The translations under genes and the position numbers were made by a program. From a virus, in IMG/VR virus record IMGVR_UViG_3300009506_000082, positions 1 to 41,209 of that record: DNA of 41,209 bases; one strand, given 5' to 3'. Below are positions 1 through 41,209 of the stretch, piece by piece; the first letter of the stretch is position 1; the number at the start of each line of letters is the position of its first letter. The notes beneath the pieces are model-generated. The model made no database searches, had not been told where the DNA came from, and saw only the letters and a list, made by a program, of their open reading frames with translations.

Positions 1-152
1 AAATGGATGATCGGTATAATGCAACGGTGCAAAAAAAGAATTTGACAGCATCCAAGGATTTGTAGTAAAAATTGATCACTATGAGACAAAAAAACATGCA
101 TTTTAATAATTTAATAACGGGTTATCGTTTACCCCGTCTTATAGTCATTAAA

Positions 153-187
153 CCTCTAGGGATTTTTCCCTAGGGGTTTTTTGTTTT
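153..187 (+). terminator. Rho-independent terminator
   Basis: An inverted repeat (CCTCTAGGG / CCCTAGGGG around an ATTTTT loop, with one unpaired T) is followed directly by a T-rich tract (TTTTTTGTTTT). It would end transcription arriving from left of the window, just before the first gene. A second hairpin (ACGGG/CCCGT, 117-137) lies upstream but lacks a T tract. Confidence 0.8.
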
Positions 188-196
188 AGAGATAAA

Positions 197-406
197 ATGA
201 AGATAGAAAAATTTGTGTATAAGAAACCGTGCCCCAATTGTGGTAAATTGATAATAATATCAATCGATCAAAATGGGGAAAAGGTATTTATTGATCCTAG
301 CATTCCGGTTTATCGCATAGCGATTGGAAAACATCCATTACACAAAGAATGGGGCGATATTAGAGCAATAAGAAAAGATAATTGCGGAATCGCCCATGAA
401 TGCTAA
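197..406 (+). CDS. Small zinc-ribbon-like protein (69 aa)
   Basis: Unrecognised family. A CPNCG knuckle at about residues 12-16 and a C-terminal Cys-x3-His-x-Cys (CGIAHEC) could together bind one zinc ion. The gene follows a terminator closely, so it is probably the first gene of a new transcript. Nothing downstream is close enough to be in the same operon, because the next 940 bases carry no gene. Function unknown; a small DNA- or protein-binding role is only a guess. Confidence 0.6.
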   Translation: MKIEKFVYKKPCPNCGKLIIISIDQNGEKVFIDPSIPVYRIAIGKHPLHKEWGDIRAIRKDNCGIAHEC

Positions 407-420
407 AACATAACGTTGAA

Positions 421-768
421 AGTTTATAAACCTTCGATAGGGTATATCGCAACGACTTGGTGAGTTGCTCCAAGTATAAAAAAAGGTTTTCCCCATTAAC
501 GGAATATCCGCCACGGGGACATAGAACGAGGAAACCCAAAAGAGGGAAAAAGTGCTATTGAAACGTGGAGCCGATAAATAGCGACGGGGGCAATAATCCT
601 AAATTGGGGGACAGGGCAAAGTCTGATATGCTAAGGGTAAATTTGAGAACTTGGAACCCTTGGAGCCATCATAAGAATATATTAAGAGTCTAGAGGCATC
701 AATAAAAGATATGGCCCTTGGACATGGGCTCCCTCTGCCATTACTCTTTTAACCTTAAGGAGTATTGT
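421..768 (+). ncRNA. Candidate structured RNA in a gene-free region
   Basis: No ORF of useful length is present and G+C looks higher than in the flanks. Complementary segments: GCAAC/GTTGC (449-453/464-468) interleaved with ACTTGG/CCAAGT (455-460/470-475); CTAAGGGT/ACCCTTGG (631-638/656-663, one G-U); GGAGCC at both 567-572 and 662-667, each complementary to GGCTCC (727-732); AGGGC/GCCCT (613-617/714-718); CATTACTC/GAGTATTG with one mismatch near 738-768. Several helices compete, so the fold is not settled. Strand is assumed from the neighbouring genes. It could be a phage ornate RNA, a long leader or a degenerate ribozyme; I recognise no known family. The remaining bases to 1347 are A+T rich, with an (ATC)n run near 797-812 and the direct repeats listed separately. 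Confidence 0.35.
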
Positions 769-863
769 TTTAAAGATCCATCCCCCTATCTCTATATCAT
801 CATCATCATCATTCCATTCTATCAATAGGCTATCGGATAGGGTAAACCATAGTCATTTAGATC

Positions 864-900
864 ATAGATAAAACCTATATGATCGATAGATAAAACCTAT
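864..900. repeat. Pair of 15-bp direct repeats, 22-bp period
   Basis: ATAGATAAAACCTAT occurs at 864-878 and 886-900, with ATC just upstream of each copy. The 22-bp period is about two helical turns, as expected for binding sites on one DNA face (operator or iteron). No binding protein is identified. Confidence 0.5.
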
Positions 901-1014
901 TGAAGATATCTAGATTTACTTCCGATAATGTACATTATGGTGTATTATCCCATAGTGAAACCCATTCACAAACAAGGTTTTTCACATGATTATAAAATAA
1001 CTGTGTTATATTGC

Positions 1015-1047
1015 TTTGAATAGAGCATATTAAAGCGTTTGAATAGA
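1015..1047. repeat. Pair of 10-bp direct repeats, 23-bp period
   Basis: TTTGAATAGA occurs at 1015-1024 and 1038-1047. The spacing is close to that of the 15-bp repeats upstream in the same gene-free stretch, so both pairs may serve a regulatory or origin function before the metallophosphoesterase gene. Confidence 0.35.
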
Positions 1048-1347
1048 TTATCAGGATATTAACCCCCCGTAGGGATAAGGAATCTATTATTTCCAAAAAC
1101 AAATAACCCAACGAGTATATATGGAGAGTCCTCCCACTTCGCCTGATTTCCCCCCATAACCCATCCCTATTTTTCTATTTAATAGATATTTATTTAGAAT
1201 CCCTATTAGGATTGATTCTGATGGCCCTAAAATGGCGCAGGATTGATTTAAATGGATTAGATAGGGGTAGGTACCAATATGGCACAAGAAATCATTTTTC
1301 TGATAAAACGTTTGACACATTAAAAATAAACAATAAGAATAGAGGAT

Positions 1348-1851
1348 ATGAAATATTGGATAACGACAGATACGCATTTTAATCATAGGAAGATGGTGGA
1401 ATATTGTGGTAGGCCGGATAATTTTGAGGAGATGATATTTAATGGATTTGGTGTTATAGGGCCGGATGATATTTTGATTCATCTGGGGGATATATGTATT
1501 GGGAGCGATGCGGAATGCCATGAAGAATTTATTATGTCGATAAACTGTAAGAAGATATTGGTACGAGGGAATCATGATAAAAAATCTATTCATTGGTATT
1601 TGGGGCATGGATGGGATTGGGTATGCGAATCTATGTCCATGCAGTATGGAGGCAAGCGAATATTATTTTCGCATATGCCGATGGTATGGGATGGATATTG
1701 GGATATAAATATTCATGGTCATTTTCATAATGCGAATCATAGAAGATATGAGGCGGAATTAAACGGAGATTTATTAAAGGGGCAGAAATTATTGGCACTG
1801 GAATATAATAATTATCAGCTCTGGAATCTGGATAAGATAATTAATAAATGA
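1348..1851 (+). CDS. Calcineurin-like metallophosphoesterase
   Basis: All hallmark motifs of the metallophosphoesterase fold are present in order: D8-x-H10, G47-D48, G74-N75-H76-D77, H109 and G124-H125-F-H127. These ligate two metal ions and support phosphoester hydrolysis. The 167-residue length fits the small cytoplasmic phage/bacterial members of the family. No signal peptide. The substrate cannot be deduced. The start ATG has a close AGAGG just upstream, so spacing is short. A TTGACA at 1312-1317 could be a -35 element, but the -10 candidate is weak. A second, divergent metallophosphoesterase lies at 23452. Confidence 0.88.
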   Translation: MKYWITTDTHFNHRKMVEYCGRPDNFEEMIFNGFGVIGPDDILIHLGDICIGSDAECHEEFIMSINCKKILVRGNHDKKSIHWYLGHGWDWVCESMSMQYGGKRILFSHMPMVWDGYWDINIHGHFHNANHRRYEAELNGDLLKGQKLLALEYNNYQLWNLDKIINK

Positions 1852-1880
1852 TTTGACAAGATGAATAGGAAGTAATAGAA

Positions 1881-2045
1881 ATGATGGATATGAAAGACAA
1901 AGATTTATTAAAGGCGATACGGAAGATAGTGAGGGAGGAGTTGGGTAAGAAATTTCTGTTGCCTATTTTAAGTAGAGATAAGAGGAATCAGGTAAGGCAA
2001 TTTGCTCCGATAGAATTGAAGATGGAGAAAGATGAAAACCGTTAA
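1881..2045 (+). CDS. Small hypothetical protein (54 aa)
   Basis: ATG ATG start preceded by a GGA-containing weak ribosome site. The product (begins MMDMKDKDLLKAIRKIVREE) is charged and probably alpha-helical at the N-terminus. It overlaps the next gene by 14 nt, consistent with translational coupling. No family recognised. Confidence 0.5.
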   Translation: MMDMKDKDLLKAIRKIVREELGKKFLLPILSRDKRNQVRQFAPIELKMEKDENR

Positions 2046-2226
2046 GATAATTGCGAAGTATCAAAAGGAACGAGATGCCCTGGTTCTTGCTCTGGCCGGA
2101 CTTGGATACAAGGTCTGGTGTGTGGAGGTATTGAAAGCAGGATTGTCTGGATATGAATTTCTAGTATTTTTTGAAGTCGACGACGAATTTGTTTTGGAGA
2201 AAAATACGGATATGACAGAGATATAG
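2032..2226 (+). CDS. Small hypothetical protein (64 aa)
   Basis: The product begins MKTVKIIAKYQKERDALVLA and ends with an acidic tail. Its start overlaps the preceding 54-aa ORF and has GGAG seven bases upstream. The pattern of alternating beta and alpha segments could form a compact alpha/beta domain. No family recognised. Confidence 0.55.
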   Translation: MKTVKIIAKYQKERDALVLALAGLGYKVWCVEVLKAGLSGYEFLVFFEVDDEFVLEKNTDMTEI

Positions 2227-2317
2227 TTAAAGAAATAATAGATTCCCTTGAATCTGAATTTGGAAAGCATAATTAAATGAAGAATAAAATTATTACTTGT
2301 TTTAGTAGAATTAATCC

Positions 2318-3049
2318 GTGTTAAAACCTTATTACGATAGCGGTGGAATAACCATATATCATGGCTCATATTTGGATGTATATTTTCCATTATCAATCAA
2401 ACCTGAATTTGATGGGATTATAACGGATCCACCATATAATATTGGATATAAATATTTATCATATTCGGACGATATTCCGGTTAGGGAATACATGGAAATG
2501 TTTAAATTTATTTTTAGACATAAAACAGTCTTTATCCATTATCCAGAGGATTCATTCAAAATATTTAACTACAACAATATCGAACCACAAAAATGTGTGG
2601 CTTGGATTTACAATGGTTTTACCCCTCGAAAATGGAGACTTATTTCCTGGTTAAATAATTTCCCTGATTTTTCAAAATTGAAACAACCATATAAAAATTT
2701 ATCAGATAAAAGAATTATACAGCAAATTAAAAAAGGTTCTGAGGGTTGTAATTTATGGGATTGGTGGCACGATGAACAAGTAAAAAACGTTTCTTCTGAA
2801 AAAACGGATCACCCTTGTCAAATTCCATTGGAAATTATGAAAAAAATAATTTCCATAACAGACATGGGTATTATTTTAGATCCTTTCATGGGTTCCGGGA
2901 CAACCCTAAGAGCTGCCAAAGACATAGGCCGTAAAGCTATCGGGATTGAAACCGAGGAGAAGTATTGCGAGATAGCGGCGAAGCGACTATCCCAGGAAGT
3001 GTTCAATTTTGGCGATTCTGTCGCCGGGTCCGCCGTTTCCACGGCCTAA
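2318..3049 (+). CDS. DNA adenine/cytosine-N4 methyltransferase, beta class
   Basis: The catalytic motif IV DPPY lies at residues 37-40 and the AdoMet-binding motif I (DPFMGSGTT) at about 189-197. Motif IV before motif I, with the target-recognition region between them, is the beta-class order of amino-methyltransferases; DPPY favours N6-adenine. It transfers a methyl group from S-adenosylmethionine to a short DNA site. No restriction enzyme is adjacent, so it is an orphan enzyme, likely protecting phage DNA from host restriction or marking it. The start is GTG: an in-frame TAA at 2312-2314 leaves no earlier start. A 15-codon ORF (2277-2324) overlaps the start but is too short to support. Confidence 0.9.
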   Translation: MLKPYYDSGGITIYHGSYLDVYFPLSIKPEFDGIITDPPYNIGYKYLSYSDDIPVREYMEMFKFIFRHKTVFIHYPEDSFKIFNYNNIEPQKCVAWIYNGFTPRKWRLISWLNNFPDFSKLKQPYKNLSDKRIIQQIKKGSEGCNLWDWWHDEQVKNVSSEKTDHPCQIPLEIMKKIISITDMGIILDPFMGSGTTLRAAKDIGRKAIGIETEEKYCEIAAKRLSQEVFNFGDSVAGSAVSTA

Positions 3050-3078
3050 AAACAGGGAAATCCGAGTGATCCCACAAA

Positions 3079-3165
3079 ATGAACGCAGAATTTCGTGTTG
3101 GCAGAGCGTCAAACATCTGGAGGCGAAATAGAGAGGAAGCATGGTTGAATTTATTTGTGGGATAG
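3079..3165 (+). CDS. Possible 28-aa peptide
   Basis: An ATG-initiated, Arg/Trp-rich reading frame that overlaps the next micro-ORF by 25 nt. The ribosome site is weak. It may be spurious; it is listed because the neighbouring small ORFs are tightly packed. Confidence 0.2.
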   Translation: MNAEFRVGRASNIWRRNREEAWLNLFVG

Positions 3166-3212
3166 CGATAGGATTTATAGCGTGCTTAACAATATGGATA
3201 AGTTATGGATAA
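3141..3212 (+). CDS. Membrane micropeptide (23 aa)
   Basis: A GAGGA ribosome site lies four bases before the ATG. The peptide (begins MVEFICGIAIGFIACLTIWI) is one hydrophobic span. Its stop overlaps the start of the next membrane peptide by 8 nt, indicating coupled translation. Function unknown; small phage membrane peptides often act in lysis or superinfection exclusion. Confidence 0.45.
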   Translation: MVEFICGIAIGFIACLTIWISYG

Positions 3213-3333
3213 ATCTCGGCTGGTTGATATCAGCATTGGTTTACTTTTGTTTCTGGTATTATTTATTGTCTTTCTTGTTATTTTAGCCGGATTTGCCTTT
3301 GTGTTTTACTGGATGCTGATTAAATCACTATGA
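3205..3333 (+). CDS. Small membrane protein (42 aa)
   Basis: A charged N-terminus (MDKSR) is followed by about 30 hydrophobic residues rich in Leu, Phe and Val, giving one long or two short transmembrane segments. It overlaps its upstream and downstream membrane micro-ORFs, ending ATGA with the next. It could be a holin-like or exclusion peptide, but it is far from the lysis cassette near 22.7 kb. Confidence 0.5.
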   Translation: MDKSRLVDISIGLLLFLVLFIVFLVILAGFAFVFYWMLIKSL

Positions 3334-3392
3334 AAGAAGATTGGCTGACGTGGCTGGTTATCGGAATTTTGGCAGCCTTGTGTCTATTGTAA
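3330..3392 (+). CDS. Membrane micropeptide (20 aa)
   Basis: It starts within an ATGA overlap with the preceding membrane protein. The product MKEDWLTWLVIGILAALCLL is a single hydrophobic helix with an acidic N-terminal end. It is too short to assign; the tight coupling with two other membrane peptides is its main support. Confidence 0.4.
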   Translation: MKEDWLTWLVIGILAALCLL

Positions 3393-3393
3393 G

Positions 3394-3477
3394 ATGCGGA
3401 AGATTAGTTGCATCAGAAACAAGATAAATGATAGATTAAAAGAAATAAGAAAAGGAGAAACATATGAACTTAAATGA
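3394..3477 (+). CDS. Possible 27-aa basic peptide
   Basis: The ORF begins MRKISCIRNKINDRLKEIRK and overlaps the start of the next gene. There is no good ribosome site, so it is only weakly supported. Confidence 0.2.
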   Translation: MRKISCIRNKINDRLKEIRKGETYELK

Positions 3478-3610
3478 ACTGGCGAAGAGAATTGCAGAAG
3501 AAGAAGGCGGAAAAGAGGAAGTTAGTATCGCTCAGATTAAGGAAATTTTGAGGATTATCAACGATATTTCAGATGGTGTTTTTTACAAGATTGTTAAAGT
3601 CTTTTTTTAA
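3464..3610 (+). CDS. Small hypothetical protein (48 aa)
   Basis: A clear AAGGAG site lies five bases before the ATG. The product has an acidic helical first half (begins MNLNELAKRIAEEEGGKEEV) and a hydrophobic end. The pattern resembles short phage helix-turn-helix or regulatory peptides, but no family is recognised. Confidence 0.6.
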   Translation: MNLNELAKRIAEEEGGKEEVSIAQIKEILRIINDISDGVFYKIVKVFF

Positions 3611-3624
3611 ATGACGGGGGATAA

Positions 3625-3843
3625 ATGTCAGGAAAGTATTTAACGATAGCAGAAGTAGCAGACTATCTAAGGTTTTCACGGGGGAATATATACCTCAAAG
3701 TTAAGCGAGGGTTTTTCCCAAGTGATGTATTGAAAAGAATAGGCGGTTCATATCGGTTCGATTTAAACCGCTTGAATGAATGGCTGGATAAAAATGGAGA
3801 GAGAAGTAAGACAGATAAAAGCGGAGGAGATGCAGCCCGATAA
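3625..3843 (+). CDS. Excisionase/MerR-like helix-turn-helix protein
   Basis: Residues 3-60 match the HTH_17/excisionase pattern: YLTIAEVADYL (helix 1 and turn), then a recognition helix (RGNIYLKVKRG), a FPSDVLKRIGGSYRF wing and the final DLNRLNEWL helix. Such proteins bind DNA, either as excision factors or as small transcription regulators. No integrase is visible, so a regulator role is more likely here. The 72-residue length fits. The ribosome site is a GGGGG stretch four bases upstream. Confidence 0.75.
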   Translation: MSGKYLTIAEVADYLRFSRGNIYLKVKRGFFPSDVLKRIGGSYRFDLNRLNEWLDKNGERSKTDKSGGDAAR

Positions 3844-3967
3844 TAATTATATACTTATCGGGTTTGATGGTGATTTCTATTATCTTTTTTCAGTAGGAGA
3901 CGATGAATGGATCAAAGTCCAAATGCCACCGATGGAAATGGAAGAAGCCGATGCGAAAGCTGCGTAG
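3794..3967 (+). CDS. Small hypothetical protein (57 aa)
   Basis: The reading frame overlaps the end of the HTH gene. The start is uncertain: ATG at 3776, 3794 or 3830 are all possible. I chose 3794 because the segment VRQIKAEEMQPDNNYIL looks like a natural strand-helix unit. GGAGG before 3830 is only 2 nt away, which is too close. The rest is beta-rich and acidic, ending in EEADAKAA. Function unknown. Confidence 0.5.
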   Translation: MEREVRQIKAEEMQPDNNYILIGFDGDFYYLFSVGDDEWIKVQMPPMEMEEADAKAA

Positions 3968-4155
3968 GATTAGAAACAGAAATTGCATTTCTAAAACGTG
4001 AGTTGGAAGAATACAGAAATCCTGATATACTATTTGGGATGGATAAGTATCATTCTGCTAAGTATTGGAGAGATCGTTGCTTAAAAGCAGAAAATAATCT
4101 GGACGCTCTCAAGGTGATGTATGCGGATTTTAGGAATAAGAAAAAAGAAGGGTGA
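3907..4155 (+). CDS. Small coiled-coil protein (82 aa)
   Basis: GGAG lies seven bases before the ATG, giving good support for the start despite a 61-nt overlap with the previous gene. A CxxC pair (CESC) precedes a heptad-like helix (LETEIAFLKRELEEYR) and a second charged helix. No family recognised. Confidence 0.6.
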   Translation: MDQSPNATDGNGRSRCESCVGLETEIAFLKRELEEYRNPDILFGMDKYHSAKYWRDRCLKAENNLDALKVMYADFRNKKKEG

Positions 4156-4315
4156 ATCCTGGGAGAAATTTGTATTTAATATCAGAATCCAGTATATGTA
4201 TTCCTACTTCGATTTCCTCGAACTCCACAATATAACCACCGCAGACTTATCTTTCCAGCAGTTTCTAACCCATATATGCGAACATTTATTTTATGCGAGC
4301 AAGGAGGGAAAATGA
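4121..4315 (+). CDS. Small hypothetical protein (64 aa)
   Basis: It overlaps the previous gene by 35 nt and the next by 4 nt. An AAGGTG lies four bases before the ATG. The product has a basic N-terminus and an aromatic central part (YMYSYFDFLELHN) followed by a helical tail. The true start may be further in. No family recognised. Confidence 0.45.
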   Translation: MRILGIRKKKGESWEKFVFNIRIQYMYSYFDFLELHNITTADLSFQQFLTHICEHLFYASKEGK

Positions 4316-4383
4316 AAAAGAAATTCGGTCTTATCGGTGGGAAACCAACCGCAGGAAAACCAACCAGAAAACCTAAATGTTAG
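4312..4383 (+). CDS. Basic micropeptide (23 aa)
   Basis: AAGGAGGG precedes the ATG at ideal spacing. The product is Lys/Gly/Pro-rich with a repeated GKPT motif (GGKPTAGKPTRKP). The next gene's AGGAGG overlaps its stop codon. Conserved small basic peptides are common just upstream of phage terminase genes, but a role cannot be given. Confidence 0.5.
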   Translation: MKKKFGLIGGKPTAGKPTRKPKC

Positions 4384-4395
4384 GAGGAATAAAAG

Positions 4396-4530
4396 ATGCC
4401 AATTTCACATTATTTTAAAGGACGTGGGCGTTCCGTTATGAAGTCCATGAAAGAAAAATACGGAGATAAAAAAGGTGAACAGGTTTTTTATGCAACTGTT
4501 AATAAAATGAAAAAGAGGAAAAGAAAATAG
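4396..4530 (+). CDS. Small basic phage protein (44 aa)
   Basis: Strong TAGGAGG ribosome site. The core (RSVMKSMKEKYGDKKGEQVF) followed by YATVNKMKK resembles a small conserved protein often seen beside terminase genes in environmental phages. It ends in a run of Lys/Arg, so nucleic-acid binding is plausible. Its stop codon overlaps the GTG start of the terminase small subunit gene by one base. Confidence 0.65.
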   Translation: MPISHYFKGRGRSVMKSMKEKYGDKKGEQVFYATVNKMKKRKRK

Positions 4531-4880
4531 TGGGGAAAGAGATCGCCTTTAGAACTCCCGATGATATCCTGAACGCCCATGCCGATGGGCTGATTGATGA
4601 GAAACAAGGGATAGCCATATTCCGAGACCTGATGAAAGAACGATTTAATGATGACCGTATCGTTCAGATGATTGATGACCTATGCAACGCATCGGATGTA
4701 TCAAAAGATAAATTGGGAAATTTGATCGAACGCCCCGATTGGCAAGCGAGGAAAGACGGGCTGGACAGAGTTCTAAAGATTATGCGGTATATGGGAATAG
4801 ACGGTAAAGAATTTAAAATAGATCATCCTACCAAAGTTATATTCAACGTCGTCAATTATCAAGATAAAAATAATGCCTAA
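4530..4880 (+). CDS. Putative terminase small subunit
   Basis: Called from position and size: 116 residues, directly upstream of and overlapping terL by 8 nt. The sequence is mostly helical (begins MGKEIAFRTPDDILNAHADG). Small terminase subunits bind the packaging site and regulate the large subunit; they diverge quickly and often cannot be matched by eye. GTG start immediately after the previous stop. Confidence 0.6.
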   Translation: MGKEIAFRTPDDILNAHADGLIDEKQGIAIFRDLMKERFNDDRIVQMIDDLCNASDVSKDKLGNLIERPDWQARKDGLDRVLKIMRYMGIDGKEFKIDHPTKVIFNVVNYQDKNNA

Positions 4881-6300
4881 GATTGTAGAAGTCGTCAACG
4901 GCGAAGCAAAAATTAATCTCTATCCAAAACAAGCCGACTTTATTAATTCCGATTGCGATGATGTGCTGTACGGCGGTGCCGCCGGAGGAGGAAAATCTGT
5001 TGCATTGCTATTATTCGCACTTAAACGAAGAATAGAGAATCCGCATACAGAAGGAATTATCTTTAGGCGTACCTATCCAGAATTGGAAAAATCTATTATC
5101 AGGGCGTCCTATGAAATATATCTGCCATTTGGAGCAAGATACAACGAAGCAAAACATAAATGGACATTTCCAAATGGATCAATACAGGAGTTCGCTCACG
5201 CCGAAAGCGATTCGGATGTTTATAAATATCTCAGTAGTCAATATCATGACATGGCCTTTGATGAAGCCAGCCTATTCAATTCTTTCCAAATAACTTATTT
5301 AACCTCCAGATGCCGTTCTGCAATACCAGGCGTTAAGCCACTCATTAGATTGGCCTCCAATCCTGGCGGTGTCGGACACGCCTTTCTGAAAGAACGGTAT
5401 ATTGATCCTTGGGTTGTCCATAAGATTTGGTTTGACGAATTTACGGGGAAGAAACTAACATTTATTCCAGCTAAGATTTCTGACAATCCGGCACTCATGG
5501 AAGCCGACCCAGGATATATCAAACGGCTAAAGGAACTTCCACCAAAGAAATATGCCGCACTCGCAGAAGGCCGGTGGGACGTTTGGGAAGGCCAATATTT
5601 TGAAGGGTTCGATTCGAGGCCAGGAATTGCCCATGTGCTTGGCCGACCATTTAATATTGATCCCAATAATCATCGAATCATTTCTTTGGACTGGGGATAT
5701 GCGGAACCAGCGTGTGTCCTGTGGCACGAGCTGTCTCCAATGGGCAGAGTATTTACTTATCGTGAATTATGGATAACGCAGAAATCCCCGAAGGAATTGG
5801 CGCAGATGATTCTGGAAATGACAACAAAAGACGAAAAGATAGATTATCTTGTCGCATCACCGGAAATATGGGGAAAGAAAGTTGAGCTGGAGGGCGGTGG
5901 AGAGACAATACAGAATTTGATGGAATTGGTGTTGAAAGATAAAATAATAATGCAGAAAGCGAATAATGCCAGAGTACCAGGCTGGATTAAGGTTCGTGAG
6001 TTTATGATGAGGGCTCCAGACGGATTCCCTTGGTGGCAGGTAGATGGTTCATGCGTGAACCTGATCAGAACAATACCGTCAATGATCCATAGCGAAGTTA
6101 GGCCGGAAGATATCGAAGATGGCGGAGACGATCATGGCGTCGATTCGCTCAGATACGGATTGGTAAGTGTTCATGATATTCCGAAATCGTTAATCACGCC
6201 CTATGAATCCGGCTATCACAAAATTTTTGGAATTAAAACAGAAGGGCAAAAAAGCTATTCTGATGTTCCGAAACAATCGACGTTACGGGGCGGATATTGA
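4873..6300 (+). CDS. terL: Terminase large subunit
   Basis: DNA packaging motor: an ATPase that pumps DNA into the prohead through the portal and a nuclease that cuts concatemers. The Walker A-type loop GGAAGGGKS is at residues 34-42, the Walker B region (MAFDEAS) at about 127-133, and the coupling motif (LASNPGG) near 157-163. The RNase H-like nuclease begins with LDWGYAEP at about 272; later acidic residues include SPEIW near 327 and DDHGVDSLRYGL near 418. The 475-residue length is normal. The start overlaps the small subunit. The order terS-terL-(GroES-like)-portal supports the call. Confidence 0.96.
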   Translation: MPKIVEVVNGEAKINLYPKQADFINSDCDDVLYGGAAGGGKSVALLLFALKRRIENPHTEGIIFRRTYPELEKSIIRASYEIYLPFGARYNEAKHKWTFPNGSIQEFAHAESDSDVYKYLSSQYHDMAFDEASLFNSFQITYLTSRCRSAIPGVKPLIRLASNPGGVGHAFLKERYIDPWVVHKIWFDEFTGKKLTFIPAKISDNPALMEADPGYIKRLKELPPKKYAALAEGRWDVWEGQYFEGFDSRPGIAHVLGRPFNIDPNNHRIISLDWGYAEPACVLWHELSPMGRVFTYRELWITQKSPKELAQMILEMTTKDEKIDYLVASPEIWGKKVELEGGGETIQNLMELVLKDKIIMQKANNARVPGWIKVREFMMRAPDGFPWWQVDGSCVNLIRTIPSMIHSEVRPEDIEDGGDDHGVDSLRYGLVSVHDIPKSLITPYESGYHKIFGIKTEGQKSYSDVPKQSTLRGGY

Positions 6301-6327
6301 TAATGATAAAATTGGAGGTAATAATTA

Positions 6328-6891
6328 ATGGGGATATTTGGTTATGAGCTGGCGGGCAAGCATTTTATTGCCAATATTGCGGTTGATCCTAAAACTGATT
6401 CGGGTTTGGAAGTTGTTAATCGAGATCCGAGGAAGTGGAGGCTCCCTCCAAATGCTTACGCTGGAAAAGTGGAAGAATGCGGGCCTCGATGCGACATGGT
6501 ACACATCGGCGATATGGTTACTATCCAGAGGTGGTCGTACCTACAAATGGATATCGACGATGAACGAATCCAAGCGCATCAAGATCATGTTCTGCTTATT
6601 AATGGTCACCCTGTTAATGGCGTTATTGTTCTGGTTTTAATAAAGGACAAGGAACGAAAAAGCGGGTTGATATTACCAGAAGGAGCCGTAGAAAAAGAAC
6701 ATCATTATGCCCCTTCTTATCATGGGCTCGTTTATGCCAGTTCTGTGGATGGAGTCAATAAGGATGACGAAATATGGATACAGAAGTCTAACCATGAACA
6801 ATGGAAGATGGGGACAGATAAGTTAATTTTTAGATGGGATAACCCCGATAAAAACGAGATGTCCCAAATTCTCGCAATTCGACAAAAATAA
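6328..6891 (+). CDS. Two-domain GroES-like co-chaperonin
   Basis: The C-terminal half (about residues 97-187) follows the Cpn10 pattern: a first strand, a mobile-loop region ending in SGLILPEGAVEK, a strand resembling GEVLAVG (HGLVYASSV), a V.GD.V-like turn (NKDDEIWI) and the ending SQILAI, like GroES DILAI. The N-terminal half shows a second, more divergent copy (AGKVEECGP, then IGDMVTIQRW and HVLLI). GroES-type proteins cap GroEL and help fold capsid proteins; T4 gp31 is the phage precedent. Placement between terL and portal suggests a role in head assembly. Strong GGAGG ribosome site. A tandem arrangement is unusual, since GroES and gp31 have one domain. Confidence 0.75.
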   Translation: MGIFGYELAGKHFIANIAVDPKTDSGLEVVNRDPRKWRLPPNAYAGKVEECGPRCDMVHIGDMVTIQRWSYLQMDIDDERIQAHQDHVLLINGHPVNGVIVLVLIKDKERKSGLILPEGAVEKEHHYAPSYHGLVYASSVDGVNKDDEIWIQKSNHEQWKMGTDKLIFRWDNPDKNEMSQILAIRQK

Positions 6892-6915
6892 ATAAACTTG
6901 ACAAAAGGAGAATCT

Positions 6916-7227
6916 ATGGTAGATAATAATGAAAATGGAAAGAGTGTTGCGGATCAAACCAGTTCAAATGAAAGTAAAGCGGTTGAACAAAATCCGCAAG
7001 AAAAGACGGCTGAACCAAAAGATGCGTTCATTGGAGTGGACGGAGAAGGATACTTCTTCGCAAGAATCCACATGACTCAGCATCCTTGGACTGTCATCGG
7101 TTTTTTAAATGATGCCATAGCCCAGTATCGTGGAATGGTTGTTAAAAGGCAAAAAGATTTAGAAGCACAAAGACAAAAATTAATGGGGAGAAGCAAGACG
7201 TTCCTTAACTTATTGAGGCCCAAGTGA
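6916..7227 (+). CDS. Hypothetical protein before portal (103 aa)
   Basis: I start at the ATG with AAAGGAG six bases upstream; an upstream in-frame TTG at 6898 lacks such a site. The first 45 residues are polar and disordered (Asn, Ser, Lys, Glu). A short folded part (GVDGEGYFFARIHMTQHPW) and a charged C-terminal helix follow. The gene overlaps the portal gene by 4 nt (GTGA), so the two are translationally coupled. It may be a minor head component, but this is inference from position. Confidence 0.6.
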   Translation: MVDNNENGKSVADQTSSNESKAVEQNPQEKTAEPKDAFIGVDGEGYFFARIHMTQHPWTVIGFLNDAIAQYRGMVVKRQKDLEAQRQKLMGRSKTFLNLLRPK

Positions 7228-9443
7228 ATGAAATAGAACTTAAGCAGCAAAAAGATATAAGGGAAAAAGAAAAGAAAATTAAATTAACGGAACTTAGTTC
7301 CCCTCCATCCGAATTCAAAGAATCCCAGGAAGATATATCCGAAATATCCGACCGTTTCAAAAGAAAAGAAATACAACTCGATGACGAAGAAAAAGATTTA
7401 TTAAAAAATAAATTAAAACTAATAATTGATAATTGGAAAACGTCTCGCTCTGGGCTCATCCAAAAGCTGAGATTATGGAACGATAAATTTGAGGGGGTCG
7501 TAACAATCACAGATAGCCCTTGGCCTGGAGCATCTCACTTATCTCCGCCCCTTCCCAAAATTAAAGCCAGGGAGCTAAAATCGGTTTTGAACCGTTCCGT
7601 AATGAGGCCCGAACCATTTCTAATGGTAAAGACGACTGGCCCTAATATCGTTCAGACAGAATATCGTGGGACAGCCAGGGAGATAGAAAATTTTGTTGAA
7701 GATGCCGTAAAGAGAAAAACAAACATCCATAAGAAACTTATGGAATCAATTAATGTCATTACAAGGGACGGCACTTGCCCGATTCAAATCACATGGGAAT
7801 CTGATTGGGAACGGGTATATGATTACAAGACATATACTTCCGCAGAAGATTTTATGCGGGATTATCCAATGCCAGATGATGCCGGAATATCAGAAGCAGA
7901 ATACTCATCAATTCTCGAAAAGATTGCAAGCGGACAAAGCCATGAAGTTCTATATGAATATGATGTGGCAAACTATGACGGCCCCAAGGCAGAGATAGTT
8001 CCTCTTATTGATTTTGTCCATTATCCCGTGTTTGTAAATAATCTCGAAGAAACGCTGTGCCATGGGAAAAGAATACGTTTGACAGATTATCAGGTTGAGG
8101 GAATGTATGTTAAACGAAAATTCAACAACAAAGAACAGGTTGAAAATTTAATTAAATCCGGCCCAGATGAAATTGAGGATGACTATACACAATCAAGAGA
8201 TTCGATTGAGGGGATATCGAGAGATATTGGAAATAATTCTGGGAATCCCTATGAATTTTTTGAACTCGTTTTAAAGGGTGCAGTTACAAAGAAAGACAAG
8301 AGAGATGGAATACAACGCAAATATCTTATTTATTATCATCATCGTTCTAATGAAATATTTAGAGTAGAGCCATATCCCGTTAGAAAAGGGAAGCTATCGT
8401 ATTTCCTCCTTAGATATATCGTAAGAGATAATCGGTTGCTTGGCGTATCGCTAATTGATGACGCTTACGATATATTCGATGAAATAGATATTCTGCATAG
8501 GCAGAGAATAAACTCAAGAACTATTACGCACGTTCCATCGTTTGTTGCAAAAGATACCGCAAAAGATCGTTTTGATCCATCTAGACCCCAGCTTCGGTTC
8601 AGGCCAGGCAGAGTATTTTGGGTTAAAGATACGGCAGATGTTAAACAGTTTGACGTAAAGCCGGTCGACCTGTCGGGATCGGTTGACGAAGAAATGCTAT
8701 TGTTCCAACTTATAGATATGGTATTTGGAACGACATCTGGATTTTCCGGTCAATCGAATCCGATTGATCCAAGGGCCCCAGCCCGAAAACAGGCCCAGCT
8801 TCTTCGGATGTCGGCCAATAGGATTGAAGATTTGGCAGAACCACTTGTGTATGAGTTTGGAAAAATTGGACAGCACGTTGTCGATTTGTATTATCAGTTT
8901 GGGAAAAATAGACTTAAGTATTATGTAAAGAACGAATCTGGAGATTTAATTGAAAGCGAAATAGATAGACAAAAACTTTTTAACCCGAATGTAACATTTT
9001 CAGTTAAGGGGACATCAATCTTTGACAATCCTGAGATGGAATATCAAAGGAACTTGGAGATTTATCAGTTGGTCGGGACTGAACCTATTACGGCCCAGAA
9101 TCCGAGAATTAGAAAAGAGGCGTTGAAGATGGTTCTATCCGCATCCAGAATACCAGATGAAAAGAATTTATTGCCGACAGATCAGGAAATACCGCCCTCT
9201 TTGCCGACTGAGATGGAAAAGGAGGCTGGTCTTAAGTCAGCCCTCGCAGCACAGAAAGCTGCGGACAGGTTAATAGAACAAGGTGAACGTAATCGGGCCC
9301 AACAGGAAACCGAGCTTATCCGTCAGGTCGGTCAGATTCAGTCTAAAATTGTAGGTCAACCGCCAATGGAAGAAGGAACGCCAACCGCACCAGCCCCAAC
9401 TGCGGAAGCAACTGGAATTCCACCATTGATAGAAGGAGAATAA
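7224..9443 (+). CDS. Portal protein
   Basis: The dodecameric portal forms the DNA channel at one capsid vertex. At 739 residues it fits the large portals of short-tailed phages. A charged helical N-terminus precedes a conserved-looking segment around residues 90-180 (WPGASHLSPPLPKIKARELK, MRPEPFLMV). A long helical stem region and a C-terminal Gln/Ala-rich coiled tail (LKSALAAQKAADRLIEQGER) follow. It lies directly after the packaging genes and before the scaffold and capsid genes. GTG start overlapping the previous gene; no alternative ATG fits. Confidence 0.88.
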   Translation: MNEIELKQQKDIREKEKKIKLTELSSPPSEFKESQEDISEISDRFKRKEIQLDDEEKDLLKNKLKLIIDNWKTSRSGLIQKLRLWNDKFEGVVTITDSPWPGASHLSPPLPKIKARELKSVLNRSVMRPEPFLMVKTTGPNIVQTEYRGTAREIENFVEDAVKRKTNIHKKLMESINVITRDGTCPIQITWESDWERVYDYKTYTSAEDFMRDYPMPDDAGISEAEYSSILEKIASGQSHEVLYEYDVANYDGPKAEIVPLIDFVHYPVFVNNLEETLCHGKRIRLTDYQVEGMYVKRKFNNKEQVENLIKSGPDEIEDDYTQSRDSIEGISRDIGNNSGNPYEFFELVLKGAVTKKDKRDGIQRKYLIYYHHRSNEIFRVEPYPVRKGKLSYFLLRYIVRDNRLLGVSLIDDAYDIFDEIDILHRQRINSRTITHVPSFVAKDTAKDRFDPSRPQLRFRPGRVFWVKDTADVKQFDVKPVDLSGSVDEEMLLFQLIDMVFGTTSGFSGQSNPIDPRAPARKQAQLLRMSANRIEDLAEPLVYEFGKIGQHVVDLYYQFGKNRLKYYVKNESGDLIESEIDRQKLFNPNVTFSVKGTSIFDNPEMEYQRNLEIYQLVGTEPITAQNPRIRKEALKMVLSASRIPDEKNLLPTDQEIPPSLPTEMEKEAGLKSALAAQKAADRLIEQGERNRAQQETELIRQVGQIQSKIVGQPPMEEGTPTAPAPTAEATGIPPLIEGE

Positions 9444-9821
9444 ATGGCTCATAAACAATACAGTAGTAAGGCAATAGAAGAAGCGAAATCAAGAATCGAG
9501 TATTGCCAAAAGATAATCGACAACGCAAAAGCAGTAAAGATGGGCGATAGGGAAGCTGTTAAGAATGCCATCGAAACGGTAAGAGAAATGGAATTTACCG
9601 CCAGAACAAATGTATTCACATGGCTTAAACTCGGAACAGTGCAAGCAGATAATATGGCAAGATACAACCAGGGCTTAATGGAAGCCTATCAAGACGTGAT
9701 AACACTGTTTGAAGCCCCAGATGATTTTGTCAAACGTTATCAACAGGATTTAGAAGCAGACAAACAATTTGTTAAAGAAGCAGAATTTTATAAAAAGGTA
9801 GAAGATGGAGAACCCAGCTAA
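9444..9821 (+). CDS. Hypothetical helical protein after portal (125 aa)
   Basis: An AGAAGGAG site precedes the ATG, which starts right after the portal stop codon. The product is almost wholly helical and charged (begins MAHKQYSSKAIEEAKSRIEY). Position suggests a head-completion or portal-associated role, but no family is recognised. It overlaps the next gene by 17 nt. Confidence 0.7.
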   Translation: MAHKQYSSKAIEEAKSRIEYCQKIIDNAKAVKMGDREAVKNAIETVREMEFTARTNVFTWLKLGTVQADNMARYNQGLMEAYQDVITLFEAPDDFVKRYQQDLEADKQFVKEAEFYKKVEDGEPS

Positions 9822-10047
9822 TCATTTTGTCAGCAGAAAGATAGCGAAATATTGTGCGAATTGTGGAAAACCCATGTTTAAATGGTGGGTATCGAAAAGA
9901 ACAGACAGTTGCATTTTTATCAAAGTTGATATAATCTGTAACAGAGAAGAATGCAAAGTTTTTGATTCGCAATTTAATCATGTGGAGCTTAAAATAGATT
10001 TGTCGCCGGATAATCAAGACGGGATTGGAGTTGATATTGTAGCCTAA
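9805..10047 (+). CDS. Small zinc-ribbon protein (80 aa)
   Basis: CANCGKP near residues 17-23 and a second Cys pair (CNREEC, residues 45-50) make a probable four-Cys zinc site. The C-terminal part is acidic. It is the last gene before the terminator at 10095, so it closes the packaging operon. Confidence 0.65.
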   Translation: MENPANHFVSRKIAKYCANCGKPMFKWWVSKRTDSCIFIKVDIICNREECKVFDSQFNHVELKIDLSPDNQDGIGVDIVA

Positions 10048-10094
10048 TTGAATATCTGGAATTATTAGAAGCGACACAGAAGGGTATATAGAAA

Positions 10095-10125
10095 CTCAGG
10101 TGCCGAATGGCATCTGGGTTTTTTT
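10095..10125 (+). terminator. Rho-independent terminator between packaging and capsid genes
   Basis: A perfect 10-bp stem, counting G-U pairs (CTCAGGTGCC / GGCATCTGGG), encloses a GAAT tetraloop and is followed by seven Ts. It lies 50-80 bases downstream of the zinc-ribbon gene and just before the scaffold gene. It should reduce read-through from the terminase/portal unit. Confidence 0.9.
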
Positions 10126-10148
10126 ATTGTCAAAAAAAGGAGAACAAA

Positions 10149-10958
10149 ATGTCCGAAGAACTTGGAATAAAACAAGACGAGACTAAAGAGGAAGTAAAAG
10201 AAGAAATCAAAGAGGAAGTTAAAGAAGAATCACCTAAAATTGACAAGGTGAAAGAGCTTGAATTGGAGAATGCAAGGCTCAAGGGATTGGTTGAGGGCCG
10301 TTCCCAGAGTACTCCGCAACCAGTTCAAACGGTTGAATCTGAACAGGACAAATATCAAAAGACCAAAAGTACGGTTCTGGCAGATGCCCAATCACTTACC
10401 ACAGAAGAATTTGAGGAACGCTATAAGATGAGCAAGGCCGAAGCGAAACTCCAGTTCACAAATTATGAACTTGAGCAAGATAGAGCCAAGACTCTTGAGA
10501 GTATGGCTATCCTGAGGGCTGAAAATCAGATAGCAAAAAAATATGGAGAAAAATATTCCAAATATCAAGAACAAATTGATTCAGCGATTAAGGATTTGGC
10601 ACCGTCAGTTCGCCAGAATCCGCAGAAATTGGCTGAATATATTGAAATTGCACTACGTTCTTATATGTATGACGACAAAGAAGATAAGCCGACTCCGACT
10701 CCGAAGAAAAAAGAAGGTGCTGAAATGAATAGGAAGATTGTTGATAGCGGATTTGAAAAACCAAATGCCGTTTCTGATGAGATAAAAACACCATCCAAAA
10801 AATCGGATGAAATTCCTGACGAATACAAGCCCCTAGCAACGGCATTTGGCCTAACTTCTGAGAAGGAACGTCAAAAATTTAAAGAACCGCAGGTCGATGT
10901 GGCCTACGGAAATAACAAATGGCTGACAAGGAATGGCGTTGAAACAATCAAACCTTGA
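10149..10958 (+). CDS. Putative scaffolding protein
   Basis: I start at the ATG with AAAGGAG at ideal spacing; an upstream in-frame ATG at 10107 lies inside the terminator hairpin. The 269-residue product is very rich in Glu and Lys, with an acidic N-terminus (KEEVKEEIKEEVKEE), a central coiled-coil region and a Pro/Lys-rich C-terminal part. This composition and the place directly upstream of the capsid gene fit a head scaffold, which templates the prohead and is then released. Confidence 0.7.
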   Translation: MSEELGIKQDETKEEVKEEIKEEVKEESPKIDKVKELELENARLKGLVEGRSQSTPQPVQTVESEQDKYQKTKSTVLADAQSLTTEEFEERYKMSKAEAKLQFTNYELEQDRAKTLESMAILRAENQIAKKYGEKYSKYQEQIDSAIKDLAPSVRQNPQKLAEYIEIALRSYMYDDKEDKPTPTPKKKEGAEMNRKIVDSGFEKPNAVSDEIKTPSKKSDEIPDEYKPLATAFGLTSEKERQKFKEPQVDVAYGNNKWLTRNGVETIKP

Positions 10959-11223
10959 TTTAGGCAGATCATTATATCCGACTTCGACAGCCGGACGTGG
11001 AACATACGATGGGCTGACAGAAGATTTGGATGGGGATGATTCCTTGAAGCTGTATAGGTGTAAACAATGCGGATTCAGAAATGATGCGAGGCGTGTCCAG
11101 AGCCCAGGTGGCGATCAGAATGGTTTTGGGAACATTACTATTACTGTTACTGACAGCGTTGGCGATTTTTCTGTTGGATCTGGCTGTGCATTCTGCGGTT
11201 CATTGAATAATAGAAATGAATAA
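10933..11223 (+). CDS. Zinc-ribbon head-region protein (96 aa)
   Basis: Two Cys pairs, YRCKQCGF (about residues 42-49) and SGCAFCGS (about 83-90), form a typical zinc ribbon around a beta-rich middle. It overlaps the scaffold gene by 26 nt in another frame. Its ATG sits directly behind AAGGA, so the ribosome site is poorly spaced. It lies between scaffold and capsid; a minor head role is inferred only from this. Confidence 0.65.
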   Translation: MALKQSNLDLGRSLYPTSTAGRGTYDGLTEDLDGDDSLKLYRCKQCGFRNDARRVQSPGGDQNGFGNITITVTDSVGDFSVGSGCAFCGSLNNRNE

Positions 11224-11267
11224 TAAAAGATTCCTGTTGAAAATTGAAAAAGAGAGGTAATTAAAAA

Positions 11268-11984
11268 ATGTATATAGCAAGTGGACGTGATCCTGTACTT
11301 ATTAAAGTCCCTTTGTACGGTGCCGCTGCGGATATCGCTGACGGTGCCCTAATCATGCCAGGAACAACTGCCGGAACAGACTTGGGGTTGTTTATTGTGG
11401 CAACTAATACGGCTGCCGGAGCGGATGCTCTTGGCGTCTTGCAAGGGATACATGACTATTCAGTAGTGGGTGATTCGGCTGTTGCGGGAACATCCTGGGT
11501 TTTGGGCGAAGTTGAACTTTGCGACCAATATTCTCCAATATGGATTGAATACGATCAGACAGATACAATGGCTGTTGCTTCTAACTCAAGCACAACCCTC
11601 ACCATTACATCGTTGGAAGATAATATTGATACTTCATGGATATTCAATACGACATCCGGTGTTAAACAGTTGTCATTCTTAGTAGCTTCCGCATCTGGAT
11701 CTGCGACTCAGAAAACAGCAATGGGATGGACGGCTGCCGATACCTGCATCAAAATTTTGAGGCTTGGTCATCAAGTTGCGAAATTGAATACAGCCGGAAC
11801 AAAGATTGGAACCGATGCTGCTGCTGGTTCTTGGACGGTTGTTGTTCTAGAAAACTGGTTTAAAGCGGATGGTTATCCATTGACGATGCTTGACCCGACT
11901 AAGCATGATAATCTCACATTAACGAATGCCAGGTTCTTCGCCAAGATTCTTGCGAGGAATACAATCGGTCATACAACCGAATAA
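11268..11984 (+). CDS. Putative capsid decoration or minor head protein
   Basis: 238 residues, rich in Ala, Gly and Thr, mostly beta-strand, without a signal peptide (begins MYIASGRDPVLIKVPLYGAA). The early segment (DIADGALIMPGTTAGTDLGL) resembles the strand-turn pattern of small head-decoration proteins. It lies immediately upstream of the capsid gene. AGAGG is 13 bases before the ATG. Confidence 0.45.
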   Translation: MYIASGRDPVLIKVPLYGAAADIADGALIMPGTTAGTDLGLFIVATNTAAGADALGVLQGIHDYSVVGDSAVAGTSWVLGEVELCDQYSPIWIEYDQTDTMAVASNSSTTLTITSLEDNIDTSWIFNTTSGVKQLSFLVASASGSATQKTAMGWTAADTCIKILRLGHQVAKLNTAGTKIGTDAAAGSWTVVVLENWFKADGYPLTMLDPTKHDNLTLTNARFFAKILARNTIGHTTE

Positions 11985-12017
11985 TAAGGCACATTAATTA
12001 ATTAAGGAGGAAAAATT

Positions 12018-12923
12018 ATGTCAGTTGTAAATGAAGCTCAAATGAGCGAGGCGGTCGAACCTGGTCTAAAGAAAGTTTACGCAGGTGCATTAAATGCTGA
12101 TCCAGATATGTCTTTAATCGGCGTTTTGTATGACACCATGACTTCCAATATGGCTAATGAGGACTTCCTCGAAATAGAAGATATAGGAAATGTTCCCGAA
12201 TTTACGGGAGATTTAACCTATACGGAATTCAAAGAAGGAAATAAGAAAACAGTCACCCCAACGGAACATGCGCTTGGACTTAAAGTTCAACGCAAATATT
12301 TCGATGATGATTTGTATGGGGTTGTCGAGAGTATGGTTCGTGAGATGGGCCAAGTGACACGCTATCTGATGGAAGAAAAAGCTGCTTCTCCATTTGTGAA
12401 TGCGTTCACGACTAGTGCATTTACCACATTTGATTCGGCTGCACTTTGTTCGTCCAGCCATTCATTTGTTTCCACGTCAACAACTCAGTCTAACGCAGGG
12501 TCAACTGCATTTTCATACGCAGCTCTCGATGCGACTCTTAGCCTCATGAAAAGGTATAAGAACTCGCAGGATAGGCTTATTCTCAATATTAAGCCGGATA
12601 CCTTGCTTGGGCCAGTTGAGCTTGAAACTCAGTTTACTGAGGTTATTCAATCTGAACTAAAAGCGGGTTCCCAAAACAATGACATTAACGTATTCAATCG
12701 GAAATTCAAGATTGTTACTACGCCTTTCTTGACTGATACGAATAACTGGTTCCTGTTTGATTCACGCCGGATGAAGGAATATCTGAAATGGATCATGAGG
12801 GTTCGTCCAGAGTTTAATCGGACAACCGACTTCAATACGTTTGTTAAATGTTGGTCGCTGTATGTTCGGTTCGCAGTTCAACCGTTGCACTGGGTTGGAA
12901 TATATGGCCATAGCGTGAGCTAA
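12018..12923 (+). CDS. Major capsid protein
   Basis: The shell protein of the head. Support: strong AAGGAGG ribosome site, position right after scaffold and decoration genes, 301 residues, and a mix of helices and strands typical of HK97-fold coat proteins. Recognisable parts are the N-terminal arm (begins MSVVNEAQMSEAVEPGLKKV), the extended strand region around TYTEFKEGNKKTVTPTEHAL and the C-terminal end FAVQPLHWVGIYGHSVS. No prohead-protease gene or signal peptide is seen. The fold is inferred. Confidence 0.8.
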   Translation: MSVVNEAQMSEAVEPGLKKVYAGALNADPDMSLIGVLYDTMTSNMANEDFLEIEDIGNVPEFTGDLTYTEFKEGNKKTVTPTEHALGLKVQRKYFDDDLYGVVESMVREMGQVTRYLMEEKAASPFVNAFTTSAFTTFDSAALCSSSHSFVSTSTTQSNAGSTAFSYAALDATLSLMKRYKNSQDRLILNIKPDTLLGPVELETQFTEVIQSELKAGSQNNDINVFNRKFKIVTTPFLTDTNNWFLFDSRRMKEYLKWIMRVRPEFNRTTDFNTFVKCWSLYVRFAVQPLHWVGIYGHSVS

Positions 12924-12944
12924 TAAAATCATAAGGAGATTAAA

Positions 12945-13457
12945 ATGCAATTAAACGTAGAAAAAAAAGAAGGGCAAGAACAGGTTAAAAGACCTGTCAT
13001 AAGCACCCAATCCTTATCCTTGAAAGAGGAGGAGGCTTTAAAGAAACGTAAGGCATTACTCGAAGATATTCGAGATGAGCGTGAAATTGTTCAGGGTGTT
13101 AGTTACGAGACAAAAGATGCGAAGAAAATTGAAGATGAGATCGCCGCTATCGACAAGGAGCTTCATTTCAGGTCTGTCAAGGCAGCAACCGGAAATGACA
13201 GGGCTGAGGTTGTTCGTGAGCTAAAAATTCTTGAGGAAGATTTAAGGAAAGGAATGCCATCATGGGAAATTTTCGTTAATGCGAAAAAACGTGATGGCGT
13301 TTCCTACCTTAAAGTCAGGAATTGGATCATGAAAGCCGAATCCGATCCCATAAGGAGAAAGAAGGTTGTCCGCTGGAAATTTCTTCGTCGTAGATTAGAC
13401 CCGACAGATCCGTTTATTGCGGATACTATGTTTTTATTTGAGGGTACTAAAGAATAA
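12945..13457 (+). CDS. Hypothetical head-region protein (170 aa)
   Basis: TAAGGAG precedes the ATG. The product is strongly charged, helical and basic overall, with a coiled-coil first half (LSLKEEEALKKRKALLEDIR) and a basic C-terminal domain (RRKKVVRWKFLRRRLDP). It is the last gene without an export signal before a run of signal-peptide proteins. It may be a small head or head-completion protein; no family recognised. Confidence 0.65.
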   Translation: MQLNVEKKEGQEQVKRPVISTQSLSLKEEEALKKRKALLEDIRDEREIVQGVSYETKDAKKIEDEIAAIDKELHFRSVKAATGNDRAEVVRELKILEEDLRKGMPSWEIFVNAKKRDGVSYLKVRNWIMKAESDPIRRKKVVRWKFLRRRLDPTDPFIADTMFLFEGTKE

Positions 13458-13474
13458 TTAAAGAGGTGGAAAAA

Positions 13475-14167
13475 ATGAAAAAGTTTATATTACCAATCTT
13501 GGTTATCGGCCTGATTGGTGTTTTTATAGCGAAAGGAAAGACAAATTCTACCGATGTCAGGACTTCTATGGGCCAAGGAGCATTGTGGTCGACTGAAATT
13601 GAAAATCTTGACGGAAGCGGAAATTGGACTTTATATGGCAACGCATCTATTGGTGGGACACTTACACAAACTGGTGCTGCTGCATTCAGTGGAGCATTAA
13701 CATCTGGAAGTAATCTTACTATTACTGATGATGATTTAATCTTTGGTGATGGAACTGCACCAAGTACAACCACTACATCTGGTAATTCATATGGGACACT
13801 TGTGTATGCTTATCTTGGCGGTTCATCTGATGCACTAGAAGGTTCTGTCCTTGCTGCTACTTCAACTGTTGTTAGCGGATCAGGGATTACTGTTTGTGTT
13901 CAACCAGCAACACAGGATTTGACATCGGCTATTGGTATTGCTGCTGCTGCTGCATCAACTGGTTCTGTTGTTGGAATGTACATTAATGGATATGTATTGG
14001 CTCGCACAACCGGAACTGTCGCCGTTGGAAATACTCTTGTTCCATCAAATGCTGCCATTGGATATTTAGCAGCAGACACAACGCCTACGACTGGTGCTGA
14101 TATGGCAGTTGCTTTAAGTGCCGGAGTTACTACTGGGGGATTGACTAGGGTATTGCTGTACAAATAA
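13475..14167 (+). CDS. Membrane-anchored or exported beta-rich virion protein
   Basis: It starts with a Lys-Lys n-region and about 16 hydrophobic residues (MKKFILPILVIGLIGVFIAK), without a clear Ala-x-Ala site, so it may stay as an anchor. Residues 40-95 have the repetitive LDGSGNWTLYGNASIGGTLT style seen in phage fibres. The C-terminal half (ending GGLTRVLLYK) resembles head-decoration proteins. I start at the ATG after AGAGGTGG; a GTG nine bases upstream is in frame. First of the export-signal series. Confidence 0.55.
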   Translation: MKKFILPILVIGLIGVFIAKGKTNSTDVRTSMGQGALWSTEIENLDGSGNWTLYGNASIGGTLTQTGAAAFSGALTSGSNLTITDDDLIFGDGTAPSTTTTSGNSYGTLVYAYLGGSSDALEGSVLAATSTVVSGSGITVCVQPATQDLTSAIGIAAAAASTGSVVGMYINGYVLARTTGTVAVGNTLVPSNAAIGYLAADTTPTTGADMAVALSAGVTTGGLTRVLLYK

Positions 14168-14190
14168 GAATAGTGCCATAGGAGGCAAAA

Positions 14191-14814
14191 ATGAAAAAGA
14201 TAATTGCATTCTTATTTATATTGGCGATGCCAACACTGGGTTTTGCGTTTAGTCCTTTCGGACAAGGCGAAGAATATCTCGTACATTATTCAAGTGAAAC
14301 TGTTGATACGAATGCCAGCGTAATATTGCTTGATTTGTCAGATCAGACAAATTTTCACCATCTAAATACTGGTGGATTTGTCATTACTGATATATATGTA
14401 AGCGTTGATAGAACGGGGAGTTCTGGTGTTACCACATCTACTGGGAGCGTTAAAATAGGAGTTGTTAATCAGGTTGACGCATCAACTGGAAGCATATCCT
14501 ATTTCTATGAGTTCCCATTCTTTAAGGGTGGTTCTATGACATCTCCGGTTACGGATCATCGAAATTATCACGATCCAAACTTATACACGAAGATTGTCAC
14601 AAGCGGAACATATTATGCTGACGGATTGACTCCCTATATCCTAACCAATCTTGTTACAAGTGATTCGACATCATTTCAAACAGATGTTGCATTACCAAGT
14701 GTTTATGGGGGAAGTGGATATCCTGGCACCGGAGATATTATTGCTACTTTCACAGAGGCAACAGCAGGAAGTTATTCTGTGTCGATTGATATTATTTACC
14801 ATTCAAAACGGTAG
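14191..14814 (+). CDS. Exported virion-type protein (207 aa)
   Basis: A typical Sec signal peptide (MKKIIAFLFILAMPTLGFA, cut expected after GFA) is followed by a beta-rich, Ser/Thr-rich mature domain with no Cys. The ribosome site is AGGAGG. The mature part looks like a small fibre or decoration protein, but no family is recognised. It belongs to a run of five signal-peptide genes. Confidence 0.6.
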   Translation: MKKIIAFLFILAMPTLGFAFSPFGQGEEYLVHYSSETVDTNASVILLDLSDQTNFHHLNTGGFVITDIYVSVDRTGSSGVTTSTGSVKIGVVNQVDASTGSISYFYEFPFFKGGSMTSPVTDHRNYHDPNLYTKIVTSGTYYADGLTPYILTNLVTSDSTSFQTDVALPSVYGGSGYPGTGDIIATFTEATAGSYSVSIDIIYHSKR

Positions 14815-14830
14815 GCTATGGAGATGACCC

Positions 14831-15241
14831 ATGAGAACAATTATATTAATGATAGTCTTGGGAATTATATCTGCCGTAGCCTACCCCTATGGTAGAAGCG
14901 GAGATTTAGCAGATCCGACATTTATCACTACGGGGGATAATGCGGTATGTTTTTCTGTTACCGTAGATACCTCCTCACCTGTCCAAGTATATGACTCAAA
15001 TTCAACGGGAAAATGGGACAGGGAGATTTTAATACAGAATACGAGCAGTACATATGATATGTACTGCTCTACTTCTTCTACTGGATTTACTGCGTCATCG
15101 GGAAATCGTTTCTTATTGCCAAAAAATCCATCTGGATTCACAACCAATGGCCGTTATGATATTTATTGCATATTAGAAACATCGGCAGGAAGCGGCACTG
15201 CTGATGTAACAGGAGTCATCGAATATGATTCGAGAGACTAG
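14831..15241 (+). CDS. Exported hypothetical protein (136 aa)
   Basis: A signal peptide (MRTIILMIVLGIISAVA, cut after AVA) precedes a beta-rich domain containing three Cys (CFSV, MYCST, YCIL), where disulfides would be possible outside the cytoplasm. The ribosome site is GGAG. It overlaps the next gene by 17 nt. Confidence 0.6.
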   Translation: MRTIILMIVLGIISAVAYPYGRSGDLADPTFITTGDNAVCFSVTVDTSSPVQVYDSNSTGKWDREILIQNTSSTYDMYCSTSSTGFTASSGNRFLLPKNPSGFTTNGRYDIYCILETSAGSGTADVTGVIEYDSRD

Positions 15242-16043
15242 GAAATTATTGTTTTTATTGTTCCTAGTCCCTGGGTTATCTTTTGGCGCAAGAATATCGG
15301 GTGGTGGTGGAGGAGGAGCTACTACATTAAATGGATTAACGGATGTAGACGATTCGGGTAGGACTAAAAATGATGCCCTCCTTTTCAATGGAACAGAATG
15401 GGTAGCTGCTGCCCAAGGAACATCTTTTACATTTTCAATCAATACCTTCACCGACAACGTAGCTTCAACAATAGAAATGGGCCCCGCTAACGATCCATGG
15501 AAAACAGCGGGCCAACTCATTTTTTCTGCTACTTATAACAACGGCCCCCCAACCGATTCCTATGTTAGTCATGCGGGATGGGCCAATTTGACAATGACGA
15601 GTTCGTTTGAAGGGCCAACTGCAAATGTAGATGTCGCATCTTATCCCGCTTCCCCTGGTTCAAAAACATGGACACTCCATTCAACTGATGGGGTTGATTC
15701 CGATACCAAAAATTCAACTATCTATTTTTACAATAATCGTCACTGGGGAGTAACTTCGACCGCTAGTGGTTACGTTGAAGGAGATATAGAGGGATTAGCA
15801 GGAAGTGAATTATCAAATTCAAAAGCAAAAACCTTTACAGTCAATGCGGGTGCCGGTGAATATATCCTCTATTGTTATCCGAGTAGACTTGGTACAGCAA
15901 CATTTACTGTCGGAGGATTCGAGGGCGGATTTCAGTCGCCAGAAACAGTATCAGTTACAAATGCGTCTGGATATACGGAAAACTATTATGCCTATCGGTC
16001 AACAAACCATAGCCTTGGATCAACAACGGTGGTGGTGCAATGA
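15225..16043 (+). CDS. Exported fibre-like protein (272 aa)
   Basis: A signal-peptide-like start (MIRETRKLLFLLFLVPGLSF, cut near SFG) leads into a Gly-rich linker (six consecutive Gly) and the segment GLTDVDDSGRTKNDALLFNG, a pattern common near the N-termini of phage tail fibres. The rest is beta-rich. It overlaps the flanking genes by 17 and 4 nt (ATGA). Likely part of a fibre; the partner or receptor is unknown. Confidence 0.6.
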   Translation: MIRETRKLLFLLFLVPGLSFGARISGGGGGGATTLNGLTDVDDSGRTKNDALLFNGTEWVAAAQGTSFTFSINTFTDNVASTIEMGPANDPWKTAGQLIFSATYNNGPPTDSYVSHAGWANLTMTSSFEGPTANVDVASYPASPGSKTWTLHSTDGVDSDTKNSTIYFYNNRHWGVTSTASGYVEGDIEGLAGSELSNSKAKTFTVNAGAGEYILYCYPSRLGTATFTVGGFEGGFQSPETVSVTNASGYTENYYAYRSTNHSLGSTTVVVQ

Positions 16044-19000
16044 AAAAATTACTTTATCTTTTATTTCTTCTCCCGATTTCATTATGGGGTGCTGACGGAA
16101 CAGTTTTGGTTATTGACAAATTGGCTCCCAAAAATGGTGCATTTATTGGGATTGTTGATTCCTCACAAACTGTCAATAATGTCACTAATTTTAACGGTAA
16201 TCTATCGGCAAGCGAAACAACGGTTCAGGAAGCATTAGATGTTTTGGATGATTTAGCCATTGGAAGCGGAGGATCATCTGTTTATCCCGCAACTTCAACT
16301 ATTATCGCAGATTATGGAATAAGCGCATCCACGATTCAGATCGATTCTCTTTCTGGTGTACTTAAAGCAACAGGTGGAGATGTTTCCGGATCGGCCACTA
16401 CTTCTGATTTGCCAGAGGGCACTAATCTTTATTTTACAACCGAAAGAGCTACGAGTTCTATTTCTGCTACTGCACCATTAACCTATGAGAGTGGCGTTAT
16501 TGGCGCAACCTCATATTTTCTTTTAACTTCTTCTACAACTCTCTTAACAATAAGTTCTGTTACGGCGACATATTTACAATTATCATCAGCGACAGAAACT
16601 TATCTTCAATTATCAAGTGCCATTGCAACTTATCAGCCCATTGGTTCATACATCGAATCGGAATCCGATCCCCTCTCAATTTTAAATCAAAATACACTTC
16701 AAGTTGGTTCCACTTTCTACGTTTCGAGTGGTACAGTTGATGGGAATTTAACAGTTGGAGGAAATTTGACTGTTAATTCTACCGGATATTTTAGGGGATT
16801 AAATATTAACGCAGTTGAAATATGGGTTTCATCTACTTCGACTATTCAAAAAACAATCAATTCAATCACGGACGCTTCTGCCTCAAAGCCATATTTAGTT
16901 CATGTCCCGCCTGGTGTTTATAATGAAGAAATAACGATGAAGGCATATGTTTCATTGAAGGGTTCTGGAATTGATTCAACCATTATTTCACAGGATGAGG
17001 ATGCGACAATTAATCTTGCTAACGAAACAACATTATCAGATATGAGTGTTATTGCAACAGGAGTCGATGGTTTTGCCTTAGATATGTTGACAGCAAATGC
17101 AACTTGTTATTTGCATAATCTGTATATCGATGGGTCTTATGATTGCCTACTTGTCGCTGAGGATAATATTAACATCTATGCCCATGATATAGAAATGCTT
17201 GTCCGCTATGATGGAGTCGTTACTATTTCTGGAGCGGGTTGCAATGTTTATCTGTTTAATTTTGTCGTAGATCTCGCAGTTGCAGATCAGGCCACATTCG
17301 GCACATTTCGTGTAACCGCAACGAATTCAATGTTTGTTTTTAACCCTGTTATAAGAGGAGCAATAACTTATGACGGAGACACATCGAGAATATTTCAATG
17401 TGATAATGCAACCTTAAATATTTATAATCCCAAGTGCGAATTGTCTATCAACTTAGATTCGGCAAATTTCGACGCAGTTAATTCTACTGATAGTGGAACT
17501 GTTAATATTTATTCTGGAAGCATTATTGTTACGAATGAAGGGAACGGAAATACTTACGACCTTAACAATTCAGCAACATTAAATGTGTATGGAACAAAAT
17601 TTTCAACAACTCATGGAACCATTACCGGATTTGGAGTCGATGATGGAACACTCACCAGTTTTGCTGGAAATTTTCTTACGACCGGTGCTGGAACATTCAA
17701 TTCTATTTTAACCGAATCAATAGATTCTGCGGGCGGAACCGTAAGTTTTTCTGGAAATGATATCAGCTTTGGCATTGATGGAGTTGCGATTAATTTTGGT
17801 AATGCGGATGATGCCAATATTACCTTCGATGGGAATTCCATGAATCTTATTGCCAACGCAGTAACCAATACAGATGATATGGAATTCACGGCAGAAGGAT
17901 TTACATTCAATGGGAGTTCTATAACTTTTCCTGGACTAATTTCTGGTTCCACTATCACATTCTCAAGCGGAACATTTAGCGGAGAATTAACAGCCGGAGG
18001 AATTAACCTTCATCCAGCCGGAACCATTATTGTAGCAGCATCAGATTCACGAGGTAAAACACAAGCTGATTATATCTGTACCGGAACATCAGATGAAACC
18101 ACAATCAATAATGCCTTAACGGAAGGAGCCGGAGGAAAGGTATTTTTACTAGAAGGAACCTATACGATTGATGGTTCTATACTTGTACCGAGCAGCACAA
18201 CGCTTGAAGGGGCAGGATATGGAACTTTTATCACAATAGAGGCTGGCACTGACGGCCTAGATATGATTTCAAATTCAGATACAACAAATGGAAACAGCAG
18301 AATTAGAATCGCAAATCTAAGAGTTGACGGGAATGCAACACAGGCGACCACTGCTGCTGCACAAAATGGCATTGTTTTTCAAAAAGTAACACATTCGATT
18401 ATTGACGGAGTTTGGGCGGAACATTTAGGGCGTTCAGATCTTGCATCATGTATTGGAATTAAATTGTGGGGAGTGGATGATTCTGTCATTACGAAAAACA
18501 TCATAACAGATACAGTCGATGGAATTAATACCATGACCGTAAGCGATGCGTGCTATCGATTAACCATTACAAACAACATTATCAGCACAACAACCAGGGA
18601 CTACGGGATCAATTTGTTTTATATTTATGATTCCATTGTAGCCAACAATATTGTTCGTGAAAGTGCAAAAGATGGAATATTCCTTAATACTGTTTGTCAA
18701 AGAAATATCGTCGCCAACAATAAGGTAGAGAATAGCAGTCGTCTCACTGACAATACCTATTCTGGAATCGCAGTAGATAATCAAGCAACCGTAGCTGATA
18801 ATATCATTATGGGAAATATCGTCAGAGATGCAACTTCTGGTAACAATCAGAAATATGGGATTGAGGTTCAATCTGGAGCTTTGCGAACTAGAATCTACCA
18901 CAATGATTTATATGGTTCTGGTCAAACAGACGATTATATTGATGCTGGGACAAATACAATTTATGTTGGAAATACAACCTCAGTTGTTCAGAGCGATTAC

Positions 19001-22000
19001 GTGATTGGGAACAACACGGTTTTGGGAACAGGTGTAGCTGGCGTTGATTACACATTCACATTCGACGGGGAATCCAATGATGGTATTATCACTTGGTTAG
19101 AAGATGAAGGATATTGGAATCTAGATCATGATATTCAATTTGGAGATGATTTAGGGATTCAGCTCGGAGCAACACCAGACTCTAAACTATCTTTTGACGG
19201 AACAAGAACAAATCTGGATACGACCATAAGTGGAACAAGGCACGCATTCCTAGTAAATGGGCAACAGATGAGTTCTGTATCTACCACTGGAATTGGTTGC
19301 CAAGCGGGGGCCAATGGAGTTGCGATGGAATTCCAGGCCGATTCATCTGGCGCAGCAGGAAATTCAGCGAGCATATTGATGTTAGCTAAATCAGCTTCTT
19401 TTTCAGCAGTAGCCAATATTGAGATGGGTCATGCTATTAATCATAGTTCTAGAGATACTTATCTAGCTCTTGGAACAAGAGAAAATGGTTCTGCTAGCGC
19501 AGTAGAACATTTTAGGGTTGGAGCCAATGGAGATTTCAAATGGACTCCTGCCGCCGATACTGACATTTCACAATATTTTACTGGAACAACCAATTCTGGA
19601 ACTTATTATTGGATGGAAGATGAAGATTATTTTAGATTTGATGATGATGTTTTAATTAATTCTACTGAAAATCTTTACCTCAGAGATACGGACATTTCTA
19701 TTAATTCAGCCGATGATGGGCATTTAGACGTGGCTGCGGATACAAGCGTTGATTTTAACTCTCCTATTTTTGATTTATCAAATCAGACCGTTGCAGTAAC
19801 ATTGAATGATTCTGTCGATGCCCTTAATTTTGATAGCAATACTCTTTCAATAGACGCATCAAATGGGAGAGTTGGAGTCGGAACAGCCTCTCCGTCTACC
19901 AGTTTTCATGTGGCTGGAACAACTTCTACTAATTATGCCCAAGTAGATACTGGATTGGATTTTGATTTAGTTAGTGCGCCATCAGCACTTACTGCGACAT
20001 TAATAGAAGATGCCGGAGGTAATGTCACAGCCGGAGATCACCGATACTTTGTATCTTACGTTACAGATTTAGGGGAAACAAGCCGAGGAAATCTTAGTAA
20101 TACGGTTACTGCTGATGCCGCACATACAAAAGTTAGCTTAACGAATATTCCGGTTAGTTCAGATTATAGAGTAACTTCAAGAAAAATTTATAGAACGATT
20201 GCTTCGAGTCCTCTTTATCATTTTAAACTTCTTGCGACCATCGCAGATAATGTTACAACCACATATGAAGATAATTCTGCCGACGGAGATTTGACGGGCG
20301 GAGCATCCTATCCTGGTTATTACTATCTGGCAAATTCAACAAACAAATTAGTGTTAGTGGATGGGCAGATTTCAATGGTAATAGATGATGAAAATACCGC
20401 ATTCGGCTATCAGGCGGGAGATGCTTTAGTGGCCCCTGGTTCTCAGAATACAGTCATTGGACTTTCCGCTGGAACCAATTTAACGGAAGGAACCTATAAT
20501 ACTCTTTTAGGACATTTGACTGGAAGGGACATGACAACCGCTACGGGAAATACTCTGCTTGGAGCAACGGCAGGATATAGAATCACAGGAAATCTAAATA
20601 CAATAATTGGAAAATTTGCGGCATACGGACAAACAACGGCAGTAGCCAATACTATGCTGGGGGCTCACTCAGGATATACTACTTCATCTGGTGGATATAA
20701 TACTTATATTGGTTATTATTCCGGTTATAGCGGGAACGGAAGTAGCAACGTATTTCTAGGCCGACAAGCGGGCTATTACGAGACCAGCTCAAATAAATTT
20801 TTTGTAGATAATCAACCGAGAACCAATGAAGCAACAGGAAGAACAGATGCCCTTCTTTATGGAGATTTTTCTACTACTGTTTCGGCTCAACAATTAACTG
20901 TTAATGCGGGGACATTTAGCCTCAACGCTGGAACTGATACCGATCTTGTTGTGAATTTTAAAGGAACGACAAATTCTGGCCTATTAACATGGATGGAAGA
21001 TGAGGACTATTTTAAGTTTAGTGATGATGTCCAATTTATTGATAATGAGGCCATAGAATTAGGGACAGCCTCAGATGCCACTGTCTTATTCGATGGTAAT
21101 TCTCTTAATATTGTTGCCAATGCTGTTACAGCAACAGACGATTTGGAGATGACTGCTGAGACAATCCAATTAAACGGGAAAGTGGACGGCCCAATCGCAG
21201 GATATAAATTCAAGCTCGGCGATTCCGGCTACGGCTCAGGTTATTTCTTTAACGATGCCGAAACAATCACTGTCGGATTAAATTCCGCTGGTTCTGCTAT
21301 TTATGCGACAAACGGAGATTTCTTAGGGGATATTGGGAGAACGACTTCTGCCGGATTATTTAAAGATAACGGGTCAGGAAACGAAGTCATCGTAGCTTCC
21401 ACAACTCACGCACTTATTGTGACCGGAAGCAGTTATTTTTCAAGCGATATGCAGTTTCCAGATGATGCAAGAATTCTTTTGGGATCAGCTTTAACTGGTG
21501 ATTGCTCATTCTATTATGATGCTGATGATTTATATATGGACATAAGTGGCGCTGTTGCAACATCTGGAACTCCAGATATTGTAATGAAATTAAATGATAA
21601 TGCAGGAGCATCTATCTTCCACATTTTTGATTCTGATGATGTTACTCAATTTAATGTTGATAGCGACGGAAATATAAATTCGAATGGATCAATTTCTATA
21701 TCGAGCGTAATAATCCAAAATTCAATAATGAAACAATATTCAGGATCAAAAGAATTAACAGATGAATCGGCTATTGGATTTGTTGATATTACTATTGGTT
21801 CTGGCGAATTTCTTGGCGGTACAATCTTATATTCTATTTATGTCACTGGATCTGGAGAACTACAATCCCATAGTGGAAGTTTGGAATTTAATGCAATAAA
21901 TAAGGCTGGAACAGTTACGAGCGATATCGAGGAAACCTATTCCCCCGCAGCGGAATCCGAGGTTGTTTCTGCCGGAACACTTACGGATGATTATACTATT

Positions 22001-22120
22001 ACAGACGGGGCCGGAAAAATAACGATAAATTGTAATGCAAATACAAGTTTAGGGAGCCCTACGATAACATTCTATTACACAATATTCTTACATAGTGGAA
22101 ATACGATAACCCCACTTTAA
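16040..22120 (+). CDS. Giant modular tail fibre with signal peptide (2026 aa)
   Basis: It begins with a signal peptide (MKKLLYLLFLLPISLWG). Regions: the fibre hallmark LPEGTNLYFTTERA near residues 122-135; a first right-handed beta-helix at about 263-553 (VPPGVYNEEITMKAYVSLKG); a second, pectate-lyase-like beta-helix at about 670-990 (LEGTYTIDGSILVPSSTTLE, then repeated NNI/ANNIV turns); duplicated modules around TWMEDEDYF; and YadA-head-like repeats at about 1450-1590 (NTxxGxxAG units). Beta-helices of this kind often bind or cut polysaccharide. It is probably the main receptor-binding fibre. No C-terminal autoproteolytic chaperone is recognised. It overlaps the previous gene by 4 nt. Confidence 0.85.
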   Translation: MKKLLYLLFLLPISLWGADGTVLVIDKLAPKNGAFIGIVDSSQTVNNVTNFNGNLSASETTVQEALDVLDDLAIGSGGSSVYPATSTIIADYGISASTIQIDSLSGVLKATGGDVSGSATTSDLPEGTNLYFTTERATSSISATAPLTYESGVIGATSYFLLTSSTTLLTISSVTATYLQLSSATETYLQLSSAIATYQPIGSYIESESDPLSILNQNTLQVGSTFYVSSGTVDGNLTVGGNLTVNSTGYFRGLNINAVEIWVSSTSTIQKTINSITDASASKPYLVHVPPGVYNEEITMKAYVSLKGSGIDSTIISQDEDATINLANETTLSDMSVIATGVDGFALDMLTANATCYLHNLYIDGSYDCLLVAEDNINIYAHDIEMLVRYDGVVTISGAGCNVYLFNFVVDLAVADQATFGTFRVTATNSMFVFNPVIRGAITYDGDTSRIFQCDNATLNIYNPKCELSINLDSANFDAVNSTDSGTVNIYSGSIIVTNEGNGNTYDLNNSATLNVYGTKFSTTHGTITGFGVDDGTLTSFAGNFLTTGAGTFNSILTESIDSAGGTVSFSGNDISFGIDGVAINFGNADDANITFDGNSMNLIANAVTNTDDMEFTAEGFTFNGSSITFPGLISGSTITFSSGTFSGELTAGGINLHPAGTIIVAASDSRGKTQADYICTGTSDETTINNALTEGAGGKVFLLEGTYTIDGSILVPSSTTLEGAGYGTFITIEAGTDGLDMISNSDTTNGNSRIRIANLRVDGNATQATTAAAQNGIVFQKVTHSIIDGVWAEHLGRSDLASCIGIKLWGVDDSVITKNIITDTVDGINTMTVSDACYRLTITNNIISTTTRDYGINLFYIYDSIVANNIVRESAKDGIFLNTVCQRNIVANNKVENSSRLTDNTYSGIAVDNQATVADNIIMGNIVRDATSGNNQKYGIEVQSGALRTRIYHNDLYGSGQTDDYIDAGTNTIYVGNTTSVVQSDYVIGNNTVLGTGVAGVDYTFTFDGESNDGIITWLEDEGYWNLDHDIQFGDDLGIQLGATPDSKLSFDGTRTNLDTTISGTRHAFLVNGQQMSSVSTTGIGCQAGANGVAMEFQADSSGAAGNSASILMLAKSASFSAVANIEMGHAINHSSRDTYLALGTRENGSASAVEHFRVGANGDFKWTPAADTDISQYFTGTTNSGTYYWMEDEDYFRFDDDVLINSTENLYLRDTDISINSADDGHLDVAADTSVDFNSPIFDLSNQTVAVTLNDSVDALNFDSNTLSIDASNGRVGVGTASPSTSFHVAGTTSTNYAQVDTGLDFDLVSAPSALTATLIEDAGGNVTAGDHRYFVSYVTDLGETSRGNLSNTVTADAAHTKVSLTNIPVSSDYRVTSRKIYRTIASSPLYHFKLLATIADNVTTTYEDNSADGDLTGGASYPGYYYLANSTNKLVLVDGQISMVIDDENTAFGYQAGDALVAPGSQNTVIGLSAGTNLTEGTYNTLLGHLTGRDMTTATGNTLLGATAGYRITGNLNTIIGKFAAYGQTTAVANTMLGAHSGYTTSSGGYNTYIGYYSGYSGNGSSNVFLGRQAGYYETSSNKFFVDNQPRTNEATGRTDALLYGDFSTTVSAQQLTVNAGTFSLNAGTDTDLVVNFKGTTNSGLLTWMEDEDYFKFSDDVQFIDNEAIELGTASDATVLFDGNSLNIVANAVTATDDLEMTAETIQLNGKVDGPIAGYKFKLGDSGYGSGYFFNDAETITVGLNSAGSAIYATNGDFLGDIGRTTSAGLFKDNGSGNEVIVASTTHALIVTGSSYFSSDMQFPDDARILLGSALTGDCSFYYDADDLYMDISGAVATSGTPDIVMKLNDNAGASIFHIFDSDDVTQFNVDSDGNINSNGSISISSVIIQNSIMKQYSGSKELTDESAIGFVDITIGSGEFLGGTILYSIYVTGSGELQSHSGSLEFNAINKAGTVTSDIEETYSPAAESEVVSAGTLTDDYTITDGAGKITINCNANTSLGSPTITFYYTIFLHSGNTITPL

Positions 22121-22135
22121 AAAAGGAGAATTAAA

Positions 22136-22435
22136 ATGAAAAGAATTATCACACTATCCGTAATCTTATCTTTGATTAGCGGATTTTCGTTGGCCGCAGA
22201 TCAGGTATTAACTGTCACTATTCCAGATGCGAAGGTTGCATACGCACTGGAAGGATTTCTTAAGATTCATCCAAATGATGAAGTCGATGGGGAGGGTAGT
22301 CCAATATATACAAACAGAGAATGGATTGAGGAATGTATCAGGAGATTTATTGTTAGGGAAGTAAATCGTGGGCAGAATATGATTTATCAAGAAAGCAAAC
22401 CTGTTCCAGATGACGCTACCGCAACGAGACAATAA
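22136..22435 (+). CDS. Small exported protein, IPD-type (99 aa)
   Basis: A signal peptide (MKRIITLSVILSLISGFSLA, cut before ADQ) precedes a domain starting VLTVTIPDAKVAYALEGFLK and ending with the helix EWIEECIRRFIVREVNRGQN. Short proteins with this IPD-strand plus basic helix are common near phage tail and lysis genes, normally without a signal peptide. A second copy of the same design lies at 35934. Strong AAGGAG site. Role unknown. Confidence 0.65.
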   Translation: MKRIITLSVILSLISGFSLAADQVLTVTIPDAKVAYALEGFLKIHPNDEVDGEGSPIYTNREWIEECIRRFIVREVNRGQNMIYQESKPVPDDATATRQ

Positions 22436-22453
22436 AAATAAAAGGGGGATAGT

Positions 22454-22684
22454 ATGAAGAAACTAGTAGTTGTTATCTTAACATTAATGTTAATTACACC
22501 GCTTTTTGCTGATAACTCAAAGCGGATTGAGGAGCTGACAAAAGAGGGAAAAGAATTGATCCAAAGGAAGCAGCAGTTAAACGATGCGCTTCAAAAGATT
22601 GATATTAGATTGATCCAGATCCAAGCAATAATTGATGAATTGAATAAACAAGATGAAGAAGTAAGAAAGGATAAAGACAGATGA
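22454..22684 (+). CDS. Exported coiled-coil protein (76 aa)
   Basis: A signal peptide (MKKLVVVILTLMLITPLFA, cut before DNS) precedes about 55 residues of continuous amphipathic helix (SKRIEELTKEGKELIQRKQQ). It overlaps the M23 peptidase start by 4 nt, and so heads the lysis cassette. A periplasmic coiled coil next to an endolysin resembles a spanin component, but there is no lipobox Cys and no clear partner. The fold is visible; the function is inferred. Confidence 0.6.
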   Translation: MKKLVVVILTLMLITPLFADNSKRIEELTKEGKELIQRKQQLNDALQKIDIRLIQIQAIIDELNKQDEEVRKDKDR

Positions 22685-23193
22685 AAATAAGGGTCGCATA
22701 TCCGTTTGCCCATAAATTTAGGATATCGAGTCCTTTTGGAGAAAGAATAGATCCGAAGTCAGGCAAGAAAAAGATGCACAACGGGATTGATTTCTCGGTT
22801 CCAGTAGGGACGCCGATTCGAGCTGTTCTTGATGGAAGCGTTATGATTTCTGGATGGGAAAATCGTGATAATCATGAGCAGGGATATGGACAGAGAATAT
22901 GGCAGGAATGTTCTATCGGTAAATATAAGTTGCTCGTTGTATATGCCCATTTAAGTGAAATACATAAGCATGATGGAGAGTGGTGTCCAGAGACTTCTAT
23001 TATTGGATTAACTGGAAACACTGGAAAATCTACCGGCCCCCATCTTCATCTTGGTGCCAGGATAAAAGATACAAATGAATTTGTTGACCTTGAATTTGAA
23101 GATGATCAGGAAACTCCTTATCATGATTTTAAAGAAGTTAAATATAAACCTGATTCCTATATAAAAGGTGATAAAAATGAACAGACGATTTGA
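22681..23193 (+). CDS. M23-family peptidase (endolysin-like)
   Basis: A zinc metallopeptidase of the lysostaphin/LytM type, which cuts peptide cross-bridges in peptidoglycan. Motifs: H33-x3-D37 (HNGID), the YAH of the active site near residue 89, and H121-L-H123 (GPHLHLG). The preceding GLTGNTGKSTG loop is also typical. There is no signal peptide, so it needs a holin to reach the wall; a holin-like gene follows directly. ATGA overlap with the upstream gene. It could instead be virion-associated, but the neighbours favour lysis. Confidence 0.9.
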   Translation: MKIRVAYPFAHKFRISSPFGERIDPKSGKKKMHNGIDFSVPVGTPIRAVLDGSVMISGWENRDNHEQGYGQRIWQECSIGKYKLLVVYAHLSEIHKHDGEWCPETSIIGLTGNTGKSTGPHLHLGARIKDTNEFVDLEFEDDQETPYHDFKEVKYKPDSYIKGDKNEQTI

Positions 23194-23443
23194 TGACAAT
23201 GGATATTGGAGATTACTTAAACTATGGCCTGTTATTATCAGTTTACTATTAGTAGCAACCGCCTTTGCTGTGGTTCAGGTTAAAGTTGACTTAAATTCAA
23301 AGGGTCTTGATGAAAATAAAATTGAACATGATGAATTTAGGACGAGAATAACCAGGCTTGAAAATATGCCTGAGATGATTACTGAGATGAGGAACGATAT
23401 TAAAACTTTAATAAAAAGCAGGAGATATAATAGGCCGGATTAG
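23177..23443 (+). CDS. Holin-like membrane protein with coiled coil (88 aa)
   Basis: One transmembrane helix (residues about 12-30, WPVIISLLLVATAFAVVQV) is followed by a charged amphipathic helix. This layout is shared by some small holins and by Rz-type spanins. I start at the ATG behind AAAAGGTG; an in-frame GTG lies nine bases upstream. It overlaps the M23 gene by 17 nt, supporting a joint role in lysis. Which of the two roles it has cannot be decided. Confidence 0.6.
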   Translation: MNRRFDDNGYWRLLKLWPVIISLLLVATAFAVVQVKVDLNSKGLDENKIEHDEFRTRITRLENMPEMITEMRNDIKTLIKSRRYNRPD

Positions 23444-23451
23444 GCGGTGAT

Positions 23452-24426
23452 ATTACGAAACCAAAACCTCTATTAATAGCAGGTTGTTTTCATTTTGGTC
23501 ATAAGGCTGCTGATTTAGAAATGGCGAAAGCCTATATAGATTTTATTAGAAAGAATGATGGGTTCTGCATATTACTGGCAGACAACCACGAATGTGCGGT
23601 TCCAAGAAAGGCATGGATGATGTTCGAGCAAAATATGACACCACAGGAGCAGTTGGATTATTCGGTAAAAATGTTTGAGCCGATAAAAAGGAATATAGTC
23701 GGTGCTGTTACTGGCAATCACGCATGGCGAGCCTATCATGATGCGGGTATTGAAATGGATAAAGAGATGATGTCGAGGTTAGGGATACTTCATCATTATT
23801 ACGGGTTTCAAGGATTTGTAGAAATACCATACGGAAACCAAACATACCGAGTTGTATTTTGCCATGGAAACAATGCGGGTAAAAATGTATTTGCGAATTG
23901 CGAGAAAATGAATGCAGCCTACCCAAATGGAGATATTTATGCTTCCAGCCATACGCATATCTTGGCAGCTACGACAAAGCAAACCTGGCAATATAAACAA
24001 GGGAAACTCCAATTAAAACAATATTATTATGTTTCTACTGGTTCCCTGTTGAATTATCCGCTTTATGCAGGACAGGCATTGTATCAACCGCAAGTAAAAG
24101 GGTTCGCTATTGCATGGATATATCCAGATAGATATTTTGTCGATATTGATGTGAGCGGTCAGATAAAAGGATACGAAAAAGGGAATTCGGCGGATTTCAG
24201 GAATACGGAAATTCATAAAGAACCTCTTGTTTGTAAGAAATGCGGGGGAACAGATTTTGTGAAGAACGGACAAACTGTTGTGCGTGGAATGATAAAGCAA
24301 AGACAATATTGTAGGGGATGCAATATAGAAAGACATAAGAAGAATTATGAATCCGAAATAAAATCACGCTCAAATTTCTTGAAAAACACAAATGAAATTA
24401 TAGGAGATAATAATGAGAATTGTTAA
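23452..24426 (+). CDS. Divergent metallophosphoesterase with C-terminal zinc ribbon, likely ATT start
   Basis: The first ATG (23521) would remove motif I. The frame is open from 23434 with no ATG, GTG or TTG, but AGGCGG lies four bases before ATT at 23452, giving MTKPKPLLIAGCFHFGH. Counting from there: motif I has Cys12 in place of Asp (C-x-H14), motif II is A-D44, motif III is GNH90-A in place of GNHD/E, and H138 and H167-T-H169 follow. A zinc ribbon (CKKCG ... CRGCN, about 260-292) like those of IS1 InsA-type proteins ends the protein. Two altered ligands may mean changed metal use or lost activity. An alternative is a frameshift joining it to the upstream gene. Confidence 0.7.
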   Translation: MTKPKPLLIAGCFHFGHKAADLEMAKAYIDFIRKNDGFCILLADNHECAVPRKAWMMFEQNMTPQEQLDYSVKMFEPIKRNIVGAVTGNHAWRAYHDAGIEMDKEMMSRLGILHHYYGFQGFVEIPYGNQTYRVVFCHGNNAGKNVFANCEKMNAAYPNGDIYASSHTHILAATTKQTWQYKQGKLQLKQYYYVSTGSLLNYPLYAGQALYQPQVKGFAIAWIYPDRYFVDIDVSGQIKGYEKGNSADFRNTEIHKEPLVCKKCGGTDFVKNGQTVVRGMIKQRQYCRGCNIERHKKNYESEIKSRSNFLKNTNEIIGDNNENC

Positions 24427-24997
24427 TCAGGGAATGTTTATTGCAAATTTAAAGTCTGGGGATATAGGAATAATTGACGCAAGGAATCCTTTTGCATGGT
24501 TGCAGGATTTATATCGGAAGAAATTCCATGAGGGAGAATATTCCGCATCCCATGGGTTCTGTGTGGCAGATCCGCCAGCTATTGTTGAATCTAACGGCTG
24601 GAAGCCATCATACGCAAAGATAACCAAATTTATAGGCAATACGACTAAATGCTGGGTTTTCAGGAATACCGCAATGAATAGTCAAAAATGGAACAATATG
24701 AGGTCTTATGCTGACGGAGCAATAGAGATGGGCGGTCATTACGGTATCGGTAATATCATCCAATTCGGACTTCAATTCCTTGGGATTAGAAAAAAGATAA
24801 CAGACGCAAGCGGTCAGTTCTGTACGGAATTTACAAGTAATTTGATTGAAGAAGCGGGATTGCCATATAATGTAGGCAAACCATTTTATGCCGTAACTCC
24901 ATCTTGGCAGTTGAATTACATGATGGGAGAGCAAGCTAAAAAAGATGGATGGTTTCTAGTTTGCGAGTATAATGGAAAAGAATATTTAATTAAGTAG
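24413..24997 (+). CDS. Permuted papain-fold (NlpC/P60-YiiX-like) amidase
   Basis: Residues about 15-60 contain SGDIGIID, then H47 (ASHGFC) and a nearby Glu59; the Cys137 motif (QFCTEFTSNLIEEAG) comes later. His before Cys is the permuted order of the YiiX/DUF830 branch of NlpC/P60 enzymes, which cleave amide bonds in peptidoglycan or lipids. No signal peptide. It overlaps the metallophosphoesterase gene by 14 nt and has AGGAG before its ATG. Together with M23 it gives the phage two candidate wall enzymes. Confidence 0.7.
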   Translation: MRIVNQGMFIANLKSGDIGIIDARNPFAWLQDLYRKKFHEGEYSASHGFCVADPPAIVESNGWKPSYAKITKFIGNTTKCWVFRNTAMNSQKWNNMRSYADGAIEMGGHYGIGNIIQFGLQFLGIRKKITDASGQFCTEFTSNLIEEAGLPYNVGKPFYAVTPSWQLNYMMGEQAKKDGWFLVCEYNGKEYLIK

Positions 24998-25006
24998 GAG
25001 AATAAA

Positions 25007-25732
25007 ATGAGAAAACTTTTTTTATCGTTAGTATTTTCATTAACATTATTTACCGGATTTGCTAAAGCCGATACTTATGGAATCGTATTTAGCGAAGCGA
25101 GGGATTTAATCCGGTTCTATATTAAGGATGTGAATACCAGTAGGCAAAATTATACTGATGCGCAAATAAACGCAATAATGAATCAGGTTAATCGTGATGT
25201 ATGCACCTTGTCTGAACTTATAGTTAAGTCATATAGTTTTGAGCTTGAAATAAATACAACCGGATATGCACTTCCTGATGATACCTATAAAATTTTAAGG
25301 GTTACATTAAATGATAAAGAATTAGAAGAAAAGACACTGGCCGGACTTGATGGCGAATTTAGCGGGTCTGATTGGCAAACTGCGACTGGGACACCGCAGG
25401 ATTATTATCAAGATCCGGCAAATCAAACCTATATTTATTTCTACCCATTTCCAGCAAGTTCCTCATCTACCGGAACAGTTGACATGAATTATATTGCTGT
25501 TCCAAATACAATGTCGAATGATACGGACGGATTCTTTAATGATGGATATCGTTTTCGTGGATATACGGATTTGATTGTTTGGGGTTCTGTTGCCCAGATT
25601 TATATTCTTGAAGGACGTGCAGATAAGGCACAGGTTTATATAGATTTATATAATACAAGGCTCGCTTCCCTAGTGAGCCAAAAGGGTGAGATTCCAAATT
25701 ATTTCCCTGGCTTTAGCGGTACGCACAAATGA
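25007..25732 (+). CDS. Head-tail adaptor-like protein with signal peptide
   Basis: The mature part fits the small adaptor that binds below the portal in short-tailed phages: a helical start (FSEARDLIRFYIKDVNTSRQ), TDAQINAIMNQVNRDVC, a beta insertion (YALPDDTYKILRVTLN, YIYFYPFPA) and a C-terminal helical end (VYIDLYNTRLASLVSQ). It is preceded by a clear signal peptide (MRKLFLSLVFSLTLFTGFAK, cut after AKA), which is unexpected for a protein that docks on the portal inside the cell. It overlaps the nozzle gene by 4 nt (ATGA), as expected for adaptor-nozzle pairs. Confidence 0.7.
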   Translation: MRKLFLSLVFSLTLFTGFAKADTYGIVFSEARDLIRFYIKDVNTSRQNYTDAQINAIMNQVNRDVCTLSELIVKSYSFELEINTTGYALPDDTYKILRVTLNDKELEEKTLAGLDGEFSGSDWQTATGTPQDYYQDPANQTYIYFYPFPASSSSTGTVDMNYIAVPNTMSNDTDGFFNDGYRFRGYTDLIVWGSVAQIYILEGRADKAQVYIDLYNTRLASLVSQKGEIPNYFPGFSGTHK

Positions 25733-28512
25733 AGAAACTTATCCCTATCCTTGCTTTTCTATTCTGTTCTTTTGCATTAGCAGAAGAATTCACATTTAAA
25801 GATTTGTCTGGTGGGATGTATTCATTCCCAACTGCTAATGCTATTCCAGATAATGCTGCATCTTATATCCAAAATTTCTACACAGATACCTATAATATGG
25901 CCGAAGAACGGAACGGCTATGAGAAAATGTCGGCAACTGCCCTTGGAAGTGGAAGCGATCCGGTAACAGGATTATGGAGATATTTTGATTCTGATGGGAA
26001 TGAATGGATTATAAGTTTTTCATCTCGTACATTCTGGAAAAATATTTCAGGCAATGCGCCAACACAATTTGGGCCGACGCAGACAGTTGATACTGTCCCA
26101 GATTGCGCAACGAACCTTGGCAAGATTTGGTGTACAGACGGGACAGATGATGTGTGGTGGTTCGATGGAACATCTACGGGAGCCGTTTCATCCGCCCCAA
26201 AAGGAAGATTAATAGAGCCATGGAGAACTCGACTTGCAATAGCAGATGTGGCAAGCAATCGCTCAACAATCTATATATCAGAAGATGGGGACGGAACAAG
26301 TTGGACGGCAGGAGACTTAGAAACAGATCCTTTCTACAAGCAAATAGGGGGAGCAAATGACGGGCAGTATATTACTGGTGTTGTTGGTTCATACTTAGAT
26401 AATCTGGTTGTATTCAGACGTAGCGACATTTGGTTCGGGCAAGGATTTGACCAGACAGATCTACAATGGCGGAAAGTATCCAATGAAGTTGGATGTATAG
26501 ACGGAAGAACTGTTCAAGAACTAGACGGTTCCCTATTGTTTCTATCTAATAGGGGAATGGAAAAGATGACGGGATGGAATATAGAAAATATTTCCGAACC
26601 CATCCGTAATTTCACTGATATCTTGGTTAAAAATACTGTTTCAGAGAGGTCAATAACACAAACATCCTATTCAGATTTCTCTGCCGGACAAACTACACAA
26701 ACGGTTGTTAATTATTATGAGGGGACTGTAAGTTTATCAACATCAGCAGCAACATTTTTTGTTGATTCTACTACAACCGATTTTAATGGCGGTACATTAA
26801 CAAATCTTACTGCCAATACCGCAAACGGTCTTTATCTAAGTACAAATGCAACATCTGGAACCGTATATTCATGCACAGGTGGAACTGAACCAGATGGTTC
26901 TGGATGTGGATGTGCTGCATATCAAGGAATAAAGAGTACATACACTTACAAATTGCATGGGCTAACAGTTAGGTTATCAAGAACATCAAGTGCAATAACA
27001 AATTTATACGCATATCTATATAGTAGTGCAGCCGGAGGAGGAGTTGGAACGCAATTAGCTAATCTTGGGAGTATAACTGTTGGAGATATCGCAGTTTATC
27101 CATCTTATACGGATTATTCTTTATCTTTTACAACTCAAACATTAGTTGCTAATTCAACTTATTATATTTATTTATTGGGATCAGGATGTTCTACTGTTTT
27201 ACCAGGATTCTGTTCTGGCGGAGTAGATAGGTGGTTTTATACTTACTATACAGAAACACCATGTAATGCGTATGGGTTATTATATGGTGTTAGTGCAACA
27301 GAAGAAATGAATTTTTCTTTATCTGGGAGCAGAAACAATTACGCTCCGAGTGGAAATATTGTTTCAGAAGAAATGGATGTTGGATTCTCAACAAATGTTT
27401 GGCTGTGGGATTGGTCAACATTATCTGCCACCACAACGACAGTTCTTGGAACAACAACAATTTCATGGGGAATACAAACTTCATCTGATACGAATGGAAC
27501 ATGGACATCAATATTTGTTTCTACTAATGGAAGCAATATTAATGCAACTGTTCAAAGATATATTAGATATACGGCAACCTGCACAACTACGGATACATAT
27601 TATTCCCCAACGATATCTAGTGTTTCAATAGAAACATCTAGTTTCATTAAATCTACAGGGTCATTTGTTACGTATCCATTTACTGTTGGTTCCGATATTA
27701 CTTCATGGGGGCCAGTATTTTTTAATGATAATACAAATGGAGGCTCAATAGCGTATCAATTCAAATCATCTTCAACACTAAACTTCGGCCCTACGGGATG
27801 GACAGATATTGTTTCTGGACAAACACCATCAAATTCAACTGATACATACGCTGCAATTAGGGCTACGTTTACGATAACCATGGCAACACAAGCTCCGAAT
27901 ATCGAAGATTTAACTATTTCATGGTCAGAGGGAAGTTCTCCGCAAAAAGCATCGACTGTTTACGATAGGAGATATTGGCTTTCATTTACAACCGGAACAG
28001 CTTCTGGTATCTATAATGATATTGCTCTCATATATCAAAGAAATAAATCGTGGACACTGTTTAGCAGAATAAATGCATCGAGTTATGCTTTATTTAGGGA
28101 TAAGAATTATTTTGGCGATTCAAGCGGAAACGGATATATCTATCTTTTTGATACCGGAAATACAGATGACTCGAATCCCATAACATCAGAGATAAGAACC
28201 AAATCATATGATATGGGTATCCCTCATAAGGAAAAGGAATTTAATAAATTGTATTTAAATGCCACCGGAAATCTTGGCTATGCAGGTTCCATTTCGATGT
28301 ATTATGATATAGATAGAAGTGAGAGCGAATACTCTATGGGAACATTAGCCTTGAATGAGGGCACAGGAAATCTTCTAACCAAGTTTCCATTCCCTGCATC
28401 TAATGTGATACAGGGCAGGGAGCTACAATATATTTTAAAGAAATCTGGAACAGGTAATAGGCTCATATTAGATGGCTTTATTACCGATCTAACACCAAAG
28501 GAGCCCAAATAA
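25729..28512 (+). CDS. Tail nozzle/stabilisation-like protein with signal peptide (927 aa)
   Basis: After a signal peptide (MKKLIPILAFLFCSFALA) the sequence starts with FKDLSGGMYSFPTANAIPDN and a following RNGYEKM, the N-terminal pattern of podovirus nozzle proteins (P22 gp10-type). A beta-rich, propeller-like body follows (WRYFDSDGNEWIISFSSRTF, RRSDIWFGQGF, FLSNRGMEKMTG). Long Ser/Thr-rich insertions (about 300-700) have a fibre-like look and are larger than in simple nozzles. The nozzle closes the short tail below the adaptor. Directly coupled to the adaptor gene. Confidence 0.7.
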   Translation: MKKLIPILAFLFCSFALAEEFTFKDLSGGMYSFPTANAIPDNAASYIQNFYTDTYNMAEERNGYEKMSATALGSGSDPVTGLWRYFDSDGNEWIISFSSRTFWKNISGNAPTQFGPTQTVDTVPDCATNLGKIWCTDGTDDVWWFDGTSTGAVSSAPKGRLIEPWRTRLAIADVASNRSTIYISEDGDGTSWTAGDLETDPFYKQIGGANDGQYITGVVGSYLDNLVVFRRSDIWFGQGFDQTDLQWRKVSNEVGCIDGRTVQELDGSLLFLSNRGMEKMTGWNIENISEPIRNFTDILVKNTVSERSITQTSYSDFSAGQTTQTVVNYYEGTVSLSTSAATFFVDSTTTDFNGGTLTNLTANTANGLYLSTNATSGTVYSCTGGTEPDGSGCGCAAYQGIKSTYTYKLHGLTVRLSRTSSAITNLYAYLYSSAAGGGVGTQLANLGSITVGDIAVYPSYTDYSLSFTTQTLVANSTYYIYLLGSGCSTVLPGFCSGGVDRWFYTYYTETPCNAYGLLYGVSATEEMNFSLSGSRNNYAPSGNIVSEEMDVGFSTNVWLWDWSTLSATTTTVLGTTTISWGIQTSSDTNGTWTSIFVSTNGSNINATVQRYIRYTATCTTTDTYYSPTISSVSIETSSFIKSTGSFVTYPFTVGSDITSWGPVFFNDNTNGGSIAYQFKSSSTLNFGPTGWTDIVSGQTPSNSTDTYAAIRATFTITMATQAPNIEDLTISWSEGSSPQKASTVYDRRYWLSFTTGTASGIYNDIALIYQRNKSWTLFSRINASSYALFRDKNYFGDSSGNGYIYLFDTGNTDDSNPITSEIRTKSYDMGIPHKEKEFNKLYLNATGNLGYAGSISMYYDIDRSESEYSMGTLALNEGTGNLLTKFPFPASNVIQGRELQYILKKSGTGNRLILDGFITDLTPKEPK

Positions 28513-28513
28513 T

Positions 28514-29089
28514 ATGGCTATTTCAACGACTATGGACACACTTGAGAATGGAACAAAAGCATCTAACAAGACCCCGACATTTGAGGACATTCAGGGATTG
28601 CTTAACGCACCTATCCAAATTAAGCAACCTACTTCTATAAGTCCAATTACCCAATCTATGATTGATATATTACAGAAACGTGCGGAATCTGCTGTAAGGG
28701 CAGGAGCCGTTAGGCGTGGAATGGAGGGCTCATCTACCGAATTATTTAATATCGGGAGAGCTACAACCGAGGCTGCGTTGCCATTAATTCAATCTGATAT
28801 TGAGAGGCAAACTGGGGTAGCAACCAGCGAAGCACAACTGAATCTGAATAGACTTATTTCACTAGGCGGATTAACAAGCGACGAAATAGCATCGCTCAGA
28901 TATATGGATGATGCTGAAAAGAATAGATTCCTTCAAGAGAAACTTGGCGGTATGCAAATAGGGGCAGCCATGTCTGCTGCCGATAAACAGGAACACGCTG
29001 CCAGTACGGCTGCGAAATCAGGGATATGGGGAAGTCTCATAGGTGGTGCTGCGGCTGGCGGAACAGCAGCGGCCGTCGCACGATTCTAA
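28514..29089 (+). CDS. Putative internal virion protein (191 aa)
   Basis: Mostly helical, with a Gly/Ala-rich hydrophobic C-terminus (SGIWGSLIGGAAAGGTAAAV) that could insert in a membrane. Small proteins of this build are ejected with DNA in short-tailed phages (P22 gp7-like). No export signal. It begins one base after the nozzle stop and overlaps the next start by one base (TAATG). Confidence 0.55.
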   Translation: MAISTTMDTLENGTKASNKTPTFEDIQGLLNAPIQIKQPTSISPITQSMIDILQKRAESAVRAGAVRRGMEGSSTELFNIGRATTEAALPLIQSDIERQTGVATSEAQLNLNRLISLGGLTSDEIASLRYMDDAEKNRFLQEKLGGMQIGAAMSAADKQEHAASTAAKSGIWGSLIGGAAAGGTAAAVARF

Positions 29090-29523
29090 TGGAATACAAA
29101 AGACTATATAAGATTGAAGCTGACCAGATAACTGATTGTATTAATTTAATTCAATCATTTATAAATAAAGCAAATGAGTATGAAGGAGATGTGTTCCAAA
29201 TATATAACGAGATGTTAGCTAACCTAAAAGATGGATATGTATTTGGGATGGTTCACGATGGATGCCTACTTGGTCTTTGTTCGGTCCATGTATTCAAGAT
29301 ACATAATATATTAAAAACAGCCTATGTTCATTTCATATCAATAGATGATTGGGTTTATGGAGCAGAACAAGTTAAAGAGTTTATTTCATTCGCAATTAAC
29401 GAAGGGAAGAAAGACGGTATTGAGAACATCATGTTCAATACAAGAAGAAACTGGAAGGCGTTCAAAAGATTCCTGCCTGGCAAGTGGGAGAAGGATTCGG
29501 TGACATTAAAGCTATGTGTATGA
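29089..29523 (+). CDS. GNAT-like acyltransferase fold protein (144 aa)
   Basis: The start is the ATG in TAATG; the frame is open further upstream but inside the previous gene. The order of a first helix pair, strands (GYVFGMVHDGCLLGLCSVHV), the central AYVHFISIDDWVYG strand and a helix after it (VKEFISFAINEGKKDGIENI), then RRNWKAFKRF, fits the GNAT fold. The acyl-CoA loop is not clear, so activity is uncertain. Similar proteins often sit among internal virion genes of phages. Confidence 0.55.
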   Translation: MEYKRLYKIEADQITDCINLIQSFINKANEYEGDVFQIYNEMLANLKDGYVFGMVHDGCLLGLCSVHVFKIHNILKTAYVHFISIDDWVYGAEQVKEFISFAINEGKKDGIENIMFNTRRNWKAFKRFLPGKWEKDSVTLKLCV

Positions 29524-30194
29524 TAAGCGGATGTATTACAAAAGATTACGGACTAATCGCATCAGATTCTGCCCTATGGAACCCAAACAATAAAACCATC
29601 TCATTTGATAATCCAAAGCTGATGAAGATAGGGAATAGGCATTTAATGACATATATCGGCTCGCAACTATTCTTTACAAATATTGATATAGAGAAATTCA
29701 AGATGCCATTTGATTGTCTTGTGGTTTATCTATCTGAATATTTTAGGGAAATCAATCAGACTGTCCAAGACACATTCAATGGATTGGTTACTGACGATAA
29801 GGAGAAGCCAGCGAAGATATGCGTGTTTATACTTGGCGTCCATAACGGGGCACCTGTATTGGCACAGATTAATAGCTTCCTCGATTTCAAACCTCAATTC
29901 ATACTAAGTGGAGATGATATTAAATTCTCTGGATTGTATTACGGCGAAGATGATATTGAGAAGAATGAAGTATTCAAGAAATCGACTGAGTATATGGAGG
30001 AGTTGGCTAAGAAGCATGAGGGGAAAATAACACCTGGACTTGCTGGCGAGATATTAACCAGGGGGATATATCATAAAGCAGATTTAGAAGAACAGATTGG
30101 TGATAAGGTCAAGTATGCCGGAGGCGTTGTAAGCGTTGCCACAATATATTCCAATGGACAAATATCGTCACCATCTAATTTGATAAATATTTAA
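29514..30194 (+). CDS. Proteasome-like Ntn-hydrolase, candidate Cys nucleophile
   Basis: The N-terminal region CITKDYGLIASDS, the later FILGVHNGAPVLAQIN strand pair, FILSGDD and YAGGVVSVATIY follow the proteasome beta-subunit/HslV pattern. Starting at 29514 gives Met-Cys; the Cys then aligns with catalytic Thr1, Asp falls at position 17 as in proteasomes, and a Lys (34) lies near Lys33. The start at 29520 (ATGA overlap) would lose this Cys. The enzyme would be self-exposed by Met removal. Family members cut peptide bonds. It lies among internal virion genes, so a maturation or ejected role is possible but unproven. Confidence 0.6.
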   Translation: MCMISGCITKDYGLIASDSALWNPNNKTISFDNPKLMKIGNRHLMTYIGSQLFFTNIDIEKFKMPFDCLVVYLSEYFREINQTVQDTFNGLVTDDKEKPAKICVFILGVHNGAPVLAQINSFLDFKPQFILSGDDIKFSGLYYGEDDIEKNEVFKKSTEYMEELAKKHEGKITPGLAGEILTRGIYHKADLEEQIGDKVKYAGGVVSVATIYSNGQISSPSNLINI

Positions 30195-30204
30195 GGAGGA
30201 ACTT

Positions 30205-31128
30205 ATGGCCGTTTTTCAACCAAGAGATGTAAATTTAGCACCGTTCTATGAAGGGATAGCAAGGTCTAAGGAGAAGGAAGGGGAAGCAAAAGCGCAGGCT
30301 GCTGTTGCGAAACTTGCTCCTATACAAGCTGGCGTAGATGCTATTTCTAAGGTTGGTAATTTTTATTTAACAAAACAACTTGAAAAGAAAATAGCAGATC
30401 AAGATAAAATGATTATACCGGAAGATGTGAGGAAGAATTTTATTATTAATCAGCTTAATGCTCCAGAAGGTTCACCTGAATTTTTTAGACTAATGGAATT
30501 ATCTGGAAAATATAAAGGAGATGTTCCATCTATAATGAAAATAGTGAGTGAAACTGGACAAGCAATTAAAGAGGGCACCGCTATTGATGATTATTTAAAA
30601 TCACCTGAGTTTGCAAAACTTACACCAAAAGAACAGGGAGAAATAAAATTGCAACTAGGATTTCCTGGTGGGCGTGAGGAATTATTTAAGCGTTTTGGAC
30701 GTGAGGCTGAAATTAAAAAGACAGCAGAAGTGTCCTCAAAAACTGGAGGAGCAGCATTAGGGACTGATAAATTGAAAGCAAAGTATATGCAGGAATATAT
30801 TTCCGGAGATTTAGATGCCAACACTCCAGAGAACAATAGAAAAAAAGACTACATACAAGATGAATTAAGAGATCCCGATATAAAAACGTCCTTAGAAATA
30901 CTATCAAAAAGTTTGGCTGTGTCTGGAATGAAATCACAAGATATTATGAACTTGGTATTAAATTTCGCAAACACGCTAAAAGTACAACGACTCCCAGTCG
31001 AGAAAAGAATAGTTACAGTTAAAACATCTGATGGGAATGAATTTACTATACCAGAGACTAAATTAGAAGAAGCAAAAAAAAGAGATCCAAACTTAAAAAT
31101 ATTAAGACATGGCGAATCAAAACAGTAA
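30205..31128 (+). CDS. Putative internal/ejection protein (307 aa)
   Basis: AAGGAGG precedes the ATG. The sequence is highly helical and charged (begins MAVFQPRDVNLAPFYEGIAR), with an Ala-rich coiled segment and no export signal. The C-terminus has a short GNEFTIPETKLEEAKKRDP motif, similar to a small beta-hairpin-helix repeat seen at the ends of virion proteins. It overlaps the next gene by 20 nt. Confidence 0.5.
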   Translation: MAVFQPRDVNLAPFYEGIARSKEKEGEAKAQAAVAKLAPIQAGVDAISKVGNFYLTKQLEKKIADQDKMIIPEDVRKNFIINQLNAPEGSPEFFRLMELSGKYKGDVPSIMKIVSETGQAIKEGTAIDDYLKSPEFAKLTPKEQGEIKLQLGFPGGREELFKRFGREAEIKKTAEVSSKTGGAALGTDKLKAKYMQEYISGDLDANTPENNRKKDYIQDELRDPDIKTSLEILSKSLAVSGMKSQDIMNLVLNFANTLKVQRLPVEKRIVTVKTSDGNEFTIPETKLEEAKKRDPNLKILRHGESKQ

Positions 31129-33757
31129 AATAGATCTCTCTGATTTGACTGTTGATTCTATTCAACAACAGAATAAACCAGAAGAACAAAATAAGAAATT
31201 CGATTTATCTGACCTTATAGAAAAAGGCAAGGGATTAGTTACTAATATTATACCTACCGAAAATAAGGGTTCATCTATTGATTTGTCTGATTTACAAGCA
31301 GAAGCAAGCAATCAAATAGAAGAAAATATAAAGCCAGAAGAACCAATGCAGGAACCACTTCCAACGTTTGAAATAGATCAAAGGACATCTACGGTTAGAG
31401 ATTTAGATCCGACTAAGAAAGTGGATTATATGGGGCTATGGAAAACTACTAGATTGCCTTCTCAGGCATTAAGGAAAATAGCACAAGATCTAATAGATAA
31501 ACTTCCAGATCCGGAATCAAAGTCTGTTGTTGTAAATTTTGCGCTTGGTTCCCCAAAAGCATTGGCAGAGATATTGGCTGATGTCGGAAGTGGATATGCT
31601 ACACCAGAAGCATTGGCATTATTTGGTCTTGGCAAATATGCTCCTATGCTGGCAGAAAGTCCAGTAGCTAAAGAAGGGATAAAGAAAATAGGAGCATTAG
31701 TTCCAGACCAAGTAAAGAAATTTATGTTTTATAGATTCAAGCAACCAGAAGAATACGTTAAATTAGCAGAAGGGATGATCCGTAATATTAAGCAAGGTAT
31801 GCAAAAGGTTTCATCTATTGGAAAGGGAATGTTTAAATTGAATGAGCCAGAAAGAGTATTAGCTGCACAATATCTTAAGGGAGAAATAGGTGCTTCTGGA
31901 TTATCAGATGATTTATTAAAAGTAGCACAAGAAGCCAGGGATGAATTTGTTACGCTTGGTAAAGATGCGGTTGATTTAGGATTGCTGCCAAAAGATGTTT
32001 ATGAAGCAAATCTTAAGACATACCTACCAAGATTCTATTCATCAAAAGAACCGACAGAAAAATTGGGTGGTATTATATTTCCGAAGAAACCAATAAGAGT
32101 AGATTTATCACGATTCAAGAAGAGAGGAGATATACCAGAAAACGTAAGAGAAGCTATGGGTGAGATAATAGAAGCTGGATATCCCACTGTAAAAGGATTG
32201 TCACAATTACGCCATGCAGTTGAAACACAGAGACTATTTAAGAATGTTTCTATTAATCCGGAATGGTCAACTCCGTCTGCTGAAATTGCAGCCAAATTGG
32301 GATTCACAAAATTGCCCGAAGTTAAATCACTTGGTTCGCTTAGTGGAAAATATGTTCATCCTTATATAGCAGATGACATAAATCAAATTATACGGCCCAG
32401 AACAAATTTTGAAAAGATATGGAATCCATTAATAAGCAAATGGAAATACGGCAAAGTCGTATTGAACCCAGCAACACATTTCAGGAATATGCTGTCTAAC
32501 TCAATACTTGCTGATATGGGCGGATTGAACCATTTGCAGCAAATCAGATTGATGCCAAAAGCATTAAAAGAAATATTTAAGAAAGGTAAATTATATAACG
32601 AATTAAAGGATGAGGGGGTTATAGGGGTTGAGTTTGTTGGGGGAGAAATAAAGAATCTGATGAAATCTTTTGCAGGAGAAAAGGGGCCGTTAATAGAAAG
32701 AATATCTAAGATATCTGGGAGAGTTGGGGATGCGATGATGAAATTCAGAAACAATGTTCGTGGAGCATCTGAATTTCTCGGTAAAGTATATCAGGGAGAA
32801 GAACAGCTTTATAAAATGATGAAATATATTCGCAATAGAGAACTCGGAATGGATGTTAAAGCTGCTGCTGCCGATGCAGAGAAGTGGCTTTTTAACTATG
32901 AAAAGGTTTCGCCATTTATTGATAAGGTTAGGCAAAGTCCACTAGGTTCTCCATTTATAACATTTACATCAAAAGCATTGCCTAGAATTGCTGAGACCGC
33001 AGTTACTAATCCGTTGAAACTTTATAAATATAAACTTCTATTCGATTCTATTGAGAACAGGGCACAAAAGTCGCTCAATCTATCAGATGACGAAATTCAA
33101 ACAATAAAGAAAAATTCAAGGGGACAGGTTTTAATTCTTCCATTTAGAGATAAAGAAGGAAGTGTTATGACTCTTGACTTATCGTATATTTTGCCATGGG
33201 GAGACATAGGAGAAGTTGGAGGGATTGAATTAGCAGGGGCAAAACTCCCTCCGGTTGCTCCTCCTTCTGGACCGATTAAATCAATAATTGAACTTGGGTT
33301 TAATAAAAATACTTTTTCAGGTAGACCAATTTATAATGATTATGATTTTCCGTCAGAAAAAGTACAAAAATCAATAGACCATATTGCCAGAACAATTCTC
33401 CCAAGTCTAACGCCTGGCGGGATAGAAGAAGATTCTCTGATTAAAGGTGGATATTCTTTCAGCAAAATAGTTAAAGCAATACAAAAAAGACCGGATTATT
33501 TTGGAAGGGTTAGAGGGCTTCCAGTTGTATTGGCAGATACAATACTTGGAATAAAATTAATTCCAGCAGACCCGACCCTTATGAAATCTCTCGAAATATC
33601 AAAAAAGAGGGGTCAAATTATGGATTTACAAAGAGATATGAGGGCGAAGATGAGAAATCAATCATTAAGTGAAGATTACAAGATGAAACTTATGGATAAA
33701 TATCCAGAAAAATTGAATAGAATTTTAGGCATAAACGAAAAAGAGGGTACAAAATGA
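31109..33757 (+). CDS. Large internal virion protein (882 aa)
   Basis: The N-terminal 65 residues are polar and carry three copies of a motif [I/F]DLSDL (residues 8-13, 31-36 and 57-62). A long helical region follows, containing LSGKYVHPYIADDINQIIRP and KVVLNPATHFRNMLSN, which resemble segments of large virion-packaged proteins in other phages. Membership of an ejection complex is inferred from size, helicity and position. No catalytic motif is recognised. ATGA overlap with the next gene. Confidence 0.6.
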   Translation: MANQNSKIDLSDLTVDSIQQQNKPEEQNKKFDLSDLIEKGKGLVTNIIPTENKGSSIDLSDLQAEASNQIEENIKPEEPMQEPLPTFEIDQRTSTVRDLDPTKKVDYMGLWKTTRLPSQALRKIAQDLIDKLPDPESKSVVVNFALGSPKALAEILADVGSGYATPEALALFGLGKYAPMLAESPVAKEGIKKIGALVPDQVKKFMFYRFKQPEEYVKLAEGMIRNIKQGMQKVSSIGKGMFKLNEPERVLAAQYLKGEIGASGLSDDLLKVAQEARDEFVTLGKDAVDLGLLPKDVYEANLKTYLPRFYSSKEPTEKLGGIIFPKKPIRVDLSRFKKRGDIPENVREAMGEIIEAGYPTVKGLSQLRHAVETQRLFKNVSINPEWSTPSAEIAAKLGFTKLPEVKSLGSLSGKYVHPYIADDINQIIRPRTNFEKIWNPLISKWKYGKVVLNPATHFRNMLSNSILADMGGLNHLQQIRLMPKALKEIFKKGKLYNELKDEGVIGVEFVGGEIKNLMKSFAGEKGPLIERISKISGRVGDAMMKFRNNVRGASEFLGKVYQGEEQLYKMMKYIRNRELGMDVKAAAADAEKWLFNYEKVSPFIDKVRQSPLGSPFITFTSKALPRIAETAVTNPLKLYKYKLLFDSIENRAQKSLNLSDDEIQTIKKNSRGQVLILPFRDKEGSVMTLDLSYILPWGDIGEVGGIELAGAKLPPVAPPSGPIKSIIELGFNKNTFSGRPIYNDYDFPSEKVQKSIDHIARTILPSLTPGGIEEDSLIKGGYSFSKIVKAIQKRPDYFGRVRGLPVVLADTILGIKLIPADPTLMKSLEISKKRGQIMDLQRDMRAKMRNQSLSEDYKMKLMDKYPEKLNRILGINEKEGTK

Positions 33758-35025
33758 GCCAAATTCCACAAGAACGAGATATATTAAAGCAAGACTTATG
33801 GAAGCGGATAGATAACACATGGGAACAAACCAATAATCTCGCCAAAGAGATATATGCGAATGTAGATAAGGTTCGGGAAGGGTTGATGGCCTATTATGAA
33901 AAGGTTGTCGAAGCATACGGGAAATATAAGGCTCAGTTGGCAGACGATAACAAGGCAAACTTTATAGATTTAAAAAGGGTTCTGAACGCAATTTCCGACG
34001 ATAACAATAATATTTTAATACTCAGGCATGAGACAAGCCTTGCTGATTTGAAGAACTTTATCGCCACAAAGGTAGAAGATATTGGCCGGATGGTTGATGG
34101 GAAGCTCATAGAATTAAAGGAGATGGAGAAGAAGATTAATACAGGTCAAGATGAGCTGATTAAGAAACAGATTAACGCACTTGATAGCCTTGACACCAAG
34201 TTCTCTAAAGAAATTGCTTTTATAAACGAAGATTTGAAAAATAGATTTAACCAATTCTCTCTTATTAATCTTGAAATAAAGAAGCAATATGATATTGCGA
34301 TTGAATCTGCGAATGTTATTTCCGAACAGCTACGGCGAGACGGGGTTGAGATATTGAATGATTACAAATCTGAATTATTCGGATCGGTGCGGGACGAAGT
34401 AGAAAAATTAAATCTAAGGTGCGACGCAATACTCAAGCGTGTTGAATCAGAGGTATCCAATTTTGAGAATTACAACGACTTGGTATTCGGGATAGAGTTT
34501 GTAAAGAACAATATAACTGATATATGGGGTGCTATTGACAATGAAATAGACGGCAGAAAGAAGAAGTGGGAGGAATTGAACAATAAGATTTTAGAAATAA
34601 ATAAAGGGCACTCCGGTGCTTATGATAATCTTGTTAAAGAAGTGAATAAACTTAAGGAGGAACTCATAGTGTTTTCAAACAATGAGCTTGTTGGAGTAAA
34701 GAAAGAGCTGGAGAAATTCGTACAGAATGAAATTAATAGGCTGATATTAAATCAAAATGATTTCCTTAAAAAGATTGATGACAAAATCAAGATTATGAAT
34801 CAGCAGGTTAATGATAGGGTTAATACAGAAATTGAATTTAGAATGAACACAATGATTCAGACAGCCCAGGATACTGATAGGAAGGTGGATGTGTTTGAGA
34901 AGGGGATGAAGAAAGCAATGGCAAACTATCAGAATGAGCTGATGGAAAAGTTTAATGAAATGAGATTAAAGTTTGAGCGTGTCATCTCCAATATGAAATC
35001 ATTGTCTGGAATGCTATCAAAATGA
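33754..35025 (+). CDS. Long coiled-coil protein (423 aa)
   Basis: Nearly the whole sequence is charged heptad-like helix (for example LKEMEKKINTGQDELIKKQI), without Cys clusters or an export signal. AGAGGG before the ATG; 4-nt overlaps with both neighbours. It could be the coiled-coil stalk of a fibre or an internal protein. It separates the internal-protein genes from a signal-peptide fibre gene. Confidence 0.6.
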   Translation: MSQIPQERDILKQDLWKRIDNTWEQTNNLAKEIYANVDKVREGLMAYYEKVVEAYGKYKAQLADDNKANFIDLKRVLNAISDDNNNILILRHETSLADLKNFIATKVEDIGRMVDGKLIELKEMEKKINTGQDELIKKQINALDSLDTKFSKEIAFINEDLKNRFNQFSLINLEIKKQYDIAIESANVISEQLRRDGVEILNDYKSELFGSVRDEVEKLNLRCDAILKRVESEVSNFENYNDLVFGIEFVKNNITDIWGAIDNEIDGRKKKWEELNNKILEINKGHSGAYDNLVKEVNKLKEELIVFSNNELVGVKKELEKFVQNEINRLILNQNDFLKKIDDKIKIMNQQVNDRVNTEIEFRMNTMIQTAQDTDRKVDVFEKGMKKAMANYQNELMEKFNEMRLKFERVISNMKSLSGMLSK

Positions 35026-35924
35026 AGAAGTTCCTATATTTATTATTATTTTCTCCGCTACTTTTATTTGCAGACCCCAGGTTCCCGCTTCCCAAGACGC
35101 AATCTGAGATATGGCAGAACGATCTGGATTTGAGGGATGAAATTAAAACATATCTTCCGTTGTCTGGCGGGACGCTGACGGGAGCAATTTATTTTCCCGC
35201 TGGTTCTGTTTCTGCTCCGTCCATTTCGTTTGATGGCGATACGAATACCGGAATTTATCAAATTGCAGCTGATAACATTGGTTTTTCAGCAAACGGTTTA
35301 TTGTCTCTTAGAATTACAAGTGCAAGAATTTTAGTTTCGAGTGGTGTTCTTGCTGGCCCAGGAATTAGTTTTATAGATGATGACGACTCCGGTATTTATT
35401 TGCCTTCTGACGGAAATGTGGCGGTGGTAACGGCGGGTACTTCCAGAATGAACTTCAACGCATCTGGTATAACAAAACCGACCCAGCCTTGTTTCTTGGC
35501 TTTTAATTCTGCCACAGATGCAAACGTGACCGGAGACGCTACCCTTGTTACGGTAGATTTTGATACGGAAGTTTTTGATACTGGCGGTAATTTTGCAAGC
35601 GATACATTTACGGCACCCGTAACGGGGAAATACCAATTTAACGCACAGGTGAGAGTAAACATGGATTCTTCTCACGATGGGGGATACATTTCTCTTTATT
35701 TAGTGACATCGAACAGGACTTATTATTACTGGCATTCAATAGGGACATCCAGTACGAGAGAAGGTATTTCTGGTTCGTGGTTAACCGATATGGATGCAAG
35801 CGATACCGCTTATATTCAGGTTGTTGTTTCCGGCTTACCATATGGTACTGGAACAAAGGATGTGGATGTTGATGGAAACGGAACGACTTTATTGACTTCC
35901 TTTTCCGGAAGTTTAATTAATTAA
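35022..35924 (+). CDS. Tail fibre with signal peptide and C1q-like tip (300 aa)
   Basis: A signal peptide (MKKFLYLLLFSPLLLFA, cut before DPR) is followed by classic fibre units: LPLSGGTLTGAI near residue 46 and two FDGDTNTGIY/DDDDSGIY-type repeats. The last 140 residues look like a C1q/TNF-type trimeric domain: FTAPVTGKYQFNAQVRV, then WLTDMDASDTAYIQVVVSG, ending SFSGSLIN. Such tips bind receptors. Clear fibre identity plus a clear export signal makes this the strongest single case of the signal-peptide pattern. Confidence 0.82.
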   Translation: MKKFLYLLLFSPLLLFADPRFPLPKTQSEIWQNDLDLRDEIKTYLPLSGGTLTGAIYFPAGSVSAPSISFDGDTNTGIYQIAADNIGFSANGLLSLRITSARILVSSGVLAGPGISFIDDDDSGIYLPSDGNVAVVTAGTSRMNFNASGITKPTQPCFLAFNSATDANVTGDATLVTVDFDTEVFDTGGNFASDTFTAPVTGKYQFNAQVRVNMDSSHDGGYISLYLVTSNRTYYYWHSIGTSSTREGISGSWLTDMDASDTAYIQVVVSGLPYGTGTKDVDVDGNGTTLLTSFSGSLIN

Positions 35925-35933
35925 GGAGATTTT

Positions 35934-36239
35934 ATGAGGAAACTATTTTTTATCTTTTTCTTTTTGCCTTCTGTACTATATGCAAAACAGGTTGCATTTG
36001 ATATTCCAGACAACGATATTAAAATTGTCGAGAATGATGTTTTTGACGCTATTGAATGGTTAGAGAACGCATGGAAAGGGAAGGTTGAATCATGCGGGGA
36101 TAGAATCGTTAAGGAAGAATTAAACCTTTCCATAACGAATAACGAATCGCTTCCTGCCGGAAAAGACGCAATCATAGAGAAATATTTCAATCGGCCTGGA
36201 TATAAAAGCCGAAAAGAGAAAGAGGGCAAATCTAATTAA
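35934..36239 (+). CDS. Small exported protein, IPD-type (101 aa)
   Basis: A signal peptide (MRKLFFIFFFLPSVLYA) is followed by VAFDIPDNDIKIVENDVFDA, the same strand-plus-helix design as the protein at 22136. AAGGAG before the ATG. It is the last gene of the plus-strand unit and overlaps the convergent minus-strand gene by 8 nt at the stops. No terminator is visible between the two units. Confidence 0.6.
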   Translation: MRKLFFIFFFLPSVLYAKQVAFDIPDNDIKIVENDVFDAIEWLENAWKGKVESCGDRIVKEELNLSITNNESLPAGKDAIIEKYFNRPGYKSRKEKEGKSN

Positions 36240-36753
36240 TTTTAATGTTCTTGAGTGTTCTTTTTTTTCGTTTGAGTGCTTTAAAGAATAATTCCTGCAT
36301 GATGTAATAAGCTGCGATTCCAACCGACTTCTTCACATTCCTCTTTGCATTATTAAGAAATCTAAATAGCTTCTCTGGATTCCTTGCCAAGTTCCTTGCC
36401 CGAAGGAATGAACGTTCCCTCTTTAGTCCGAGGCATTTACAGCATCCCCATTCAGACTTATTAAAGAAGTAAAGTTCTGTTGTGTACCTTCCGCATCCAA
36501 GAGGGCAAGCAAATACCCTGAGATTATATGTTTGATAGTATAAGACCTTAACAATTTGCTCATGCCCATCCCATCTTAATATTAGATGCCCGTCCTTAAA
36601 ATCATACAGATGGAACTCAAATTCCAGGTTCATTTTATTCCCAAAATAATCCGATGTTTTTATCTGTCCTTTCCCAACACGATTATTCTTGATGTTCCTA
36701 AATGAGATGGAACGGATACATGGAACCTGATGAGTATATACTTCAGTTATCAT
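36232..36753 (-). CDS. Zinc-finger protein (173 aa)
   Basis: A CPLGCGRYTTELYF ... WGCCKC core at about residues 83-107 gives a treble of Cys pairs, in a pattern found in a widespread hypothetical family (CPxCGxxxxxLY, then CRxC). A basic Arg-rich helix and a hydrophobic, Lys-rich C-terminus follow. It overlaps the upstream gene by 4 nt (ATGA). Nucleic-acid binding is plausible but unproven. Confidence 0.65.
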   Translation of the reverse strand: MITEVYTHQVPCIRSISFRNIKNNRVGKGQIKTSDYFGNKMNLEFEFHLYDFKDGHLILRWDGHEQIVKVLYYQTYNLRVFACPLGCGRYTTELYFFNKSEWGCCKCLGLKRERSFLRARNLARNPEKLFRFLNNAKRNVKKSVGIAAYYIMQELFFKALKRKKRTLKNIKIN

Positions 36754-37280
36754 ACAATAGATATTAATTGGTCAAACTGTATGGTATTTATTTTTCCGTT
36801 TTCTTCAACCTGAATTTCCTTTTTCTGCTCGTTAATAGATATAACCGTCCCGATAAAGGTAACTTTTCCATCCTTGTATTTAACGTCCATCCCAGGTTGC
36901 AATTCAATCTCGTCGTCATCTTCATCCTCTGGTTCCTGTTTCTCATCAATGGATTCAATCGGATCGGGCGGGCGTTTAAATATAGTTTCACGATATGGAA
37001 TTTTTGTGTTCTCAAATTCATTTGCATCTGCGTCCACAATGACTGGCTTTTCTTCTTTTATCTTTTCTATCGGAAGTTCATCCCCGTTTCTTCTATCGAC
37101 AAACTTCTTGAATTCAACGTCAACCACATATCCTCCCCTGGTCATAAATATCATAACCATTGGATTTGTGGAGCGAAGATATTCCCATAGTTCTTTCCCC
37201 GTTGGCGTCTCGAAGTATTGGTCGATTGTCATATACTTATGTATCAGTCGGTTCCCAAGTACCGTTCTTTTTTTTCTCAT
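36750..37280 (-). CDS. Acidic-linker protein with SH3/KOW-like C-terminus (176 aa)
   Basis: The N-terminal half is helical and mixed. A very acidic linker (EDEDDDEIELQPG) leads to a last 50-residue beta-barrel-like part (MDVKYKDGKVTFIGTVISIN) resembling KOW or SH3-type domains. AAAAGGAG ribosome site. Its start is 2 bases after the upstream stop. No catalytic motif. Function unknown. Confidence 0.6.
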   Translation of the reverse strand: MRKKRTVLGNRLIHKYMTIDQYFETPTGKELWEYLRSTNPMVMIFMTRGGYVVDVEFKKFVDRRNGDELPIEKIKEEKPVIVDADANEFENTKIPYRETIFKRPPDPIESIDEKQEPEDEDDDEIELQPGMDVKYKDGKVTFIGTVISINEQKKEIQVEENGKINTIQFDQLISIV

Positions 37281-37281
37281 A

Positions 37282-37563
37282 TTAATCTCCTTTTAACTCA
37301 TCGAATCTCGATGGTATTAATTGTTCTAGGTCATTTGCATTTATTGTCTCTCCTATTTTAAGATAGAAATAATTCCCTTTATGCTGGCCTACCGCATACG
37401 CTTGTCTTTTATCTAAGAGTTCACCCGTCGTGCAATGTTTTACAATGTGGCGTTTATGCGGATGTTCTTCTATAAGTACGCCGAAACCGCCTATTTCGTA
37501 CACCCCATTCGGATCAAGGTTTATTTCATTCTCTGTTATTTTTTTCTCTTTTCTCAATTTCAT
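37282..37563 (-). CDS. Small beta-rich hypothetical protein (93 aa)
   Basis: A basic N-terminus, then mostly strands (VYEIGGFGVLIEEHPHKRHI) and a short helical end. It overlaps the upstream zinc-ribbon gene by 38 nt. No family recognised. Confidence 0.55.
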   Translation of the reverse strand: MKLRKEKKITENEINLDPNGVYEIGGFGVLIEEHPHKRHIVKHCTTGELLDKRQAYAVGQHKGNYFYLKIGETINANDLEQLIPSRFDELKGD

Positions 37564-37777
37564 CTCTGCGATCCTTATTAATATGAGACATTAAAACTTC
37601 TTTAACCATTGGTAGCGGAATATCAAATTGTTGCAATTCAAATGTTTCGTCGTGCGCCGAATCCGAATATTGCGTTTTACAAATCCTACATTTGTTCCGT
37701 CTGTTTACTGTCGGCTTCTCGCAATTAGGACAGAAACAGAGCCAGCTCGGATATTGTTTATTTGGCTTGCTTGGCAT
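37526..37777 (-). CDS. Small zinc-ribbon protein (83 aa)
   Basis: CPNCEKP and CRICKTQ (about residues 16-36) make one zinc ribbon. A charged helix ends the protein. Overlaps with both neighbours (20 and 38 nt) show a compact operon. Confidence 0.6.
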   Translation of the reverse strand: MPSKPNKQYPSWLCFCPNCEKPTVNRRNKCRICKTQYSDSAHDETFELQQFDIPLPMVKEVLMSHINKDRRDEIEKREKNNRE

Positions 37778-38321
37778 TAATTTGTTCCCAGGACTTGATT
37801 ACATTGCCACCTCCATATCGTTTTATATGTATCTTCCTGAACTCGTAAATAGAAACCATTGGATTTGCTTCGTGTGAGTCATTGTGCCTCCAATATCTTT
37901 CGTTCCATCTGGAAACAAAATCAGAGCGGGAATTACACCCATCCAATTTTATTTGCTTCAAACTCAAATCCTTAATTCTGCATCTATTTATTTTTACTAT
38001 CTGTAAATAAATTCTTCCTGCTTCTCTTGGCATCTGTTGTGGCGGATTCCAATTAACCCATTTATATTTCTTGTCTGCCTCATAAATGAAACCGCCTTCG
38101 TGGAAGAAATCTGGATGCCACAACTCCCTGACAAAAACAAAATTTCCATTCCAGAATCGACGTTTGGGCCAAGCCTTTCCATATCGTTCCCGAAATATAA
38201 ACGCCTGTTTCTTTCCGTCTAATATCTTAATGATATCATCTGACGGGACGATAATAGATTTCCACCAAATCTTATCTATGCTCTCTACTAATGCTGTTTG
38301 TCCACCTCTTTTTCTTTTCAT
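37758..38321 (-). CDS. Phage ASCH-domain-like protein (187 aa)
   Basis: The start (KSIIVPSDDIIKILDGKKQA) matches the ASCH opening in which a substrate-surface strand is followed by a helix ending in GxK. Later parts fit too: WNGNFVFVRELWHPD and the ending EANPMVSIYEFRKI. ASCH/PUA-like domains bind RNA or modified nucleotides. Typical phage ASCH proteins have TQTRR after the GxK; here it is AFIFRER. The start codon is preceded by AAAGGG and, 20 nt upstream, by a conserved hairpin element. Confidence 0.7.
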   Translation of the reverse strand: MKRKRGGQTALVESIDKIWWKSIIVPSDDIIKILDGKKQAFIFRERYGKAWPKRRFWNGNFVFVRELWHPDFFHEGGFIYEADKKYKWVNWNPPQQMPREAGRIYLQIVKINRCRIKDLSLKQIKLDGCNSRSDFVSRWNERYWRHNDSHEANPMVSIYEFRKIHIKRYGGGNVIKSWEQINAKQAK

Positions 38322-38341
38322 TTCAATTTCCCTTTAATCGG

Positions 38342-38403
38342 GCCGGATGGTCTGACTCTTTTTATTTAAAGACAGTACCCCCATATAGGGAGTAGCATCC
38401 GGC
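38342..38403 (-). promoter_or_regulatory. Leader hairpin element, copy E1
   Basis: The outer 8-bp stem is GCCGGATG/CATCCGGC. Inner hairpins are TACxCCC/GGGxGTA (around ATATA) and TCTTT/AAAGA, giving a three-way-junction shape of 62 nt. It ends 20 nt before the ASCH-like gene start. No T tract follows on the minus strand, so it is not a simple terminator. Confidence 0.55.
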
Positions 38404-38412
38404 TTAAATTGC

Positions 38413-38491
38413 GCTGGGCCTTGAGTTTTCCATCTCCTCTTGTTATGGCTTCCCTCAGGAGAAGCTATGATGTCGGTTTGTCTGGCCCAGC
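38413..38491 (-). promoter_or_regulatory. Leader hairpin element, copy E2 (variant stem)
   Basis: The outer 8-bp stem is GCTGGGCC/GGCCCAGC. The inner hairpin is ATGGCTTC/GAAGCTAT (one G-U pair). The flank GCTTAAATT is shared with E1. 79 nt, immediately upstream of E1 in the same gap. The remaining bases of this gap (to 38560) hold nothing else recognisable. Confidence 0.5.
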
Positions 38492-38560
38492 TTAAATTCA
38501 TTTGTCCTCCATTTTTCTTTTCATGTTTATAGTTTATAGTTTACAGTAAACTATATGCCC

Positions 38561-39007
38561 TCATTCTTCCTCATCTTTAAAATTTTGATTCCAGAACCAA
38601 AGGAGCCAATAAGTAGAAGTATTGGGATCGTTCCTTGGAAGTGGACGTATAAAATGGGTAGTAGCGTAAAGGTCAATAACAGATTCAAACCAAGCATTCA
38701 TTTCCCGTATTTTCATTGACCGATCATCATCGTCATCACCAAATATCAAGGCAGTTAAATTTGGCGGGCCTTCGTTTGGTGGTTCCCCAAATAACCAGAA
38801 GTACCCGAATAACGGGTTAATATGCTCAAGAGTAAGAGAATGCCCGTCCCAATTCACAACGTATTTCTGTCCCGCAATTTCCACATATTCCTTTTTTGGG
38901 CTACCATCAATCGTAAAATACAACGGGTGTGGAGCAAGTGTATCTCTATTTAAACCGAGAATGTTTATTGGCAAGAAAAAGCAAATAATGAAAACTAACT
39001 TTTTCAT
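38561..39007 (-). CDS. Exported hypothetical protein (148 aa)
   Basis: A signal peptide (MKKLVFIICFFLPINILG) precedes a mixed domain with an aromatic, Pro-rich end (RPLPRNDPNTSTYWLLWFW). An acidic patch (GDDDDDRS) is central. ATGA overlap with the upstream gene. It is the only signal-peptide protein in the minus-strand unit. Function unknown. Confidence 0.6.
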   Translation of the reverse strand: MKKLVFIICFFLPINILGLNRDTLAPHPLYFTIDGSPKKEYVEIAGQKYVVNWDGHSLTLEHINPLFGYFWLFGEPPNEGPPNLTALIFGDDDDDRSMKIREMNAWFESVIDLYATTHFIRPLPRNDPNTSTYWLLWFWNQNFKDEEE

Positions 39008-39297
39008 TTTCCTTCCGTTTCTTTCAGAATTTCTTTTGCTATTAACTTCCTTTCCTTATCCCATTTGTCACCTTTAAACGGTTTATCAGAATATCTGATT
39101 ATATCTTCTAAAGCCTGTCTTAACTTCTCCACCTTCTTTTTCAACTCCTCAATCTCCCCCTGCCTGGATTCAAAGCCTTCGATGAATCCCCTGGCTCTTA
39201 GTTCTTTCCGATCTTCATTTATGGATAATTTACCGTCACAACCAATAGCAATTTCAACAATTTCCACCGCCTTTTCAATCGTCATTTTTTCGGTCAT
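39004..39297 (-). CDS. Small coiled-coil protein (97 aa)
   Basis: Residues about 45-70 form a coiled coil (GEIEELKKKVEKLRQALEDI). The N-terminal part (MTIEKAVEIVEIAIGCDGKL) is helical too. It has 4-nt overlaps with both neighbours. No family recognised. Confidence 0.6.
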   Translation of the reverse strand: MTEKMTIEKAVEIVEIAIGCDGKLSINEDRKELRARGFIEGFESRQGEIEELKKKVEKLRQALEDIIRYSDKPFKGDKWDKERKLIAKEILKETEGK

Positions 39298-39818
39298 TTC
39301 CCCTCCAAAATCTTCAACCCATTTTTAATAATCTTCTTTTGAAGTTTCTTTTTGGCATAGGCGGCATAGGCGGCGGCATAGGCGGCATAGGCGGCATCGG
39401 CGGCGGCATAGGCGGCGGCATCGGCGGCGGCATAGGCGGCGGCATCGGCGGCATCGGCGGCGGCATAGGCGGCGGCATAGGCGGCATAGGCGGCGGCATA
39501 GGCGGCGGCCTTTTTATTTTCAGTAGACGGGTTTTTTAAATATTCTTTCGCCGCTTCGATTGCTTTTCTTGGCCTATCGTCATTGGGATACTTTTTCTCG
39601 AAAATTTTAATAACTGACTCCGCCGCAAAGATGGCATACTGGATTTTCTGGGGATGATCCATAAATCGAACAATCGTCCAATTCGCCCAACCAAAATGAT
39701 CCTCTTTCATGAGCAAATTAATAACATCAACCAAGTCGGTTTTCTTTTTCTCTTTGAACCAGTCAATACCCGATTTACACGCTTTTTCTTTTTCCAGCCA
39801 TTCAACTGTTATTTTCAT
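39294..39818 (-). CDS. Ala/Tyr-repeat protein, putative-immunity-protein-like (174 aa)
   Basis: The first 105 residues look folded (WLEKEKACKSGIDWFKEKKK, HFGWANWTIVRFMDHPQKIQ). The family signature RPRKAIEAAKEYLKNPS is followed by about 53 residues of AAY/AAD triplets (AAYAAAYAAYAAAY) and a basic tail (KKKLQKKIIKNGLKI). The same architecture occurs in proteins often annotated as putative immunity protein in phages and bacteria; the function is not established. GAGGGG ribosome site, 26 nt after leader element E3. Confidence 0.65.
   Translation of the reverse strand: MKITVEWLEKEKACKSGIDWFKEKKKTDLVDVINLLMKEDHFGWANWTIVRFMDHPQKIQYAIFAAESVIKIFEKKYPNDDRPRKAIEAAKEYLKNPSTENKKAAAYAAAYAAYAAAYAAADAADAAAYAAADAAAYAAADAAYAAYAAAYAAYAKKKLQKKIIKNGLKILEGK
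39354..39510 (-). repeat. GC-rich GCC/TAT coding tandem repeat
   Basis: About 157 bases of GGC-GGC-ATA units (GCC GCC TAT on the coding strand, with some GAT), in sharp base contrast to the A+T-rich surroundings. The unit is a multiple of three, so changes in copy number keep the frame. Confidence 0.9.
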
Positions 39819-39844
39819 TTCCCCTCCTCGCTATCCTAAATTGG

Positions 39845-39919
39845 GCCGGATGTCCAATCCTTAGCGGTTTACATCAGGTCGAACTATTGGATGTTACTTG
39901 ACCTACCCTAGCATCCGGC
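39845..39919 (-). promoter_or_regulatory. Leader hairpin element, copy E3
   Basis: The same outer stem as E1 (GCCGGATG/CATCCGGC), 75 nt overall. Inside, TCCAAT/ATTGGA and AGGTC/GACCT interleave, so a pseudoknot or two alternative folds are possible. It ends 26 nt before the Ala/Tyr-repeat gene start. It has tRNA-like length but no tRNA arms. Confidence 0.55.
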
Positions 39920-39920
39920 T

Positions 39921-40130
39921 TTATGGTTTTAAAACTCTCGGTTTACACCAGCACTTTTTCGACAACTTATGTTTTCTTGGTAAATATTCGATTGTTATTT
40001 TTATAACTCTGTTCGTTTCTGGTTGCCAGCCACGATATTTTTTATATTTAAAGTCACAGGATGTAGAAAAACTTTCTATGTAAATCTGGTGATTACCTTT
40101 TTCTGGTGGATCAATTATTATTCTTTTCAT
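39921..40130 (-). CDS. Small basic hypothetical protein (69 aa)
   Basis: A strong AGGAGG site is eight bases before the ATG. The product (begins MKRIIIDPPEKGNHQIYIES) is basic with four Cys in the second half and no clear zinc ribbon. It is preceded by leader element E4. Family unknown. Confidence 0.6.
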   Translation of the reverse strand: MKRIIIDPPEKGNHQIYIESFSTSCDFKYKKYRGWQPETNRVIKITIEYLPRKHKLSKKCWCKPRVLKP

Positions 40131-40151
40131 TTGAATCCTCCTTTAAATCGA

Positions 40152-40192
40152 GGATGGCTGTAAACCATTGTTCACTCCTTCCTAAACCATCC
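40152..40192 (-). promoter_or_regulatory. Leader hairpin element, short copy E4
   Basis: Stem GGATGG/CCATCC with flanks TTTAAATCG and CCTTTAATT, matching the GGATG ... CATCC core and flanks of E1 and E3. 41 nt, overlapping the end of the 49-aa membrane gene and lying 21 nt before the next start. Confidence 0.4.
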
Positions 40193-40321
40193 CTTTAATT
40201 CCTTCCAGCAATTCTTGAAATCTTCCTTATACGCCCAAATTGCGCAGAATAAAACTGCACAAATCATGACAATAATGAGGGTATAAATAATCCACATATT
40301 ACCCATTACGCCCTGTTCCAT
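40172..40321 (-). CDS. Small membrane protein (49 aa)
   Basis: One transmembrane helix (MWIIYTLIIVMICAVLFCAI, residues 9-28) and a charged, Trp-containing tail (KNCWKELKGWFRKE) facing the cytoplasm. AAAGGA is ten bases before the ATG. It starts one base after the upstream DUF6745-like gene ends. Role unknown. Confidence 0.55.
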   Translation of the reverse strand: MEQGVMGNMWIIYTLIIVMICAVLFCAIWAYKEDFKNCWKELKGWFRKE

Positions 40322-40322
40322 A

Positions 40323-41209
40323 TTAATATTCCTTTTCAAATACTAATTCTTGGTTTGCATTACATTCTTCAACACTCGGCCAACTTAAATCTTCCTTGCT
40401 AAATTGCCATTTCCTGGCTGCCCTGCATGATTTAAGGTCAGGATGGACGGGTTCAATGTAATATGGCCTTGTCCCATCTTTAAGCTCTGGCGATTCCATT
40501 TTTAATAGACGTGGCATCAATGAAAATCTGCGATCTTTGAAATCATATAGCTCATAATGACAGCAAGTAGAAGTGTCGAACCATTTGTCTATTAACACAG
40601 TCTCGATCCGTTTCATATATTCGTCCCAACCGAGCTTTTCAGCTATTGCCCTTGAAATTTCCGAATTTTTATCGCCAATGATTTCTTCTTTGGTTAATTC
40701 ATTCGGCCGCATGATTATTTTTTCGCTAACTCTAGTGCCATTCCAAAACCAGTATTTTTCACCGGACGGCCATTCGACGGCGGGGCCAGCCGAACAATGT
40801 AATCTTCCACGTTCGTTCTTTTTTATTTTAGATGGCCTACAAACAATGACAGCCAAGTCTTTAAACAGTAAAACTTCCCAATGGCCAGACTTAATCCAAT
40901 CTCTGTATTTTTCAAATAATTCATGTTTTAATCCTATTCTCATAAAATAGTCATAAAAAGCAATCCATCCAGAATCCGAGGATGTCCATAGCGGATATTC
41001 GTAATCCCAAACGCTGGCCCCAACGCTGGCCCCAACGCTGGCCCCAACGCTGGCCCCAACGCTGTCCCTAACGCTGTCCCTAACGCTGGCCCCAACGCTG
41101 TCCCTAACGCTGTCCTTAACGCTGTCCCTAACGCTGGCCCAAACGCTGGCCCCAACGCTGGCCCCAACGCTGTCCCTAACGCTGTCCTTAACGCTGTCCC
41201 TAACGCTGT
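40323..41209 (-). CDS. DUF6745-like protein with SVxD/A repeats, 5' end outside window
   Basis: The C-terminal domain carries [39 protein letters not shown] and a late [10 protein letters not shown] segment, the pattern of DUF6745 proteins (function unknown). Translating upstream in the same frame shows no stop to the window edge: MRIGLKH at 40943 is internal and is preceded by [20 protein letters not shown] and about 16 tetrapeptides SV[R/K/G/W][D/A]. The gene therefore starts beyond 41209, and the Met at 40943 should not be taken as its start. Such N-terminal SVxD repeats are usual in this family. Confidence 0.75.
41010..41209 (-). repeat. 12-bp coding tandem repeat
   Basis: About 16.7 copies of AACGCTGgCCCc (plus strand), with variants (tCCCt, tCCTt). 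On the coding strand each unit encodes Ser-Val-x-Asp/Ala. The repeat reaches the window end, so its total length is unknown. Confidence 0.9.

Follow-up and report, generated by a model that had tools for sequence, protein, structure and literature searches.

Why should the tail proteins of a tailed phage begin with what look like export signals? Tailed-phage assembly is taught as wholly cytoplasmic, with the adaptor and nozzle closing the packed head at once. The locus that raises this question lies in a stretch of 41,209 nucleotides (hereafter the window), positions 1 to 41,209 of IMG/VR virus record IMGVR_UViG_3300009506_000082. The initial annotation had described eleven plus-strand genes whose products start with a Lys/Arg n-region and a hydrophobic core. 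All eleven proved to be open at the coordinates listed below, and their starts match this description.

We scored N-termini with a home-made signal-peptide rule, which demands a K/R n-region, an uncharged hydrophobic core 7 or more residues long and small residues at -3/-1. The rule recovered 10 of 11 known E. coli Sec substrates and called 0.3% of residue-shuffled window N-termini. In the window it called 12 of 51 genes (gene filter, at least 50-60 residues): the eleven named genes and the minus-strand gene 38561-39007, and no others. All twelve products share the tripartite build of K/R start, hydrophobic core and, mostly, an A-x-A-type site. By comparison, the rule called 27 of 1,902 genes (1.4%) in 131 loci of terminase relatives (window versus these, Fisher p = 6e-11), none of the 51 genes of T7 and 3 of the 69 genes of P22, where none of the three encodes a virion protein. 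The features are as follows, with a slash marking the predicted cut.

4873..13457, plus strand: head module (terminase; portal, 7224-9443; scaffold, 10107-10958; capsid, 12018-12923; neighbours), leaderless in the window as in every relative
13475..14167, plus strand: small virion-type protein of 230 aa behind the capsid genes, in the structural module; leader MKKFILPILVIGLIGVFIAKG at 13475..13537, found again in four homologues or positional equivalents of the clade, of which three have a clear site
14191..14814, plus strand: 207-aa tail/fibre-module protein (orthologue comparison); predicted signal peptide MKKIIAFLFILAMPTLGFA at 14191..14247, then cut; homologues of four relatives also leadered
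14831..15241, plus strand: 136-aa tail/fibre-module protein (orthologue comparison); predicted signal peptide MRTIILMIVLGIISAVA at 14831..14881, then cut; mature start YGRSGDLADPTF conserved
15225..16043, plus strand: 272-aa fibre-type protein; predicted signal peptide MIRETRKLLFLLFLVPGLSFG at 15225..15287, then cut; leader and directly following AR-I-x-G start kept in L155 and L156
16040..22120, plus strand: fibre of 2026 aa containing a beta-helix region (Pfam Beta_helix, E 3e-5, narrowly missing the cut-off; tblastn match to a tailspike); predicted signal peptide MKKLLYLLFLLPISLWG at 16040..16090, then cut (rule call; leaders also open large fibres of two relatives)
22136..22435, plus strand: 99-aa protein with a predicted signal peptide ending SLA/AD (rule call), adjoining the wall-enzyme genes
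22454..22684, plus strand: 76-aa coiled-coil protein with a predicted signal peptide ending LFA/DN (rule call), beside the wall-enzyme gene
25007..25732, plus strand: head-tail adaptor, SU10 type (Pfam SU10_adaptor, E 3e-19, residues 31-225); predicted signal peptide MRKLFLSLVFSLTLFTGFAKA at 25007..25069, then cut (rule call, no alternative start, clade comparison)
25729..28512, plus strand: putative nozzle of 927 aa (P22 gp10-like / tail tube B position; mainly position, weak tblastn); predicted signal peptide MKKLIPILAFLFCSFALA at 25729..25782, then cut; kept in the L169 nozzle (44% identity overall)
28514..35025, plus strand: internal/ejection-type proteins and accessory genes, without a signal peptide in the window or relatives
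35022..35924, plus strand: 300-aa tail fibre with a C1q-like end (tail fibre PHROGs; Pfam C1q, E 3e-5); predicted signal peptide MKKFLYLLLFSPLLLFA at 35022..35072, then cut (rule call, orthologues)
35934..36239, plus strand: 101-aa protein with a predicted signal peptide ending LYA/KQ; leader kept in L170:11219-11518
38561..39007, minus strand: extra signal-peptide protein (MKKLVFIICFFLPINILG, then cut) outside the late module (rule call)

The minus-strand gene was absent from the initial annotation, and the four proteins encoded within 13475-16043 sit in the late structural module; the 230-aa protein of 13475..14167 matched no PHROG or Pfam family. Cleavage-type sites in the window read AVA, GFA, SFG, SLA, LFA, AKA, ALA and LYA, with no Pro at +1, and the site of 13475 is weak (AKG/KT). 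Among the window leaders there was neither a Cys at +1, as in a lipoprotein signal, nor the RR-x-FLK of a Tat signal. As neighbours of the wall-enzyme gene, 22136 and 22454 may be ordinary lysis-type exported proteins.

The complementary list of genes lacking a signal was also correct, covering terminase, portal, scaffold, capsid, the internal proteins and both the M23 and NlpC-like wall enzymes. The portal matches Pfam SU10_portal (E 2e-10) and the capsid matches Mu-like gpT. We searched for leaders in the orthologues of terminase, portal, 9444, 9805, scaffold, 10933, 11268, capsid, 12945, 28514, 29026 and 29514 and found none; the decoration-protein homologues of the clade likewise had no leader in any case. 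Because the M23 wall enzyme (22681) carries no signal peptide of its own, a step that opens the inner membrane would be needed anyway.

Are the leaders kept in relatives? Six IMG/VR contigs (L155, L156, L158, L159, L161 and L163; portal identity 50-58%) served as relatives. A capsid search returned L155 (77%) and L156 (66%), and a portal alignment search the other four, of which L158 and L163 span adaptor, nozzle and fibres. Single-protein scans with the adaptor, terminase or nozzle retrieved no relatives, generic terminase scans yielded distant relatives only, and two queries against cellular genomes, run as a host search, found no cellular relative. Orthologues were taken as best matches, and several groups have two to four members only. 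On this basis the 14191 leader is kept in four relatives, that of 14831 in three, those of the adaptor and 15225 in two each (the latter L155 and L156), that of 35022 in two plus one partial match and that of 35934 in one. The nozzle leader has one clear counterpart; L163 retains a hydrophobic stretch and an AxA-like site, where the nozzle start is broken up by an antisense HNH gene and the leader start is not assignable. An intron at this adaptor-nozzle joint was considered and dropped, since Rfam gave no match and the insert is the HNH gene.

The initial annotation had named homologues starting downstream of the hydrophobic stretch as grounds for abandoning its proposal; inside the clade, this comparison returned leadered homologues. 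It had also read the N-terminus of 13475 as more like an anchor, which the homologues make less likely: three relatives keep the leader, L161:6606 is a fourth gene with a leader at the equivalent position, and three of these carry clear sites (LFA, GYA, VFA).

The way in which the leaders vary is informative. In orthologous pairs they share 12-50% identity, compared with 38-64% for the following 80 residues, and the leader is the less identical part in 9 of 11 pairs. Despite this divergence, the charge, the hydrophobic core and the small residues at the cut are retained. Across relatives the 14831 leader is 19-31% identical and the next 80 residues 39-64% (in one pair, 25% versus 64%); in the alignment, MRTIILMIVLGIISAVA is followed by YPYGRSGDLADPTF in the window, MKKLSCLLMLLGGIASLAFG by YGRSGDLADPTF in L156 and MRNLVGVITLMGLLITPLIVFS by YGRSGNLADPSF in L155. 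Adaptor pairs show 15-20% in the leader versus 38-46% in the mature start. In the adaptor, nozzle, 14831 and 15225, the small -3/-1 residues coincide with the start of the conserved region across the clade. Real signal peptides evolve in this manner, their sequence drifting while the charge, hydrophobic and cut-site build stays; leaders of this kind route proteins through Sec and are removed by signal peptidase I. Judged from sequence, most of the leaders are very probably working Sec signal peptides.

The adaptor leader ends at the start of the SU10_adaptor domain, and its first 40 codons contain no further in-frame ATG, GTG or TTG; therefore, the leader must be translated. The nozzle ATG overlaps the adaptor stop codon. 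Assignment of the 927-residue product of 25729..28512 as the nozzle is tentative and mainly positional: tblastn gave weak similarity to tail/stabilization proteins of marine podophages, and no PDB entry matched. AlphaFold models were of low quality (pLDDT 58 for the adaptor, 31 for the nozzle).

Outside the clade, adaptors normally lack a leader. We compared about 40 SU10-type adaptors of other contigs and of named phages; each begins directly at the domain and none is leadered, while all three clade adaptors carry a leader. A tree built after the leaders were removed unites the three adaptors that bear signals (support 100/96). They sit on a long branch, whose placement is uncertain, and a single change of leader state suffices. 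This points to one gain of the adaptor and nozzle leaders in this clade. In G001/L011 and L109, the closest relatives by terminase (36-39%) beyond the clade, signals occur on fibre/decoration-type genes next to the adaptor and capsid, and the adaptors, as well as the G001 nozzle, have no leader. This pattern suggests that outer tail parts may have acquired their signals earlier, those on the adaptor and nozzle having been added in this clade. One signal-bearing fibre-type gene of G001/L011/L109 is probably targeted by a diversity-generating retroelement. That the leaders described here are conserved and clade-specific we regard as nearly certain from these comparisons.

Selection preserves leaders of the export type on the tail proteins of this clade and not on its head proteins. 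The conservation of the leaders, together with the head/tail split across the clade, supports Sec targeting of tail parts and not of head parts. The initial annotation had proposed that tail parts are secreted or membrane-tethered before joining heads; this reading is supported in part, and tethering appears less likely than cleavage because the small-residue sites lie exactly where the conserved domain begins. Our model suggests that host Sec would export the adaptor, nozzle, fibres and neighbouring tail-module proteins, and that signal peptidase I would cut off their leaders. Tail parts would then collect beyond the inner membrane, in the periplasm, while heads would be built and filled in the cytoplasm. 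At lysis a holin would open the inner membrane, and the tails would meet DNA-filled heads and snap onto the portal. P22-type tail parts can join heads in a test tube. Such split storage would keep tails from unfinished heads. An exported adaptor, on the other hand, could not seal a freshly filled head before lysis, which seems costly. Taken as a whole, working signals with tails exported, cut and joined to heads at lysis is the explanation we favour, at slightly better than an even chance. We consider it evenly balanced whether the inner membrane keeps tails and heads apart until lysis. The fullest version, in which the whole tail including adaptor and nozzle is stored outside and virions are completed only at membrane opening or after lysis, falls a little short of an even chance.

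Other readings of the leaders have to be weighed against this model. They might not be cut at once and instead serve as inner-membrane tethers on which tails form and heads dock; the weak AKG/KT site of 13475 and the long hydrophobic cores, which could anchor, speak for this. However, leaders with K/R inside would put the protein body outside the cytoplasm, beyond the reach of cytoplasmic heads, and the small -3/-1 residues fall exactly where conservation begins in the adaptor, nozzle, 14831 and 15225, which leaves tethering unlikely. We give a similarly low probability to a second role for the exported pool (host display, receptor blocking or debris coating), with virions assembled from the minor share that stays unexported. 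The signals confined to fibre-type genes in L011/G001 and L109 would suit such a role, but it is hard to see what use the adaptor and nozzle would have outside the virion, and the adaptor has no internal start for a leaderless form.

Alternatively, the leaders could be N-terminal packing helices retained in the virion, gluing adaptor, nozzle and fibres together. They do occur on the very proteins that come together at the adaptor ring, and the fibres of SU10 rest on the adaptor with their N-termini (PMC9509320). Given this arrangement, leaders left uncut would lie within tight interfaces, a point in favour of cutting. Contact helices should also conserve their sequence, whereas the leaders diverge to 12-50% identity with the K/R-hydrophobic-AxA order kept, and leaders are also present on small proteins, 35934 and 22454 among them; we thus find this reading quite improbable. 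An unusual host cell plan, with an extra compartment or early loss of the inner membrane, would make export the normal route to the assembly site. Clade members are uncultured viruses, which leaves room for it, but the heads and internal proteins that these genomes encode are apparently not exported, and we rate it as improbable as well. Misassigned start codons, or N-termini that are hydrophobic by chance, are hardly credible: most leader genes have good ribosome sites, the adaptor has a single start, the enrichment has p = 6e-11 and the leaders are conserved in six other contigs. We rejected this artefact accordingly.

The virus resembles SU10/P22-type short-tailed phages (Kuravirus, Lederbergvirus and marine relatives) in its Pfam SU10 adaptor and portal, its terminase and its gene order of portal, scaffold, capsid, adaptor, putative nozzle and ejection proteins. 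It differs in that the adaptors and nozzles checked outside the clade are leaderless and in its Mu gpT-like capsid. Filamentous phages make virion proteins with Sec signal peptides (M13 pIII, pVIII) and assemble at or beyond the inner membrane; their genes, however, are unrelated, and here there are a separate dsDNA-packed head and lysis genes. Tailed phages use host Sec for lysis proteins with export signals (e.g. PMC8951688). Unlike signal-peptide/SAR endolysins and spanins, the proteins carrying signals here are structural, and the wall enzymes have none. A literature search, with most subscription journals outside it, found signal peptides on endolysins, holins and spanins and none on an adaptor or nozzle, and in the same scope no tailed phage described as exporting tail parts before head joining. 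If our model is right, a clade that marks exactly its tail parts for export would break the rule of cytoplasmic assembly, and virion completion would be coupled to membrane opening. Signal peptides in phage genomes need not indicate lysis or virulence genes.

Storage beyond the inner membrane would also offer the fibres oxidising folding conditions. N-glycosylation as a reason for export was rejected, since sequons are not enriched beyond composition. Cys content is 7.1 per 1000 residues in the mature exported set versus 2.8 in the non-exported structural set, several proteins having one Cys; this difference would fit an oxidising compartment, but it is modest.

Between the nozzle and the ejection genes, the window encodes a conserved product (29484-30194; 40-46%), whose counterparts lie at:
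L169:5355-6005
L170:6082-6744

The sequence of this product resembles that of a proteasome-type Ntn hydrolase (ASDSA...PKL), and it is possibly a maturation protease; it had no match in Pfam or PHROG.

Two clade members differ from the window in the length of the terminase large subunit, which reaches 1111 aa at L162:5736-9071 and 762 aa at L158:5555-7843, compared with 475 aa in the window. The ATPase region of the L162 terminase contains an intein-like sequence (CFDDKTEILTTSGW). In one clade relative, an HNH endonuclease gene is inserted on the opposite strand between the adaptor and the nozzle (L163:16179-16830), and since it overlaps the nozzle leader, the start of that nozzle is not clearly placed.

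Signal peptides were also observed in relatives outside the clade. In G001, an uncultured podovirus-like genome (loci L011 and L091), decoration-type proteins, fibre proteins and a lysozyme bear them; the adaptor and nozzle do not. The positions concerned are:
L091:1533-1874
L091:2987-3901
L011:18136-18594
L011:4293-4724, minus strand

In the uncultured relative L109, the region 15757-18416 holds two signal-peptide genes, of which one encodes an Lcl_C (DUF1566) domain; after these come genes for a short four-helix protein and for a reverse transcriptase. The arrangement resembles a diversity-generating retroelement whose target is exported.

The window itself encodes a twelfth signal-peptide protein outside the late module (38561-39007, minus strand; 148 aa), for which no family match was found. 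Nearby, a 174-aa protein (39294-39818, minus strand) contains a low-complexity Ala/Tyr/Asp repeat, and its part outside the repeat is also present in G001. The right end carries a low-complexity run of GPALGTAL repeats (40940-41167), and a near-perfect 27-bp palindrome, detected as a self-match to the other strand, lies at 15043-15069 within the tail/fibre-module gene 14831.

What the first reader, a model, noticed from the sequence alone, without database searches (positions are those of the whole stretch)
38342..40192. Family of related hairpin leaders in the gaps of the minus-strand operon
E1 (38342-38403), E3 (39845-39919) and short E4 (40152-40192) share a GGATG ... CATCC stem core and similar flanks (TTTAAATCG-like before and TTTAATT-like after, on the plus strand). 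Each ends 20-26 nt before a start codon with the Shine-Dalgarno site in between. E2 (38413-38491) has a different 8-bp stem but shares the GCTTAAATT flank. Most other genes of the operon overlap or abut. No T tract follows, so these are not ordinary terminators. They may be cis-acting translation or mRNA-processing elements, or a mobile mini-repeat.
Basis: seen in the sequence. Interest (0 to 1): 0.72.

Follow-up and report, generated by a model that had tools for sequence, protein, structure and literature searches.

The report
Repeated hairpin leaders in phage operon
A tailed-phage contig carries two leaders with identical hairpin stems, and two looser look-alikes, in the few gaps between genes of one operon; they are probably local signals for expressing the next gene, but their function is unproven and no relative was found to carry them.

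Summary
E1 (38342-38403) and E3 (39845-39919) have identical perfect 8-bp arms (GCCGGATG/CATCCGGC), share flanking bases, and have unrelated interiors. None of 200 null genomes gave such a repeated arm. E2 is a strong second stem beside E1 with the same 5' flank. E4 is weak: its leader resembles E1's no more than many ribosome-binding sites resemble each other, and its 5' arm lies in the end of the upstream gene. All three gaps of the operon hold such stems, 20-26 nt before a start codon. I found no T tract, no promoter match in the gaps and no Rfam family. The arms are absent from three related records searched whole, from a strict scan of genome contigs, and from 19 leaders of relatives of the gene behind E3, so covariation could not be tested. 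Best reading: a small phage-specific set of start-associated leader hairpins, analogous to but not a member of the SAS/ESAS repeats of Cluster K mycobacteriophages. A recombination boundary (PeSL-like) is the main rival. Insulation of the ribosome-binding site is weakly supported at best.

The parts
38342..38403 (-). E1: leader hairpin, 8-bp stem GCCGGATG/CATCCGGC closing a predicted three-way junction; ends 20 nt before the 187-aa gene
38413..38491 (-). E2: hairpin with a different 8-bp stem GCTGGGCC/GGCCCAGC, in tandem upstream of E1, same 5' flank AATTTAAGC
39845..39919 (-). E3: leader hairpin with the same arms and adjoining bases as E1 and unrelated interior; ends 26 nt before the Imm5-like gene
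40152..40192 (-). E4: shorter hairpin GGATGG/CCATCC, doubtful family member; 5' arm overlaps the end of the upstream ORF
38322..38341 (-). leader between E1 and start codon (CCGATTAAAGGGAAATTGAA)
39819..39844 (-). leader between E3 and start codon, with GAGGAGGGG
40131..40151 (-). leader between E4 and start codon (TCGATTTAAAGGAGGATTCAA)
38334..38501 (-). open frame of 55 codons with GGAGG site, spanning E2 and most of E1; coding status ambiguous
40127..40168 (-). possible 13-codon ORF in E4 (AAGGAG before its ATG) whose stop overlaps the ATG of the 69-aa gene
   Evidence: frame f2
37758..38321 (-). gene behind E1, 187 aa, phrog_874-like, unknown function
39294..39818 (-). gene behind E3, 174 aa, Imm5-like, alanine-rich repeats
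39921..40130 (-). gene behind E4, 69 aa, no family found

Best explanation
E1 and E3, with E2 as a diverged tandem partner, are a small phage-specific set of start-associated leader hairpins. The transcript of the minus-strand operon folds into a GC-rich stem that stops just outside the stretch an initiating ribosome covers, and leaves the A/T-rich leader and Shine-Dalgarno site single-stranded. They sit where gene overlap, and so translational coupling, is broken, and mark independent entry points for the next gene. Because stem and adjoining bases are identical while interiors are unrelated, I infer that a factor (protein or RNA) reads the base of the stem by sequence, making E1 and E3 a two-gene post-transcriptional control unit. 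Shown: identical arms, flanks, spacing, position in gaps, predicted folds. Inferred: action as RNA, recognition by a factor, effect on translation or decay.
For: Identical arms and flanks at two separate gaps, against 0 of 200 null genomes. Stems in all 3 gaps of an otherwise packed operon. 20-26 nt to the start; of 52 called starts 5 have any such stem upstream, 3 of them E1, E3 and E4, and only E1 and E3 have 8 bp. By z-score, folding is better on the coding strand for E1, E2 and E4. RBS accessibility ranks 2 (E1) and 4 (E3) of 51 starts. One related contig has a GC hairpin in a gap of its minus operon, directly before ACAATTTAAGGGAGGATAAAAATG.
Against: E3 folds better on the non-coding strand, and by energy so does E2. 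The accessibility comes mostly from the leader itself: against shuffled upstream sequence E3 ranks 2, E1 21 and E4 46 of 51. No conservation in related phages, and none in the leaders of 19 relatives of the gene behind E3. Only two copies, so sequence-specific recognition rests on one comparison, and the arms could simply be a recent copy. E2 and E1 might be coding.
Confidence: 0.4

Rival explanations
1. Recombination boundaries (PeSL-like or linker-like): the repeated arms are short homologies at gene joints through which gene cassettes of this variable operon are exchanged; the interiors differ because joints were cut and rejoined there.
For: E1 and E3 are in the same orientation and bracket a cassette of three genes. 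The nearest relative, whose major head protein is 77% identical, shows no similarity to the window's minus operon by tblastx. The hairpin does not travel with its gene.
Against: Shared stretches are only 13-14 nt. A boundary role does not require a perfect hairpin, nor fixed distance to the start. No second phage with the same joints was found.
Confidence: 0.25
2. Binding sites for a DNA- or RNA-binding regulator, as proposed for ESAS repeats: the inverted arms, not the RNA fold as such, are read.
For: Arms and adjoining bases conserved exactly, interior free; position just before translation starts, as in PMC3203893 and PMC7302621 (passages).
Against: Arm spacing (46 and 59 nt) is long and unequal for a dimeric DNA site. 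No sigma-70-like promoter lies in the gaps on the minus strand. The E2 arms differ.
Confidence: 0.17
3. E2 and E1 are part of a small real gene (55 codons) and E4 of overlapping reading frames, so the stems there are by-products of coding sequence, and only E3 is a true non-coding hairpin.
For: Open frame with GGAGG four bases before its ATG, ending 12 nt before the next start. Codon score overlaps the low end of real genes. E4's 5' arm is coding.
Against: No relative by tblastn in phage records. 13% of false-frame blocks score as high. It does not explain why E1 repeats the arms of E3, which has no such frame.
Confidence: 0.1
4. mRNA-end stabilisers or RNase processing sites, in the manner of intercistronic REP hairpins, with no role in initiation.
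For: Stable GC stems between genes; predicted energies -17 to -30 kcal/mol on the coding strand.
Against: Fixed short distance to the downstream start is not expected; the stem sequence is conserved where structure alone would do.
Confidence: 0.08

Closest known systems
SAS / ESAS repeats of Cluster K mycobacteriophages and Cluster EF Microbacterium phages (PMC3203893, PMC7302621, PMC11373665; passages read)
   Same: Repeated inverted arms with a variable spacer (Cluster K) in unusually large gaps, just upstream of the ribosome-binding site of several phage genes; function unknown.
   Different: No 13-bp GGGATAGGAGCCC-type SAS (by reading the leaders); two copies instead of several to a dozen; arms 8 bp and perfect, spacer 46-59 nt instead of mostly 4-13; paired here, whereas the Cluster K authors found little support for RNA pairing; no sigma-70-like promoter found in the gaps, whereas Adephagia ESAS carry SigA-like promoters.
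PeSL elements of T4-type phages (Arbiol 2010, Comeau 2014: recalled, not held; mentioned in PMC4503421, passages read)
   Same: Stem-loops repeated at gene joints of a variable region of small genes.
   Different: No early promoter found next to the stems; shared stretches very short; no evidence of shuffling at the stems.
17-bp palindromic repeats of Cluster O mycobacteriophages (PMC4351075, passages read)
   Same: Repeated short inverted arms, many intergenic, function unknown.
   Different: There 7-bp arms with 3-bp spacer, 34 copies in Corndog, about a third inside genes, not linked to starts.
REP/BIME elements of enterobacteria (recalled)
   Same: Intercistronic palindrome; GCCGGATG resembles the REP core as I recall it.
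   Different: Two copies in one phage, 46-59 nt interior, no copies found in genome contigs by the strict pattern.

Membership tests
SAS/ESAS | conserved 13-bp start-associated sequence at the RBS (GGGATAGGAGCCC or GGGAAAGGACCCC) | tested here: not met
   By reading the leaders: CCGATTAAAGGGAAATTGAA, CCAATTTAGGATAGCGAGGAGGGGAA, TCGATTTAAAGGAGGATTCAA; none fits
SAS/ESAS | inverted repeats with variable spacer immediately upstream of the start region | tested here: met
   (8-bp arms rather than 17-bp; spacer longer)
SAS/ESAS | many copies, kept with the same gene family in related phages | tested here: not met
   two copies of the arms; 0 of 19 relatives of the gene behind E3 carry them
SAS/ESAS | SigA-like promoter within the ESAS (Adephagia) | tested here: not met
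   no minus-strand sigma-70-like site in the gaps; other promoter types not covered
PeSL | early promoter joined to the stem-loop | tested here: not met
   sigma-70 consensus only
PeSL | mediates exchange of genes between related phages | tested here: inconclusive
   the nearest relative has an unrelated minus operon; no phage with the same arms found
Intrinsic terminator | GC stem followed by a T tract | tested here: not met
   sequence; terminator-like sites not above shuffles, 7 against 5.2
REP/BIME or other host mobile mini-repeat | multiple copies in a cellular genome | tested here: inconclusive
   strict 23-base pattern, 0 stretches in genome contigs; the host is unknown and diverged copies would be missed
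Known RNA families (Rfam 15) | match above gathering score | tested here: not met
   0 matches; one sub-threshold match on the other strand, outside the elements, at E<=5
CRISPR repeat-spacer unit | full repeats flanking spacers of constant length | tested here: not met
   ends match one array's repeat only as two halves; interiors of E1 and E3 differ by 13 nt in length

The most novel reading that the evidence does not exclude
E1 and E3 are a two-gene (with E2 possibly three-copy) post-transcriptional control unit, in a phage unrelated to the actinobacteriophages in which SAS/ESAS repeats were described, in which a phage or host factor reads the base of a paired stem while the apical part is free to vary: a start-associated hairpin class distinct from SAS/ESAS, where RNA pairing was not supported.
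Probability: 0.15. Interest if true: 0.6.

Novelty: new variant of a known kind. Interest (0 to 1): 0.36.

Why it matters
Start-associated repeats have been described in actinobacteriophages for over a decade and the papers I read still call their function unclear. Another phage with start-associated inverted repeats that are predicted to pair as RNA would make the translation-control idea testable in isolation. If they are gene-joint boundaries instead, they show how small phage genes are swapped with their own start signals.

Tried and rejected
Exact and looser hairpin patterns in viral contigs: 10 stretches, 1 and 29. By inspection the 10 and the 1 are GC-rich sequence, apart from L004, a CRISPR array whose repeat, cut in half, resembles the ends of E1 and E3. 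I judged that chance: full repeats are missing and interiors differ in length. Of the 29, the near-identical leaders in L043/L048 have an 8-bp CTAGGATG/CATCCTAG stem before TGCAATTTAAAGGAG and a start; the stem filter found no repeat of it in L043 (that filter is too strict in G+C to list this stem itself), so I treat it as unproven convergence.

Leader similarity as evidence for E4: rejected after ranking all leader pairs. A motif search showed other genes with AATTAAGGAGG-like leaders and no hairpin, so the A/T-rich flank is partly the phage's general RBS style.

RBS insulation: looked good from raw accessibility, but the shuffled-upstream control supports it for E3 only, weakly (7% of 30 shuffles at least as open).

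Paralogue covariation (E2 against E1/E3: 4 of 8 pairs differ on both sides if aligned end to end, by hand) is not counted as evidence, because stems were chosen for pairing and homology of E2 rests on one flank.

Host: not found; the only genome-contig relative of the head protein is a 31% match in an Armatimonadetes MAG contig. DNA and protein searches of phage and plasmid records gave no homologue of the elements; the 187-aa protein has only remote partial relatives.

Full report
What was given. The window is a 41,209-base linear virus record with tailed-phage genes: terminase, head protein and tail fibre families. From about 36.2 kb to its end it carries a minus-strand operon of small genes, mostly of unknown function.

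The elements. The perfect inverted repeats with most G+C in the arms in the whole window are E2, E1 and E3, together with one at 10761-10849 inside a gene. E1 and E3 have the same arms. On the coding strand the shared stretches are AAGCCGGATGCTA at the 5' end and CATCCGGCCC[G/A]ATT at the 3' end. Between the arms the two interiors (46 and 59 nt) share no 11-mer beyond the one that starts in the arm. In 200 first-order Markov genomes of the same length, none had a repeated 8-bp arm pair with at least 5 G or C and a spacer of 20-80 nt; for 7-bp arms with at least 4 G or C, 31 did. E2 stands in tandem before E1, with other arms and the same 5' flank AATTTAAGC. E1 is predicted to fold as a three-way junction; coding-strand z-scores are -3.9 (E1), -3.5 (E2), -1.5 (E3) and -3.2 (E4). 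On the other strand they are -1.9, -3.2, -2.1 and -1.1, so the RNA reading is favoured for E1 and E4, hardly for E2 and not for E3.

Position. Leaving out the doubtful 55-codon frame, 11 genes of the operon make 10 junctions: 7 overlap or abut, and 3 are gaps of 239, 102 and 41 nt, all holding these stems. The stems end 20, 26 and 21 nt before the start codon. Of 52 called starts in the window, 5 have a stem of 6 or more pairs with at least 4 G or C ending 9-35 nt upstream and spanning up to about 100 nt; three are E1, E3 and E4, and only E1 and E3 reach 8 pairs.

E4 is not a clear member. Its arms are GGATGG/CCATCC, its 5' arm codes for the end of the upstream ORF, and its leader's similarity to that of E1 ranks 42 of 1275 leader pairs. 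(The E1/E3 leaders themselves rank 99 by that measure, because the 60-base leaders contain only one arm; the case for E1/E3 rests on both arms together.) E4's loop holds a possible 13-codon ORF with its own AAGGAG, ending on the start of the next gene. E2 and E1 lie in an open 55-codon frame with a GGAGG site. Its codon score is below that of all but 4% of 165 real 55-codon blocks and above that of all but 13% of 774 false-frame blocks; its coding status is open.

Relatives. Head-protein searches found five related viral contigs (77, 66, 66, 66 and 57% identity) and a distant one (30%). The arm pattern (CCGGATG, 20-60, CATCCGG) is absent from the whole records of three: the 77% relative, one of the 66% relatives and the distant one. 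In the stretches that I held of all five, no repeated-arm family comparable to E1/E3 was found; one has a repeated 7-bp arm pair, a level that 31 of 200 null genomes reach. The 77% relative has an unrelated minus operon with one GC hairpin (fold z -2.5; its longest uninterrupted Watson-Crick stem is not unusual, 214 of 300 shuffles) directly before ACAATTTAAGGGAGGATAAAAATG. I noticed it while reading that sequence by eye, so it is a selected example. For the gene behind E3, 20 viral loci were found. I looked at the leaders of 19 (L079 was left out because only 18 residues match at its edge); in 5 of the 19 the match does not reach the N-terminus, so the start is uncertain. None has the arms of E3; one (L065) has a 9-bp stem 27 nt before the start, and three others have 6-7-bp stems 14-34 nt before it. 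The genes behind E1 and E4 gave no viral relatives. A strict element pattern found nothing in genome contigs.

Mechanism. No T tract; terminator-like and promoter-like sites are at the shuffled level, and no minus-strand sigma-70-like site lies in the gaps. Raw accessibility of the ribosome-binding site is high behind E1 (rank 2) and E3 (rank 4) and ordinary behind E4 (rank 32 of 51). But when only the upstream part is shuffled, the native upstream sequence helps E3 (rank 2), not E1 (rank 21) or E4 (rank 46 of 51). So the hairpins are not clearly insulators. What remains distinctive is that the base of the stem and its adjoining bases are conserved exactly while the interior is not. I read this as recognition by sequence at the base of a paired stem next to a start site, with moderate confidence; a recombination joint is the main rival.

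Comparison with the literature. SAS/ESAS repeats (PMC3203893, PMC7302621, PMC11373665, PMC12699233: passages read) are the closest analogue: inverted repeats with a variable spacer just upstream of RBS-proximal conserved sequence in large gaps. Two defining features, the 13-bp SAS and retention with the same gene in relatives, are not met here, so I do not file these elements there. The Cluster K authors thought hairpins unlikely for ESAS. Cluster O repeats (PMC4351075, passages) are not tied to starts. PeSLs I know from memory and from passages of PMC4503421; the original papers were not held. Searches listed no paper describing these arms or this phage; that is a limited search.

Verdict. 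A real, small, phage-specific pair (probably a trio) of start-associated hairpins; function unproven.

Noticed in passing
L016:1468-2484 (minus), relative contig G001: The terminase gene of the 77% relative carries a 339-codon in-frame insertion absent from the window's terminase; Pfam finds LAGLIDADG_3 (3.5e-12) and a sub-threshold Intein_splicing match: probably an intein with a homing endonuclease domain.
   Followed up: partly
41000-41209; L016 far end (its reverse complement 1-160): Window and relative contig both break off inside short tandem repeats of a minus-strand gene (next to a DUF6745-type gene in the window), so these ends look like assembly breaks rather than genome ends.
   Followed up: no
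39357-39512: Imm5-like gene with a long alanine/tyrosine repeat (GCGGCATAG-type units); relatives of this gene are found in 20 viral contigs and in Methanosarcina virus MetMV.
   Followed up: partly
L023:2975-3100 and L025:4490-4590: Two relatives share a nested structure: outer GGGCA/TGCCC around a terminator hairpin with TTTTTTTA before TGCCC.
   Followed up: no
L043:532-593 and L048:2997-3058 (minus): Same 8-bp CTAGGATG/CATCCTAG hairpin directly before TGCAATTTAAAGGAGAAATGATATG in two viral contigs; same architecture, no other link to the window.
   Followed up: partly
38528-38555: A/T-rich repeat TATAGTTTA..TATAGTTTAC.GTAAACTATA in the same gap as E1 and E2, a possible operator.
   Followed up: no
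407-1347: Nearly 1 kb with no convincing gene near the start of the window.
   Followed up: no
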